From Pythium myriotylum (taxonomy: Eukaryota > Oomycota > Peronosporomycetes > Pythiales > Pythiaceae), in the NCBI GenBank assembly GCA_023091665.1, contig JALJCQ010000025.1:558001-622000 (forward strand): DNA of 64,000 nucleotides, written 5' to 3'. Position 1 is the first letter of the stretch; every line of letters begins with the position of its first letter. The notes beneath the pieces were generated by a model. That model saw nothing but the letters and a program-made list of their open reading frames with translations. It was not told the DNA's origin and ran no database searches. Below are positions 1 to 64,000 of the stretch, in pieces. The position numbers and the translations under genes are program-made.

Positions 1-3000
1 TATCTCGATAACTATCATATTTGACATATTAGTTTTTATGAAAGGTATATTTACCGTATTTAAGGCCAAATTTCAATCCATCCAACCCAAATGCATCTTT
101 TTTTAAAAAGATGCATGAGATCTCAGTCAGTACGGGAAAACCTGTTTTTAAACAGGTTTTCCCGTACTGACTGAGATCTCAGGCACGTTTGTTGCTATCC
201 TCAGCACGCACATTGTATCACAAGAGATGGCTTCAGTGTAACCCACCTCAACCCACCCTTTATAGAAACCAATAGTGGTGTTGATTCGGCCTCGAAGTCG
301 TCTCTTCCAGGCCGACTGCGGATCGCGCGGGTCGGAGCTCAAGTCAACGAGTTCGAGTATGCCTTGGTAAGTCAAGCATTGGCTAGTCCACAACGAGCCG
401 TAGAAGTGCGAACACTTCATGCGTGTGTAAGCCAAGTCTTGAGGTGACTGCCGAGAACGATTGGTTGAGCGAGCGTTTGCAAAGACCTTGACCGTGGCCG
501 ATTATAATTATTCAAATCGATCCATTGCCTTTGCTCAATCTCCACCTGATGCGTAATCTACGTCGTCGCACCCTTACGCGGATAACTCGATTTGTCAAAG
601 TCGAGCGCAGAATCAATCCTAATGCGACCAGCTCCTCTTGCGCCTCGTCATGGTCATCAGCGATAGCTGCGAGCGCGTTTACCACGTCCTCGTTTTCGAT
701 GTTTGGGGCGAGGTGCCTGATTGCGCCGGCTGCGACTGCTTGATCTTTCGCAGTCGAATCACCGTCGACAAGTAAGGCTAGAGCTCGGCTCGCGTTCTGC
801 AGCATCCTCACGTCGTTAATCTCGATGACACCTACTAATGCGATAACAGCGCCTTCTTGCACAGCCAGGCTTCTAACTTGCGGATGGCGATTCACAAGTT
901 CAATCATAAACTCCATGGCGCTTTGCTGGGGCTCGTATTCGTTGGATCGTAGCAGGTCGACAAGACGCTTGATGCCACCAGCTTCGACAAATTCTTTACT
1001 GTCTCTGCTGCATAGATGGCTGAGCACTGAGACCGCAAAGCCTGCGAGGAAATACGGGTCGTCGACCAGTTGGCAGACAACATAATCGATCGCGCCAGCC
1101 TCGACAGCTTGTTTCTGAGCCAACTCATTATCCCTGATGAGGGTTTCAAGTGCCAGCAAGGCGTTGGGTACATGAAGCTCGTTCTGACGCCTCAGCACGC
1201 CTACGACGGCTGGGACAGCGCCAGCTACAATGCACACTTCCTGGGCTGACTTGTTGGTATCGGAGAGATATCGAAGAGACATGAGTGCCTGTTGCGGATC
1301 CATGGACTCGACCGAGAGGTGCGCGACAAGAATAGGGACGAGTTGGGCTTCAATAACCGCTTCTTGGGCGGCTGCACAGTTTTCAACGAGCGTATGGATG
1401 ACGCTGGCACTCGCTTCTTTCTCCTCGATGGACCCATTCTTCAGAAGTTCCTTCACCACAGAAACACACCCTGCTTCCAGTGCTGATGCTTGTGCACGAG
1501 GAGACCTGGCAATGGTCTGCGCCAATAATTCGAGCTGCAGGGACTTGTCCATCCCCATATCGCTTCCGATCGACTCAACCATTGCCGCGATCCCTCCCCC
1601 GGCAATCACGGCGTCTCGACTGGGTTCGTCGCCGTATGAAAGAAGCGTTAACGCTGTTGCAGCGGCATCGGCATTCTTGGGAACCTTGGTGCACAGCAGG
1701 CGGGCGAGTAGGGAAACTCCGTCGAGCTCCACTAACATCGACTTGAAGGCTTCACCACGCCCCACAAACTCAGAAAGTGCCAGGCCAGCGTTTGCCCACG
1801 CCTCGCTAGGCCCTTCGGAGAGAACTCGGACCAGCTCGACGACAGCTCCGGCCTCTTGTGCTGCTGCAATCAACGGGGGATTGAAGTACACAAGTCGCAA
1901 GAAGAACTCGGCTGCACACGAGCAAGTCGCTTGGTTTCGAAGTAAAACAATAGCAGTCTCGAGGGCTCCAGCGTCTACGACAGCCGCTTTGACGTCTTCG
2001 TCGTTCTCCACCAGTGAAGCGAGGAGGCGCAATGCGTAACATTTCGCGGAGTCAGTACCGTCTCGCGCGATCTCGAGTAGGCGAGTAAGAATATCGCATC
2101 CCTTCATGATATCCACAGCATTCTCGTTGTCTTGAGTAAGATTCGCCAGCGCCAGCAAGTCTTCCACCACTTCGTCACCACTACCACGTCGCAAGCGAGC
2201 CACAAGACGTGGGACCACACCGGCCTCGACGGCTTTGTCTTGAGCTTCACTGTTGCGTTCGACGAGATGAGCAAGTGCGAGGGCCGCCACATTCTTCTCT
2301 CTCTGCACTTCTGGCTGGAGGAAGTCGACCAATGCGCCAATCGAAGCCGCATCCACTCGAACACGAGTTTGGGGACGATTATTGAGTAAACTGTTGCCAA
2401 GTTTCACGGCTGCAGCTCTTGCAGCAAGGTCCTCTTCAGACGGAGAACGGATCAACCGAACTAAGGGAGGCATCAAGGACGAACTAATTGCGAGAGTCTG
2501 TGCAAGCGCGTATTCCTTCACGAGACAACCGATGGCGTGGCTGGCTTCAACTTTTTCTGTGCCATTTGCCGAATGCAGCAGCTCGATGAGAATTGGAATT
2601 GAGCCTGCTTCGATTGCAGCTTTCTTGGCAGCTTGATTGTCATTGACGAGAGAGCCCAAGGCTTTTGCAGCGTTTGCTCGTTCATCGCCATCCCCGTTTT
2701 GAAGTAAATGGATCAGCGCGTCGCAAGCTCCTTCCGCTAAAGCTGCGTTCTGGCCTTCCCGTCTCCGTTCAATGGTAGCTGCCATGGCAAGCGCGGCATC
2801 AGCAGCAGTCGAGGGCTCTCGGAGTTGATGGACGAGTGCGGCGATTACACCTGCAGAGATCGCCGCTAGCTGGTGATCGGGTTGGCCGTCGACCACTCGA
2901 CGCAGGGTCAGCATTACAAGTTGATTTGTGCGATCCTCAGCTGCTCCTTCAAGAACGCGAACCAAAGGATGCAGGATGCCCGCATCGACTACGGCTGCCT

Positions 3001-3075
3001 GTGCGACCTCCGACTCACGTGTAAGGTAGGAGAGTAGACGCACCGCGCCGTCTTGAACACGACGTTCGTGAGCGG
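1..3075. repeat. Inverted repeat IR1, left arm
   Basis: Base x in the outer part pairs with base 6841-x in reverse complement (for example 148-435 with 6406-6693). Inside the ARM gene the pairing changes to 7588-x, because the right arm is 747 bases shorter. Homology begins at base 1 of the window, so the arm may continue upstream. The outer 511 bases hold no recognised gene, only hairpins at 91-180 and a 95-codon ORF at 148-435 (minus) that I cannot assign. Confidence 0.9.
91..180. repeat. Two back-to-back perfect hairpins
   Basis: Bases 91-116 form a palindrome with 12-base arms (ATGCATCTTTTT and its complement) around two bases. Bases 117-180 form another with 31-base arms around two bases, containing CAGTACGGGAAAACCTG. 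They could be foldback or MITE-like termini, or repair scars. No transposase is recognised nearby. The mirror copy is at 6661-6750. Confidence 0.85.
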
Positions 3076-3340
3076 TGAGCAGTTCGACGAGGTGAGAAAC
3101 CGCGCCGGTTTCTACGAACGCAACTTGTGCTGCTACGTTGCCTCGCACAAGACAAACCAGCACACGCAGCGCGAGGCTAGTGACGTTGTCTTGGGTCAGT
3201 AGAGGAACGAGTGCGTCGATGGCAGGGCCTTGCAGTGCAGCCTCTTGATGCTGCGGCGACGCCGCGACGAGAGCGAGCAACTCGCGAAGCGAATCGGCGG
3301 GGGACGTCGCCAAGCGCTGGATGAGAGTACGGACGTCCAT
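512..3340 (-). CDS. Armadillo-repeat protein (ARM family copy 1)
   Basis: Predicted protein of about 942 residues made almost entirely of roughly 42-residue armadillo repeats (pattern AVEAGAIxxLVxLL ... ALxxLV with a conserved N/D-AAQ turn). It is probably an alpha-helical solenoid scaffold for protein binding, with no catalytic domain and no signal peptide or membrane segment. The ORF opens at 3409, but I prefer the Met at 3340 (MDVRTLIQRL) because it aligns with the starts of the two other ARM paralogues here (MSSATDVAAI, MVSIDLVQRL), and because a CTCAGTTCACAATCTTCC stretch just upstream could be an Inr. The C-terminus is unusually basic (RVRVRRRRLRIRWR). It lies in IR1; its mirror copy is broken. 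The specific partner or pathway cannot be read from sequence. Confidence 0.8.
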   Translation of the reverse strand: MDVRTLIQRLATSPADSLRELLALVAASPQHQEAALQGPAIDALVPLLTQDNVTSLALRVLVCLVRGNVAAQVAFVETGAVSHLVELLTAHERRVQDGAVRLLSYLTRESEVAQAAVVDAGILHPLVRVLEGAAEDRTNQLVMLTLRRVVDGQPDHQLAAISAGVIAALVHQLREPSTAADAALAMAATIERRREGQNAALAEGACDALIHLLQNGDGDERANAAKALGSLVNDNQAAKKAAIEAGSIPILIELLHSANGTEKVEASHAIGCLVKEYALAQTLAISSSLMPPLVRLIRSPSEEDLAARAAAVKLGNSLLNNRPQTRVRVDAASIGALVDFLQPEVQREKNVAALALAHLVERNSEAQDKAVEAGVVPRLVARLRRGSGDEVVEDLLALANLTQDNENAVDIMKGCDILTRLLEIARDGTDSAKCYALRLLASLVENDEDVKAAVVDAGALETAIVLLRNQATCSCAAEFFLRLVYFNPPLIAAAQEAGAVVELVRVLSEGPSEAWANAGLALSEFVGRGEAFKSMLVELDGVSLLARLLCTKVPKNADAAATALTLLSYGDEPSRDAVIAGGGIAAMVESIGSDMGMDKSLQLELLAQTIARSPRAQASALEAGCVSVVKELLKNGSIEEKEASASVIHTLVENCAAAQEAVIEAQLVPILVAHLSVESMDPQQALMSLRYLSDTNKSAQEVCIVAGAVPAVVGVLRRQNELHVPNALLALETLIRDNELAQKQAVEAGAIDYVVCQLVDDPYFLAGFAVSVLSHLCSRDSKEFVEAGGIKRLVDLLRSNEYEPQQSAMEFMIELVNRHPQVRSLAVQEGAVIALVGVIEINDVRMLQNASRALALLVDGDSTAKDQAVAAGAIRHLAPNIENEDVVNALAAIADDHDEAQEELVALGLILRSTLTNRVIRVRVRRRRLRIRWRLSKGNGSI

Positions 3341-4512
3341 CGTGATGCTGATGGAAGATTGTGAACTGAGGATGGACGCCGACGTATCACTACACGGACC
3401 AGCTTCCAAGTTGGAGGATTGATCTCGTTTGATTGAGCCTCAAGTGAGATCACTGGTGGCTCAATCAAAATCATACCTCTAGAAACGGATTTTGATGCTT
3501 CCGTTAGTCGGAGGGTTTCAACAGAAACGGCTTTCATTTACCTGTGATAATTAGATTATTGTATACATCAATAATACATGAAATATCGACCAACACTCAC
3601 ATGTTTTTGACACGCTTGGGTTCAGCATGAGTGAGTGCGGTCTGATCATTCGCACTGTTGTACTTTCCGGACGGACGCTGTGGACGCCATCAAGCTCGCG
3701 AGAGGTTCCCGCAAGCTCTGTGGTGAGCTGGTGTTCAATTAACCTGGCATACTAGAACTCGAGGTGCAGCCAGAGGACGTGGTTCTGCGCCCCGACAAGC
3801 CTGTGCATCTGGACTCTAACTCCAGCCAGGGAGAAGTATCTGCTCAAGTGGAGTCCCGTTGAAGACGTTCAGGTGCCAGTCGGCGAAATCGCCTCAACAC
3901 GGGAGGCAACGCACCTGGCGCAAGAATTTCTACAGGATTTCACGGTTCGGTTCGACCGGCACCCTTGTCTAAACGCACCACTCAGGACGATGTTGGAGTC
4001 TATTGAGTTGCGTCGGTGCGAACAGCTGCAGGTGGAAACATCTACTAATAGTAGTTTCCACTTAGGAGTTGGACAATCGAAGGTGCGATGACCACGGCAG
4101 CGGTCAAGAAGCTTTTTCTCGGCAAGTCTCGTGAGCTCGCGCGAGCGGAGCACGGCGGAAGACAACAGCGCTAGAAGCACCACTCGGTTAACGCAGCGTG
4201 GGGGCAAAACACGCCTCGTCGTTCTACACACTGTTTGGAAATGGCGAACTCTCCCAGATCGCGACGAGGATATCTGGACTCAAGAACACGCGGATGCGGT
4301 CCTTCGGGTCGCACTCTCTACACCGTTCAACGAGGTAATAGAGAGAATGAAGAGTCCTTTTTTTGCCGAACGGTGATTACGCCCGTTTTCAACTCGTGCC
4401 TTCTCTCCAGTGCTTTAGTCCAAGTGCCAGCACAAGCCAAACGCAGTGTAAGCTCGCTGCGCTCGCAAAGTTCAGTCTAGGGTCTATCCGTTGGCATGCT
4501 GTGACACACTCC
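3341..4512. other. IR1 centre: 5' region and unassigned spacer
   Basis: Bases 3341-3540 are the upstream region of ARM copy 1, with a small inverted repeat (TTTGATTGAGCC at about 3429 and GGCTCAATCAAA at about 3458). From about 3540 to 4512 I recognise no gene; several short ORFs overlap on both strands without family resemblance. The left arm continues to 3075, so the ARM N-terminal 85 or so codons are single-copy. Confidence 0.6.
3475..3487 (-). promoter_or_regulatory. Shared 13-base upstream motif of ARM genes
   Basis: ACCTCTAGAAACG lies 134 bases upstream of the preferred ARM copy 1 start and recurs exactly at 26475-26487, upstream of the large ARM gene. A weaker form, CGTTGATAGAGG, lies upstream of the 7073 gene. 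It may be a regulatory site or simply shared ancestry. Confidence 0.3.
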
Positions 4513-6329
4513 CCGCTCACGAACGTCGTGTTCAAGACGGCGCGGTGCGTCTACTCTCCTACCTTACACGTGAGTCGGAGGTCGCACAGGCAGCCGTAGT
4601 CGATGCGGGCATCCTGCATCCTTTGGTTCGCGTTCTTGAAGGAGCAGCTGAGGATCGCACAAATCAACTTGTAATGCTGACCCTGCGTCGAGTGGTCGAC
4701 GGCCAACCCGATCACCAGCTAGCGGCGATCTCTGCAGGTGTAATCGCCGCACTCGTCCATCAACTCCGAGAGCCCTCGACTGCTGCTGATGCCGCGCTTG
4801 CCATGGCAGCTACCATTGAACGGAGACGGGAAGGCCAGAACGCAGCTTTAGCGGAAGGAGCTTGCGACGCGCTGATCCATTTACTTCAAAACGGGGATGG
4901 CGATGAACGAGCAAACGCTGCAAAAGCCTTGGGCTCTCTCGTCAATGACAATCAAGCTGCCAAGAAAGCTGCAATCGAAGCAGGCTCAATTCCAATTCTC
5001 ATCGAGCTGCTGCATTCGGCAAATGGCACAGAAAAAGTTGAAGCCAGCCACGCCATCGGTTGTCTCGTGAAGGAATACGCGCTTGCACAGACTCTCGCAA
5101 TTAGTTCGTCCTTGATGCCTCCCTTAGTTCGGTTGATCCGTTCTCCGTCTGAAGAGGACCTTGCTGCAAGAGCTGCAGCCGTGAAACTTGGCAACAGTTT
5201 ACTCAATAATCGTCCCCAAACTCGTGTTCGAGTGGATGCGGCTTCGATTGGCGCATTGGTCGACTTCCTCCAGCCAGAAGTGCAGAGAGAGAAGAATGTG
5301 GCGGCCCTCGCACTTGCTCATCTCGTCGAACGCAACAGTGAAGCTCAAGACAAAGCCGTCGAGGCCGGTGTGGTCCCACGTCTTGTGGCTCGCTTGCGAC
5401 GTGGTAGTGGTGACGAAGTGGTGGAAGACTTGCTGGCGCTGGCGAATCTTACTCAAGACAACGAGAATGCTGTGGATATCATGAAGGGATGCGATGTTCT
5501 TACACGCCTAGTCGAGATCATGCGAGACGGTACTGACTCCGCCAAATGTAACGCATTGTGTGCCCTCAATCATCTGGTGGGAAACGGAGAGGACATCGAA
5601 GCCGGTGCCGTTGTAGCCGGCGCTGTCCCAGCCGTGGTCGGCGTGCTGAGACGTCGGCACAAGTTTCTTGTTTACGACGCCTTGTTCGCACTGGGAACTC
5701 TCACCAGGTAGGTGAGAAAGAACGTAATCAATCGCGCCAGCATCAATAGCTTGGTCCTGGGCCAACTCATTGTAGCCGACGACCCAGATCTTTTTGCAGG
5801 CATTGGGACGGCACTTCTCGACAATCTATGCAGCAGAAACTTCGCAGAATTTGTCAAAGCTGGTAGCATCAAGCGTCTTGTCGACCTGCTACGATCCAAC
5901 GAATACGAGCCCCAGCAAAGCGCCATGGAGTTTATGATTGAACTTGTGAATCGCCATCCGCAAGTTAGAAGCCTGGCTGTGCAAGAAGGCGCTGTTATCG
6001 CATTAGTAGGTGTCATCGAGATTAACGACGTGAGGATGCTGCAGAACGCGAGCCGAGCTCTAGCCTTACTTGTCGACGGTGATTCGACTGCGAAAGATCA
6101 AGCAGTCGCAGCCGGCGCAATCAGGCACCTCGCCCCAAACATCGAAAACGAGGACGTGGTAAACGCGCTCGCAGCTATCGCTGATGACCATGACGAGGCG
6201 CAAGAGGAGCTGGTCGCATTAGGATTGATTCTGCGCTCGACTTTGACAAATCGAGTTATCCGCGTAAGGGTGCGACGACGTAGATTACGCATCAGGTGGA
6301 GATTGAGCAAAGGCAATGGATCGATTTGA
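4513..6329 (+). pseudogene. Broken mirror copy of ARM copy 1
   Basis: From 4513 the sequence is the reverse complement of ARM copy 1 beginning within its N-terminal part (HERRVQDGAV), so the start codon and first repeats are missing. The reading frame runs to a stop at 5709-5711 and resumes in register at about 5780 to the same C-terminus (stop at 6327-6329). A net 747 bases are missing relative to the left arm. The stretch from about 5490 to 5870 is diverged from the left arm and reads like a related but different paralogue. A segment of about 70 bases at 5706-5775 is inverted in place and creates the stop. It is unlikely to make the full protein. Confidence 0.85.
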
Positions 6330-6660
6330 ATAATTATAATCGGCCACGGTCAAGGTCTTTGCAAACGCTCGCTCAACCAATCGTTCTCGGCAGTCACCTC
6401 AAGACTTGGCTTACACACGCATGAAGTGTTCGCACTTCTACGGCTCGTTGTGGACTAGCCAATGCTTGACTTACCAAGGCATACTCGAACTCGTTGACTT
6501 GAGCTCCGACCCGCGCGATCCGCAGTCGGCCTGGAAGAGACGACTTCGAGGCCGAATCAACACCACTATTGGTTTCTATAAAGGGTGGGTTGAGGTGGGT
6601 TACACTGAAGCCATCTCTTGTGATACAATGTGCGTGCTGAGGATAGCAACAAACGTGCCT

Positions 6661-6750
6661 GAGATCTCAGTCAGTACGGGAAAACCTGTTTAAAAACAGG
6701 TTTTCCCGTACTGACTGAGATCTCATGCATCTTTTTAAAAAAAGATGCAT
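6661..6750. repeat. Mirror copy of the double hairpin
   Basis: Reverse complement of 91-180: a 64-base palindrome at 6661-6724 and a 26-base palindrome at 6725-6750. Confidence 0.85.
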
Positions 6751-6840
6751 TTGGGTTGGATGGATTGAAATTTGGCCTTAAATACGGTAAATATACCTTT
6801 CATAAAAACTAATATGTCAAATATGATAGTTATCGAGATA

Positions 6841-7072
6841 GTCGTAGTACACTCAAGCTCGAGCAAGCTAGTTCACCTATGTCACACCGAATTATGCAAA
6901 CATCCAGTTCTTAGAGGTTCTAGTGTTTGTTTTCATACGCATTTGCTGGGTCAATGTGACTCAAGCATACGTTGATAGAGGCCTCTTCGTTCGACATGAT
7001 TCAGTGAATGAATCCTCGCAGCACCAGTTGCCACTTCATCACTCACTTGACATTCCCCCCCAATCCTCCCCC
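6841..7072 (+). promoter_or_regulatory. Upstream region of ARM copy 2
   Basis: Non-repeated sequence between the IR1 tip and the ATG at 7073. TTCATCACTCACTTGACATT near 7035-7054 resembles the oomycete Inr (CTCACTTnnCATT), giving a short 5' UTR. Confidence 0.45.
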
Positions 7073-7588
7073 ATGGTCTCCATCGATCTCGTCCAGCGCC
7101 TTCCACCGTCCCCGGCGGACGAGATCGCCTCGCTACTCACGCTAATCGCCGACTCGCCCGACCAGAAGACTCCTCTGCTCATCAAGCTGCTCACAACAGA
7201 CGACGAACGCGTTCAAGAATATGCAGTACAGCTTCTCTCGCAGCTTGTCCAAGGATCCGACTTTGCGCAAGTGACAGCGAGTGACAGTGGTGTGATCGAG
7301 CCAATCGTGGCTCTGCTGACAGCAGCAAGCAGTGGTCGCACCAAGCGCCTCGCGATGCTCACACTGCGGCGTGTCGTCGATGGTCGAAGCAAGTGCCAAC
7401 TGGCCGCGATCAAAGCTCGCGTCATCCCGGCGTTGGTTGGGCTCATGCAGGAGCTTGAAAGCGATAGCGCGGTTGCTGCTGACGCGGCGCTCACGCTTGC
7501 ACTCGTTGTCGACAAGTCGCGATACACAACGATGCCTGTGTCGCGCTCTCTCTCCTGCTCCAGCTCGGTGTCGGTGATGCGCGCGTGA
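7073..7588 (+). pseudogene. ARM copy 2, 5' part before frame break
   Basis: Starts with MVSIDLVQRL, aligned with the N-termini of the other ARM proteins (short helix, then SPADEIASLLTLIADSP), and continues through three or four armadillo repeats. After VVDKSR near 7520 the frame is lost: the conserved continuation (ACVALSLLLQLGVGDARVNAAKA) is in the frame of the next ORF, and about 13 residues of the usual linker are missing. This fits a deletion of roughly 40 bases. Alternatively, removal of a 59-base GT-AG segment at 7505-7563 (GTTGTC ... CTCCAG, pyrimidine-rich end) would also reconnect the frames, at the cost of half a repeat. Confidence 0.7.
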
Positions 7589-10488
7589 ACGCGGCGAAAG
7601 CCGTTCGGTGTCTTGTTAGTGAGAATGCGGCTGCCCAACAGGCTGCCATTGAAGCCAACACGGTGAGGTGCCTCACCGAATTGCTCAGCTCAGGTGATGT
7701 CGCCGAGAAGGCCGAAGCAAGCCACGCTTTAGCTTGTCTCACCAAGGACAACGAGTTGGCGCAAAAGCTTGCAACCAGATTCGGCGCTGCGCGTCGTCTT
7801 GTCGGCTTCTTCCGTTCGGCGTCGCAGAGCGACCGCAATCTCAACGTAGCGGCGGTTGATCTCGGCAATCTCGTCATGAACAATCGCAATCGCGACAACG
7901 CTCCCGTCGACGCGGCTTCAATCGGCGGCTTCGTCGATTTCTTGCGCTCCGAGGTGCAAACAGAAACCAGCAAGACGAGTCTTGCTCTTGCGAATCTTGT
8001 CGAGAACAATCCCGACGCTCAAAAGGAAGCAATCGAGGCCGGCGCGATCCCTCGTCTCCTGAGCCGATTGCAGACTGGAAGTGGCAAAGAAGTTGCAAAT
8101 GACCTTCTAGCACTTTCGAATCTAGTGGAAGACAACGAAAATGCCAGAGCTACCGTCGTTGAAAGCGGCATTCTGAGTCGACTGTTTGAGATTTTCAGAG
8201 AAGGCACATCAGACGAGAAATGCAGCGCGCTTCGTTTGATGAGTTGCATGGCGGAGGATGTCGGGAGTGAAATTGTCGACAGTGGTATCCTGAAGAGTCT
8301 CGGAGCTCTCTTTGATAGCCCAGAGACCAGAGAAGCGGCCTTGAATTCCTTGTTTCGGTTTGCAGTGGTGTATCCAGTATCAACAATTGCTGCGCAAGAG
8401 GCTGGAGTTGTCGATGCGTTGATCCGAGTTCTTTCTGAAGGACCAAGCGAGGTGTGGGTATTAGGAGTCTTTTTCCTTGTCCAGGTCCTAAGAGTGAGCC
8501 CCCAAGACAGCTTGATTGAATCGCTTTGTGAACTCATGACCGTCCAACCGGAAATCCGACCTGGGTTCGTAGAAGCTGGCGCCGTAGCAGCTTTTCTGAG
8601 TCTCCTCGAAAACGAAGATGATAGCCTGCTCGAGCGAGTGGCTCAAGCTCTCACACTCTTGGTCGAGGACAACGAAGACGCCCAAACACAAGCCGTGGAA
8701 ACGAATATAATTTTTTTCCTCGGAAAAATCGCGATCCCAGGCGTTTTGAGTCTCCTCGTAGCTTTGGTTGGAGGGGAAGGTTTACTCGAGTTTGAACTTA
8801 TCCCAAGTCTTCTTGAGCAAGTAAAAGATGGACCAGAGAATGTGAGACTAGAGACGCTTGAAGCATTGAGATGTGCAACGACTCACAACAAGGATGCTCG
8901 AAATGAAGTATTACGTGCTGGCGGTATGGACATTCTCCTTCAAGTGCTGCAAGCTGTCTCCCGTGATGAAAAGGAAGCCGCGGTGACCATTCTCGCCAGG
9001 TTGCTAAAAGACAATGCCGCTGAATACGCCAAGCAAGCAGTCACTGACGGTGGAGTTCGTGCACTCTCAAATTTAATTAATGGTCAGTCAAGTGATGCAA
9101 TGGTGAAAGCTGCGGAAACGCTACATTACTTGTCCATCGCCGAGCCTCTGGTGAATTCCCAATTGTTGGTGACGAAGATTGTGGATCGAGTCGTGGGTTA
9201 CCTTGGCGACGAAAATATCGGGGACAAAGTAAAGGTACTGGAGATGTTGAGATGGCTCGTCGTCGAAAATCAGGCTCAATGGATGGAAGCCATCGCAGCT
9301 GGCGCCTTGAAAATGATCCTTCAACTGATTGAAGCGGACGACGACGAGGTAAAGCTCATGGTGTTGAATGTGCTCCAGGACCAGGTCACCTTGTGTGACG
9401 CAGCGACTACAAAAGTCTTGACTGAACACGTTTTTGGGCGATTAGTGTCGCTGATGCGTGGGTTTACGGGCGATTTACTACGCTACACCCTTTTTGTGCT
9501 GGCAGAGATCGTTGATCGGTCCACCCCACACGTGATCAGTGTTGACACAGTTCTTGAGCTCGTGGATGCTGCGCTAGACGTGATTTCCAGGCTGAAGGAT
9601 GATGATGTGCAACTTGGATTTTTGGCGGCAACCTTGGTGACTCTGCTTGTGGTGAACAACCGAACCGCACAAACAAGTGTTCTTCAGACCGGTGTGCTTG
9701 CTCGCATCGTTGAGCTCATTCGAGATGGATCTATGACGGGTCAACTGGGATCCGCCATGGCAGCCTCAGGTCTTGTCAAGGACCAGCCTGCCGCTCAGAA
9801 GCAGCTGGTCGATGGAGGCGTCATTCCAGCACTGATCGATTGCATTCGCAACTACAATGGCTACGAGGTCATCGCAGCAGCAGATGCACTGGGGAGCATT
9901 GCTGCGTATAACTATGAGCATCAGGTGCTTGTGGTGCAGAGTGGCGCGGTGGAGCTACTCGTGAAGTTAATGATGAGCGAGAACAAAGATATCGTCGCCA
10001 GTGGAGTTCGAACTGTGAGTTTCCTTGTCCACAAGAACGCGATCGCAACGGCGGCAGTGAAGGAAGCCGGCGCGATGGAACTAGTGGTCGAGCAATTCCG
10101 ATCAACCATCAGACAACACAAAGCGCACGCTGCCGCGGCGCTGTTGTATTTGTATCGTGCTCACGCCGATTTTCGATCGACAATGCTCGAAGAGGAAGTA
10201 CTTCCGTTTTTAGTGCAAGCACTTCGTGTGAAAGATGATGACACGAAAGCAGACCTCGTGCAGGCCATCGGGGACTTCGTTGAGAATGATCGGGCGAATC
10301 AAGACGCCGTCGTTCGCGCTGGTATTATCGAATTGCTTGTCGCAACAATTGGCTCAGCGCATCCCGATACGAGAAGTAAGGCAATTGTGACCTTGAAGCT
10401 CCTCCTCCAAGACAATGCAGCTGCCCAGACTGCCGCTGTCGCCGCTGGAGCACTCGAGAATCTTGTGTCTACATTTCTCCTTCAGTGA
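7585..10488 (+). CDS. Armadillo-repeat protein (ARM copy 2, main part)
   Basis: 967 codons of continuous armadillo repeats, of the same family as ARM copies 1 and 3; the best resemblance is to the 1541-residue protein at 21756-26381 (MNAAKAVRCLV versus VNAAKALRCLV and a similar C-terminal half). It ends in a regular repeat (NAAAQTAAVAAGALENLVSTFLLQ). The first codon is probably not the natural start: coding similarity continues upstream in this frame to about 7537, and the true N-terminus lies in the other frame from 7073. It may be one gene joined by splicing, or a frameshifted gene. Expected function: cytosolic or nuclear scaffold. Confidence 0.75.
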   Translation: MNAAKAVRCLVSENAAAQQAAIEANTVRCLTELLSSGDVAEKAEASHALACLTKDNELAQKLATRFGAARRLVGFFRSASQSDRNLNVAAVDLGNLVMNNRNRDNAPVDAASIGGFVDFLRSEVQTETSKTSLALANLVENNPDAQKEAIEAGAIPRLLSRLQTGSGKEVANDLLALSNLVEDNENARATVVESGILSRLFEIFREGTSDEKCSALRLMSCMAEDVGSEIVDSGILKSLGALFDSPETREAALNSLFRFAVVYPVSTIAAQEAGVVDALIRVLSEGPSEVWVLGVFFLVQVLRVSPQDSLIESLCELMTVQPEIRPGFVEAGAVAAFLSLLENEDDSLLERVAQALTLLVEDNEDAQTQAVETNIIFFLGKIAIPGVLSLLVALVGGEGLLEFELIPSLLEQVKDGPENVRLETLEALRCATTHNKDARNEVLRAGGMDILLQVLQAVSRDEKEAAVTILARLLKDNAAEYAKQAVTDGGVRALSNLINGQSSDAMVKAAETLHYLSIAEPLVNSQLLVTKIVDRVVGYLGDENIGDKVKVLEMLRWLVVENQAQWMEAIAAGALKMILQLIEADDDEVKLMVLNVLQDQVTLCDAATTKVLTEHVFGRLVSLMRGFTGDLLRYTLFVLAEIVDRSTPHVISVDTVLELVDAALDVISRLKDDDVQLGFLAATLVTLLVVNNRTAQTSVLQTGVLARIVELIRDGSMTGQLGSAMAASGLVKDQPAAQKQLVDGGVIPALIDCIRNYNGYEVIAAADALGSIAAYNYEHQVLVVQSGAVELLVKLMMSENKDIVASGVRTVSFLVHKNAIATAAVKEAGAMELVVEQFRSTIRQHKAHAAAALLYLYRAHADFRSTMLEEEVLPFLVQALRVKDDDTKADLVQAIGDFVENDRANQDAVVRAGIIELLVATIGSAHPDTRSKAIVTLKLLLQDNAAAQTAAVAAGALENLVSTFLLQ

Positions 10489-11547
10489 TACGAGGTAAAG
10501 CCAAGAAACACTGGTCTATGTGGTCTTTTCAACGACAACAAACGCAGCAACAAGCGACGATCCCCAGAGCTCCAAGCTACTACTGTATCATGGGGTACGT
10601 AGAAGCGATCGGTCGTAGAGGCAAAGACCACCCACGAATGGAAACGACGGCGGATCCGGATTCGTCCCGGGCGGACCTTCATCCAAGCGTGCATGACTCA
10701 TCCGCCTTATTCGTTCCGAGGCTCGGCAGAGTGGACCGAACCGACCGCGAGTGTCATCCATCCTCAACGAGACCAAGTCGGCCCGCGGACCTGTGGAAGA
10801 TAGTTGGCTACTGAATACCATCGCATACCAAACCAAGTCAATCTCATTTGTATCATCCTATCTTCTTCTAGCACTGAATATCTCATCGCGATCCGACTCC
10901 TCCTCACCAGCCACTTATCCACTCTCGCAGGTGCAACCCAGTCGCGACTCCGAATGTCTTCTGCCCACGTGCGAGGCAGGCATTCGCTGCCTCCCCGTCA
11001 GCGCCACGGCCACTCCTCTGTGGACGCCGACGTCGCACGCGTCTGTAGAGGCACTCGGCGCTGCTCGCTCGCCACAACCATCGCGCGCCGGCTGCCGCGA
11101 CTGCATCGCCTCTGCTGACAAGCCGCCACACAGTCTCCTCTACTGAGACCGTGCAGATGCTGACTCGTTCCATGTGGCGCGTCGTTGTCCAGCTGGTGGT
11201 CGCCATAGAAACCCCAAGAGTTGCACGAGAGCTCGTCACGAGAGACCGCAGAAGAGTGTCTCGAAAGGCGATCGACGCAGAGTCGGACCGGACTCTCGCT
11301 CGCTGCCCACGCCTGCTCGTCTCTACTGAACTCGCCAATACAGAACAGAAGAAGAAGAAGAAGAAGACGAGGCGATGGATCCTCTCGGGCAACCCACGTG
11401 ACATCCGGCTTTCATCGGCGCTTGCTGCTGACGGAAGAGTCTCCTCACTGTGCATAGACGTCGTCGGTCGTGGGCTCTTTTAGTATGGAGGAGGCTCCTC
11501 ACCGTCCCGTGCGGGAGTGGACGCGCGCACTCGCTTGTGCTGGCGGA

Positions 11548-11577
11548 TCTCACTTCGACATTTGCCTCCTCGGCAAC
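11548..11577 (+). promoter_or_regulatory. Inr/FPR-like core promoter of 11708 gene
   Basis: TCTCACTTCGACATTTG followed by CCTCCTCGGCAAC. The same arrangement, with small changes, precedes the other Pro-Ala-rich genes in this window and fits the oomycete Inr (YTCATTYYNCAWTTT) plus flanking region. Confidence 0.6.
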
Positions 11578-11707
11578 TGAGCAAGCGAGAGTCATCTCCA
11601 CGACCTCTTCTTCTTCTCCTTCATCTTCTACTACTGCTACTACTGCGTCGGCTTCGGCTTGAAACTCGGTCTCCTCTCTTATCTTCTCGACTCTTCTTCC
11701 AAGCACG

Positions 11708-13024
11708 ATGATCTCGGCAAACAAGCTCTGCGTGCTCGCGCTGTGCGTGGCGGCGCTCGCGACTTCTGGCATGGCCGACGAGCCGGCGGCTCCGCAGCGT
11801 CGTCTGCGTGTGGAGACGTACGGCGGCGGCGGCGGTAAGGGCGGCGGTGGCGGCGGCTGGGGCGGCGGCGGCAAGGGCAAGGGCGGCGGAGGTGGTGGCT
11901 ACGCTGGCGGTGGCAAGGGCGGCGGCGGCTGGGGCGGCAAGTCTGGCGGCGGTGGCGGCTGGGGAGGCAAGGGCGGCGGTGGCGGCGGCTACGCTGGTGG
12001 TGGCAAGGGCGGTGGCGGCGGCGCCTGGGGCGGCGGAGCGCCGTCGTTCGGCTTCGGTGGCTGGGGCGGTGGTGGCGCCGGCGGCGGTGCGTACGGTGGC
12101 AACACGGGCGGCAACAACCCGGTGCCGCTTCCGGCCGTGCCAGCGTCGCAGCCCGTTCCGGAGATGCCGACGCCTGGCGCGGCGGTCCCCGTGCCGGCGC
12201 CAGAGGTGCCTGTGATGCCGACGCCTGGTGCAGCGGTGCCGGTGCCGGCGCCGAACTCGGGCAACTCTGGATGCGCGGGCGGCACGAACGGCGGCGGCAA
12301 CATGGACAGCAACTGCAACCCGGTGCCGGCGCCGGGCCCAGCTCCTCAGCCTCAGCCTCAGCCTCAGCCAGCTCCGGCCCCGGCTCCAGCTCCAGTTCCG
12401 GCACCTGTCCCGGCCCCCGCTCCAGGCCCAGGCCCGTCTCCAGGCTCGAAGCCTTCGCCGGACTGCAGCTCTGGCAACGGCGGCAACATGAACGGCGGGT
12501 GCAACCCGGCTCCGGCGCCTGCCGGCCCGGCTCCAGGCCCTGCTCCAGGTCCTGCTCCGGTCCCAGCTCCGGCTCCTGCGCCTGCTCCGGCCCCAGCTCC
12601 TGGTCCAGGCTCGAAGCCGAGTCCTCCGTCGAGCTCGTCGGGCGACTGCAGCTCCGGCAATGGCGGCAACATGGATGGCGGCTGCAACCCGGCCCCAGCT
12701 CCGGCTCCTGCACCAGCTCCTGCACCAGCTCCTGCTCCCGCTCCTGCACCGGCCCCGGCCCCGGCCCCGGCCCCAGCTCCGGCCCCTGCGCCGGCGGGCG
12801 GCTGTGACGACGACGACGATGACGACGACTCGACGTCGAACTCGAACTGCAATCCCGCCCCTGCTCCTGCTTCTGGCCCAGCGCCCGCCCCGGCGCCAGT
12901 GCCAGCTCCTGTGCCTGCGCCGGCGCCAGCGACGGGTGACTCGTCGGACCCGGACCCGTCCAAGCCGACGGCCGGCAAGCCTGGCAAGCCGCCACGCGAC
13001 CCGAACAGCCCAGTCCAGCAGTAA
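11708..13024 (+). CDS. Secreted Gly-rich/Pro-Ala-rich RRLR protein (left copy)
   Basis: 438 residues. Signal peptide at 1-23 (hydrophobic core LCVLALCVAALA), then RRLR at 31-34, which fits RxLR though no EER motif follows. A Gly-rich block (repeats of GGGGGWGGKG/GGGGGYAGGGKG) covers about 39-135, followed by MPTPGAAVPVPAP repeats, and then four units in which a small loop closed by two Cys (CAGGTNGGGNMDSNC, CSSGNGGNMNGGC, CSSGNGGNMDGGC, and an Asp-rich C...C loop) is followed by an Ala-Pro rod. The tail is basic (DPSKPTAGKPGKPPRDPNS...). It looks like an extracellular structural or wall-associated protein; an effector role is possible on the RxLR alone but weak. The twin at 14053-15369 encodes the identical protein, convergently. 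Confidence 0.85.
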   Translation: MISANKLCVLALCVAALATSGMADEPAAPQRRLRVETYGGGGGKGGGGGGWGGGGKGKGGGGGGYAGGGKGGGGWGGKSGGGGGWGGKGGGGGGYAGGGKGGGGGAWGGGAPSFGFGGWGGGGAGGGAYGGNTGGNNPVPLPAVPASQPVPEMPTPGAAVPVPAPEVPVMPTPGAAVPVPAPNSGNSGCAGGTNGGGNMDSNCNPVPAPGPAPQPQPQPQPAPAPAPAPVPAPVPAPAPGPGPSPGSKPSPDCSSGNGGNMNGGCNPAPAPAGPAPGPAPGPAPVPAPAPAPAPAPAPGPGSKPSPPSSSSGDCSSGNGGNMDGGCNPAPAPAPAPAPAPAPAPAPAPAPAPAPAPAPAPAPAGGCDDDDDDDDSTSNSNCNPAPAPASGPAPAPAPVPAPVPAPAPATGDSSDPDPSKPTAGKPGKPPRDPNSPVQQ

Positions 13025-13301
13025 GCAGCACTTTGTGACTGCCGGGCGTCGACGTCGTGTCGATTGATGTTGTGTTCTCCCGTGGAAAGTCTCGTAGCCT
13101 CATTTTAGATGTAACCAATTTTGAACAACGAAAGCAATTTTCCTACTCTTTCAACTGTCGGATTGGATTGTCGATGGCTTCTCTGAAACTCCTGGATTCT
13201 TCGGATACTCTACTCCATGGAGTGAGAATCAAGGCGTGGCAAAGGAGGAAGAAGGAATCTCTTAAATGAAAGGAGCAAAGTCTCACCATCAACGAGCTGT
13301 C

Positions 13302-13775
13302 AAGTTTTCTGCTGGTCGATTTCTTTGCGCATGACAGATGAACGAGGGTGGAGGAGCATGGATCAAGTTTGGGGCAAGCTGAGAGGTTGCAGGCTGGCAT
13401 GACGAGAAATTTCGGCAAAACAATTGTTCGAGTGAGGCACATTGGTACAGGGGCAAAACCGAATTGGTGCTATCAATGTCCTTTGACGGATCCTAATTAA
13501 CCGATTGACCACGCCTGTGATCTACGCTCCTCAATCGAGGGAATTGCCTCTTCCTTTCGAGGTGAAGTCCATTCGATCGCAATTTGCAAACACGAAACGG
13601 CTACAGTAGTGTCCGGATCGAATCACTCAAAAGCCTTCGCCAATCTACACGGAAATTCCGAACTCAGCACTCGTCTCCTTAAAAATTCCTACAACCGATC
13701 GCTCGCTCGCTCCAAGCGACTGCTCTGACTCTAAGGTTCAGATCCACCACCTCAACGCTTAAATGAGACCAACTC
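13302..13775. other. IR2 spacer
   Basis: 474 unpaired bases at the centre of the palindrome. I see no gene, transposon end or RNA in it. Confidence 0.7.
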
Positions 13776-14052
13776 GACAGCTCGTTGATGGTGAGACTTT
13801 GCTCCTTTCATTTAAGAGATTCCTTCTTCCTCCTTTGCCACGCCTTGATTCTCACTCCATGGAGTAGAGTATCCGAAGAATCCAGGAGTTTCAGAGAAGC
13901 CATCGACAATCCAATCCGACAGTTGAAAGAGTAGGAAAATTGCTTTCGTTGTTCAAAATTGGTTACATCTAAAATGAGGCTACGAGACTTTCCACGGGAG
14001 AACACAACATCAATCGACACGACGTCGACGCCCGGCAGTCACAAAGTGCTGC

Positions 14053-15369
14053 TTACTGCTGGACTGGGCTGTTCGGGTCGCGTGGCGGCTTGCCAGGCTT
14101 GCCGGCCGTCGGCTTGGACGGGTCCGGGTCCGACGAGTCACCCGTCGCTGGCGCCGGCGCAGGCACAGGAGCTGGCACTGGCGCCGGGGCGGGCGCTGGG
14201 CCAGAAGCAGGAGCAGGGGCGGGATTGCAGTTCGAGTTCGACGTCGAGTCGTCGTCATCGTCGTCGTCGTCACAGCCGCCCGCCGGCGCAGGGGCCGGAG
14301 CTGGGGCCGGGGCCGGGGCCGGGGCCGGTGCAGGAGCGGGAGCAGGAGCTGGTGCAGGAGCTGGTGCAGGAGCCGGAGCTGGGGCCGGGTTGCAGCCGCC
14401 ATCCATGTTGCCGCCATTGCCGGAGCTGCAGTCGCCCGACGAGCTCGACGGAGGACTCGGCTTCGAGCCTGGACCAGGAGCTGGGGCCGGAGCAGGCGCA
14501 GGAGCCGGAGCTGGGACCGGAGCAGGACCTGGAGCAGGGCCTGGAGCCGGGCCGGCAGGCGCCGGAGCCGGGTTGCACCCGCCGTTCATGTTGCCGCCGT
14601 TGCCAGAGCTGCAGTCCGGCGAAGGCTTCGAGCCTGGAGACGGGCCTGGGCCTGGAGCGGGGGCCGGGACAGGTGCCGGAACTGGAGCTGGAGCCGGGGC
14701 CGGAGCTGGCTGAGGCTGAGGCTGAGGCTGAGGAGCTGGGCCCGGCGCCGGCACCGGGTTGCAGTTGCTGTCCATGTTGCCGCCGCCGTTCGTGCCGCCC
14801 GCGCATCCAGAGTTGCCCGAGTTCGGCGCCGGCACCGGCACCGCTGCACCAGGCGTCGGCATCACAGGCACCTCTGGCGCCGGCACGGGGACCGCCGCGC
14901 CAGGCGTCGGCATCTCCGGAACGGGCTGCGACGCTGGCACGGCCGGAAGCGGCACCGGGTTGTTGCCGCCCGTGTTGCCACCGTACGCACCGCCGCCGGC
15001 GCCACCACCGCCCCAGCCACCGAAGCCGAACGACGGCGCTCCGCCGCCCCAGGCGCCGCCGCCACCGCCCTTGCCACCACCAGCGTAGCCGCCGCCACCG
15101 CCGCCCTTGCCTCCCCAGCCGCCACCGCCGCCAGACTTGCCGCCCCAGCCGCCGCCGCCCTTGCCACCGCCAGCGTAGCCACCACCTCCGCCGCCCTTGC
15201 CCTTGCCGCCGCCGCCCCAGCCGCCGCCACCGCCGCCCTTACCGCCGCCGCCGCCGTACGTCTCCACACGCAGACGACGCTGCGGAGCCGCCGGCTCGTC
15301 GGCCATGCCAGAAGTCGCGAGCGCCGCCACGCACAGCGCGAGCACGCAGAGCTTGTTTGCCGAGATCAT
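14053..15369 (-). CDS. Secreted Gly-rich/Pro-Ala-rich RRLR protein (right copy)
   Basis: Identical 438-residue protein to 11708-13024: signal peptide 1-23, RRLR 31-34, Gly-rich block, Cys-loop/Ala-Pro units, basic tail. The stop codons of the twins face each other across about 1 kb. Long ORFs on the opposite strand over this gene arise from the GC-rich hexamer structure and are not genes. No sequence difference between the twins was found, so either the duplication is very young, conversion is active, or the assembly duplicated one locus. Confidence 0.85.
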   Translation of the reverse strand: MISANKLCVLALCVAALATSGMADEPAAPQRRLRVETYGGGGGKGGGGGGWGGGGKGKGGGGGGYAGGGKGGGGWGGKSGGGGGWGGKGGGGGGYAGGGKGGGGGAWGGGAPSFGFGGWGGGGAGGGAYGGNTGGNNPVPLPAVPASQPVPEMPTPGAAVPVPAPEVPVMPTPGAAVPVPAPNSGNSGCAGGTNGGGNMDSNCNPVPAPGPAPQPQPQPQPAPAPAPAPVPAPVPAPAPGPGPSPGSKPSPDCSSGNGGNMNGGCNPAPAPAGPAPGPAPGPAPVPAPAPAPAPAPAPGPGSKPSPPSSSSGDCSSGNGGNMDGGCNPAPAPAPAPAPAPAPAPAPAPAPAPAPAPAPAPAPAGGCDDDDDDDDSTSNSNCNPAPAPASGPAPAPAPVPAPVPAPAPATGDSSDPDPSKPTAGKPGKPPRDPNSPVQQ

Positions 15370-15499
15370 CGTGCTTGGAAGAAGAGTCGAGAAGATAAGA
15401 GAGGAGACCGAGTTTCAAGCCGAAGCCGACGCAGTAGTAGCAGTAGTAGAAGATGAAGGAGAAGAAGAAGAGGTCGTGGAGATGACTCTCGCTTGCTCA

Positions 15500-15529
15500 G
15501 TTGCCGAGGAGGCAAATGTCGAAGTGAGA
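15500..15529 (-). promoter_or_regulatory. Inr/FPR-like core promoter of 15369 gene
   Basis: Mirror of 11548-11577, about 130-160 bases upstream of the start codon. Confidence 0.6.
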
Positions 15530-16568
15530 TCCGCCAGCACAAGCGAGTGCGCGCGTCCACTCCCGCACGGGACGGTGAGGAGCCTCCTCCATACTAAAAG
15601 AGCCCACGACCGACGACGTCTATGCACAGTGAGGAGACTCTTCCGTCAGCAGCAAGCGCCGATGAAAGCCGGATGTCACGTGGGTTGCCCGAGAGGATCC
15701 ATCGCCTCGTCTTCTTCTTCTTCTTCTTCTGTTCTGTATTGGCGAGTTCAGTAGAGACGAGCAGGCGTGGGCAGCGAGCGAGAGTCCGGTCCGACTCTGC
15801 GTCGATCGCCTTTCGAGACACTCTTCTGCGGTCTCTCGTGACGAGCTCTCGTGCAACTCTTGGGGTTTCTATGGCGACCACCAGCTGGACAACGACGCGC
15901 CACATGGAACGAGTCAGCATCTGCACGGTCTCAGTAGAGGAGACTGTGTGGCGGCTTGTCAGCAGAGGCGATGCAGTCGCGGCAGCCGGCGCGCGATGGT
16001 TGTGGCGAGCGAGCAGCGCCGAGTGCCTCTACAGACGCGTGCGACGTCGGCGTCCACAGAGGAGTGGCCGTGGCGCTGACGGGGAGGCAGCGAATGCCTG
16101 CCTCGCACGTGGGCAGAAGACATTCGGAGTCGCGACTGGGTTGCACCTGCGAGAGTGGATAAGTGGCTGGTGAGGAGGAGTCGGATCGCGATGAGATATT
16201 CAGTGCTAGAAGAAGATAGGATGATACAAATGAGATTGACTTGGTTTGGTATGCGATGGTATTCAGTAGCCAACTATCTTCCACAGGTCCGCGGGCCGAC
16301 TTGGTCTCGTTGAGGATGGATGACACTCGCGGTCGGTTCGGTCCACTCTGCCGAGCCTCGGAACGAATAAGGCGGATGAGTCATGCACGCTTGGATGAAG
16401 GTCCGCCCGGGACGAATCCGGATCCGCCGTCGTTTCCATTCGTGGGTGGTCTTTGCCTCTACGACCGATCGCTTCTACGTACCCCATGATACAGTAGTAG
16501 CTTGGAGCTCTGGGGATCGTCGCTTGTTGCTGCGTTTGTTGTCGTTGAAAAGACCACATAGACCAGTG

Positions 16569-17891
16569 TGTCTATGTGGTCTTTTCAACAACAAACGGAG
16601 TAATAGCATGAAACTGTCGCATCACGAGCGCTTTCGCTTTTGTCTTCGCTTCGTCACCCAGCCTTCATCTAGCGTTTCAAGAACTTGATAGAAGCCAATC
16701 TCGCGGACGAGAAACTGCAAGGCTGGTCGCCTGTCAGTGAGAAGGGGGAATGTGAATGTGGCTGCAGTCGAGCGTCACGACCCGACGAGATCGCCACCAC
16801 ACGACAATCGATTGATCCAGCTCCAACCACAGTTAAAGTTGTTTCGTTTGCGTCCTGAGACCTCTCAACGCCAATGGCATGGTTCTTAGGTCGCGGCCAG
16901 AGATGTGAATGGGTTCAATAAATGGCTCCACCATCCCCGCTCGCAAGGCCCCATGCTTGGCTCATGCTGTGTTGCTCGACAAGATCCACACATCTCGACC
17001 ATCTCCGCCTTTGCGTCGTCGTTGATTTGGATCTCTGTCACAACGCGTCGTTCGCGCCAGGAGGTCTCCAATCGGGTCAACAGCGAGTCATATACACTAG
17101 GGGGGCTACTTCTTTGCCGCGGCTAAGCGCTTTGAACCACCTCCCTCTCTCATCTATCATAGTCCATTTTGGGGGACGAAGTAAGCAAGCTCCTCGATCA
17201 GTGCGGGGCGTGCAGCAAGCTTCTATTGCATGGCAGGATGCCTTCTTGCAAGACCTGCCCCGCCGTTGCGAACCCCGGTAAAGCGAGCTCATTGATATCT
17301 TCACCGCGGAGCACTGATACGTTGTGATCAGCAGACTCCGCATCAAAAGGGAGCGAAGGAGCAAGCAAGTCCACCGGAAGTGACAGCAGGCGAAAGGTGA
17401 GGTCGGGTGCTGTTATTGGCGAAGCGTCTGTACAAGATAGGATGTCGATGTCGAGAATCCGTTGCCTCTATTGCCGGACTTTGAATGTTTCTCGACGTTC
17501 TTACTGGTGACTCATCCGGCGTCATCCTGGCATCAACAGCTTCTCGCTCTTGACATTTGGTGAGGATGGGTCTGAAAGGCATCACGCAGCCTCGTTGTGT
17601 CTCTATCTTATTACTCTTGACCGAATGCGATGTCGACACGAGGTCAAGAAAACTGAGAAAACTGAAGTCAATCATGATTGCTTTGTCGTCGAGATGGGGA
17701 TGCGCCAACTGATGAGGCGATGCGCAAAATCTAAACAACCAAGATCGATATTTCATGAAGCGAGGTCTTCTCGTCGGCAAAATAGACTGAGATTAGCTCT
17801 CGGGTGCCGCCTTCACCTCAGCATATAATATGTCTGCCTTGCAGGTCATTCGCCCTTTTGCCAAGTCGATAACAACCACCAGTCAGTCTCC
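16569..17891. other. Intergenic region upstream of the carboxypeptidase gene
   Basis: Apart from the short direct copy of the IR2 tip at 16571-16589, I recognise no gene. Short ORFs on both strands have no family features. Confidence 0.6.
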
Positions 17892-19382
17892 ATGGTCTCA
17901 GAGGACGCTCCGTTGCTCAGCGGTATCCTGTCCCCATCAACTCGTGGTGCCAAACGACGCCACATCGCCTTCATCGCTGTTCTCACTGTGCTTAGCGTTG
18001 CAGCGATTACTTTTTGGGTCGATCCTCTTCGATCAAAGTCGGCCCAACTAGCCAGTGCTGCGGGCCCGATCTGCGGGAATGGCAACGACGAACCAGGGTA
18101 TATTACGCTCGCAAATGGTAACGACAACCACTACTTCTACTGGTTCTTCGAGGCGCTTCATGAACCCGAAACTGCGCCGCTCGTGATCTGGCTCACTGGA
18201 GGTCCCGGAGCTTCTAGTTTGCTCGGTCTGTTTAAGGAAAATGGCCCGTGTATTGCGAACAAGGACAGTCACACGACCAGCACGAATGCGTACGGGTGGA
18301 ACCAACGCGCAAATATGATCTGGCTTGACCAGCCCACAGGAGTTGGCTTCTCCTTCGGGCCCGACGAAGAGATTGTTCGCAACGGAACTAAGGTCGGCGA
18401 GAACGTGTACTGGTTTGTGCAAGGATTCCTTGATAAACACCCAGAGTTTCAAGGACGTGACTTCTACCTCACGGGCGAAAGCTATGCTGGTAACTACATA
18501 CCTAACATCGCGTACTACATCTATCGTCGCAATTTAGAGAAGAGCACAAGCACCAAGCACATCAACCTCAAGGGAATTGCAATCGGCAACGGCTGGAGTG
18601 ACTCGCTCACTCAGTACAAACACGCGCTTGACATTGTGTATGATAACGCTTACAACCTCACGCTGCTTGGACCAAAGGAGATTGAGGACGTCAAGCAAGC
18701 GGTCGACGAGTGCCTCGTCTCGGTCCGAAAAGCGTGCACCCCAACTCCCGCTGCAAACGGTTCGCTCTGCGCCGACTTGGGAGAAGACTGTTACGATCGA
18801 ATCTTCGCCAGTGTCGAGACGTACGGCAATCGCAACCGTTTCGACTTTCGTCAAATATGCGAGGATGGCGTGGAAGACTATGGCTTCTGTGGCGGGATTC
18901 CAGAACTCGAGACGTTCTTGAATCAGGCCCACGTACGCGAGTACCTCGGCATCGACGGTCGGGTGGGCAAGTGGGAAGGATCGAGCAGCGTGGCTGGCGG
19001 CGCACTGACGGTAAATGGCGATAAGGCCTCGTCAGTGGCTCCGCTGATTGCTGAGCTGGCCGACGCCGGGGTCCGCGTGCTCATTTACGTCGGAGACGCT
19101 GACTTTGTGTGTAACTGGTACAGCAATCTGGCGTGGCTAAGCACTCTCGAGTGGAAAGGCAGACAAGGCTTCAATGATGCAGTCGAAGCGCCGTTTCTCA
19201 GCCGTGATCCAACGCACGATAACGCGATTCTTGTCAACGCTGGCACTGTGAAGGCGTTCGAGAACGTGGCGTTTCTCCGAATCAACAACGCGGGACACAT
19301 GGTCCCGACCAATCAGCCGGCCGTGGCGTTGGATCTCATTAACCGCTTCTTCTTCAACGATTCGTTCTACAATTATCAATAG
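17892..19382 (+). CDS. Serine carboxypeptidase-like protein (S10), membrane-anchored
   Basis: 496 residues. An N-terminal cytosolic stub with KRRH is followed by a hydrophobic anchor at about 24-43 (type II orientation), then an alpha/beta-hydrolase domain of the S10 family. Catalytic Ser197 lies in GESYAG, the Asp in VGDADFVCNW (402 or 404), and His469 in NAGHMVP. The substrate-binding loop reads TGGPGASS (from 102) instead of the usual NGGPGCSS, so a normally conserved Cys is Ala. Such enzymes remove C-terminal residues in the vacuole or secretory path, or act as acyltransferases; the substrate is not predictable here. The triad is complete, so the gene is probably functional. NGT and NLT sequons suggest glycosylation. 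The start is the first Met before the anchor. Confidence 0.92.
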   Translation: MVSEDAPLLSGILSPSTRGAKRRHIAFIAVLTVLSVAAITFWVDPLRSKSAQLASAAGPICGNGNDEPGYITLANGNDNHYFYWFFEALHEPETAPLVIWLTGGPGASSLLGLFKENGPCIANKDSHTTSTNAYGWNQRANMIWLDQPTGVGFSFGPDEEIVRNGTKVGENVYWFVQGFLDKHPEFQGRDFYLTGESYAGNYIPNIAYYIYRRNLEKSTSTKHINLKGIAIGNGWSDSLTQYKHALDIVYDNAYNLTLLGPKEIEDVKQAVDECLVSVRKACTPTPAANGSLCADLGEDCYDRIFASVETYGNRNRFDFRQICEDGVEDYGFCGGIPELETFLNQAHVREYLGIDGRVGKWEGSSSVAGGALTVNGDKASSVAPLIAELADAGVRVLIYVGDADFVCNWYSNLAWLSTLEWKGRQGFNDAVEAPFLSRDPTHDNAILVNAGTVKAFENVAFLRINNAGHMVPTNQPAVALDLINRFFFNDSFYNYQ

Positions 19383-20267
19383 TTGGCGAAGCCTCTGTGC
19401 ATGTAGTTCCAAGAAAGATGCGACTCCGGGTTGCCTTCAAAAATCACACGGATTTAATGGTTTCACAGTGGATCGATCAATAAGGATTAGAGAAACAGGC
19501 CGTGTGGAGCTTGGTTGACATTTGCTTGATTACATATTCCTCATTGTGACGTGGAGCTTCGCTGCTAATGGGTTCATGTGATGGAGAAGACAAGACTTTA
19601 CTCACTGACTCAGGTGCGAGAGTACTCTCGCAGCCATCCAAAGATCCACTACCACCTCCAAGACAGTTGCTAGCGACCTGAGTGTGGTAGGACCCCATGA
19701 CCGATGGGGGCGCGGCAGAGCCACTTTTCGTAGCCAGTTAGTTTCATCAAGAGAATCCCACGTGACGGAGCCGTGGTGCTGTGGAAGAAGATTGACGAGT
19801 AGACTGGATAAATGCACGCCTTATTCGTCGGCTCAGGATTCGAGGTGCGCGGCTGCGGTCCCATGTGTGAGGCCCAAGGAGAACCCCACGTCCACTGCTC
19901 CACGATCGAACTGAATGGTTTTGTGCGCTATTCTCAGTTCACTTCTATCAGTACAGACTTGCAAGTCGACATCAACGTTGGACAGCATCGGCATTTTGAG
20001 GTTGCTCGTGATGAGACTTCATTTTAGCGGCGGAAATCTTGCTGGATCTAAGCTAATCTGCTTGCACGAGCAAGAAGCAGACCGACAGCTCTAGTGCCTA
20101 AATGTGGCGTGGACGTGATCGAAATAACTCGTTCTGGTGGGTTCACTCACCCAGCTTTAATTCCGAAGTGATATTCAGTGGCTGTGCCTTGACCATATCA
20201 GCTAACCATGAGATGCCAAGTATCCCCCCTACTGACGATCTTCGTGATTTGCATCTTCCGCACACCC
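19383..20267. other. Intergenic with decayed duplicate sequence
   Basis: Contains the reversed fragment described at 19573-19698. A further stretch near 19745-19790, read on the minus strand, resembles 26803-26830 (GGGATTCTCTTGATGAAAC versus GGGATCCTCTTGATGAGAC). Otherwise nothing recognised. Confidence 0.45.
19573..19698 (-). pseudogene. Fragment of the RHLR secreted protein gene (C-terminal part)
   Basis: The minus strand encodes NCLGGGSGSLDGCES...VLSSPS, clearly related to NCFGGGSGSSDTGCES...VLSSPS in the gene at 27498-28367. Only this C-terminal piece is recognisable. It is reversed relative to the neighbouring kelch remnant, whereas in the better copy (27.5-31 kb) both genes run the same way. 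Confidence 0.65.
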
Positions 20268-21681
20268 ACAAATGCTCAGTGGACATAGCTCGCAAAGTAC
20301 GATCCAGCAAGTCACACCCAGCCAGCCAAGCGCTGTGCTCACTCACTGGTGATCTACCAAGATACACTCTACGTATTCGGCGGGGTTGGTGACACGAACG
20401 ACGAAGAAAACCACGAGTACGATGATACGTGGAAGTACGAAATTGCGGTGGGGCGCTGGGTCAATATCATTCAAGACCGACAAGGAAGTCCCAGCGGGAA
20501 TCCGCTCGTGTCGCCGCATCAGCGATCCGCTCACGCGACGGCTGTACACGTGAACGGCTCCGTAAGTGAGATGATCATCTTCGGCGGAATCTCGGTTTCG
20601 CAGGAAATCGCGGTCAAAGGCGTCAGCATGGACACGACTGTAACGCACTTTAACGATATCTGGCGGCTCACACTGCATCCTGGGGCGTCGATAATACCAC
20701 CAACGAGAAACCTGCGCCAATAAAAGACAGCTTGGCATCTCTTGTGTCGGCCATAGCAAACTCGACAGCAGGTCTGTCGGTAGCAGCTACGGCCCCACGC
20801 TCTGAGGCTGGGGCTGTCGCCCACTACGGTCAGCTCTACATCTTTGGAGGCATCGCATACGACATCACTCCTCCAGTCAACTTCGGCGACTTGTGGAGGT
20901 ACGATCTGAGCAGCTGCTCGTGGGTGAAGATCCCGATAGGAGATGGCGCTGCCCCTTCCGCACGATTCTCGCATACCTTCTCCAAGTTCACGACTGGCAA
21001 AGGCGATACATTCCTTGTAGTGCTTAGCGGGCGGCACTTGGAGCCGCCGAGTTGGTCGATGCTCGGCGACTTATGGCTTTTCTCGCTCACGACGCACCGA
21101 TGGACTGAATTGCAGATGACGACGCCAATACGGCGGGCGTACACCTCCGTTATAACAATAAGCGGTGCAACACCAATGCTATGGTACTCCGGAGGTTACT
21201 ACCGGGCCAGCAACAGCGCTACAGGGTACGACGTCGACGACATGGAGGCAGGGGTAATGCAGCCAGACAGCGCAAAGATCACGTTCTTCGCACCTGCGTT
21301 AAATCAGGCGGATAAAATCCCACCTCGACGGTACAACCACTGAGCCATGCTCTGGCGTGGTACCATGATCGTCCAAGGTGGCAGCTATCAGTCGCAACTT
21401 GGGGATCTTTGGAGTTTTTATCTAACCAACCCAAATTTGGGCCAGGAGTCCGCCGCCAGCCCTCGCCTCAAAATCGGTGCGCTTGACTGGATCGTGGTCG
21501 GAATCGTCTCCAGCCTGTTTCTAGCACCAGTCGTGGTAGTCGTTCGCTGTTGCAGCGTCATTAGATCCGAGGTAGGTGCTCGCAGAGTGATATCGTCACC
21601 GATCATGATTGCTGACGTTGAAATTGGACGTGAAGACTGCTCGTTCGCATCGCATCGTAGCTGCTTAATAGTGACGATGTA
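20268..21681 (+). pseudogene. Decayed kelch-repeat membrane protein gene (copy A)
   Basis: Three consecutive plus-strand pieces together cover a kelch protein: 20268-20723 (QDTLYVFGGVGDTND, WKYEIAVGRW), 20732-21343 (APRSEAGAVAHYGQLYIFGG, GDLWRYDL, FSHTFSKF) and 21347-21682 (GGSYQSQLGDLWSF, then a hydrophobic segment IVVGIVSSLFLAPVVVVV). Damage: an in-frame TAG near 20286, a frameshift in the linker near 20680, and a TGA at 21342-21344 where the second copy has CGA. The RING-H2 part found in copy B is absent. The paralogue is at 29056-31004. Confidence 0.85.
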
Positions 21682-21755
21682 GAGCATCGTGATCTACAGA
21701 ACAGATCTGAACCTCAACTTGGATGTTCACGTTACTTCAGCAGGGCGACGACGAG

Positions 21756-24700
21756 TTACTTCAATTGGATAAGAAGCTGTCGGATCGCACCAGTAGTCTC
21801 ATCATTCTTGTCATCCTCGATCAAGCCTTCTAGAACAGGTTCCAGATTGCGTTTGGAGATGAGAGCACGAACGGATGGTCGACCATGAGCAAGAATGTGA
21901 AGCGTGTGAGCTACTTCACGCGATTGAATGGTGTCACGGCCGGTAGATAGCGTCTCCACGAGGCGTTCAATTGCCCCAGCGGCGACCGCAGAATCTCCTG
22001 CAGCGTCATTAGCGTGAATGAGATGTCGCAAGGCAACAATCGACTTTGCTCTCGTATCACGTCGTGTCGAGCTCATCGAAATTAGGAGCGGCTCAACCAG
22101 CCCGGCTTGTACGACCGCATCTTGTTTGCATTGAGCGTTCTCGACGAAGTTTCCCAATCCCTTCAAAATGTCAGATTTCGTGCTGTCATCATCGGTGACT
22201 TGAAGTGCCTCGGTCAAGAATTGGAGGATCTCTTCCTCGAGCGTCGAGAGTCGGGGATCTGAGCACGCACGATCGAGGTACAGGAGCAACACTGCCATAT
22301 ACACTTTCTGCTCCTCCGTTGTCGATTGGAACTGCCCCATCGCCAGTTCTAACACGCCGACATCAAGCACGGCCGTTGCTGCGGCCGCATTCTCATGGAT
22401 CAAACGACTCAAAGTCCATGCGGCACAGGAAACGAGCTCGTCATCATCGTCGCGAAGCAGTTGCACAAGAATCTCCACAGCGCCGCTCTCCACGGCAAGT
22501 ATCTGGAGCTGAGAGTTAGCTTCAATCATATCCCCAAGCGCGTCCACAACAGTAGTCTTCTCGATGCCTTGATAATCCTGGACTAATTCAATCAGGAACG
22601 GCACGACGCCATCGACGCCGAGTTGCTTTTGAATATCAGGCTGGTTCTTTGCTAGACTGGAGAGCGCCAATGCACATCCAAGCTTGACTGTACTCGAGCC
22701 GTCGCGGATGAGTTCGATAAAGCGACCGATGACGCCGGCTTGAAAAATGGACGCTTGTGCGGGAGGATTAGAGTCAACAAGCGCATCGATCATCGAGCCA
22801 GTCGTGCACGCATACAGCGCTTCATCGTCGCCTAGCCTAGATATCACGTCCAGCACAGTGTTCACCACATCCAGAATCACTTCTGGGCTTAACGCACCAG
22901 CATCCGCGCGACTAAGGATCTCGTCGAGAGGCAAGCAGGTGAGAATGATGAGATCGCCGACAGAGCCTCGGAGAACAACCAACAAATCCTGCACGATCCC
23001 TCGCGCAAGGTCGGAAGCCAGTACCGAGTCGCATGACTTGACCAAATCTTCGAGAACAACCATTGCGAGCACCTTCACTTCATCAGAATCCGCTTTGATT
23101 GCTTGTCGGATCATTTGCAGGGCTCCGGCATCGTTAGCGGAGGCACACAAAGTTTGATTGCTCTTAATGAGCCAACTTAAAAGTCGCAATCCATTTGGAT
23201 TCTGATCGTATGCTCCCTCACTGAGATAGCCCACGACTCGTTCGACGACCTTATTACCCACCAACTCGTCCACAGCTGAAGCCTCGACAAGCGCTAGATG
23301 ATGCAATGCCTCAGCAACCTTCACCATCCCATCACTCATCTCAGCTTTAATCGAATCGGCCAAGAGCCTGACGGCACCGACAGCGACAACTTCTCGAGCG
23401 TGGTCTTCGGCATTATCTTCCAACACACTCGCGAGCAAGTACGCGACGCTGTCCATCTGGTTTGGAGACGCACGCTCGAGCAGTTTCAGCAGAACACTCA
23501 TACCGCCGAACGCTAGAAATGCCAGTTGTGCTTTCCCATTGCTGGTGACTATGGCATTCAAAAGGTCGAGTGTGTTCGCTTGGATGGCTTCGCGCTCACT
23601 GAAGAGTTGTTCGAACAAACGAGGAAGTACGCCCAACTCCACCAATTCATTCTGCACTTCGAGTTGGCCATCGGCGAGATTTGTCAGCGCGTACAGCACG
23701 CCCAGGTTCCGAAGCTTCGTGCCAAGAATGGCGATTGCACCAAGCCGAGTGGCCTGATCAGCAGCTGCTGAGTCATCCATCACGAGGTACGCAAGAGCTT
23801 GACCGGCTCCGCCTACGATCACCTCGTCGTCACTTTCGAACAATTCGACGAGAGTAATGACACCACCAGCTTCCACAACCAACTTTCGAATAATTGGATG
23901 GTGAATCACAAGTTCGTCCAATAATGCGACGGCGTTCGCTCGAGCATCGCTTGTACGCAAGCGTTTAAGCAGAAGAGAGACTCCATCGCAATCGATGAAC
24001 TCAGAAGGATCACTTCTGCCAAGATGGAGCAGCACAGACAAAGCAAAATCTGCGCTGACCTCTGGACGGGCTTGTAAATGGTCCAGAATACATGAGACTG
24101 CGCCATTTGCAACCGCGCTTTCCTGAGCAATTGCACTATGGCGAACGAGAACTCGAAGCAGGAAGAAGGCTGAATCGACCGAGCTGTCATGTTCGCTTCT
24201 CAGCGCTTGTATGACGGCGGGCATGATATCAGCTTTAACGCACGCTTCCTGGGCTGCGTCATTCCGATCCACAAGACATCCCAAAGCGAAGAGAGTGTTC
24301 TGATGCACGGACATCAACTCGTGTCCCACATATCGCACCAATGGCGCAATAGCTTGAGCATCAATCATTGCGTACTGTCCAGCTGGGTTTGATTGAACAA
24401 GTCGACCGATGACTGCAACGCTGGTGGCTCTTTCATCGTCACAGCCAGAACTCACTACATCCATTAGTAACTGGATGGCTCCGGCTTCCAGCGCCTTCGC
24501 TTGTGCGGATGCACACGAGTCCAAAAGATCTCCTAACATCTCCATCGGTAGGACTTTGTCCATGTCGACGTTAGAGCGGACTGCGTCCAGTATTGCCGCG
24601 ACTGCGTCTCCTTCAATGACGGCTTCACGACTGACTGGGTTTTGGTGCGCAAGACACGCAAGCGCCGTTACAGCGGCCGTCACGTTTCGGGCAATCCCCG

Positions 24701-26381
24701 TACCAAGTAAGGAAACGAGCAAAGCAATACCATTCCTTTCAACGAGAGCTGATTGAGATGCTTCGTTGTTCATCACCAAATACGCCAATGCCATCGCCGC
24801 GTCTGCACTAGCCTCATTTGGCCCTTTGGATAAAACTTGGACAAGAGCATCAATACCACCGGTCGCCTTAACTGCATCGATGGCTTCAGGAGAATGCTCA
24901 ACAAGTCGAGCTAAGAAATTTGCCGCTGCTGAACAGGTCTCTTGACTCCCGAGCGAGCTCACGACTGTCTCGACAATACCTGATTCAACAATGATGGTGT
25001 TCAGGTGGTCATGGCCATCCATCAGCAAACTTGCCACGTGCAACGTATTGCGCTTCGCGTGCTCACCCCCGTGCCGAATAATGTCAATTAGTCGGTTAAG
25101 AATCCCGCTGTCAACAACTTCATCCCTCGCACTCGAGTTTCCTTGGATCAAATTGCCCAAAGCTCGCAAATCATGCACAACATCATCGCCCGATCCGTGT
25201 CGCACGCGATCTATGAGACAAGGGATCGCGCCGGCAGCAATAGCTTGAGTTTGAGCCTCGTCATTATTCTGAACGAGCTGAGCGAGTGCGAGACTCCCTT
25301 CTGCCGACTCTGTCTGCACTTCGGATCGCAAAAACTCGACAAAACCACCAATCGATGCTGCATCTACTCCAGTGTCGGCGTGAGCACGGTTGTTGAGCAC
25401 GAGATTCCCAAGTTCCACGGCTGCAGCTGTCGCAGCGCGTTCGACTTGAGATGATGAACGATAAAAACCCACAAGGCGACGCACAGCGCCAGCGTTGACG
25501 GCACCATTTTGCGCCGCCGTGTTGTTGTTCGTGAGACAGGCGAGGGCGTGGCTTGCTTCGATCTTCTCGACAGACTTGTCGGACCCGAGCAGTTCGGTCA
25601 GTACCGGAATCACGCCAGCGTCGAGCGCAGCCAGTTGGGCCGCCGCATTGTCTTTGACAAGACAGCGCAGGGCTTTTGCTGCGTTGACACGTCCGTTGCC
25701 GACGCCGCGTTGCAGCAAGTGAACCAGCGCGTCGCACGCTCCGTCAGCAAGAGCGGTATTCTGTCCTTCTTCTTGACCGTCAATCACGTGAGCGATCGTC
25801 AGCGCTGCGTCTGCAGCACTCACACTATCACTCTCCAACTGCGAGACGAGCTTGATGAGTACAACAAGCGTCCCGGCCTTCACAGCAGTCAGTTGATGGT
25901 CGGGATGGCCATCGACGGCACGCCTCAGCGTCAACATCGCGAGTTGCTTGGTTCGCCCACCAGCGTCATCCGTCGTCAGAAGAGCTGCCAATTGCTCAAT
26001 GTAGCCAGCTTTGACGAGCGCTACTTGCGCAGATTCCGAGCTCTGCACGAGCTGGGACAACAGGCTCACGGCATCTTCGCGAACGTTCTCGTCGTGGCTC
26101 GCCAGTAACTTGATCAAGGGGGCGACGGCGTCGACCTGGACGACAGCAGCTTGCACCGCAGTAGCATTGTCGGCAACGAGCACGACCAGCACGCGTAGCG
26201 AGAGGCTGGAGACGTCGTCGTGAGTGAGCAACGCGACGAGCGCGTCGACGGCGCCGGCTTGCAGCGCAGTCGCCTGGTGTTCTGGCGATGCGGAGACGAG
26301 CGCGAGCAACGAGACGAGCGCGTCGGCAGGCGACGAGCGCAAGCGCAGCACGATGGCGGCGACGTCCGTTGCAGAGGACAT
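21756..26381 (-). CDS. Giant armadillo-repeat protein (ARM copy 3)
   Basis: About 1541 residues of uninterrupted armadillo repeats (roughly 35), one of the longest such solenoids I would expect. Typical units read NxxAQxxAVEAGAIxxLVxLLRS ... AALALxxLV. There is no F-box, U-box, kinase or membrane segment. The ORF opens at 26438, but the Met at 26381 (MSSATDVAAIVLRL) matches the N-termini of the paralogues and is preferred. The N-terminal half closely resembles ARM copy 1 and the C-terminal half ARM copy 2, suggesting a full-length ancestor of which the shorter genes are derivatives. It is intact and therefore the best candidate for the functional member. Role: protein-binding scaffold, partner unknown. 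Confidence 0.85.
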   Translation of the reverse strand: MSSATDVAAIVLRLRSSPADALVSLLALVSASPEHQATALQAGAVDALVALLTHDDVSSLSLRVLVVLVADNATAVQAAVVQVDAVAPLIKLLASHDENVREDAVSLLSQLVQSSESAQVALVKAGYIEQLAALLTTDDAGGRTKQLAMLTLRRAVDGHPDHQLTAVKAGTLVVLIKLVSQLESDSVSAADAALTIAHVIDGQEEGQNTALADGACDALVHLLQRGVGNGRVNAAKALRCLVKDNAAAQLAALDAGVIPVLTELLGSDKSVEKIEASHALACLTNNNTAAQNGAVNAGAVRRLVGFYRSSSQVERAATAAAVELGNLVLNNRAHADTGVDAASIGGFVEFLRSEVQTESAEGSLALAQLVQNNDEAQTQAIAAGAIPCLIDRVRHGSGDDVVHDLRALGNLIQGNSSARDEVVDSGILNRLIDIIRHGGEHAKRNTLHVASLLMDGHDHLNTIIVESGIVETVVSSLGSQETCSAAANFLARLVEHSPEAIDAVKATGGIDALVQVLSKGPNEASADAAMALAYLVMNNEASQSALVERNGIALLVSLLGTGIARNVTAAVTALACLAHQNPVSREAVIEGDAVAAILDAVRSNVDMDKVLPMEMLGDLLDSCASAQAKALEAGAIQLLMDVVSSGCDDERATSVAVIGRLVQSNPAGQYAMIDAQAIAPLVRYVGHELMSVHQNTLFALGCLVDRNDAAQEACVKADIMPAVIQALRSEHDSSVDSAFFLLRVLVRHSAIAQESAVANGAVSCILDHLQARPEVSADFALSVLLHLGRSDPSEFIDCDGVSLLLKRLRTSDARANAVALLDELVIHHPIIRKLVVEAGGVITLVELFESDDEVIVGGAGQALAYLVMDDSAAADQATRLGAIAILGTKLRNLGVLYALTNLADGQLEVQNELVELGVLPRLFEQLFSEREAIQANTLDLLNAIVTSNGKAQLAFLAFGGMSVLLKLLERASPNQMDSVAYLLASVLEDNAEDHAREVVAVGAVRLLADSIKAEMSDGMVKVAEALHHLALVEASAVDELVGNKVVERVVGYLSEGAYDQNPNGLRLLSWLIKSNQTLCASANDAGALQMIRQAIKADSDEVKVLAMVVLEDLVKSCDSVLASDLARGIVQDLLVVLRGSVGDLIILTCLPLDEILSRADAGALSPEVILDVVNTVLDVISRLGDDEALYACTTGSMIDALVDSNPPAQASIFQAGVIGRFIELIRDGSSTVKLGCALALSSLAKNQPDIQKQLGVDGVVPFLIELVQDYQGIEKTTVVDALGDMIEANSQLQILAVESGAVEILVQLLRDDDDELVSCAAWTLSRLIHENAAAATAVLDVGVLELAMGQFQSTTEEQKVYMAVLLLYLDRACSDPRLSTLEEEILQFLTEALQVTDDDSTKSDILKGLGNFVENAQCKQDAVVQAGLVEPLLISMSSTRRDTRAKSIVALRHLIHANDAAGDSAVAAGAIERLVETLSTGRDTIQSREVAHTLHILAHGRPSVRALISKRNLEPVLEGLIEDDKNDETTGAIRQLLIQLK

Positions 26382-26474
26382 GGGAGATCGTCGAATGGAG
26401 ACGAGGAAGGCATTGGGGTGGTCATGGCAGAGAGACATCCATGGTGGTGTCGGGTGATCGATGAATGAATGGTC

Positions 26475-26487
26475 ACCTCTAGAAACG
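26475..26487 (-). promoter_or_regulatory. Shared 13-base upstream motif of ARM genes (second site)
   Basis: ACCTCTAGAAACG, 94 bases upstream of the preferred start; exact match to 3475-3487. Confidence 0.3.
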
Positions 26488-27435
26488 CATGGAGGGGGTG
26501 TGAATAGGTGGTCGCTTGCATGGGTTCCATGCTTGGAGACTCCTGAGATTGGATAATTTCCAGAAGCAACTGCTGCAAGACGGATTTGTTGAGTTGGGAG
26601 GAATAGGTCGCTTCAATGGATACAGACACCATGTTTCAACTAATATTATCTAATGAAGGTTTTTGAGATCTTAATTTGTATCGGCGTGGGCGCTCTCCAA
26701 CTCAAAAGAATTTTATTATAGAGGTAATCTGTGTTTTGGAGCAAGACACCCAAGCTGTCCATGACGAAGAATCCATCGGTGCATCAGACTACAAACGACC
26801 TGGGATCCTCTTGATGAGACCAACTGGCTGCCCAAGAGTTATCAACACCAAGTAGAAGTCAGTGTTTGCAGATACTGTACACCAAAGAACTGACCCAACT
26901 TGTTTTATGTCAGGACTCGGGGAGAAGAGCACATGGCCATCTTAGAAGATGGAGGAAGAGATTGAGGTTGTTGACGCGGGTCCAACTCAGAGGTCTCAAC
27001 CACCTACCAACTGCATCATCTAACATGACTAGCGTACTCTCCATTATACTCGGCATGCCTTATGAGAGATCCAGACGCCACCAGTTGAGGTTTCATATCG
27101 CATTGTCGCATCCCTTATCCCTTCGACTGAGTAGCTGTCCTACTTGCTCCAGCAACGGCCAGTGTAGCCAGTGTCCTCTACTTTCCACGCCCTGAGGCGA
27201 ATACGACAAGTGGATCAAAGAACCCCGGAGGGCAACAGCCAAACGCCAGCTTCAACGTACCTTTCGCATGATAAACGTCGACAAGACTCACATATCCGGC
27301 ACTGCAACCGCGACACATGGAGTGCTCTTTGGTCGCTGCTGTGAAATCGCGAGTGGGGTTTCTCGTAGTTGACCGCAGCCCTACCACCCAGACGCGTCGT
27401 GCCTGAAGCCCAGCAGCAAGCTGTGCATTCACCCA
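26488..27435. other. Intergenic region
   Basis: AT-richer than its surroundings. One stretch (26803-26830) resembles the reverse complement of 19745-19790. No gene recognised. Confidence 0.5.
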
Positions 27436-27454
27436 GCTCACTCTTGAATTTACC
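27436..27454 (+). promoter_or_regulatory. Inr-like element of 27498 gene
   Basis: GCTCACTCTTGAATTTACC, a close match to the oomycete initiator GCTCATTYYNCAWTTT, 62 bases before the preferred ATG. Confidence 0.6.
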
Positions 27455-27497
27455 TCCACACTTCAATAGCTCCATCGGCTCGACCAGCTCCTTTAAC

Positions 27498-28367
27498 ATG
27501 ATCTCAGCCACCAAGATATCAATCCTTGTCACTTTTTCCTCCGCGGTCGTCTCATGCGCTCTCGCCGACGAGACCTTAGGCCTCGCTCCTTGTCGTCACC
27601 TGCGCGGCGACAGTCCCCAGACCTTCTACGCCAATGAATGGCAGTTCAGCCAGAACCATGGCGGCGATGGAAATCAAAGGGACGAAGGTGATGCGAAGAC
27701 TGATGGAGATTTGAGCGGGTCCGAAGGAAGCGTCGGACTGGTCGGGAACGGTGATACGAGCGAACAGTCGTCGATTGGATCGGTGTCGGATGTTGGCACG
27801 ACAGAACCAGCAGAGGCTCTTGATCCGAGGCAAGCTCAAGCGCCGTCAACCCCACAAGCCGTCGGGAATCCTCTGTTTGCTGGCGAAGCCATTCCAGTAG
27901 CGGACCCAGCTCAAGGCTTTGCTGACAGCAGGTGTGGTCGCGAGATCACCGACAACACGAAAGGTGTTGTCACCTACAGCGACTGCGGCTCTACACGCCA
28001 GACTTCAATTCAGCCATCGACATTCGACCTGGCACCATCCAGTGCCCCAGTGCCGGACTCGTTGGTCACTTCTTTGTCAGGTACCACCTCAAGTTTAGGC
28101 TCAGACCCGGACCAAGTCTTGTCTCCCGCTTTGGGGCTCGGGGGATGCTTCTCGAGCGAAGGCAGTGGTTACGGCACTCCATCGGTCCTCTGGTCTGATC
28201 AAACCCAGGCAGCAAACAATTGCTTTGGAGGTGGTAGTGGGTCGTCGGATACTGGTTGCGAAAGCGCTTTCGACACCGAGTCAGCGAGCCAAGTCTTGTC
28301 TTCTCCATCGCTCGAACTCGTTGGCGTTGGGCCTCTCACTGACGCCCATATCGAGACGCAGAAGTAA
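27498..28367 (+). CDS. Secreted protein with RHLR motif
   Basis: 289 residues from the Met at 27498; the frame is open from 27369, but the Inr-like element and the match to the MI(S/P)A(T/N)K starts of the Pro-Ala family favour 27498. Signal peptide about 1-23 (SILVTFSSAVVSCALA), then RHLRGD at 33-38, fitting RxLR, with no EER motif. The rest is Ser/Gly/Asp-rich and low complexity, with four or more Cys (CGREITDN, CGSTRQ, GGCFSSEG, NNCFGGGSG, TGCESAF). No known enzyme fold. The N-terminus is shared with the Pro-Ala-rich family, so it is a divergent member or has exchanged N-terminal modules. A fragment of a second copy lies at 19573-19698 (minus). A host-directed effector role is inference only. 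Confidence 0.7.
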   Translation: MISATKISILVTFSSAVVSCALADETLGLAPCRHLRGDSPQTFYANEWQFSQNHGGDGNQRDEGDAKTDGDLSGSEGSVGLVGNGDTSEQSSIGSVSDVGTTEPAEALDPRQAQAPSTPQAVGNPLFAGEAIPVADPAQGFADSRCGREITDNTKGVVTYSDCGSTRQTSIQPSTFDLAPSSAPVPDSLVTSLSGTTSSLGSDPDQVLSPALGLGGCFSSEGSGYGTPSVLWSDQTQAANNCFGGGSGSSDTGCESAFDTESASQVLSSPSLELVGVGPLTDAHIETQK

Positions 28368-29055
28368 AGGAACGTCGATCCTCAGGTCTGAGCTCCCATG
28401 CGTCGCTCACTCCTGTGTACTGCGTTCTTGTGCGTTGGTGACCGTGCTGCTTTCACCGCTACTCTTCATTGTTCCATTGTAACGTGTAACAGACCTCTCG
28501 ATGTTTTCCACAACGCGATTCTCATCTTGGCGATAGTGTTGGATGATTAGTACGTTGTATGTGATCACGGTACTTGCTTCACGACAGCTCATGGACTGAA
28601 TCGTAGATACGAACGGAGCTAGAACGGCACTTCGTTCCTACGAGATGATCTGTTGAGGACTCTCAACTATGAGTTTGGACATGATAGCTAATGGATTTGC
28701 CGGTGCTAGCACCAATAGGAGCTGCAAAGGAGGCCGCACAGCCCGTCGCAAGATTTTATGTCGGCAGTGGAGACGACTTGGATCAGTAGAAGCGCGGATG
28801 CCATCGCGTTGGGTTGTATCGTCGAAGATTCTACCACGAGGACGAGGGCATACGCGTGAGGTCCACAGTCTCAACGAGGACGTGGTTACTTGTCGCACAT
28901 GGTTAATTTTGGTGCTACCAAGATTCCTTTCATGGGCTGTCGCCGATAGTATCTTTATTCGGATGAGGGAGTCGTGAGCCGGGCAGCCTATGCTCCCAGG
29001 ACCTGGCTCATGCACAGAGGGATTCTGTCCCTGCAGTTCTGCAATTGATTCCTCC
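28368..29055. other. Intergenic region
   Basis: Lies between the RHLR gene and the kelch gene. No convincing gene seen; the short overlapping ORFs lack family features. Confidence 0.55.
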
Positions 29056-29942
29056 ATGAGCAGCCTCCAGTGTCGGCAAAATACGGTGGTCGTGCTTGTT
29101 TTTCTTTTGATAACGTTCTCCTCAGTGCAGGTGTCCGCCCAATGGAAACCTCTCTCCCAATACGTTCCAAGTAACTCGCATTCGCCCACGAGCCAGAGTC
29201 AGCCGCCCAAGCGTTCTGCCCACTCGCTTGCAATCCTCCAGGATACTCTCTACGTGTTTGGAGGTGTCGGTGACACCAACGACGAAGGCAACCACGAGTA
29301 CGACGATTTATGGAAGTACGAGATCCCTATAGGTCGCTGGGTCAACGTCATTCGAGATCGCCAAGGCAGTCCTGGCGGGAATCCGCTTGTATCACCCCAA
29401 CACCGGTTCCAGCACTCGACCGCAGTCCATTCAAATGGCTCAGTGAGCGAGATGATCGTCTTTGGCGGGCTCTCGGTTTCGCAAAAGGCCACAAGCAAAG
29501 GTTTTGTGTCAGTGGTAACGCAGTTCAATGACGTCTGGCGATTGTCGCTTAATGTAGAAGGACAGGAGACATGGCGAACCGATAAAAAACTCAACCGAAA
29601 GCGGTTCAAGCGTGTCGGCCGGATCTTCGGGAGCTCTTGCAGCGATGGCGGAAGTTCCAGCTCCGCGTTCTGAAGCCGGAGCCGTCGTCCACGACGGTCA
29701 GCTATATGTCTTCGGGGGCATTGCGTACGATGAGTTGGACGACTCACCACCAGTTGATTTCGGCGACCTCTGGCGATACGACCTCAGTGAACGGTCATGG
29801 ATGCAAATTGCGCCAGACGACAACGTTGCTCCTTCTGCGCGTTTCTCTCATAGTATGTCCAAGTTCACGACGGACAAGGGCGAGACGTTCCTTGTCGTGT
29901 TTAGCGGCCGACATTTGACAGCGCTAACGTGGTCGCTGCTCG
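29056..29942 (+). pseudogene. Kelch-TM-RING gene copy B, 5' half
   Basis: From MSSLQCRQN the product has a signal peptide (VVVLVFLLITFSSVQVSA), then kelch blades: LQDTLYVFGGVGDTND, WKYEIPIGRWVNV, EMIVFGGLSVS, FNDVWRLSL. A frameshift occurs in the linker near 29560-29600 (plus one relative to the first frame; the break in copy A is different, so the hits are independent). The second frame continues APRSEAGAVVHDGQLYVFGG, GDLWRYDL, FSHSMSKF up to FSGRHLTALTWSLL, where homology stops at about 29942 because the following piece is inverted. Confidence 0.85.
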
Positions 29943-30530
29943 TCATCTGGTTGCCGAGCGCAACGGATCTTACATTGCGTTGGTCGATCCGCCGCCATCG
30001 GATGATGAGTGTTATCAGCGCCACGACCAAGCTGGAGACGAACCCTGCCAACACATATACAATTGTCTCGAAATGGCTTGTGGATGACGATGTCGTATCA
30101 GGCTGCAAATTGGCGAGCGTGAGGTTGAAGCTCCACAGATCAGCGAGCTGCGACTGGAAGCTGCCGCCGTGGATGATCATGCAATTACGCCAGAGAACGG
30201 CACGATGGTTGTATCTGGCTGACGGGACAGCGCTTTCTTGATCCGTGACGGCTCCGTAAAACCGCACCCTTGTGCCATTCGAGGTTCCCGCGTCGATGAT
30301 CCCGACCTCGACGTCGTCCAAAACGTATTCACTCATGGTTCCGTTCGCTCTGAAGTAACCGCCAAAAAACCAGATTTTTGGAACTGCACCGTCAGTTGCA
30401 ACTACCGAGGTGTAAGCTCGTTGCACCCCAGAGGATGTCTGCGCTAGTTCCCATCGCTGGGTAGAGATGGAAAAGAGCCACGTGTCACCCTCGAGCTCGT
30501 CGCGTCCTCGTGGTCCGCGGGATCGCACCA
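29943..30530 (-). pseudogene. Kelch-TM-RING gene copy B, inverted middle
   Basis: The minus strand encodes the missing kelch and membrane part: GDTWLFSISTQRW, RAYTSVV, IWFFGGYFRANG, SARYNHRAVLWRNCMIIHGG, LADLWSFNL, then a transmembrane segment (VYVLAGFVSSLVVALITLII) and a basic RWRR stop-transfer. Its order continues correctly from FSGRHL at 29.94 kb and into the RING exon at 30537 only if the block is turned round. Breakpoints lie near 29945 and 30495-30535. Confidence 0.85.
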
Positions 30531-30536
30531 GAGCGC

Positions 30537-31004
30537 GTTCTCAAGTTTGGAGTCATTAAGTACAAAAAGCCGCCTCAAAATCAGCCTAGTCCTGACCAAG
30601 ACGAGAAAGACGACACGGGCGATGAGGACATATGCCCAGTCTGTTTGGTACGGACTTCGTGCGTGGCACACGCGACGTTGTGATGACTTTTTTCTTGCAC
30701 TTTACAGATTGAGTTTGAAGAGGATGAGGATGTTCGTGATCTCCCGTGCAAGCACGTTTTCCACGTCGCCTGTATCGACGAGTGGCTCAGCCGACACTCC
30801 GTACGTTGGGACATGAGGATTTGGTATCTACCTCGAACTGACATCTTGCTCGTCGGATGGTAGACGTGTCCGATGTGCAAACGCAACCTCGATCAAGATC
30901 TCCAACAGGCGCCGTCGACCACTCCACCGCAATCGTCGCAACACCAATCGCCCACTCCAATTCGTGGTGGATCTATCGTTGTGCCCATGAGAACTGGGAA
31001 CTAA
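30537..31004 (+). pseudogene. Kelch-TM-RING gene copy B, RING-H2 3' exons
   Basis: Exons at 30537-30647, 30708-30800 and 30864-31004 with introns 30648-30707 (GTACGG...TTACAG) and 30801-30863 (GTACGT...GGTAG). The spliced reading contains a C3H2C3 RING-H2 finger: CPVC ... [11 protein letters not shown] ... STCPMC, preceded by an acidic stretch (QDEKDDTGDED) and followed by a Pro/Gln-rich tail ending VPMRTGN. RING-H2 fingers recruit E2 enzymes for ubiquitin transfer; with the luminal kelch domain and the TM this would have been a membrane E3 ligase. The finger itself is intact, but no start codon belongs to it after the inversion, so expression is doubtful. Confidence 0.8.
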
Positions 31005-31210
31005 AGAGTCTAGAACATGACTCCGTAAACTTACGGGCACGTTCAAAATTGAGGTTGGATGTCGTAACCGCAGCACAAGGAGGGGATGCAGCAACATGAT
31101 GCTGACCCTCCAATTGCAGCCTGCCACATTCGAATGGTCGGATTCGAATGCTCGGTACGGTGCGAATTTTTTCTGTTTATGATCAACCAAACCCACAAAA
31201 CTCATACGAC

Positions 31211-31613
31211 AAAATGGAGATCTCTGATCTGAGCTGGCAAAAGCAGGTAGTACTATTTACCAATCATGATGTTGTCAACACAACACATGAAACTATACAA
31301 CCGATCTCACCCAGGATGATTACGATCCCATCCATCGATCGAACCACCGGGTCTTGGTCGAAACCGAACAACAAAGACTCGTGCTCCTGAGAGCATACAA
31401 GGCTTCAGTGGTGATCTTTAATGCTGGATGGCGCTGTTCGGGTCGCGGGACGGCTTGCCGGGCTTGCCAGGCTTGTCGCCAGTCGGCTTGGATGAGGTCG
31501 AACTGACCGAGCTGCTTAGGCCGGGCGAAGTCTGAGTCGGAGAGGAAGCTGGTACGACCAAAACCCACAAAACCCTGACTGCAAAATGGGGAAACCCACA
31601 AAACCCTGACTGC
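31211..31613. repeat. 403-bp tandem repeat, unit 1
   Basis: Begins AAAATGGAGATCTCTGATC. The unit holds the 3' flank and the last 45 codons of the gene at 32224-32952. Units 1 and 2 are near-identical and exactly 403 bases apart. At the end of the unit a 31-base sequence (starting AAACCCACAAAACCC) is itself doubled. Confidence 0.92.
31418..31552 (-). pseudogene. 3' end fragment of Pro-Ala gene (unit 1)
   Basis: Encodes the tail ending KPGKPSRDPNSAIQH, identical to the gene at 32224-32952, with no promoter or start. Confidence 0.9.
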
Positions 31614-32016
31614 AAAATGGGGATCTCGGATCTGAGCTGGCAAAAGCAGGTAGTACTATTTACCAATCATGATGTTGTCAACACAACACATGAAACTATA
31701 CAACCGATCTCACCCAGGATGATTACGATCCCATCCATCGATCGAACCACCGGGTCTTGGTCGAAACCGAACAACAAAGACTCGTGCTCCTGAGAGCATA
31801 CAAGGCTTCAGTGGTGATCTTTAATGCTGGATGGCGCTGTTCGGGTCGCGGGACGGCTTGCCGGGCTTGCCAGGCTTGTCGCCAGTCGGCTTGGATGAGG
31901 TCGAACTGACCGAGCTGCTTAGGCCGGGCGAAGTCTGAGTCGGAGAGGAAGCTGGTACGACCAAAACCCACAAAACCCTGACTGCAAAATGGGGAAACCC
32001 ACAAAACCCTGACTGC
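31614..32016. repeat. 403-bp tandem repeat, unit 2
   Basis: Second full unit, with the same boundaries as unit 1. Confidence 0.92.
31821..31955 (-). pseudogene. 3' end fragment of Pro-Ala gene (unit 2)
   Basis: Second tail fragment, identical to the first. Confidence 0.9.
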
Positions 32017-32358
32017 AAAATGGGGATCTCGGATCTGAGCTGGCAAAAGCAGGTAGTACTATTTACCAATCATGATGTTGTCAACACAACACATGAAACT
32101 ATACAACCGATCTCACCCAGGATGATTACGATCCCATCCATCGATCGAACCACCGGGTCTTGGTCGAAACCGAACAACAAAGACTCGTGCTCCTGAGAGC
32201 ATACAAGGCTTCAGTGGTGATCTTTAATGCTGGATGGCGCTGTTCGGGTCGCGGGACGGCTTGCCGGGCTTGCCAGGCTTGTCGCCAGTCGGCTTGGATG
32301 AGGTCGAACTGACCGAGCTGCTTAGGCCGGGCGAAGTCTGAGTCGGAGAGGAAGCTGG
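32017..32358. repeat. 403-bp tandem repeat, unit 3 (partial, native locus)
   Basis: Homology with units 1 and 2 ends at 32358, inside the coding region, after GAAGCTGGTACG. This unit is the source: the real gene continues from here. Confidence 0.9.
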
Positions 32359-32952
32359 TACGGGCACAGACACTGTAGCAGGCTTTGTGGCTGGAACTGG
32401 CATTGGCACCGGCGCGGGAACAGAGGCGGGAACGGGGGCGGGAACAGACGATTGCTTCAAGCTGGGAGCTGGAGCTGGAGCTGGAGCTGGAGCTGGAGCT
32501 GGAGCTGGAGCTGGAGCTGGAGCTGGAGCTGGAGCTGGAGCTGGAGCTGGAGCTGGAGCTGGAGCTGGCGCGAAGCCGAACGACGGCGATCCTCCGATCC
32601 AGCCACCGCTAGGCACTCCGCCCCAACCGCCGCCATACCCCCAGCTTGGCGCCCAGCCGCCGGCGTACCCCCAACTGGGTGCCCAGCCACCACTGCTATG
32701 CCCCCAGTGGCCCCAGTGGCCACCATGTCTCGAGCTCTGGCCTCGAAGTCGGCGCCCCTCAGGCTGGAAAGCCGCCGGGAAAGCTGCCGCGACAGTCGCC
32801 GGGACAATCACCGGGACATTCCCCAGTTCAACCTCCGGGAGATCCCCCGAAACACCAGTCATGGTCATCGGATCGTCGGCAATCACGAATGACGCGGGAG
32901 CCACGAATGCGGCGCAGACCGCGAGCATGCAGAGCTTGGTCGCGGGGATCAT
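32224..32952 (-). CDS. Secreted His/Trp/Gly and Ala-Pro-rich RRLR protein (left copy)
   Basis: 242 residues from the Met at 32952 (MIPATKLCML). The frame is open to 33078, but the Inr-like element at 33020-33046 lies inside that extension. Signal peptide about 1-25, RRLRGQ at 67-72, then a block of HWGHWGH and GGWAPSWGY repeats, an uninterrupted Ala-Pro rod encoded by a GCTCCA hexamer, a VPVP linker, and the family tail DKPGKPGKPSRDPNSAIQH. It lacks the Cys-loops of the other members. Function unknown; composition suggests an extracellular structural or wall protein. The twin at 59643-60503 has 22 more Ala-Pro pairs and ends SPIQQ. Confidence 0.82.
   Translation of the reverse strand: MIPATKLCMLAVCAAFVAPASFVIADDPMTMTGVSGDLPEVELGNVPVIVPATVAAAFPAAFQPEGRRLRGQSSRHGGHWGHWGHSSGGWAPSWGYAGGWAPSWGYGGGWGGVPSGGWIGGSPSFGFAPAPAPAPAPAPAPAPAPAPAPAPAPAPAPAPAPAPSLKQSSVPAPVPASVPAPVPMPVPATKPATVSVPVPASSPTQTSPGLSSSVSSTSSKPTGDKPGKPGKPSRDPNSAIQH
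32464..32568. repeat. Ala-Pro hexamer tract, about 17 units
   Basis: (GGAGCT)n on the plus strand, coding for (AP)n on the minus strand. The matching tract in the twin gene, at 60027-60263, is 132 bases longer. Confidence 0.9.
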
Positions 32953-33019
32953 CTTGGAAGAAGAGACGAAGGGGGGAAGTGAGGAGATGCTGAAGGTCGA
33001 TTTGACTCGATGTTGTGGG

Positions 33020-33046
33020 GCCAAGAGGCTAATTTGGAAGTGAGAA
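33020..33046 (-). promoter_or_regulatory. Inr/FPR-like core promoter of 32952 gene
   Basis: On the minus strand TTCTCACTTCCAAATTAG then CCTCTTGGCC, about 70-95 bases before the ATG; same arrangement as the other Pro-Ala genes. Confidence 0.6.
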
Positions 33047-34307
33047 AGTAGGACCGGGTCAGCAGTCAAAAACGACAAGACAGCGACGACAGCGTGCAGG
33101 AACGGCGATAAAGACGCCGATGTGAAGGCGATTGATTAGAAGGTGTTTAGTGTTGGATCTCATCCGACTGATACGCCTTACTGTTGACACAGAGTCCGAA
33201 CTGAGATAAATCTTCTGTGTCAAGTGCTGCGGTGTATTGGCTGATGTGTTGGCATCGGAAACATTGGACACTCGTCTCTTCGATCGTGTGGGCCGTGGGG
33301 TTTGGGCGAGCGTGGGCGCTAGACGATTGAGTTGGAAGGCTGGAGACATGAATTCAAGTCTCGTCCCTCTGTCCATCTATCCCGTGGAGTCCAGCCGTTT
33401 ACTCGTGTGTCTCCACGTCATGCAATAGTGCGTGAGTCCGCCAGTCTGTCCGGATGGATATCTTCAAAGCTTCTCATCTGGTCCAGGTCACACTGGACTA
33501 CAGCAACAACACCAGGCGATCAGATCGCTTAGTTTCAATTGCACTGCGAGGAAGTTCACGAGATGTCTGTGTCAAAAGGTTTTTTTCGAATCCAGGTAAG
33601 GCAGATGGAGTCGGAGGCGGAGGCGACATCACTGTCTGCCTTCTCCCTGTACACACTGTCACATTGGAACAATGTTCCCAATCTTTGTAGAGGAGAGTCG
33701 AGTGGAAGAGAAATGGTGCGATCTGTGTCTTGCAGAGATATCAGAATACCATATGATCACGCGTCGAAGGCGAAATGGATCGAGATATTGCATCTCCATT
33801 CGCAAGAATCAGTGTGTCGAGGAAGTAAAGTCACGAGTGCTTGCAGCGACACAGAGGGTTTGACGGCGAAGAGGTCACTCGTGCGATGGGTGCACAGGGA
33901 TAAGTTGTCGGCTCCGGATGGATTGTGTATCGCTACCTCGCACGGCTGTAGGAAGAATAAAGAGATCATACCACCCGATCCATCTACTATCCGACAGCGA
34001 CCACCCGATCCGCTGCTCTCGCGGAGATCTTCATCAACATGAGATGTCATCTAGTTACGATAGCCATTGATCAGAGTATCCTTGTGTTCGTTTGTTTTTC
34101 CTTGCCCAGTCCACTTGAGAGAAAAGCCCTGTGCCCGATAATGGTCCTCTGTCTCGCTAAAGAACTCCATCACCTTCCAGAAACAGCTCCGGCAAACTTC
34201 AAACAGGCACAAGAACTTTGCGTTGTCAATTTGAGAAAACCACACTATCGCCAACTACACGGGAAACATCACAAACTCGACAAAGAGTCTCGAGCCTTCG
34301 GCACGAC
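33047..34307. other. Intergenic region between the two Pro-Ala genes (left arm)
   Basis: Near-identical to 58288-59548. It holds a 167-codon ORF at 33539-34042 (plus) and a 97-codon ORF at 33757-34050 (minus). Both are preserved in the other arm, but the arms are too similar for that to show selection. No family recognised. Confidence 0.5.
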
Positions 34308-35405
34308 CTACTGCTGGATCGGGCTGTTCGGGTCACGCGATGGCTTGCCAGGCTTGCCAGGCTTACCGCCGGTCGGCTTAGACGGGTCCGGATCGGACGA
34401 GCCGCCCGACGCTGGAGCAGGCGCAGGCGCAGGAGCTGGCACGGGCGCCTGGCCACCTGAAGCTGGACTAGGGCCCTGGCCAGATGCCGGAGACGGGTTG
34501 CAGTTGGGGTCGGAGGATCCGTCTTTTCCGTTCCCACAGTCGCCTGCTGGTGCCGGAGCTGGTGCTGGTGCTGGTGCTGGTGCTGGTGCTGGTGCTGGTG
34601 CTGGTGCTGGTGCTGGTGCTGGTGCTGGTGCTGGTGCTGGAGCAGGCTTCGCCCCGGGTCCTGGAGCTGGCGCAGGAGCTGGAGCTGGAGCTGGAGCGGG
34701 GGCCGGAACTGGAGCTGGCGCCGGGGCAGGAGCTGGAGCAGGGACCGGAGCTGGGGCCGGAGCTGGAGCAGGATTGCATCCGCCGTTCATGTTGCCGCCG
34801 TTGCCTGAGCTGCATCCTGGAGCAGGCTTCCCCCCGGGTCCTGGAGCGGGAGCGGGGGCAGGTGCCGGTGCCGGTGCCGGTGCCGGTGCCGGGACAGGAG
34901 CTGGAGCTGGAGCTGGAGCTGGCTGAGGACCTTGGTTACAGTTGCTCCCCATGTTGCCACCGCCGTTCGCGCCGCCAGCGCATCCTGAGTTGCCCGAGTT
35001 CGGCGCAGGCACCGGTACTGCCGCACCTGGCGTCGGCATCGCTGGGATGGGCTGCGACGCAGGTACAGCAGGAAGTGGCACCGGGTTGTTGCCGCCCGTG
35101 TTGCCCCCGTAGGCACCGCCACCACCGTTGCCGCCCCACCCACCAAAGCCAAACGACGGAGCACCGCCACCCCCGCCCCAGCCACCGCTCGACTGGCCGC
35201 CCCAACCGCCACCACCGGACTTGCCGCCCCAACCACCACCGCCAGACTTGCCACCCCATCCACCGCCGCCCCACGTCTCACCTCGGAGCCGACGCTGCGG
35301 AGCCTGTGCCTGAGCCAGGAGAGCCGCCGAGTCATCGGCAATGGTCGAAGACGTGAATGCCGAGGCGCACAGCGCGAGCATGCAGAGTTTGGTCGCTGGA
35401 ATCAT
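34308..35405 (-). CDS. Secreted Gly-rich/Cys-loop/Ala-Pro RRLR protein (left copy)
   Basis: 365 residues. Signal peptide about 1-23 (LCMLALCASAFTSS), RRLRGET at 38-44, Gly-rich repeats GGGGWGGKS, GAPSFGFGGWGG, then NNPVPLPAVP, MPTPGAAVPVPAP, and three Cys-loop modules (CAGGANGGGNMGSNC, CSSGNGGNMNGGC, CGNGKDGSSDPNC), each followed by N(P/Q) and an Ala-Pro rod. The tail is KPTGGKPGKPGKPSRDPNSPIQQ-like. Paralogues are at 11708, 14053, 57244 and 61722. The twin at 57244-58287 is 18 residues shorter in one Ala-Pro rod. Probable secreted matrix or wall protein; no enzyme motifs. Confidence 0.87.
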   Translation of the reverse strand: MIPATKLCMLALCASAFTSSTIADDSAALLAQAQAPQRRLRGETWGGGGWGGKSGGGGWGGKSGGGGWGGQSSGGWGGGGGAPSFGFGGWGGNGGGGAYGGNTGGNNPVPLPAVPASQPIPAMPTPGAAVPVPAPNSGNSGCAGGANGGGNMGSNCNQGPQPAPAPAPAPVPAPAPAPAPAPAPAPAPGPGGKPAPGCSSGNGGNMNGGCNPAPAPAPAPVPAPAPAPAPAPVPAPAPAPAPAPAPAPGPGAKPAPAPAPAPAPAPAPAPAPAPAPAPAPAPAPAPAGDCGNGKDGSSDPNCNPSPASGQGPSPASGGQAPVPAPAPAPAPASGGSSDPDPSKPTGGKPGKPGKPSRDPNSPIQQ

Positions 35406-35451
35406 CTTGTAAGGATAGATGAGAAGATGTGAAGAGGGATGTTGTTGTTGT

Positions 35452-35481
35452 GTTGCCGAGAAGGCAAGTTGGAAAGTGAGG
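35452..35481 (-). promoter_or_regulatory. Inr/FPR-like core promoter of 35405 gene
   Basis: On the minus strand ACCTCACTTTCCAACTTG then CCTTCTCGGCAAC, 47-76 bases before the ATG. Confidence 0.65.
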
Positions 35482-36238
35482 TCAGCCGAGGAGAACGACG
35501 ACGAGGAGGAAGCTTCTCCGTCTCAGCTCCCCAGTGGGCGGGATTTCGTTGAGCTCGTCACGTGCCTTGGATCCTGGGATGCGTTGGAGTAGAGACGAGA
35601 AGGTACGCCTGTCCATCTGTGTACTGAAGTATCAGTCCACATGTACGCCGTTGCTCAAGATCATTGCATCCATCCCATCTCACACCGATCAAACTGCAAC
35701 TGGGTTCCACTGACTTGACGTTTGTATGTGGCGAAGCAGCTGGGGGCCTGTGTCACCTGTTCGACCACGTAAGTCAGCGTTCTCCGATGCAAACTGGTCC
35801 CGACTTCCGTAGAGGAGGCTGTGTCTGGTAGTCAGGAGATCACCGCCGGAGCAGCAGAAGCACAACGTTTGTGGTCAGAGGGAAGGTCCGAGTGCCTCTA
35901 CAGACAGCGGGGAAGCTGTGAAGCCACACGTTATGTGGCTGCACTGAGAGCAGTTGTCTGTTCCGAATGTCGGTGGCTCCCGAAATGGGATCGTATCGAG
36001 AATGAGCCTGAGAGCGTTTGGCGTCCTGGCGATTGTAGTAAACTAGAGCGGAGCAGGACGATGCCGAAGAGTAGACGAGAACCTATCAGCTGCTGGGTGG
36101 CTCATCGCATCGTCACATCCTGGTCCTCACCTCAAAGAGGAAAGGACCCAAATGCCAGAGTAGTATATGAACAACTTCAGAAGTATGCGTCTGCTGCCGT
36201 CAAGAAGAGTGAATAGGCATGAACATATCCCCGAGATC
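35482..36238. other. Intergenic region upstream of the Pro-Ala gene
   Basis: Paired with 56411-57167. No gene. The part at about 35775-36050 differs from its mirror much more than the rest of the arm does (see findings). Confidence 0.6.
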
Positions 36239-39220
36239 CTACCGGGTGAGAGAATGCAGCACGATGTCTGCTCTCGTCTGGAGACTCGTCGGACTTGCGT
36301 GCGCCAGCTTCGTGACTGGCTTCAATGCGCCTGCATCTAAGGCTGCGTCGCGATTCTGAGCACTTCGCGCGACGAAATCGCCCAATGCGTCCAGAACAAC
36401 TTCTTTGACAGTCTCCGATCCATTCTCCAGGGCCTGAACAAGGCATTGGAGAATACGAGCGCGTTTGGGAAAATCGTCATCGATCAGTTCCAACAATGCG
36501 ACGGCAGCGAATACTTGCTGGCTTTCCACGCCAGTAGCCATGAGCTCATCTAGCAGCTCCAGCGCTCCAGCATCTAACGCTGCGCGGCTCGTTTGCGGGT
36601 TGCCTTGTACGAGGTAGCAGAGAGCCAGGGCAGTTGCCGCCTTTGCGTGTCCTCTTGCCGATCGCAGTCTTTCTATCAACACAGAGACACCATCGTCATC
36701 GGCGAACGCCTGTTGGTTCGCCTCATTCTTCTTGATCAGGTAGCAAAGCGCAGATAGCCCGTATGTTACCTCTTCTTCGTCATCGCCATCTCGAACGAGC
36801 CTAAGAAGCAGAGGAACTGCGCCAGCGCTCACGGTTGCGTCTTGGGCGATCTTAAAGCTTTGCATAAGCCCTCCAAGAGCGAGAAAAGTCCACCTTCTCA
36901 CGCTTTCGGAGCCATCATGAAGCTGTTTCACGAGCGTGTTAACGGCGTCGGCATCCACAGCTTCTTGTTGACCTTCGGGGTTGTTGAAAACAACCAAACC
37001 CAATACAATAGTCGCCAAGCGTTGGAGGCTGGTCACATCGCTTCGCATCAGGCTCACAAGATAGGGAACAATTCCTGCAGTCACTGCAGCTGCCTGAGCA
37101 AATGGCTTCTCTTCTCCGATGAGACTCTGCAAGACTGCGAGAGAGAGAAGAGTGTGCTCTTCTCCAGTACCAGCCTTCAGTATTCCAACGAGAATCTGAA
37201 TGGTATGAGCTGTCGCTGCTTCCTCTTGTACTATATCGCTCGCAGCAATGAGATGCTGGAGCGTACTCAATGCCAGCGTCTTGCCAGGACCATCGCACTT
37301 CTGAGCGATATTGAGAAGCGGCTTGACGGCTTCCTTCAAGGCAAGCAGAGCTGCTCGATTGTCCTGGGTGAGGTTTCGCACCACTCGGACGGCCTCCATC
37401 ATGGCGTCATGCCCAGCGGCACCATGAAGAATCTCGAGGATACGAGGAACAACCTTGGTGGCCAGCACAGCATCCTGCGCGTCGCGTTGGTTCGCCACAA
37501 GGAACGCAATTGCTTTTGCAGAAGCAGCAGCCTCGACATTGGACTTGGACCACATGAGCTGTACAAGCGGTGGCACTGCGCCAGCATGAAGAGCCTGGAG
37601 CTGCGCCGCGGGGTGGTCACGAAGGAGGAACGCCACGGCCAGAGTAGCCTGAATCTTGTCGTTGGTTGCCTTCGGGTCCAACAAGTTGATTAGAAGTTTA
37701 AGAGCGCCCCTTTCTGCGATTTCAAATCGCCTCGCTGGATTGGTTTGCAGGATTCGCGTCAGAGCCAGCGCTGCATTTGCCTTCGTTTGACTCGATCCAG
37801 CATCCAGCAACCTGATCAGTGAATCTATGACACCGCCTTCGTGTACGAGCGTCTCGTTAGCCGGATTACTGTCAACGAGCATAGCGATCGCAGCTGCAGC
37901 GTTGTAGGTAGCGTTATCGATACTATCTCGCAGAAGTGTTAGCAAAGGACTGATCGCACCAGCCTCTGCGACCGCTGCTTGGGTCTTCGCGTTATCCTCG
38001 ACAAGATACACAACAGCCATTGCAGCATTCGACTGCTCGTCGACAGTGCCTGACACCAAAACCTCTACGAGAGGTGCTACAATGCCAGCTCCTGCAGCGG
38101 CAGCCTGGTTCTCCGTGTCGCCTTCTACAAACGCTGACAGCAGCGCCGTCGCGAACTTCCTGTGGTCTCCACTTCCTCGTCGTCTCAAAAGCTGCGCGAG
38201 TGAGTCAAATGCGCCATTTTCTCGCATGGTGGCTTTTCCTGCTGCGTGGGCTTTGACGAGATGCTTGAGCACGACAGCGGCGTTGTGTTTCTGGGAGCCG
38301 ATTCCATCGGCCACCAGCTGTAAGAGTCGAGGAATCGCATTCGCTTTGAGCACAACGTCTTTGGCTACTGCATTGTTGATCATGACATAGGCGAGTGTTT
38401 GGGCTGCGTATGTTACTTCTGCCTCCGTTCCCGACTCCAACACATCCACGATAGTCGAAATAGCGCCGACATCCACGAGAACATTCTGTGCGATGGGGTT
38501 ATTGCCGACGATCTGAGTCATCGCAACCATCGCACGAACCGTCACGTCGCCTCCATGCGCTCGAATGAGGCCCGTGAGAGCGCGGGGAGGTCGATTCTCT
38601 GACACAGCTCTTTTAGCGTTGATGTCCGTCGCAGCGAGCGAGCCGAGAGTAGCAGCCGCCCATTTCTTGGTGGAATCGGGCGAGTCACAGAGCACCTCCA
38701 CGAGCAACTGCACGCCGTTTTGACGAACGACAGCTTCGCGAGCGTTGGGATTGCTTTCCACGAGCGAAGCCACTAGCCTCATCGCAGATTCCTGGAGGGT
38801 TGCTGTTTTCGAACGAAGAAGCTCCAAGCAAACACCCAAAGTCTTCGTGTTCACGATTCCTTCGACTACACCAGGTCCGCTCTCGGCTGCGATACGCTGA
38901 AAGACACTGATCGCACGGAGTTTGACATCGTCGGAATCGTTCTCGAGTAAGCGGGCGAGCGTTTCGATCGCACTCGCGTCCACGACTGTCTGGAGACTCG
39001 CGCCTTCCCGGGAGACCACAGCCTCGAGTTCTCGAAGCGCGTTGACCGTCGCTGGGGCATCGAGGGGCCCTCGCAGGAGAGCGAGAAGCTTTGGGACAGC
39101 GTCTGCCATCGGCGTTTGGCGTGTTGCGTCCAGATCGGATTGCAGAATGTTCGGACAGTAGCTTGAAAAGATCTCGGGGAGTTGAGACCACGAGGTGATT
39201 GGTCGGCTCGATGGATCCAA
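36239..39220 (-). CDS. Armadillo-repeat protein (ARM copy 4)
   Basis: 993 residues from the first Met, or 956 from the Met at 39109 (MADAVPKLLALL), which resembles the paralogue starts more closely. About 22 armadillo repeats of the pattern NPxAxxAVVxAGAIxxLVxLL ... AALALxxLV. It is more divergent from ARM copies 1-3 than those are from each other, for example in its C-terminal ALENGSETVKEVVLDALGDFV segment. No signal peptide, TM or catalytic domain. The last 160 or so codons are inside IR3, and a decayed copy of that end is at 55917-56410. It lies 139 bases downstream of PEX3 on the same strand. Confidence 0.83.
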   Translation of the reverse strand: MDPSSRPITSWSQLPEIFSSYCPNILQSDLDATRQTPMADAVPKLLALLRGPLDAPATVNALRELEAVVSREGASLQTVVDASAIETLARLLENDSDDVKLRAISVFQRIAAESGPGVVEGIVNTKTLGVCLELLRSKTATLQESAMRLVASLVESNPNAREAVVRQNGVQLLVEVLCDSPDSTKKWAAATLGSLAATDINAKRAVSENRPPRALTGLIRAHGGDVTVRAMVAMTQIVGNNPIAQNVLVDVGAISTIVDVLESGTEAEVTYAAQTLAYVMINNAVAKDVVLKANAIPRLLQLVADGIGSQKHNAAVVLKHLVKAHAAGKATMRENGAFDSLAQLLRRRGSGDHRKFATALLSAFVEGDTENQAAAAGAGIVAPLVEVLVSGTVDEQSNAAMAVVYLVEDNAKTQAAVAEAGAISPLLTLLRDSIDNATYNAAAAIAMLVDSNPANETLVHEGGVIDSLIRLLDAGSSQTKANAALALTRILQTNPARRFEIAERGALKLLINLLDPKATNDKIQATLAVAFLLRDHPAAQLQALHAGAVPPLVQLMWSKSNVEAAASAKAIAFLVANQRDAQDAVLATKVVPRILEILHGAAGHDAMMEAVRVVRNLTQDNRAALLALKEAVKPLLNIAQKCDGPGKTLALSTLQHLIAASDIVQEEAATAHTIQILVGILKAGTGEEHTLLSLAVLQSLIGEEKPFAQAAAVTAGIVPYLVSLMRSDVTSLQRLATIVLGLVVFNNPEGQQEAVDADAVNTLVKQLHDGSESVRRWTFLALGGLMQSFKIAQDATVSAGAVPLLLRLVRDGDDEEEVTYGLSALCYLIKKNEANQQAFADDDGVSVLIERLRSARGHAKAATALALCYLVQGNPQTSRAALDAGALELLDELMATGVESQQVFAAVALLELIDDDFPKRARILQCLVQALENGSETVKEVVLDALGDFVARSAQNRDAALDAGALKPVTKLAHASPTSLQTRADIVLHSLTR

Positions 39221-39359
39221 ATCAGTCGGGAGTTTCTTCCCGTGTACTGAACCTCTTTGCTGAACTCATATCGCTGTCATGAGGGGCAATCACACAGCAC
39301 GACGTAGATGCTACCACGAGGAAGACTAACCTTGTTTTGTTCTTTATCTACTCGCCATG

Positions 39360-39937
39360 TTAAATCAGCTGCGTGCCGCCGTCCTGCTCAAAGAAAATGG
39401 CCTCGTAGAAGCCCCGGAAGGCCTCCATCTCGCACACGCCTTGCGAGTACTTGACAAGGTAGCTGTCCTGCCCGGCGTTCGTTAGCAACTTGTTGACTTC
39501 GGTCTGCAGCGCTGGGATGAGCTTGGCCAGCGGCGGCGAGGCTTTCTTCTGCTGTGCTGTCCGCGCCTCGTCGACGACCTCGAAGCGACTGGCGACGCCG
39601 TAAACGACCTCATTCAGGTCCTGGAATGCGTTGCCGCAGAGGAAGCCGAGACTGTGCTGTAGTGCCGGACCGAAAAGCTCGCTTTCGAGCAGGTCCCAGA
39701 GGTCATTGAGCAGGCTAATGACGTGCTCGCTCTGCCCGGGCTTCTTCTCCGGGTAGATCACAAACGAGCGCCAGAGCGCGTGGATGCTGTCGGCTTCGAC
39801 CGACGCCGCCGCCGACTGCTGCGGCGGGATGATCTCCAAGTACAGTTCCTGCAGCAGATCGTTGAGCTCTTCGCGCTCGACCTTGAGCTTGCGACTGACA
39901 TCCCACCTACATCCATCCATCCAAGCAACCCGATCAG

Positions 39938-39972
<35 letters not shown>

Positions 39973-40648
39973 GGACCCCAGTCAGTCCACACTGGCAAAC
40001 GTACGATTGCAGGCGCTTGTTGCTGGTGACGACGCGCTCGACGTGGTCCTTGACGCGCTGGATGCCTTCCTGCAGGAAGTACTCGAGCCCGGAGGCCAGG
40101 AACTCGTGCTGCGCCTGGAGCGCGAGCTGCTCGTCGTCCGGTCTCGCGAGCGGCGAGCTCGCCGCGCCGTCGCGGTTCTTCTCAAACGTGCGCTTGCCGA
40201 TGATCGCGATTTGCGCAAAGACGAGCAAGTGCCAGAGCCCGAAGGCGATGAGCGCCGTGAAGTAGCGCGTGACGGCGGCGCGCTTGGCGTCTTCCCAGAG
40301 CGCATTGCGCTTGGCCTTGTCGCTCTTGTCGAGCGCCTTGAGCTCGTGCACGACGCGTTCGAGGTCCACGAGCGCGAAGAGCGTCTTCTTGAGCCGCGGC
40401 AAGAAGCGCTGGATCGTCGCGTTGCTCTCTTCGGTCGTGGACGCGAGCGAGAGCTGGAGCCGCTGGTGCTCGGCCATTTGCTGCTGCAGCTGCTGCGTGA
40501 AGCGCTCGGCCGCGCCCACGAGGCGCCGGTAGCCGTAGTAGGCGCCGCCCGCGCACGCCGCGGCCACGGCGCCGCCTACGAGCAGCCGCCGGTGGCGCCG
40601 CGCGAAGCCGCAGACGCGCGCCGCCGCGTGCTCGAGCGAGGACCACAT
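39360..40648 (-). CDS. PEX3: Peroxin-3 (peroxisomal membrane biogenesis)
   Basis: Two exons, 40005-40648 and 39360-39906, joined across a 98-base intron (GTACGT...TGTAG) give 396 residues; another in-frame acceptor 12 bases downstream is possible. An N-terminal RRHRR stretch precedes a single membrane segment (about 24-43, LLVGGAVAAACAGGAYYGY), followed by the cytosolic helical domain with RFLPRLKKTLF, VDLERVVHELK, and later LNDLLQELYLEIIPP and LNDLWDLLESELFGPAL. PEX3 anchors in the peroxisome membrane, docks PEX19 and so inserts other peroxisomal membrane proteins. Length agrees with animal and yeast PEX3 (370-440). Single copy and intact. Confidence 0.85.
39941..39970. repeat. (TC)15 microsatellite in the PEX3 intron
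   Basis: Thirty bases of TC repeats on the plus strand, GA on the coding strand, within the intron at 39907-40004. Confidence 0.9.
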
Positions 40649-41067
40649 CGGGAGGAAGACGAAGAGCTCTGTTGTTCGACGGGGCCGACGGCGCGAATGG
40701 AGAGATAGGATTGGTGGAAATAGAGGGATTCGAGAGGTGTGATTGGAGGAAACGCACCGGAATTCCAGGGGGGGGGGGGGGGGCTAACGTCAACATGGAC
40801 CCGATGCTGACGAGGGGATGGCAACGATTGGATATGTGTATAGGGAGGGGTGGAGAGATGGCGGTTGGACGCGACTAGCAAGACTATTGCCATTGATGTG
40901 GATGGTGGGGGAGGGCTCTGTGTGGCTCTTCAGAGAGAGACCACGGATTGGCCATGCGTACTGTAGCTACGTAGCTCCTGGGAAGATGGACACATCGTGT
41001 GGTGGTATTACAACAAAACAAAAATCTAGTCAATGTTCAAATCGTGGAGGTGGTCTCGTCGAGGATT
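40649..41067. other. Intergenic region with G16 run
   Basis: Lies between the PEX3 start and the EMG1 stop. It contains 16 consecutive G at 40768-40783. No gene seen. Confidence 0.7.
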
Positions 41068-41813
41068 CTACAGGATGCCCCAGTGGCGCTCGAAGGCGTT
41101 GAGCAGGCGCGTGATGGCGTGGGCGCCGCTCAGCGGGTACTCGGAGATCGAGATCTGCTCGTCGAGCTGCAAAAGAAACAAAAACCAAAAACAGAGACCC
41201 TCCTGTCAGCACCACAGTACTAGCGTCTGCGACAAAACAGATCGATACGTACGTAGCTCGTGTTCTCCTTGTCAATGTGGCCGTGGGCCATGGCGCCAAA
41301 GATGAAGACCACGGGCTCGTCCTTGGGCAGCGTCTCGACCCACTCCCACGGGTTCACGAGCTTGCCCGTGCGCGTGAGCGCGTACTTCTTGGCGTTGGCC
41401 GGCAGGTGCTTGGTCACGGGGTTCTTGATCACGCTCAGCAGCGTCTGGTTGCCGTCGGTCGAGCGGATCTTGAGCGTGTGGAGCAGCTGCACCATGAGCC
41501 CGGCAAAGCGCTTGTACGTGCGCGGCACGCGCATCTGCGAGCTCACGTCGATGAGCACGCCCTTGGTCGAGTGGATGTAGACCTTGAGGTAGCCGGCCTT
41601 GTTGAGCGGCGAGTCGAGCACGGCCATGAGCTCCTGGTGAAGAATGTCGGGCCGCGAGAGCGACGGGTCCTTGTTGAACTTCTTGTGGACGCCCTTGTGG
41701 TCGTCGCAGTTGAGCAGCTGGAAGCCCTTGGACGTCTTGACGGTCTCGAGCGCCGCCTGCTCCAGGATCACCACCACCTGCCGCCGCTGCTTGTCCTCCT
41801 TGCTCGCCTCCAT
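41068..41813 (-). CDS. EMG1: 18S rRNA pseudouridine N1-methyltransferase (Emg1/Nep1)
   Basis: Exons 41253-41813 and 41068-41166 with an 86-base intron (GTACGT...TTTTGCAG) encode 219 residues starting MEASKEDKQRR. Family landmarks: VVVILEQAALETVK, FQLLNCDDHKG, RPDILHQELMAVLDSPLNKAG, LKVYIHSTKGVLIDVSSQMRVPRTYKRFAGLMVQLL, KLVNPWEW, VFIFGAMAHG, and after the intron ISISEYPLSGAHAITRLLNAFERHWGIL. This SPOUT-class enzyme methylates pseudouridine in the 18S rRNA hypermodified site and is needed for small-subunit assembly in the nucleolus. The longer upstream ORF to 42026 is antisense to the neighbouring promoter and not part of the protein. Confidence 0.95.
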
Positions 41814-42088
41814 CGTCGTCTCCGTCAATAATGCCTCTTCACTCCTCCATTCAAGCGACTTGTCCCTTGTTTTCCTCCATCGATCCCTCGTTTTTTGATC
41901 CCGTATCCCTCGTTTTCTTCCATTCGTCCCGTGTGGTCCCGCGTGTCCTCTTAACCCCGTTTTTGGGGTTACGTCCGTGCGAGTGGAAACCGCGACGAGA
42001 GGGTATAGTGTATACTGTACCCCCATTGGAGGGTCTCCCCCTCTCCTCTCGGGAACATGGGCCAGTGAGAGAGAGCCGCCCCGTCGAG
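41814..42088. promoter_or_regulatory. Divergent promoter region of EMG1 and the CHD gene
   Basis: 275 bases separate the two start codons, which point away from each other, so both genes must be driven from here. Confidence 0.55.
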
Positions 42089-45000
42089 ATGGCCGAGGTT
42101 ACGTCGTACTGCCTCTGCCGGCAGGTGGAGGACAGCGGCATCATGATCGAGTGCATCCGCGGCGCCGGCGGCTGCAACGGCTGGGTCCACCCGCGCTGCT
42201 GCGGGCTCGAGCTCACGCCCGCGGAGCTCGAGGCCGTCGAGTTCTACGTCTGTCCGCTCTGCGAGCGCCCCGACGACGACTTTAGCAAGACCAAGGGCAC
42301 GCTGAACACGCGGTTGGCCAACAAGATGGCGCTGCGCATGCGGCGCAAGACCCACTGGACGTGTGGCGCCTGCGCGTTCGCCGAGAACGACAAGAGCGCC
42401 AAGGAGTGCGACAAGTGCGGCAAGCCCAAGAAGAAGAAGCCCAAAGACGCGAGCGACGAGAAAGACACCAAGGAAAAAGACTCGAAAGAGGGCAAGAAGA
42501 AGAAAGAGAAGAAAGACAAGGAAGGAGGAGGAGCAGGCGGAGCAGGAGCAGGAGCAGAGGAGGAGGCCAAGCGACGGAGTGGACGCGAAGCGAACAAGAA
42601 GCGCAAGAATTACAAAGTGCCCGACTCGGACGATGACCTGAGCGACCACGAGGTCAAGCCCAAGATCAAGAAGCTCAAGCAGAAGAAACCCAAGCGAGAC
42701 GAGAGCGAAGGCTCGGCGAACGACGAGTCGGACGGAGAGGCCGAGTTCCAGGCCGACTGGACGGCGTCGGCGGCTGCGGCGGGTGGAGGAGGAGGAGCCG
42801 CGGCGACGCCCGCCATGGTCATCGAGAAGATCATGAGCTCGCGCCAGCGCACGCTCTCGGCTGAAGATGACGCTGCCAAGGCCGGCACGACTGTGGTCGA
42901 GTACTTTATCAAGTGGAAAGGGTTTTCGTACATGCACTGCTCGTGGGAGACGCCCGAGACGCTGCTCGAGATCGATCCGGGCAACAAACAGCGCATCAAG
43001 CGCTTCCATGAGAAGCACGGCCACCACCACCATCACCACCATCATCACCACCACCACCACCATCGTCACCACGACGAAGACCCGCTCGATGCTGAGAACG
43101 AGATGGAGTATTTCAACCCCGAGTACCTCGAGATCCACCGTATTCTGGCCCACAGGCAGGATACACCATTGCCGCCAGATCCAGGTTTCCCTGATGCACC
43201 CCCGGATGACGGGCTACGGTACCTAGTCAAGTGGCGTGTGCTGCCCTACACGGACGCCACGTGGGAGCGTGCATGCGACCTCAAGGATGACGACGCTATC
43301 GCCAAGTACAACCAGCGCTGCATTGTTCCGCCACGAGAGGACTGGGAGCCGCTGCCGCGCCCCTCGCTGCGGGACTACCGCAAGCTCGACGAGTCGCCCA
43401 AGTTTGGTGCTGACCAGGCGCTGACTTTGCGCGCGTACCAGCTCGAAGGTCTCAACTGGCTCATGTGGAACTACTACAACGAGCGTCCGAGCATTCTGGC
43501 AGACGAGATGGGTCTCGGCAAGACTATCCAGACTCTCTCGTTTCTCGACAGCCTGCGCACGAACGACAAGATCCGCGCGCGTGGGCCGTTCCTCGTGGTC
43601 GCGCCACTCTCGCTCATTGCCCAGTGGCAAAGCGAATGTGACACGTGGACGATCATGAACTCGGTCGTGTACCACGGCAACACGGATGCTCGCGAGCTGA
43701 TCCGTGACTTCGAATTTTATTATTTAGACGCACAGAATCGCCCAGACAAGAAGAAACCGTTCAAGTTCAACATCCTCGTGACCACCTACGAGGTCGCTAT
43801 CAAAGATATCAGCATTCTCTCCAAGATCCGCTGGCGCTGCCTCGTCGTCGATGAAGCCCACCGACTCAAGAACCAGTCGTCTCGACTCGTCGAGCAACTG
43901 CGCTCACTTCGCCGCGACCACTGCGTGCTGCTTACTGGAACGCCGTTGCAGAACAAGACCGAGGAGCTGTGGGCGCTGTTGAACTTTCTCGACGCCAAAT
44001 CGTTCCCGAGCGTGTCAGATTTCCTGGACAAGTTTGGGGATCTTCACGAGGCCCAGCAAGTCGCTGACCTACACAAGATGCTCAAGCCATACTTGCTGCG
44101 TCGCCAGAAAGAGGATGTGGAGAAGTCGATGCCGCCTAAGGAGGAGACAATCATCGAGGTCGAGTTGACCCCCGTGCAAAAGCAGTGGTACCGCGCAATT
44201 TACGAGCGCAACACTGCGTTCCTGAGTCGCGGTGGCAATCCAAACAACGTGCCGAACCTGATGAACGTGATGATGGAGCTGCGCAAGTGCTGCAATCATC
44301 CGTACCTGAACAATGGTGTGGAGGAACGACTGATCGAGGGGCTCACCAACGATGCTCAGCGCCACGAGATGATGGTCAAGTGCTGCGGTAAGATGGTGCT
44401 GATCGACAAGCTGCTGCCACGTCTGAAAGAAGGCGGCCACAAGGTGTTGATTTTCAGTCAGATGGTGCGCGTGCTTGATATCATTGAAGACTACTTGCGC
44501 TATGTGGGCCACCTCTACGAGCGTCTTGACGGTAACATCCGCGGTAACGACCGTCAAGCAGCGGTCGATCGCTTCGTCAAGCCCGAGTATAACCGCTTCG
44601 TGATGCTCTTGTCTACGAAAGCCGGTGGTTTGGGTCTCAACTTGACCGCCGCCGATACGGTTATCATCTTTGACAGTGATTGGAATCCACAGAACGATCT
44701 CCAGGCCCAGGCCCGTGCGCATCGTATTGGCCAGACTAATGCGGTCAAGATTTATCGTCTAATTACTCGCAAGACGTACGAGATGCACATGTTCCATAAG
44801 GCATCTCTGAAGCTCGGTCTCGATAAGGCCGTGTTGACGCACATGCGTCGAGAAAACGAGGAAGAGAAGGAGGGTGGTACCAAGAAGAAGTCGTCGAAGG
44901 CTCAAGAAGCCAAGGAGATTGATGAGCTGCTCAAGCGTGGTGCCTACGATGTCTTCCGCGACGACGATACCGCCGGCGAGCAGTTTTGTGCTGCTGATAT

Positions 45001-47665
45001 TGACCAAATCCTACAGCGCTCTTCGCAGATCGTACAATACGAGCAGGAGGCCAAGTCTTCTTTTTCTAAAGCGAGTTTCGTGTCGGCGACAACGTCGGAC
45101 GATGTGGACATTGACGACCCCGACTTTTGGAAGAAGGCAGTTGGTCTCACGGAGCCGGACGAGCCGGAAGAAGACCTTCTCCCTCAGCAGCGTAAGCGAA
45201 CGCGTGTGGCTCGCTTCGGCGCCAACCAACCTGGTCTCGGCACGGATTCAGAATCGGAAGACGAACTCGACAAGAAGGAGCGTGAGGCTGAGCGTAAAGA
45301 GCGTGAACGGGAAGAGCGCGAGAAGGAGAAGGCTGAGGAGAAGCGAGAACCTCGTGACTGGACCCAGAACGGTCGTGACCGTCTGCAGCGTGCACTTATG
45401 CATTACGGCTTTGGTCGCTGGGAGATCATCCGCAGCCAGAGTGGTGGTAGTCGCAACGTGGACGAGGTCGAGCAGTTTGCTCGAGAATTCATCTATGCCT
45501 GCAGTCTCTCGTGTATGGAGCCGACGGCATCGTCGAAGGATGACTCACCGTTTGTGAAGTCGATGATTCGCACGGCGTTGATTGCGCATCGGGATGGCAT
45601 CGTCAATGAGGAAGAAATGTCACCAGTGCTGAAAGATGAAGATTTTGTTCTCAAGCTCAAGCAGGGTGGCGGTCGGCGAGTGCTCATTCGACTCGACATG
45701 TTGTGGCGTCTTCGTCGCCTTGTGTCAGCTGCGCTGGATCAGCTCGATCAAGAATATAAGGCCGCGCATCCTGAGGACGAGGAGATGAAGGACGATAGTG
45801 AAGGCAAGAAGGGAGCGCCGCCACCTGTCACGGCCGAGTTTGACGAACGAGTCGCGTATTACGGCGTGGACACCGTGAAGAACCGCATGGAGCTTGCCGA
45901 TGTTCGTGCTGAGCGGCCGTCGTGGACCCAGATCACCGACTGGTGGAATGAGGAGGCAGACCGAAGCCTGCTCATTGGCGTGTTCCTGCTCGGATACGGT
46001 CGTTGTGCTCAGATCCTCAGCGACGAGCGACTTCGCTTTGCAGAAATCGCTCAGGCCTATGACATCGCTCACGCTGCAGATAAGGCGGCGGACGCAGGCA
46101 GCGATGACAAGAAGACGGATAGCGAGACAGGATCAACCAAGACAGAGTCGGATGCCGAGCAAGATACGGTTGCCAAAAAAGAGAAGACTGAGAAGCCAGT
46201 CAAGGATGAGGGTGGGGAGTCATCGGCTGCCGATGGCGTCACTCCATCAGACGAGAAGAAGTTCAAGCAACCGGAGGTGCAGGCCATGAACCGATTGCTC
46301 TTCTGGCTGCTCTCGGCAGACGATGTCAAGCGCCAAAAGGAACTCGAAGTACAGAAGAAGGAGCGCACTACAGTCGAGCAGTTGCGTCAGTCGACGCTGG
46401 AGAGAAAACTCCGAGCTGCCTCGCTGCGTCGCGTGGAGCTCAAGGCCATGCAACTCGCTCAGATCGACATGCTGCGCCATATGACGATCGTCAACAATGC
46501 ACAGCAAATGCCGGATCCGGTCATTGGCTCCAAGATCAAGCCGAAGGACTGGACGAAGGAGGAGCGGCGCACGTTCTCATATCTGATTGCGCTGCACGGC
46601 GCCCCGCGTATCGACGCCAAGTCGACTATCTCGCTCGATCGCCACGGAAGCGAACAGTTCAATGTGCCGCCGTTTGCGTGGGAGACGGACAGCCTCTCTT
46701 GGATGAACATTGTCCAGTGGGGTCGTCTCAACAAGACAACCGAGATGGCCAAGCACTTCTTTGCCGAGCGATTCCTGCCCAAGTGCCGCGAGATCGCAGC
46801 GATGAAAGTGGATCCGCTGGGCTCAGACCAGCGCGCGACGGCACTTGCAGATCTTATCGGTATCGAGTTCGTCGATGCTCACGAAGGCGTTCTGGCTCAC
46901 GGCCTCAAGGCGCGTAACATCGCGTGGGTCACGCTGCGTCGCATCGAGCTTCTCCACGATGTGTGCGACATCCTCACGCACCGCAAGGCCGAGCTGATCG
47001 AGTTGCTTCGATCGGGCAGTCCTGACCTTGTGGACAAGATGCCTGTTTGGTGGTGCCCGTGGGTCCACGATCTCGGCGTATTCTACGGCATGGCTCGCTA
47101 CGGCATCTACGCGTGGGAACGGATCCTGCTCGACCGCCAGCTGCCTTTCCATCGTCGCGCGCGTGAGAATCATGTGCGCCAGGTCTTCCTTGATGGCACC
47201 GACGCCTTCGAAGCCGTGTACAAGGACCGCTTCGAATCGCCCGAGCAGGCTGAGGCATGGCTGCTGCACGTTGTGGACGATTTCCCATCGCTCGCGTTGC
47301 TCGAGCGGAAGGTACACGCCATCTGTGTGCTTTTGAACGCGCAGGACTCATCTTCGCTGTCGTCGTCGCGCATGGGTCGCTTCGGCGTGGACGTGACGCG
47401 CCTCGAAGAATTCACGTTTCCGACGCCTGGCAACGCGTTCGAGGTGGCGACCATGGTGCGCTTTACGGCCAAGGACCAGCTCTTGCGGAATCCGTTCCTG
47501 GAGCTGACAAACGGTGCAGGATTTGTAGCTAGTCCTGCTGTAGCCAACGGCGATGGCCACACCGATAGTGCAGTCTCAACCGAGCCAGACCAGGACGTTC
47601 CGATGCCAGACGCGACGACCGAGCCGTCACCGAAGCGTCACTCGATCCACATGCTCGTCTCATAA
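42089..47665 (+). CDS. CHD-type chromatin remodelling ATPase with PHD finger
   Basis: 1858 residues from the Met at 42089 (the frame opens at 41831, but upstream residues are low quality and overlap the EMG1 promoter). Order: PHD finger 8-58 (CLC...CxGGCNGWVHPRC...CPLC); RanBP2-type zinc finger 90-112 (WTCGACAF...CDKC); Lys/Glu-rich linker; first chromodomain near 270-300 (YFIKWKGFSYMHCSWE); a run of about 15 His near 313; second chromodomain near 372 (LRYLVKWRVLPYTDATWE); SNF2 ATPase with DEMGLGKT at about 472 and DEAH at 588; helicase C with FSQMVRVLDIIEDYL and RAHRIGQ near 874; SANT-like region from about 1090 (DWTQNGRDRLQRALMHYGFGRWEII). CHD proteins slide nucleosomes and read methylated histone tails. 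The PHD placement recalls CHD3/4, but a single N-terminal PHD plus RanBP2 finger is unusual. Intact and single copy. Confidence 0.93.
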   Translation: MAEVTSYCLCRQVEDSGIMIECIRGAGGCNGWVHPRCCGLELTPAELEAVEFYVCPLCERPDDDFSKTKGTLNTRLANKMALRMRRKTHWTCGACAFAENDKSAKECDKCGKPKKKKPKDASDEKDTKEKDSKEGKKKKEKKDKEGGGAGGAGAGAEEEAKRRSGREANKKRKNYKVPDSDDDLSDHEVKPKIKKLKQKKPKRDESEGSANDESDGEAEFQADWTASAAAAGGGGGAAATPAMVIEKIMSSRQRTLSAEDDAAKAGTTVVEYFIKWKGFSYMHCSWETPETLLEIDPGNKQRIKRFHEKHGHHHHHHHHHHHHHHRHHDEDPLDAENEMEYFNPEYLEIHRILAHRQDTPLPPDPGFPDAPPDDGLRYLVKWRVLPYTDATWERACDLKDDDAIAKYNQRCIVPPREDWEPLPRPSLRDYRKLDESPKFGADQALTLRAYQLEGLNWLMWNYYNERPSILADEMGLGKTIQTLSFLDSLRTNDKIRARGPFLVVAPLSLIAQWQSECDTWTIMNSVVYHGNTDARELIRDFEFYYLDAQNRPDKKKPFKFNILVTTYEVAIKDISILSKIRWRCLVVDEAHRLKNQSSRLVEQLRSLRRDHCVLLTGTPLQNKTEELWALLNFLDAKSFPSVSDFLDKFGDLHEAQQVADLHKMLKPYLLRRQKEDVEKSMPPKEETIIEVELTPVQKQWYRAIYERNTAFLSRGGNPNNVPNLMNVMMELRKCCNHPYLNNGVEERLIEGLTNDAQRHEMMVKCCGKMVLIDKLLPRLKEGGHKVLIFSQMVRVLDIIEDYLRYVGHLYERLDGNIRGNDRQAAVDRFVKPEYNRFVMLLSTKAGGLGLNLTAADTVIIFDSDWNPQNDLQAQARAHRIGQTNAVKIYRLITRKTYEMHMFHKASLKLGLDKAVLTHMRRENEEEKEGGTKKKSSKAQEAKEIDELLKRGAYDVFRDDDTAGEQFCAADIDQILQRSSQIVQYEQEAKSSFSKASFVSATTSDDVDIDDPDFWKKAVGLTEPDEPEEDLLPQQRKRTRVARFGANQPGLGTDSESEDELDKKEREAERKEREREEREKEKAEEKREPRDWTQNGRDRLQRALMHYGFGRWEIIRSQSGGSRNVDEVEQFAREFIYACSLSCMEPTASSKDDSPFVKSMIRTALIAHRDGIVNEEEMSPVLKDEDFVLKLKQGGGRRVLIRLDMLWRLRRLVSAALDQLDQEYKAAHPEDEEMKDDSEGKKGAPPPVTAEFDERVAYYGVDTVKNRMELADVRAERPSWTQITDWWNEEADRSLLIGVFLLGYGRCAQILSDERLRFAEIAQAYDIAHAADKAADAGSDDKKTDSETGSTKTESDAEQDTVAKKEKTEKPVKDEGGESSAADGVTPSDEKKFKQPEVQAMNRLLFWLLSADDVKRQKELEVQKKERTTVEQLRQSTLERKLRAASLRRVELKAMQLAQIDMLRHMTIVNNAQQMPDPVIGSKIKPKDWTKEERRTFSYLIALHGAPRIDAKSTISLDRHGSEQFNVPPFAWETDSLSWMNIVQWGRLNKTTEMAKHFFAERFLPKCREIAAMKVDPLGSDQRATALADLIGIEFVDAHEGVLAHGLKARNIAWVTLRRIELLHDVCDILTHRKAELIELLRSGSPDLVDKMPVWWCPWVHDLGVFYGMARYGIYAWERILLDRQLPFHRRARENHVRQVFLDGTDAFEAVYKDRFESPEQAEAWLLHVVDDFPSLALLERKVHAICVLLNAQDSSSLSSSRMGRFGVDVTRLEEFTFPTPGNAFEVATMVRFTAKDQLLRNPFLELTNGAGFVASPAVANGDGHTDSAVSTEPDQDVPMPDATTEPSPKRHSIHMLVS

Positions 47666-47727
47666 GCAGGATACTCTTGTCGTAAGTCTTTCTCTACAAT
47701 ATATGAACCGGGTTAGCTGACGTGGTA

Positions 47728-50700
47728 CTAGGCTTGCTTGGCGTGGACAAATGCGCCAGTCTTGCGGCGGCCCGCTGGGTCCTCTTCTGAGTTTTTGCGT
47801 GAGCGGCGGCGTTCGGCCTTCGCGAGCAACCGCCGCCGCCGGATCTTCTTTCGGATGTAGTACCACGCGATGAGCACGATCACGCTCGCGACTGACAGTA
47901 GCGCAATCATCGAGACAGTGTAGCGACGATAAAGCGAAGGCACGTAGATCTGCAGGTGACACGATACGAAGTTGCCGTGCGCGTCTTCTAGTCCCTGGAA
48001 ACCGTCGACACACCTGCGCGTACCATAGACGTAGCCGTCCGGGATTGATCGGTGGAACGGGTCTTGCCATGGCTTCTCGCAGAAATCACCCGTCTCCTTG
48101 CATAAGTCTGGGTCGTACTTTTGCCGACAGAGACACGTGCATTTGCCTGGTAGCGTGCAGTTGCCCTGGCCAATAAGAGCTCCATTGATGACCTCTTTGC
48201 CCCAGCGTCCACCGTTCGTGCCACAAGGGTCTGCCATGAAGTTCAGCACTTTTTGATCATCAACTGTGAAGAGCTGCTTGCGCACAGTGGAGTTGACCGC
48301 GTCGAGTCGACAGATGGGCTGACTGCAGTCAAATCCCTCCCAGCCGTCCGCGCACTGGCAGACGTCTGGAGCGACGCAAAGCCCGCCATTCTTGCAGCGA
48401 TAACAGCCGTCCACACCAGCAACACCGTCAACACCGCACAGTGGGTCAAAAACTCCCTGGATGCACATGGGGATCGCGCAGTCGGCCCCGGTGAAGCCCG
48501 TCAGACCTCTTGGTGCCGTTGGATGCTTCTCGTACAGCCTCGACTCGACCGTGATACAGCGGCACTGGTCCTTGTCAACACAAACCCCGTCATTGAGGCA
48601 TCCTGTGACCACTGAACCATTTGCCTGAAGGAAGCGACAGATCGGACGGTTGCAGTCGATGCCTTGGTAGCCGTCACCACACGAACATGTATCTGGCGCT
48701 ACACATGAACCTTTGTTGAAGCACATGAATACACCTTCACCGGGCGTAGAAACTCCGTACGCCCACGTATCATTATCGACCTTGGAGATATTGACGTAGT
48801 TGATGCGCGTATACCGCCCGCGCGTATAATCGCCTTCCTCCCAGACTAGGTTCCCACACAAAAAGCCATCTGATGTACGCCGGACATTGAGTGAGTCATT
48901 ATAGTTACGTAGATTGCGGATCTTCATGGCGTCTGTTGCAACGTTTGTCGGGTTGGGCCGTGGGTTCCCCACTGAGCATCCGCTCTGAAACGAGTGGCCA
49001 TCATTCGAAATGACCTCTTGATCATACTGAGGGCAACGATAAGTGGTGCAAGTCAATTTTCCATCTTTACCGTGGCCACGGAGCGAAAGGAAGCCATCAT
49101 TGTCGCGCTGAGTGTTGAGCACGAACATTTCAGCCTGGACGCAGATAGGCGTGTTACAGTCGTAACCTGTGTAGCCCGTGAGTTGTGCCTGACCCTCTGG
49201 TGTCTTGAAGACGGGTTCACCGCCGTCTTCGCGACCGTCTCGCCATTTGGATCCCCACTGCACGCACCGGCAAGTGTCCGGTGCCACGCACTTGCCCCCA
49301 TTTCGACATTCTTGAGCACACATCGGAATCGAGCAATCTCTTCCTGTCCAGCCGATCTCACACGTACATCGGTTCGGTAAGGTACAGTTACCAGAGTGGA
49401 GACAAGGTTGTTCACAGACTGGAACGGAGCAGTCGGGGCCTTTCCAGCCAGCGGCGCAACGGCATGTATCTGGCGCAACACAGGTACCATTGTTGTAGCA
49501 CCCTCGAAGCACTTGGTCCACGCAACCTCCGGTAACTGACTGATTCCAGAAGCCCAGGCGCGTGGCGTTAGCGATCGAATATGTAACCTGGGGGCGATAC
49601 GAAGCGTCTGTATCGGACACGGGCACAATTTTGGAGGTGAGGAGATCAGGCATCGGTGAGCGTTCACACATCCGTTCGAACTGGACAAGACACTTGCCCT
49701 TCTGCCACTTCGTGCCGGCCGTGCGCTGCCAGGTCCCTCCGCGCTTCCAACCTTGGCGAGTATTGTCGAGAAGAGGCTGACTTAGGACATAAAGTGGCGG
49801 CCAGAACATTCCTTCCCAGTACGTATGGTAGTAACCATCGAGTTGCTGAGTCTTGTCCATGTATCCTGAAAAATAGTTTGGGTGTTCGAAGTAGTACGAG
49901 GGCGACGCGTACGGACCAAGGGTGGTGGGCTTCTCCCACTGCGTGATGCTGCGACTCGAGCAAGCGTAACCACCTTGGTTGCCAGTCGTTTGTCGGTACA
50001 CGACGCCGCCTCGGATCTTCATCGTAGTCGTCACGGATTCATATGTGATTGTCTCGACCGTGTCGGCGTACTGCGGATTTGAGGTTGGCTGACGCGGGTC
50101 TTTGGACTCGGGGGGATCCGCTGCAAAGTATGTTAGCTGCGAGGGTGTGTAGTATCCTTGGCTACACACGGGCGTGCGGCAGTCGAATCCAATCCAGCCA
50201 GGTGCGCACTGACACACTCCAGGCGCCAGACAGTTGCCTCCATTCGCACACGCGTAGACACCTTGAACAACGTTTCTCTTCTCTACAAGCGCCACTTGGC
50301 GGTCGCTTGCATGATTGAACGGCGGCAGAAACCCGATCTCTGGAGCAATGAGACCTCGCCAAGGAGCGCCGGTGGCATTCCATCCAAAAGGAAGCTTTGG
50401 TGAGAAGCGATAGTACCCACTAGTCTCGTTTTTCTCGTCGAGGTACTGGAACGGTGATAGTGCCGTATCACCCAACTCAATCAGAAGGCAGCCCTTTGCG
50501 AGCGTCGTAATTGGGTCAAGGGTCGGATTCAGAACCCTCCCAGTGCGCTTGCGTCCTGAAGGACCGAACGAGACGCCGACAACCGGACTGTCCCGTCGGT
50601 ATAGACAGTCAAATTCGCTTGTTTCGTCGCACCATGTCGATAACCCACATGGTACGTAATTCTCGAACGAAAAAGGTCTCCAAAGTGCGTTAAGGAAGCC

Positions 50701-53700
50701 GCTTGGGTGCGGCACGAAGACTCCCTGAGGACATATTGGCATGCTGCAGTCGTGGCCGCTCCAACCGGCGGCACAGAGACACGAGTTTGGCGCGATGCAC
50801 GAACCGCCATTCTTGCACGGCTGTGAGCATACAGGCACGCGACAGTCGACACCGCTCCATTCATCGGGACAGCTGCATGTGCTGGGGGCTGTGCAGTTAC
50901 CACCATTACCGCACGTTTGGGAGCAAACTGGCGTCGTGCAGTTAGCATCAAACCACCCTGATGAACACGCGCAAGTATCAGGTGCTGAGCATATGCCGCC
51001 ATTGGCGCACTTTTGAACACAGAGCGGCGTCGTACACGACGGGACCCCCGTATAACCTGGAATACAAGCGCAAGTATCTGGGGCGACACATAGCTGACGG
51101 CTAGAGCACGATACTTTGCAAACTGGAATAGAGCAGTCATCGCCAGACCAGCCTGGTGGACATGAGCATGCATCTGGAGCCACGCATGTACCTCCGTTCT
51201 CGCAAATCTTGGAGCACGTCGCAGTCACACGCCGAATGCGGTGGTTCCATGTGTCAGCAATGACGAGCTGGTTGGTACGTGACGGTGTTTGCTGCGAGTA
51301 AATTTCGATGCCATGTGGGCCGTTCAAGCGGGCTGCTAGTGGAGGCATGGCGTCAGCAAAGCCGCAGCCACTCTTGAGCTGCGCCGACGGCGCGCCGGCA
51401 ATTGTTTGTACTTCAACCTGGGCTAATGGGTATTGTCTGATGCTAAAAAGTCGTGCTGTGTTCATGGCCTGTGAGGACATGTTGAGCGACGTGACCCCGT
51501 GTGCTGTTGACCCTGTAGAGACCAGGGGGTTTGAAGAGTTGGCACCTCGTTCAAGCATGAGCTCAACTAGTCCACCACCCACATCTGTAATTGCTCCAGC
51601 GTGAATAGCAGCAGCACAGATTGATGATTCGTCCGTGTAAAGCGCTGATCCATAGACGACATTGGCTATCGCAGCACATCCTGCCGGACATTTGATCTTC
51701 ACGGTCGTACCATCTTCAAGATCTTCCTTTGCACCAGGGATCACGTTCAAAGTTGCTTTATCGCGAGCCGCAAGCGCTAATGTACCTAAATCAAATGCAT
51801 CGATTGGTGGTGTTCCCGTACAGTCTTTGATTTGGCGACCTAGGAGCGTCGAACCATCGAGCGAGTCGCTAACCCCACGCTGCTTGTAGTTATAATAGAT
51901 ATTGTTGGTCGAAGGCGATCCTCGCAAGAAAAGCTCGTCTACTGGCGGTTCATAAGATGAACAACCACTTGGTAGCAACACTTCAGTGAGTCGTGTAGCG
52001 CACCCCACCTGGCGAGCGACCTGTGATGCCGTTGAGATCTGACGAACTTTACATGAGATCGGGCTGACAACGTAGACGCGGCCGTCTGAGCTCACAGTCA
52101 CACCAGCAGGGGCACGGAATGTGGCTTCATCACCAGAGCCGTCGATGTTGCTTGGAACGCTTGATCCAGCGAGCGTGACAACGCGGTTCTTCGAAGTGAT
52201 GCCTTCAAAAATCGACGTCGCACCATCATAGTTGATTCGGCGGATACGATGACCGTCAGCGACCACGACAGTTGATTGCAATCCGATCGCGACATCGCGG
52301 GGGCTATTAAATTGTGCGTACGTGAGATTGCCGTCGCGAAAACCCGCGACACCTTTGAGGCAAGGTGTAACGCAACCTGGTGTGTCAACGTCGTTGCTGG
52401 GCTCGACGTTGCCAGCGAGCGTGTTTGTTGTACCATTGTTCCTTTTCACGAGGGAGAAACAAACACATCAGATCAGTGTGCTCTATCCGAATTTTGCATC
52501 CCTCCACGTACTCAATGCGGCGGATAAGATGATTACCTGTATCGGCGACGAAAACTACTCCATTCAGGTCCACAGCAATGCCCATCGGCGAGTCAAAGCG
52601 CGAGCTCGCGGCGTCGCCGTCCGCGAGTCCAGCATGAGGTACGGCAGGAGATCTGGCTAAGATCGCACTTTCGACACCGTTCCCACAAAGCCCAGCAAAG
52701 CAAGACACAACGCCGTCGGCGATCTTGCGGATACGATGGTTGCCTGTGTCGGACACAAACACTGCCATCTTGCTAGTGTTGGCTGGGTCCTCGAACACAG
52801 CGAGACCCATAGGAAACGAGAACCGCGCAGTGGCAGCAATACCATCCTTATAGCCCTCCACACCATCACCTGCAAGTGTCGTGACTGTTTTTGTAATCGG
52901 ATCTATACGTCGGATGCTGTGGTTGTCTGTGTCGGCAACGTATACAACGCCTTTCGAGTCGACTGCCACGTCCTGTGGACCATTGAACTGGGCCGTGGCC
53001 AACGGTCCGTCGAGATAACCGTTCACACCCGAGCCTGCGAGTGTTGTCACCTGGCCTTGCGGCTTGCCGTCACCTGAGAATGTGGTCGGGAAGCTCCATA
53101 TATCTGACGCGTCGGCATCACCGTTCGGAAGCTTGGTTGCGTCTCCTCTCTGCGGGTGCACGCTCGACCGGATCGTCCCGGACGAGCCTGCAGCACCCCA
53201 GCAGCGCACAACGCACTTGCTGTAGTCTGCTGCATACGGAGAGATGCAGTCTCCTCCGGAAATGAAAACACAAACACCCGAGACAGATGGGTTTCCGTAG
53301 TCGTACCTGTGCGATCCATTCACAGCCCACGGCACGTCGGTCACTGTCGGGATGTTCGCGGGCAGCTGAGCCCAGTCGACTCCTTGTATCTGGTATGCGC
53401 ACGTGGAAGACGCGTTGACGCCACACGCAATGTCCTCGCAGCGATGGCACTTGCTCTCGACGCCGAGCACGCCGCACGTGTGGCGCATGTCCTGCGCGTT
53501 CGAGTTGACGCGGCCCTTGCGCTCGAGCGTCTGCCCCGCGCTCTTCTGGTACGCGAAGGGCCAGCGTGGAGCCTCTACGCTCGTGCACCAGGGCTGCGAG
53601 GTCCACGGCCGGCGAATGACCATGGCGTCGGCGACTAGAGGCATGGAGGCGACGAGGAGCCACAGCGAAATTGACACAGCGCATGCTGTAGAGATCCGTC

Positions 53701-53830
53701 GGAAGCGATTCCGCCACGTACAGAGAGAGGAGATCGCGGCGCATGCGATGAAGGCGGAGGAGGCGGTTGAAGAGCAGTGGTTGGTGCGTAGCGACGCCGC
53801 GCGAGGCGCACGTTTCCCTTGGTGCGTCAT
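47728..53830 (-). CDS. Large NHL-repeat/EGF-like single-pass membrane protein
   Basis: Exons 52512-53830 and 47728-52441 with a 70-base intron (GTACGT...GAAAAG) give about 2010 residues. An N-terminal signal or anchor (AVSISLWLLVASMPLVADA) is followed by a Cys-rich start, then NHL-type beta-propeller repeats (TTLAGSGVNGYLDGPLATAQF, GPQDVAVDSKGVVYVADTDNHSIRRID, repeated about four times and continuing across the intron), then about a dozen EGF-like modules of one style (CxNGGxCVAPDxCxCxxGWxGxDCSxPxC), some separated by long inserts. Near the C-terminus is one TM (MIALLSVASVIVLIAWYYI) and a short very basic tail. Likely a cell-surface adhesion or receptor-like protein with a large ectodomain. 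The Met at 53977 is an alternative start. It converges with the CHD gene, 62 bases apart. Confidence 0.88.
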
Positions 53831-54127
53831 GGAGACATGTCGGCGAATCCTTTTGAAGAGACGCGGGGATGATACGGCCGTACTGTAAGCTATCTTATAA
53901 AGTACGAATACGAAGTCTATTGCTTCAGAGAGAATTGGTACTGTACTGTAAAGCATGGATGAAGTACGATTTGTCAACTTTCACTAAACCTATTGATATA
54001 GACTCACAAAAGGAATGATGGTAATATATAGCTGAGATTGACCATCATTCCCAATGTGGATTACTCTGGCGCAGCGCATGAGCAGCTCTGATAATCCACC
54101 ATGCACGCGATGTGCGAACGCGGTCAG
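53831..54127. other. Divergent intergenic region
   Basis: AT-rich, unlike the flanking coding DNA. It separates the divergent NHL/EGF and ankyrin genes and presumably holds both promoters. Confidence 0.5.
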
Positions 54128-54149
54128 CGCACTCACTTCCCGAATCTTC
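54128..54149 (+). promoter_or_regulatory. Inr-like element of ankyrin gene
   Basis: GCACTCACTTCCCGAATCTTC, an initiator-like sequence immediately before the ATG at 54160. It argues against the upstream in-frame Met at 54112. Confidence 0.45.
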
Positions 54150-54159
54150 TTCCTGTGCC

Positions 54160-55827
54160 ATGACGCTCTCGACCAAACGCACCCGCCGCGTCTCGCTCGC
54201 ACCAGACTCGACGGCGCTGTACACAGGACTGCGTGTCGTGCTGCGCGAGCGCGAGGACGTCGCCGCGCTTCCCCACGTCGTCGCCTCGCTCGCCGAGCTG
54301 CTCGACACGACCGCTCACTGGACCGTCGAGGCGGCTGCCGAGCGCGGGCTCGTAGCGCTGCTCGACTTCCTCGCTGCCAAGGCCGCGACGCAGCGACCCG
54401 CGCAGCTCCAGTTCGACATTGGCGAGGCCACGACTCGTGCTGCCGGCGGTGGCCATATCCGCGCGATTGAGTGGCTGCTGCGCTATCGGCCAAATGGCCA
54501 TGTGCCCGTGACTGCGATGGCGGCTGCAGCTGAGAACGGACACCTCGAGGTCGTCAAGTGGCTCCATGACAACCGAGACGAAGGTTGCACGACCGCAGCG
54601 ATGGATATGGCTGCGACGAACGGCCACTTGGAAGTGGTCAAGTGGCTCCACGAGAACCGTTCTGAAGGCTGCACGATTGCGGCAATGAACGGCGCGGCCG
54701 GATCGGGCCACATGGACGTCGTCTTGTTTCTCCACGAGAACCGCACAGAAGGCTGCACGGCTCACGCAATGGTCAACGCCGCTGGCGGCGGTCACCTCGA
54801 GGTCGTCCAATGGCTCCATGAGAACCGCACGGAAGGAGCGACGATGCGCGCAATGGATCTAGCTGCGACCAACGGCCATTTAGAAGTTGTCAAGTGGCTC
54901 CACGAGAACCGCCTCGAAGGCTGTTCTGCTGGTGCGATGAACGGCGCAGCAGATCAAGGTCATTTGGAAGTACTGCAGTGGCTGCTTCGTAACCGCTCGG
55001 AGCGATGTACGGACCACACGGTCTGGCGCGTTGCAGCACGCGGTCATCTCCACATCATGAAATTTCTGCTAGCCAACTTTGAGCGTTTCTTCACGACAAC
55101 TACGATTGCACCGATGGGGGAGGCTATTTCCCACGGCCGCCTGGAGATCGTCAAGTGGCTCCACGAGAACCGACCACAAGACCCGGTCGCACGGGACGAA
55201 ATTGACCGCGCGGCCGGGAGAGGACACCTAGACGTGGTTAAGTGGCTCCACGAAAACCGCTGTCGTAATGGCGGATGCACTCCGCGTGCGATGGACTTGG
55301 CAGCGAGCAGTGGTCACTTGGAGATCGTCAAGTGGCTCCACGAGAACCGCACAGAAGGTTGCACGACTGACGCGATGGATCTCGCGGCCAAGAACGGTCA
55401 CCTCGATGTGCTCCGTTTTCTCAATTCGAATCGCCACGAAGGGTGCACGACGAAAGCGATGGACAACGCAGCGCAAAGCGGAAACTTCCAGATTGTTCGA
55501 TGGCTCCACGAACACCGAGTGGGTTGTTGCACGACGGCGGCGATGGACGCAGCAGCCCGCCTTGGCCACGTGGAAATGCTCCATTTCCTTGGAACTCAAC
55601 GCATGGAAGGGTGCACTCCACAGGCGATGGAATACGCGGTCTCCGGAAACCACCTTCGCATCGTCAAGTGGCTCTTGCGTTACCGACCCGAGCAATTTGC
55701 CACGACAAAGGCAATCGAAGCGGCTCGCGACATCGCAAGACGCCGCCGACGCAGCGCCATGGAGACGTGGCTGGCAAAAAGGCTCGAGATCGTGCGATCC
55801 AGCAAAGACGAGCAAGAAGTGGAATGA
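54160..55827 (+). CDS. Ankyrin-repeat protein
   Basis: 555 residues from MTLSTKRTRR. After about 90 residues of helical N-terminal region come some 13 ankyrin repeats of very regular form, GHLEVVKWLHENRxEGCTxxAMDxAAxN, to near residue 520, then a basic helical C-terminus (AARDIARRRRRSAMETWLAKRLE). Repeats with VKWLHENR and EGCT are a hallmark of large oomycete and other microbial-eukaryote ankyrin families. No other domain is seen. Predicted cytosolic or nuclear binding protein; partner unknown. It sits at the right edge of the single-copy core, about 90 bases before the IR3 right arm. Confidence 0.9.
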   Translation: MTLSTKRTRRVSLAPDSTALYTGLRVVLREREDVAALPHVVASLAELLDTTAHWTVEAAAERGLVALLDFLAAKAATQRPAQLQFDIGEATTRAAGGGHIRAIEWLLRYRPNGHVPVTAMAAAAENGHLEVVKWLHDNRDEGCTTAAMDMAATNGHLEVVKWLHENRSEGCTIAAMNGAAGSGHMDVVLFLHENRTEGCTAHAMVNAAGGGHLEVVQWLHENRTEGATMRAMDLAATNGHLEVVKWLHENRLEGCSAGAMNGAADQGHLEVLQWLLRNRSERCTDHTVWRVAARGHLHIMKFLLANFERFFTTTTIAPMGEAISHGRLEIVKWLHENRPQDPVARDEIDRAAGRGHLDVVKWLHENRCRNGGCTPRAMDLAASSGHLEIVKWLHENRTEGCTTDAMDLAAKNGHLDVLRFLNSNRHEGCTTKAMDNAAQSGNFQIVRWLHEHRVGCCTTAAMDAAARLGHVEMLHFLGTQRMEGCTPQAMEYAVSGNHLRIVKWLLRYRPEQFATTKAIEAARDIARRRRRSAMETWLAKRLEIVRSSKDEQEVE

Positions 55828-55916
55828 CGGATAGGAGGTTTACTCGTCATAAATTTCATGAAGATGCTATCGTTTGGTGTTGGAGCTGAATCTCTACAAG
55901 CTCAAGCTCTCATGTC

Positions 55917-56410
55917 GCACACGTAAAAGGCAGACCAGCATACCCGAAGATTGCTGATGTGCTGGCGGAAAGGATGTCTGTGTTAGTGGAAAGGCTGCGC
56001 TCGGAAAGAGGACACGCAAAGGCAGCGACTGCCCGGCTCTTGGCTACCGTACAAGGCAGACCCGAAATAAGCTGTGCCGCGTTAGGTGGAAATTTAGGAC
56101 GAGCTTCATGGCTACTGGCGCGGAAAGTCAGCAAGTATACGCTGCGGACGCGTTGTGGGAACTGATCAATGAGGATTTTCCCAAACGCGCTCGTATCCTC
56201 CAATGCCTTGTTCAGGCCGTGGAGAATGGATCGGAGACTGTCAAAGAAGTTGTTCTGGACGCATTGGGCGATTTCGTTGCGCGAAGTGCTCAGAATCGCG
56301 ACGTAGCCTTAGATGCAGGCGCATTGAAGCCAGTCACGAAGCTGGCGCACGCAAGTCCGACGAGTCTCCAGACGAGAGCAGACATCGTACTGCATTCTCT
56401 CACCCGGTAG
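55917..56410 (+). pseudogene. Decayed 3' end of ARM copy 4
   Basis: Matches the last 160 or so residues of the gene at 36239-39220: SVLVERLRSERGHAKAATA, a frame break near 56090, then MATGAESQQVYAADALWELI and FPKRARILQCLVQAVENGSETVKEVV through to HSLTR and the stop. Several substitutions and at least one frameshift; no promoter or N-terminus. Confidence 0.9.
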
Positions 56411-57167
56411 GATCTCGGGGATATGTTCATGCCTATTCACTCTTCTTGACGGCAGCAGACGCATACTTCTGAAGTTGTTCATATACTACTCTGGCATTTG
56501 GGTCCTTTCCTCTTTGAGGTGAGGACCAGGATGTGACGATGCGATGAGCCACCCAGCAGCTGATAGGTTCTCGTCTACTCTTCGGCATCGTCCTGCTCCG
56601 TTCTAGTTGACTAAGATCACCACGACGCCAGACGCTCTCGGGCTCATTCTTGACATGATCTCATTTCGGGAACTGCAGACATTCGGAACAGACAACTGCT
56701 CTCAGTGCAGCCACATAACGTGTGGCTTCACAGCCTTCACGCTGTCTGTAGAGGCTCTCGGATCTGCTCTCTGGCCACAAACGTCGTGTTTCGGCTGCTC
56801 CGGCGGTGATCTCCTGACCGCCATACACAGTCTCCTCTACGAAAGTCGGGACCAGTTCGCATCGGAGAACGCTGACTTACGTGGTCGAACAGGTGACACA
56901 GGCCCCCAGCTGCTTCGCCACATACAAACGTCAAGTCAGTGGAACCCAGTTGCAGTTTGATCGGTGTGAGATGGGATGGATGCAATGATGTTGACCAACG
57001 GCGTACATGTGGACTGATACTTCAGTACACAGATGGACAGGCGTACCTTCCCGTCTCTACTCCAATGCATCCCAGGATCCAAGGCACGTGACGAGCTCAA
57101 CGAGATCCCGCCCACTGGGGAGCTGAGACGGAGAAGCTTCCTCCTCGTCGTCGTTCTCCTCGGCTGA
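56411..57167. other. Intergenic region upstream of the right Pro-Ala gene
   Basis: Partner of 35482-36238. The part at about 56600-56880 matches the sequence at 63200-63457 and 63820-64000 better than its own left arm. No gene recognised; a 117-codon ORF at 56607-56960 is carried by the repeat. Confidence 0.6.
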
Positions 57168-57197
57168 CCTCACTTTCCAACTTGCCTTCTCGGCAAC
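57168..57197 (+). promoter_or_regulatory. Inr/FPR-like core promoter of 57244 gene
   Basis: ACCTCACTTTCCAACTTG then CCTTCTCGGCAAC, 47-76 bases before the ATG. Confidence 0.65.
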
Positions 57198-57243
57198 ACA
57201 ACAACAACATCCCTCTTCTCATCTTCTCATCTATCCTTACAAG

Positions 57244-58287
57244 ATGATTCCAGCAACCAAACTCTGCATGCTCGCGCTGTGCGCCTCGGCATTCACGTCT
57301 TCGACCATTGCCGATGACTCGGCGGCTCTCCTGGCTCAGGCACAGGCTCCGCAGCGTCGGCTCCGAGGTGAGACGTGGGGCGGCGGTGGATGGGGTGGCA
57401 AGTCTGGCGGTGGTGGTTGGGGCGGCAAGTCCGGTGGTGGCGGTTGGGGCGGCCAGTCGAGCGGTGGCTGGGGCGGGGGTGGCGGTGCTCCGTCGTTTGG
57501 CTTTGGTGGGTGGGGCGGCAACGGTGGTGGCGGTGCCTACGGGGGCAACACGGGCGGCAACAACCCGGTGCCACTTCCTGCTGTACCTGCGTCGCAGCCC
57601 ATCCCAGCGATGCCGACGCCAGGTGCGGCAGTACCGGTGCCTGCGCCGAACTCGGGCAACTCAGGATGCGCTGGCGGCGCGAACGGCGGTGGCAACATGG
57701 GGAGCAACTGTAACCAAGGTCCTCAGCCAGCTCCAGCTCCAGCTCCAGCTCCTGTCCCGGCACCGGCACCGGCACCGGCACCGGCACCTGCCCCCGCTCC
57801 CGCTCCAGGACCCGGGGGGAAGCCTGCTCCAGGATGCAGCTCAGGCAACGGCGGCAACATGAACGGCGGATGCAATCCTGCTCCAGCTCCGGCCCCAGCT
57901 CCGGTCCCTGCTCCAGCTCCTGCCCCGGCGCCAGCTCCAGTTCCGGCCCCCGCTCCAGCTCCAGCTCCAGCTCCTGCGCCAGCTCCAGGACCCGGGGCGA
58001 AGCCTGCTCCAGCACCAGCACCAGCACCAGCACCAGCTCCGGCACCAGCAGGCGACTGTGGGAACGGAAAAGACGGATCCTCCGACCCCAACTGCAACCC
58101 GTCTCCGGCATCTGGCCAGGGCCCTAGTCCAGCTTCAGGTGGCCAGGCGCCCGTGCCAGCTCCTGCGCCTGCGCCTGCTCCAGCGTCGGGCGGCTCGTCC
58201 GATCCGGACCCGTCTAAGCCGACCGGCGGTAAGCCTGGCAAGCCTGGCAAGCCATCGCGTGACCCGAACAGCCCGATCCAGCAGTAG
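57244..58287 (+). CDS. Secreted Gly-rich/Cys-loop/Ala-Pro RRLR protein (right copy)
   Basis: 347 residues, identical in layout to 34308-35405: signal peptide, RRLRGET at 38-44, Gly-rich GGWGGKS repeats, three Cys-loop/Ala-Pro modules, tail ending DPNSPIQQ. The only clear protein difference is 18 fewer residues in the Ala-Pro rod before the CGNGKDGSSDPNC loop, a loss of nine AP pairs. Its promoter region is partly of a different sequence type from the left twin. Confidence 0.87.
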   Translation: MIPATKLCMLALCASAFTSSTIADDSAALLAQAQAPQRRLRGETWGGGGWGGKSGGGGWGGKSGGGGWGGQSSGGWGGGGGAPSFGFGGWGGNGGGGAYGGNTGGNNPVPLPAVPASQPIPAMPTPGAAVPVPAPNSGNSGCAGGANGGGNMGSNCNQGPQPAPAPAPAPVPAPAPAPAPAPAPAPAPGPGGKPAPGCSSGNGGNMNGGCNPAPAPAPAPVPAPAPAPAPAPVPAPAPAPAPAPAPAPGPGAKPAPAPAPAPAPAPAPAGDCGNGKDGSSDPNCNPSPASGQGPSPASGGQAPVPAPAPAPAPASGGSSDPDPSKPTGGKPGKPGKPSRDPNSPIQQ

Positions 58288-59548
58288 GTCGTGCCGAAGG
58301 CTCGAGACTCTTTGTCGAGTTTGTGATGTTTCCCGTGTAGTTGGCGATAGTGTGGTTTTCTCAAATTGACAACGCAAAGTTCGTGTGCGTGTTTAAAGTT
58401 TGCCGGAGCTGTTTCTGGAAGGTGATGGAGTTCTTTAGCGAGACAGAGGACCATTATCGGGCACAGGGCTTTTTTCTCAAGTGGACTGGGCAAGGAAAAA
58501 CAAACGAACACAAGGATACTCTGATCAATGGCTATCGTAACTAGATGACATCTCATGTTGATGAAGATCTCCGCGAGAGCAGCGGATCGGGTGGTCGCTG
58601 TCGGATAGTAGATGGATCGGGTGGTATGATCTCTTTATTCTTCCTACAGCCGTGCGAGGTAGCGATACACAATCCATCCGGAGCCGACAACTTATCCCTG
58701 TGCACCCATCGCACGAGTGACCTCTTCGCCGTCAAACCCTCTGTGTCGCTGCAAGCACTCGTGACTTTACTTCCTCGACACACTGATTCTTGCGAATGGA
58801 GATGCAATATCTCGATCCATTTCGCCTTCGACGCGTGATCATATGGTATTCTGATATCTCTGCAAGACACAGATCGCACCATTTCTCTTCCACTCGACTC
58901 TCCTCTACAAAGATTGGGAACATTGTTCCAATGTGACAGTGTGTACAGGGAGAAGGCAGACAGTGATGTCGCCTCCGCCTCCGACTCCATCTGCCTTACC
59001 TGGATTCGAAAAAAACCTTTTGACACAGACATCTCGTGAACTTCCTCGCAGTGCAATTGAAACTAAGCGATCTGATCGCCTGGTGTTGTTGCTGTAGTCC
59101 AGTGTGACCTGGACCAGATGAGAAGCGTTGAAGATATCCATCCGGACAGACTGGCGGACTCACGCACTATTGCATGACGTGGAGACACACGAGTAAACGG
59201 CTGGACTCCACGGGATAGATGGACAGAGGGACGAGACTTGAATTCATGTCTCCAGCCTTCCAACTCAATCGTCTAGCGCCCACGCTCGCCCAAACCCCAC
59301 GGCCCACACGATCGAAGAGACGAGTGTCCAATGTTTCCGATGCCAACACATCAGCCAATACACCGCAGCACTTGACACAGAAGATTTATCTCAGTTCGGA
59401 CTCTGTGTCAACAGTAAGGCGTATCAGTCGGATGAGATCCAACACTAAACACCTTCTAATCAATCGCCTTCACATCGGCGTCTTTATCGCCGTTCCTGCA
59501 CGCTGTCGTCGCTGTCTTGTCGTTTTTGACTGCTGACCCGGTCCTACT
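58288..59548. other. Intergenic region between the two Pro-Ala genes (right arm)
   Basis: Mirror of 33047-34307 with a handful of substitutions. Nothing recognised beyond the repeated anonymous ORFs. Confidence 0.5.
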
Positions 59549-59575
59549 TTCTCACTTCCAAATTAGCCTCTTGGC
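59549..59575 (+). promoter_or_regulatory. Inr/FPR-like core promoter of 59643 gene
   Basis: TTCTCACTTCCAAATTAG then CCTCTTGGCC; mirror of 33020-33046. Confidence 0.6.
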
Positions 59576-59642
59576 CCCACAACATCGAGTCAAATCGACC
59601 TTCAGCATCTCCTCACTTCCCCCCTTCGTCTCTTCTTCCAAG

Positions 59643-60503
59643 ATGATCCCCGCGACCAAGCTCTGCATGCTCGCGGTCTGCGCCGCATTCGTGGCTCCCG
59701 CGTCATTCGTGATTGCCGACGATCCGATGACCATGACTGGTGTTTCGGGGGATCTCCCGGAGGTTGAACTGGGGAATGTCCCGGTGATTGTCCCGGCGAC
59801 TGTCGCGGCAGCTTTCCCGGCGGCTTTCCAGCCTGAGGGGCGCCGACTTCGAGGCCAGAGCTCGAGACATGGTGGCCACTGGGGCCACTGGGGGCATAGC
59901 AGTGGTGGCTGGGCACCCAGTTGGGGGTACGCCGGCGGCTGGGCGCCAAGCTGGGGGTATGGCGGCGGTTGGGGCGGAGTGCCTAGCGGTGGCTGGATCG
60001 GAGGATCGCCGTCGTTCGGCTTCGCGCCAGCTCCAGCTCCAGCTCCAGCTCCAGCTCCAGCTCCAGCTCCAGCTCCAGCTCCAGCTCCAGCTCCAGCTCC
60101 AGCTCCAGCTCCAGCTCCAGCTCCAGCTCCAGCTCCAGCTCCAGCTCCAGCTCCAGCTCCAGCTCCAGCTCCAGCTCCAGCTCCAGCTCCAGCTCCAGCT
60201 CCAGCTCCAGCTCCAGCTCCAGCTCCAGCTCCAGCTCCAGCTCCAGCTCCAGCTCCAGCTCCTAGCTTGAAGCAGTCGTCTGTTCCCGTCCCCGTTCCCG
60301 CCCCTGTTCCCGCGCCGGTGCCAATGCCAGTTCCAGCCACAAAGCCTGCTACAGTGTCTGTGCCCGTACCAGCTTCCTTCCCGACTCAGACCTCGCCCGG
60401 CCTAAGCAGCTCGGTCAGTTCGAACCCATCCAAGCCGACTGGCGACAAGCCTGGCAAGCCCGGCAAGCCGTCCCGCGACCCCAACAGCCCCATCCAGCAG
60501 TGA
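59643..60503 (+). CDS. Secreted His/Trp/Gly and Ala-Pro-rich RRLR protein (right copy)
   Basis: 286 residues from MIPATKLCML (the frame is open from 59517, but the initiator lies inside that extension). Same layout as the twin at 32224-32952: signal peptide, RRLRGQ at 67-72, HWGHWGH and GGWAPSWGY block, Ala-Pro rod of about 39 pairs (17 in the twin), VPVP linker, tail ending DPNSPIQQ. The tail agrees with the Cys-loop paralogues (SPIQQ), whereas the left twin has SAIQH. The left twin's tail is the one amplified in the 403-bp tandem array. Confidence 0.85.
   Translation: MIPATKLCMLAVCAAFVAPASFVIADDPMTMTGVSGDLPEVELGNVPVIVPATVAAAFPAAFQPEGRRLRGQSSRHGGHWGHWGHSSGGWAPSWGYAGGWAPSWGYGGGWGGVPSGGWIGGSPSFGFAPAPAPAPAPAPAPAPAPAPAPAPAPAPAPAPAPAPAPAPAPAPAPAPAPAPAPAPAPAPAPAPAPAPAPAPAPAPAPAPSLKQSSVPVPVPAPVPAPVPMPVPATKPATVSVPVPASFPTQTSPGLSSSVSSNPSKPTGDKPGKPGKPSRDPNSPIQQ
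60027..60263. repeat. Ala-Pro hexamer tract, about 39 units
   Basis: (GCTCCA)n, nearly pure, coding for (AP)n on the plus strand. Very likely length-variable between alleles. Confidence 0.92.
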
Positions 60504-61721
60504 AACTACTCAAGTCTTGAATCCTTCGGGACTCGAGAGGCTGTGCTTTTCAAGATAAGTCAGGAATTCGGTGGTCGTTATCGATACGATTATTAATAGA
60601 TTGGACAGCTTTGTATCGTTTCGTGATTTGATAAAACTGGGACTGGTAATACCTGTTTTTGCCAAATCAGATGAGAATTGTTCTCTCCCCTGTCCCGCAC
60701 CCCCCCCCCCCCCCCCCCCCCCCCACACACACACCATTATTCATGGCGTTACTGGCCCATGGACGGAATGCCAGCTAAGCCGCTCATCGATACAATAAAC
60801 GCACAAGAAGCGCTTGCACGGATGGTTGTGAACATTTTCGTCCTCCTCAAACGAAGCGAAGTGTCATGTGTTAAACGGAACGTCTTTGTCAGACGTAGCC
60901 AACATCTTTTTGTGCTAGAGCAGATTGCTTTTAAGGCTTCTTTTTGTCCTGAACGAATCCGAACTCCAGTTATGATCGCATGCATCACCGCAGCGCAAAA
61001 AGATCGAGTGCTGATGTCTTCACCACGCGCGAAGTGAGCGACGCACAAAAGCTCCGACCTGAGGATAGGAGTCGATTACGTTTGCGGCAGGATCCCGACC
61101 CGCCATCCTCAGTTGCAGGACGATACGATAGGCTCGGCGAAAATCTGCCAGTTCCAGGGTGGCTCATCACTCACTACATTCACGCGTAAAGGTTACAAGA
61201 AGCTCGAGCTCAAACGAAGTGACCTTGGTCTCACGATGGTAGCATCTTCTACGACCGCTAGCGTATAGTGGCTTGCATACTTTCTAAGGAGACGTAGGGG
61301 ACTGTGGGCTTGCTTACGCGGGCTAAGCAAAGTCTGCATGTTAACCCAAGCCCGCCCGTCTGCCACTGGTCAAGCTGCCCTTAATCAAGTTGGACGCACC
61401 TTGGACAGTGGTCGACGAGGCAAGTATAAAATGTCTCGCGATATCTGTTGCGCGATCACGTTCGGAAAATCTGTCCAAGCTCAACAATTTTCGATCCGCT
61501 CGGCTCGGCTAGTGGACCAGCTCGGCTACGGCCGAAAACCACAACCTTGAGACTTCAGTCTCATTTCTGAGTTCAGGATCAACTGATATTCAGCCGCGAG
61601 AAATGGGCAGACACTATCAGGTCTATTCATTCAAGGAACACTAGCATTACACCGTCCATTACTCAAGATTTCACGACATGATCTACAAACTATTTCAAGG
61701 AGAGGTCGCTCGACCTGACTC
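60504..61721. other. Intergenic region with C25 run
   Basis: Contains 25 consecutive C at 60700-60724 followed by a short CA tract. No gene recognised in the remaining 1.2 kb on either strand. Confidence 0.6.
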
Positions 61722-62808
61722 TCACTGCTGAATCGGGCTGTTCGGGTCGCGCGACGGCTTGCCTGGCTTGCCAGGCTTACCGCCAGTCGGCTTGGACGGG
61801 TCCGGATCGGACGAGCCACCCGACGCCGGAGCAGGAGCAGGCGCGGGAGCTGGCACAGGTGCAGGCGCAGGTGCTTGTCCACCGGAGGCTGGAGTCGGAC
61901 CCTGGCCGGACGCCGGAGCAGGGTTGCAGTTGGGGTCGGAGGACCCACCGTCGCCGTTGCCATTGCCACAACCACCTGCTGGAGCTGGAGCTGGAGCTGG
62001 AGCTGGAGCGGGAGCGGGAGCGGGAGCGGGAGCAGGTGCAGGGGCCGGAGCTGGGGCGGGTGCAGGCGCTGGAGCAGGGTTGCATCCACCGTTCATGTTG
62101 CCTCCGTTGCCTGAGCTGCAGTCTGGGGAAGGCTTGGTACCGGGGCCAGGAGCCGGGGCCGGCGCAGGAGCGGGAGCTGGGACCGGAGCAGGAGCAGGGG
62201 CAGGGGCAGGTGCTGGGACTGGAGCGGGCTGCGGACCCTGGCCTGGAACCGGGGCTGGGTTGCAGTTGCTACCCATGTTACCACCGCCGTTTGTGCCGCC
62301 AGCGCATCCCGAGTTGCCCGAGTTTGGTGCGGGCACCGGCACCGCGGCGCCCGGCGTCGGCATCACCGGAACACCAGGAGCCGGCACCGGAATCGCCGCG
62401 CCAGGAGTCGGCATCGCTGGGATGGGCTGCGACGCAGGCACGGCCGGAAGTGGCACCGGGTTGTTGCCGCCCGTGTTGCCGCCGTAGGCGCCACCACCAC
62501 CGTTGCCGCCCCAGCCACCGAAGCCAAACGACGGAGCACCGCCACCTCCGCCCCAGCCACCGCTGGACTGGCCGCCCCCAACCACCACCGCCAGACTTGC
62601 CACCCCATCCACCGCCCCCGGACTTGCCGCCCCAACCTCCACCGCCAGACTTGCCACCCCATCCACCGCCACCCCACGTCTCACCTCGGAGCCGACGCTG
62701 CGGAGCCTGTGCCTGAGCCTGGAGAGCCGCTGAGTCATCGGCAATAGTCGGAGACGTGAATGCCGAGGCGCACAGCGCGAGCATGCAGAGTTTGGTTGCT
62801 GGGATCAT
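61722..62808 (-). pseudogene. Secreted Gly-rich/Cys-loop/Ala-Pro RRLR protein, frameshifted
   Basis: Starts MIPATKLCMLALCASAF with RRLRGET at 38-44 and Gly-rich GGWGGKS repeats. At about 62575-62579 a run of five C on the plus strand replaces the four found in the paralogues. The length, 1087 bases, is three times 362 plus one, so a single extra base breaks the frame. Beyond it the proper sequence continues in the other frame: GGQSSGGWGGGGGAPSFGF, MPTPGAA repeats including an extra GVPVMPTPGAAVPVPAP, Cys-loops (CAGGTNGGGNMGSNC, CSSGNGGNMNGGC, CGNGNGDGGSSDPNC), Ala-Pro rods and the DPNSPIQQ tail. Either a very recent pseudogene or a homopolymer sequencing error. Confidence 0.8.
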
Positions 62809-62862
62809 CTTGTAAGGATAGATGAGAAGATGAGAAGATGAGAAGAGGGATGTTGTTGTTGT

Positions 62863-62893
62863 GTAGCCGGGAAGGCAAGTTGGAAAGTGAGGT
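62863..62893 (-). promoter_or_regulatory. Inr/FPR-like core promoter of 62808 gene
   Basis: On the minus strand ACCTCACTTTCCAACTTG then CCTTCCCGGCTAC; same position as in the paralogues. Confidence 0.6.
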
Positions 62894-63276
62894 CAGCGGT
62901 GAAGAAGTACGACGTGGTTGAGGAGGCTCCTCCGTCTCAGCTCCCAGTGAGTGGGATCTCGTTGAGCTTATCACGTGGATCTGGAGGAGTAGAGACGAGA
63001 AGGCGTGCCTGTCCATCTGTGTGTCAGTCCACCTGGTCGCCATTGCTCGAGATCTATTTCTTCCATCCGAGAACTCTTCTTCCATCCCATCCCGCACCGC
63101 TCGAGGAGCCACTGGGTTCCATTGACTTGATGTTTGTATGCAGGAGGCAGATGGAGAACTGAGTCACCTGTTTGATAACAACATCGAGCCAGCGTTCTCC
63201 AATGCAAACTGGTCCCGACTTTCGTAGAGGAGACTGTGTATGGCGGTCAGGAGATCACCGCCGGAGCAGCCGAAAC

Positions 63277-63524
63277 ACGACGTTTGTGGCCAGAGAGCAG
63301 ATCCGAGAGCCTCTACAGACATCGTGAAGGCTGTGAAGCCACACGTTATGTGGCTGCACTGAGAGCAGTTGTCTGTTCCGAATGTCTGCAGTTCCCGAAA
63401 TGAGATCATGTCAAGAATGAGCCCGAGAGCGTCTGGCGTCGTGGTGATCTTAGTCAACTCGAGGTGAGGAGGACGATGCTACAGACTCGGTGAGGATCCA
63501 CCAGTTGCAGGGTGGCTCATCACT
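63277..63524. repeat. Inverted repeat IR4, left arm (as far as visible)
   Basis: Base x pairs with 127277-x: for example GGACGATGCT at 63471-63480 with AGCATCGTCC at 63797-63806. It probably extends left into the upstream region of the 62808 gene, but the mirror lies outside the window. Bases 62894-63276 hold no gene. Confidence 0.85.
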
Positions 63525-63752
63525 CACTGCACTGTCGCCCCGGGCTTAGAAGTTACTTCGACAAACTAAGTCGTTGCGGACTGCCCATGTCGCCCTGGCA
63601 ATTCGTACTGCCGCCCCAGGCTTACAGGATAGACTCGTGCGATCAATCACTGCAATTAGAAGTCAACTGTGTGTAAACTCGGGCAAATCGGGATGCGTTG
63701 GTAACACTAGCACACTTCCAATAACGAATTACTTGTCGAACTAGTGATGAGC
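63525..63752. other. IR4 spacer
   Basis: About 228 unpaired bases; nothing recognised. Confidence 0.6.
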
Positions 63753-64000
63753 GATGATGAGCCACCCTGCAACTGGTGGATCCTCACCGAGTCTGTAGCA
63801 TCGTCCTCCTCACCTCGAGTTGACTAAGATCACCACGACGCCAGACGCTCTCGGGCTCATTCTTGACATGATCTCATTTCGGGAACTGCAGACATTCGGA
63901 ACAGACAACTGCTCTCAGTGCAGCCACATAACGTGTGGCTTCACAGCCTTCACGATGTCTGTAGAGGCTCTCGGATCTGCTCTCTGGCCACAAACGTCGT
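63753..64000. repeat. Inverted repeat IR4, right arm, cut by the window end
   Basis: Reverse complement of 63277-63524 up to the last base. From 63820 it also matches 56607-56790 directly, the upstream region of the 57244 gene, so a plus-strand Pro-Ala gene is expected a few hundred bases beyond the window. Confidence 0.85.

Follow-up and report, generated by a model that had tools for sequence, protein, structure and literature searches.

Genes of the window

The window, the whole stretch of 64,000 nt analysed here (C25:558001-622000), belongs to a Pythium myriotylum genome of 58.7 Mb in 55 contigs and carries seven loci of a family predicted to encode secreted proteins (Table 1). The MI(P/S)A(T/N)K start, the RRLR motif and the basic KPGKP...RDPNS tail listed in a preliminary description of this DNA were present in all seven, and Cys-loops were found, as described, in five (11708, 14053, 34308, 57244 and 61722) and were absent from 32224 and 59643. 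All seven loci exist, but they are not independent, as identical or inverted copies reduce them to about four separate sequences. The polypeptide encoded at 11708 ends in ...RDPNSPVQQ. For the gene at 32224 the start was corrected to the ATG at 32952, in place of the CTG at 33099. The locus at 61722 is not a single open frame, its N-terminal module and loop part lying in two different frames; its intact mirror copy (C25:622469-623542) is located beyond the window end.

Table 1. Family genes and repeats identified in the window (aa, amino acids; AP, Ala-Pro)
Position	Strand	Feature	Remarks
10504..13306	.	Left arm of inverted repeat, 2803 nt	99.93% identity, spacer 464 nt
11708..13024	+	Family gene, intact, 438 aa	Signal peptide, RRLR at 31, Gly block, four Cys-loops on AP rods
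13771..16573	.	Right arm of the 2803-nt inverted repeat	
14053..15369	-	Mirror copy of 11708, identical	438/438 codons the same
27498..28367	+	Gene sharing the leader type (MISATK..., RHLR at 33), body unrelated and non-repetitive	
31189..32294	-	Three tandem units, period 403 nt	Repeat the 3' end of the 32224 gene
32224..32952	-	Family gene without loops, 242 aa	RRLR at 67, AP rod, tail ...DPNSAIQH
32460..36685	.	Inverted block arm	Pairs with 55977..60134
34308..35405	-	Family gene, 365 aa	RRLR at 38, three Cys-loops, tail ...RDPNSPIQQ
55977..60134	.	Other arm of the inverted block	Pairs with 32460..36685
57244..58287	+	Mirror copy of 34308	One rod 18 codons shorter
59643..60503	+	Mirror copy of 32224 with a longer AP rod, 286 aa	
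61252..63522	.	Left arm of 2271-nt inverted repeat	99.3% identity, spacer 232 nt
61722..62808	-	Frame-shifted family gene	Break in Gly block

Family members beyond the window

Further members came to light at C25:625 kb, C15:1003-1031 kb and C6:396-434 kb when this genome was searched at both DNA and protein level. The family is larger and more regular than first reported. Signal peptides were called with a simple hydrophobicity filter, not SignalP, and 35 intact ORFs were obtained that have a signal-peptide-like start and are rich in Gly or AP (8 on C25, 9 on C15 and 18 on C6). An R.LR motif was found at residues 26-67 in 35/35 of these, the motif not having been used in picking them; the three clusters were themselves located by similarity to RRLR-bearing members, so that motif-less relatives elsewhere would be missed. 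Among the 25 other signal-peptide-like ORFs of the clusters, many of which are probably not genes, three contained R.LR, namely the 27498 gene, the frame-shifted copy and an other-frame ORF at the C15:1008204 locus. The motif context R[RHLQ]LR-x-[EQD]-[TSA] was common to 16 distinct N-termini (15 of this genome, including the 27498 gene, and the protein P0001 described below); as these were picked by R.LR, the invariance of R, L and R is circular and only the flanks are informative. The leader ahead of the motif varies in sequence and length across the 16.

Two classes were distinguished, one with Cys-loops and rods and one with Gly blocks alone. The latter comprises the 18 C6 ORFs, which are rich in Gly, lack Cys downstream of the motif and never contain more than three consecutive AP units. 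The loop/rod module does not extend to this class, which has just the leader and Gly block in common with the other. As structural low-complexity proteins the members are ordinary; the effector-type motif in every member found is unusual.

A protein search with the 34308 sequence returned 81 matches, and of six examined P0001 alone has the module set; each protein search scored about 8,000 candidates sharing most words, and distant relatives may thus be missed. P0001, a JGI-sourced protein of 274 aa, has most family modules: QRRLRGDS, a Gly block, NNPVPLPAVPA, Cys-loops and a ...TPIQQ end. It differs from the family in its short rods and in having no Lys part of the tail. Its residues 30-205, used as query, found P0001 alone. 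As a control, the carboxypeptidase encoded at 17892 gave 1898 matches, with many named oomycetes among the 120 listed; among the matches listed, the best was a JGI protein (60%) and the best named one was from Globisporangium splendens (54%), in support of the oomycete origin proposed earlier.

Loops, rods and C-termini

A total of 39 loops was counted, with 8-14 residues between the two Cys. The N(P/Q) said to follow each loop was found after 21/21 loops of the intact C25 genes but after only 1/18 in the C15 cluster, where the next residues were GP (10), FS (4), SP (2), DP (1) and NP (1). Every Cys of the mature part lay within a loop in 10/13 loop-bearing ORFs, a count that excludes the 27498 gene (2/5 Cys in loops) and the frame-shifted copy. 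The exceptions were C15:1008204 (4/5 Cys in loops) and the pair C15:1027459/1030189 (2/4), in which the remaining Cys lie in an extension after SPIQQ. In two more C15 members all Cys are in shorter C-x4-C pairs, for example CSGYNC, and an additional loop type, WCKD..GN.IDPSNCFSGPIPAP, is common to C15 genes and P0001. An SP(I/V)QQ C-terminus was present in 11/17 loop/rod-type ORFs, the other 6/17 ending otherwise, and a QQ C-terminus in 0/18 Gly-only ORFs.

Elsewhere in this genome (AP)n rods are part of a transglutaminase, of a papain-type protease and of further proteins. Judged by this distribution the Ala-Pro rod is a general linker here and, because it is so common, does not define function. 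The genome contains 14 TGase_elicitor stretches, one of them followed by an AP rod.

In plant arabinogalactan proteins (AGPs) the glycomodule consists of alternating Ala-Pro, and the family could be read in the same way, as proteoglycans in which hydroxylated and glycosylated (AP)n forms a hydrated gel or adhesive while loops and tail are minor. The Ala-Pro pattern itself and 15 prolyl-hydroxylase-type stretches (PF13640) in the genome agree with such a role. PF13640 is broad, however, with matches in two bacterial control genomes as well, the Gly-only ORFs, 18 in all, contain runs of no more than three AP units, and no GPI-like hydrophobic C-terminus was found in the members checked; we consider an AGP-like role unlikely.

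Coding status of the ORFs

Outside rods and Gly runs, dN/dS was 0-0.45 in 13 overlapping comparisons, which share genes and of which those between mirror copies are based on a small number of differences; the highest values (0.41 and 0.45) belong to copies of recent origin that differ little. Several mirror copies have identical flanks as well and are uninformative on selection. Mirror copies remained open despite rod-length changes of 18-45 codons, with the exception of one copy (61722). Rod codon positions 1 and 2 are fixed by how the rods were picked; third positions vary in 11708 and 34308, where many codon pairs are used, and hardly vary in 32224/59643. Upstream, a CAYTY...AAYTTGCC-like element, which we take to resemble the oomycete core promoter, was found in 8/17 genes versus 2.4% of random stretches, the pattern having been tuned on the same genes. 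The top shared upstream 7-mer, the simple CAACAAC, was found in 6/16 genes (maximum 5 in 50 shuffles), and shared upstream 8- and 9-mers were not above shuffles.

It is extremely unlikely that the ORFs are low-complexity DNA read as protein, with frames open through composition. The repeats are GC-rich, other long open frames overlap and the 32224/59643 rods are almost pure repeats at the DNA level, as such an artefact would have it, but the dN/dS range, the upstream element (with the reservation on its tuning) and the presence of most modules in P0001, a homologue from another source, all argue for genuine genes.

Domain searches and predicted structure

Pfam searches gave no match up to E 0.1 in six window members (61722 entered as a piece, 14053 omitted as identical) and the 27498 gene. 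Among six relatives the sole match was to glycine-rich protein PF07172, at 24.1 and 19.2 bits in two of them; this identity was rejected, the scores being under the curated cut-off of 30, and the model had no match in the other four relatives or the six window members. The statement that the proteins contain no named domain thus holds at cut-off for the members tested, in the window and among the six relatives. The RXLR effector model PF16810 had no match in this genome, nor in any control genome. A PDB sequence search with the family profile produced three matches (E 9e-7 to 1e-4), which were taken for low-complexity matches. An AF2 model of the 34308 protein, the one protein modelled, from a shallow alignment of 10 sequences, had a mean pLDDT of 55 and a pTM of 0.17, its sole helix covering the signal peptide region; block means reached up to 78 in the rods and were about 40 in the Gly block.

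Proposed function of the family

The motif invites the view that these are RXLR-type effectors or secreted decoys, with RRLR directing host delivery. A signal peptide with RxLR at the effector position in 35/35 ORFs is what such proteins would have, and effectors with RXLR and without EER exist according to the available part of PMC11754927. Against this, EER, DEE, EEK and EDR were absent within 70 residues after the motif in 35/35 ORFs, neither the six window members nor the 27498 gene matched a Pfam model, PF16810 was unmatched in the genome (as in the control genomes), the model of 34308 was disordered, the composition is dominated by Gly, Ala and Pro, and dN/dS remained <0.5. With no EER, no fold predicted for the one protein modelled and a structural composition, the case for effectors is weak, and we hold it to be decidedly unlikely.

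The reading that fits best, to judge from the sequences, is that the family is specific to an oomycete lineage and encodes secreted precursors of structural material for the cell wall or a surface matrix, with a leader cut at RxLR; the probability of this reading is roughly one half. Of the preliminary interpretation, the view of a secreted, modular family that matches no named domain is supported. The loop/rod module is not family-wide. The hint at trafficking is the most valuable element of that interpretation, but RRLR is better taken as a leader-processing site than as an effector signal. The signal peptide would mediate entry into the ER, and a short leader would then be cut at RxLR, probably as RRL|R, by a protease of the kind that processes RXLR effectors. 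The mature chain is predicted to be largely unfolded, consisting of the Gly block, stiff Ala-Pro rods, 8-14-residue Cys-loops and a Lys-rich tail often ending SP(I/V)QQ, and would be built into an extracellular network via loop disulfides, perhaps with transglutaminase links through QQ and the Lys-rich tail. Gene structure, conservation of the motif, selective constraint and duplication as mirror pairs are established by the sequences. Cleavage at RxLR, location in the wall or matrix and cross-linking are what we infer; the disulfides are assumed, and the transglutaminase links are plausible from Gln/Lys position. The transglutaminase proposal fails for the Gly-only class (0/18 ending QQ) and for 6/17 loop/rod-type ORFs.

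Processing at RXLR has precedents. In the available sections of one study, every P. infestans effector tested was processed at RXLR ahead of its secretion; for one of them, Pi04314, the cleavage site was mapped behind L, and for Avr3a cleavage behind the second R had been reported (PMC11754927). The motifs that are cleaved sit within disordered regions close to the signal peptide, and for the RXLR protease these sections cite two aspartic proteases with just weak in vitro activity and call for candidates (PMC11754927). In diatom biosilica proteins the leader has RRL at its end; this leader is reported to be removed in silaffins, and the same is suggested for Sin1, in the parts of PMC5525289 and PMC4557024 available. 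RRLR appears in effector tables alone in the accessible text of PMC4289400, and no paper combining RXLR, oomycete and silaffin was found in open-licence PMC.

A large, non-effector-like family with the motif in every member found would supply natural substrates for the RXLR protease, and it links the RXLR motif with the RXL processing of diatoms in a form open to experiment. Tentatively, and with more doubt than confidence, RXL cutting may be an old stramenopile maturation step for wall or matrix proteins that was later taken over, leader and protease together, by RXLR effectors; the effector motif would then have begun as a wall-protein processing site.

Comparison with known systems

The family resembles Phytophthora RXLR effectors, as described in the available part of PMC11754927, in its signal peptide and in an RxLR within a disordered N-terminal stretch, and differs in the lack of EER and, in the one protein modelled, of a predicted fold, and in the structural low-complexity body and purifying selection. 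With the RXL-domain silaffins, cingulins and silicanin-1 of diatoms, likewise stramenopiles, it shares a signal peptide, a short leader ended by RRL/RXL and a biased matrix protein, as far as the sections available describe them (PMC4557024, PMC5525289). This likeness is one of layout; the family has no silica link, and no repeats released at further RXL sites were seen in it. The M96 family of mating-induced putative wall proteins of P. infestans is also an oomycete multigene family of biased composition, but is His/Ser/Gly/Tyr-rich, and RxLR, loops and rods are not described for it in the accessible part of the source (PMC5999078). The loricrin-like protein PiLLP, which has a role in oospore formation, is another Gly-containing oomycete protein; according to the part of PMC5298957 available, and unlike the family, it has 12.7% Gly, no signal peptide and one homologue reported per oomycete genome.

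Among animal proteins there is a likeness in design alone. Minicollagens combine Pro-rich rods with Cys modules, and loricrin and the small proline-rich proteins are Gly-rich chains with Gln/Lys ends for transglutaminase.

Mirror-image gene pairs

A second point of interest is that the family sits in mirror-image pairs across the three clusters. Genes 11708 and 14053 lie on the arms of the 2803-nt palindrome, and the block 32224+34308 is inverted relative to 59643+57244 (95.8% across 4228 nt and 93.9% in a further piece of 374 nt). Codon differences between 59643 and 32224 were 5 synonymous and 7 non-synonymous over 242 codons; between 57244 and 34308 there were 3 synonymous and 0 non-synonymous in 347. 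The right arm of the 2271-nt repeat starts at 63755 and extends past the window end. Mirror duplication is not specific to the family, an unrelated ARM-repeat gene in the window having the same pattern.

Assembly errors could produce palindromes and inflate the gene number, and some arms are indeed 99.3-99.9% identical with spacers of 232-792 nt. We regard this as very unlikely for the present case, because the arms are of many ages (93-99.9% identity overall), each spacer is unique, rod lengths differ between arms, and the pattern recurs in three contigs and in the ARM-repeat gene. The near-identical mirror arms suggest recent duplication or gene conversion. Concerted evolution has been reported in one mating-induced P. 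infestans family, in the part of PMC5999078 available.

Variant members behind the RRLR leader
Two genes on contig C15 of this genome represent a third design behind the same RRLR leader that precedes the Cys-loop/rod and Gly-only classes, with C-x4-C pairs (CSGYNC) followed by TPISLPP and a C-terminal end of FDPKQ. In a pair of mirror copies on C15, the polypeptide continues in both for 43 residues beyond the usual SPIQQ end. Within the window, one family gene has its 3' end repeated in a tandem array of three units with a period of 403 nt (31189-32294).

Coordinates of variant family members and of a second repeat family
Feature	First copy	Second copy	Orientation
C-x4-C members (n=2)	C15:1003200-1004351	C15:1005581-1007263	
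Mirror copies with extended C-terminus	C15:1027459-1028364	C15:1030189-1031094	
Secreted-type repeat family, C13 copies	L019:394-2130	L019:3658-4728	opposite

Mirror duplication and Ala-Pro rods outside the family
The ARM-repeat gene at window positions 1-6840 also forms an inverted pair (arm identities 97.6% and 93.3%), and mirror duplication is therefore not restricted to the RRLR-leader family. A second secreted-type repeat family, present as two copies on contig C13 (678500-684500; stretch L019), is composed of SPPSVNVNN repeats and an Ala-Pro rod. Enzymes encoded on other stretches of the genome carry such rods, namely a transglutaminase with an additional Asn/Trp-rich tail (L022:1393-3279) and a papain-type protease, on which the rod is long (L017:1176-3485). 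A large protein encoded at window positions 47728-51558 contains teneurin-type EGF repeats.
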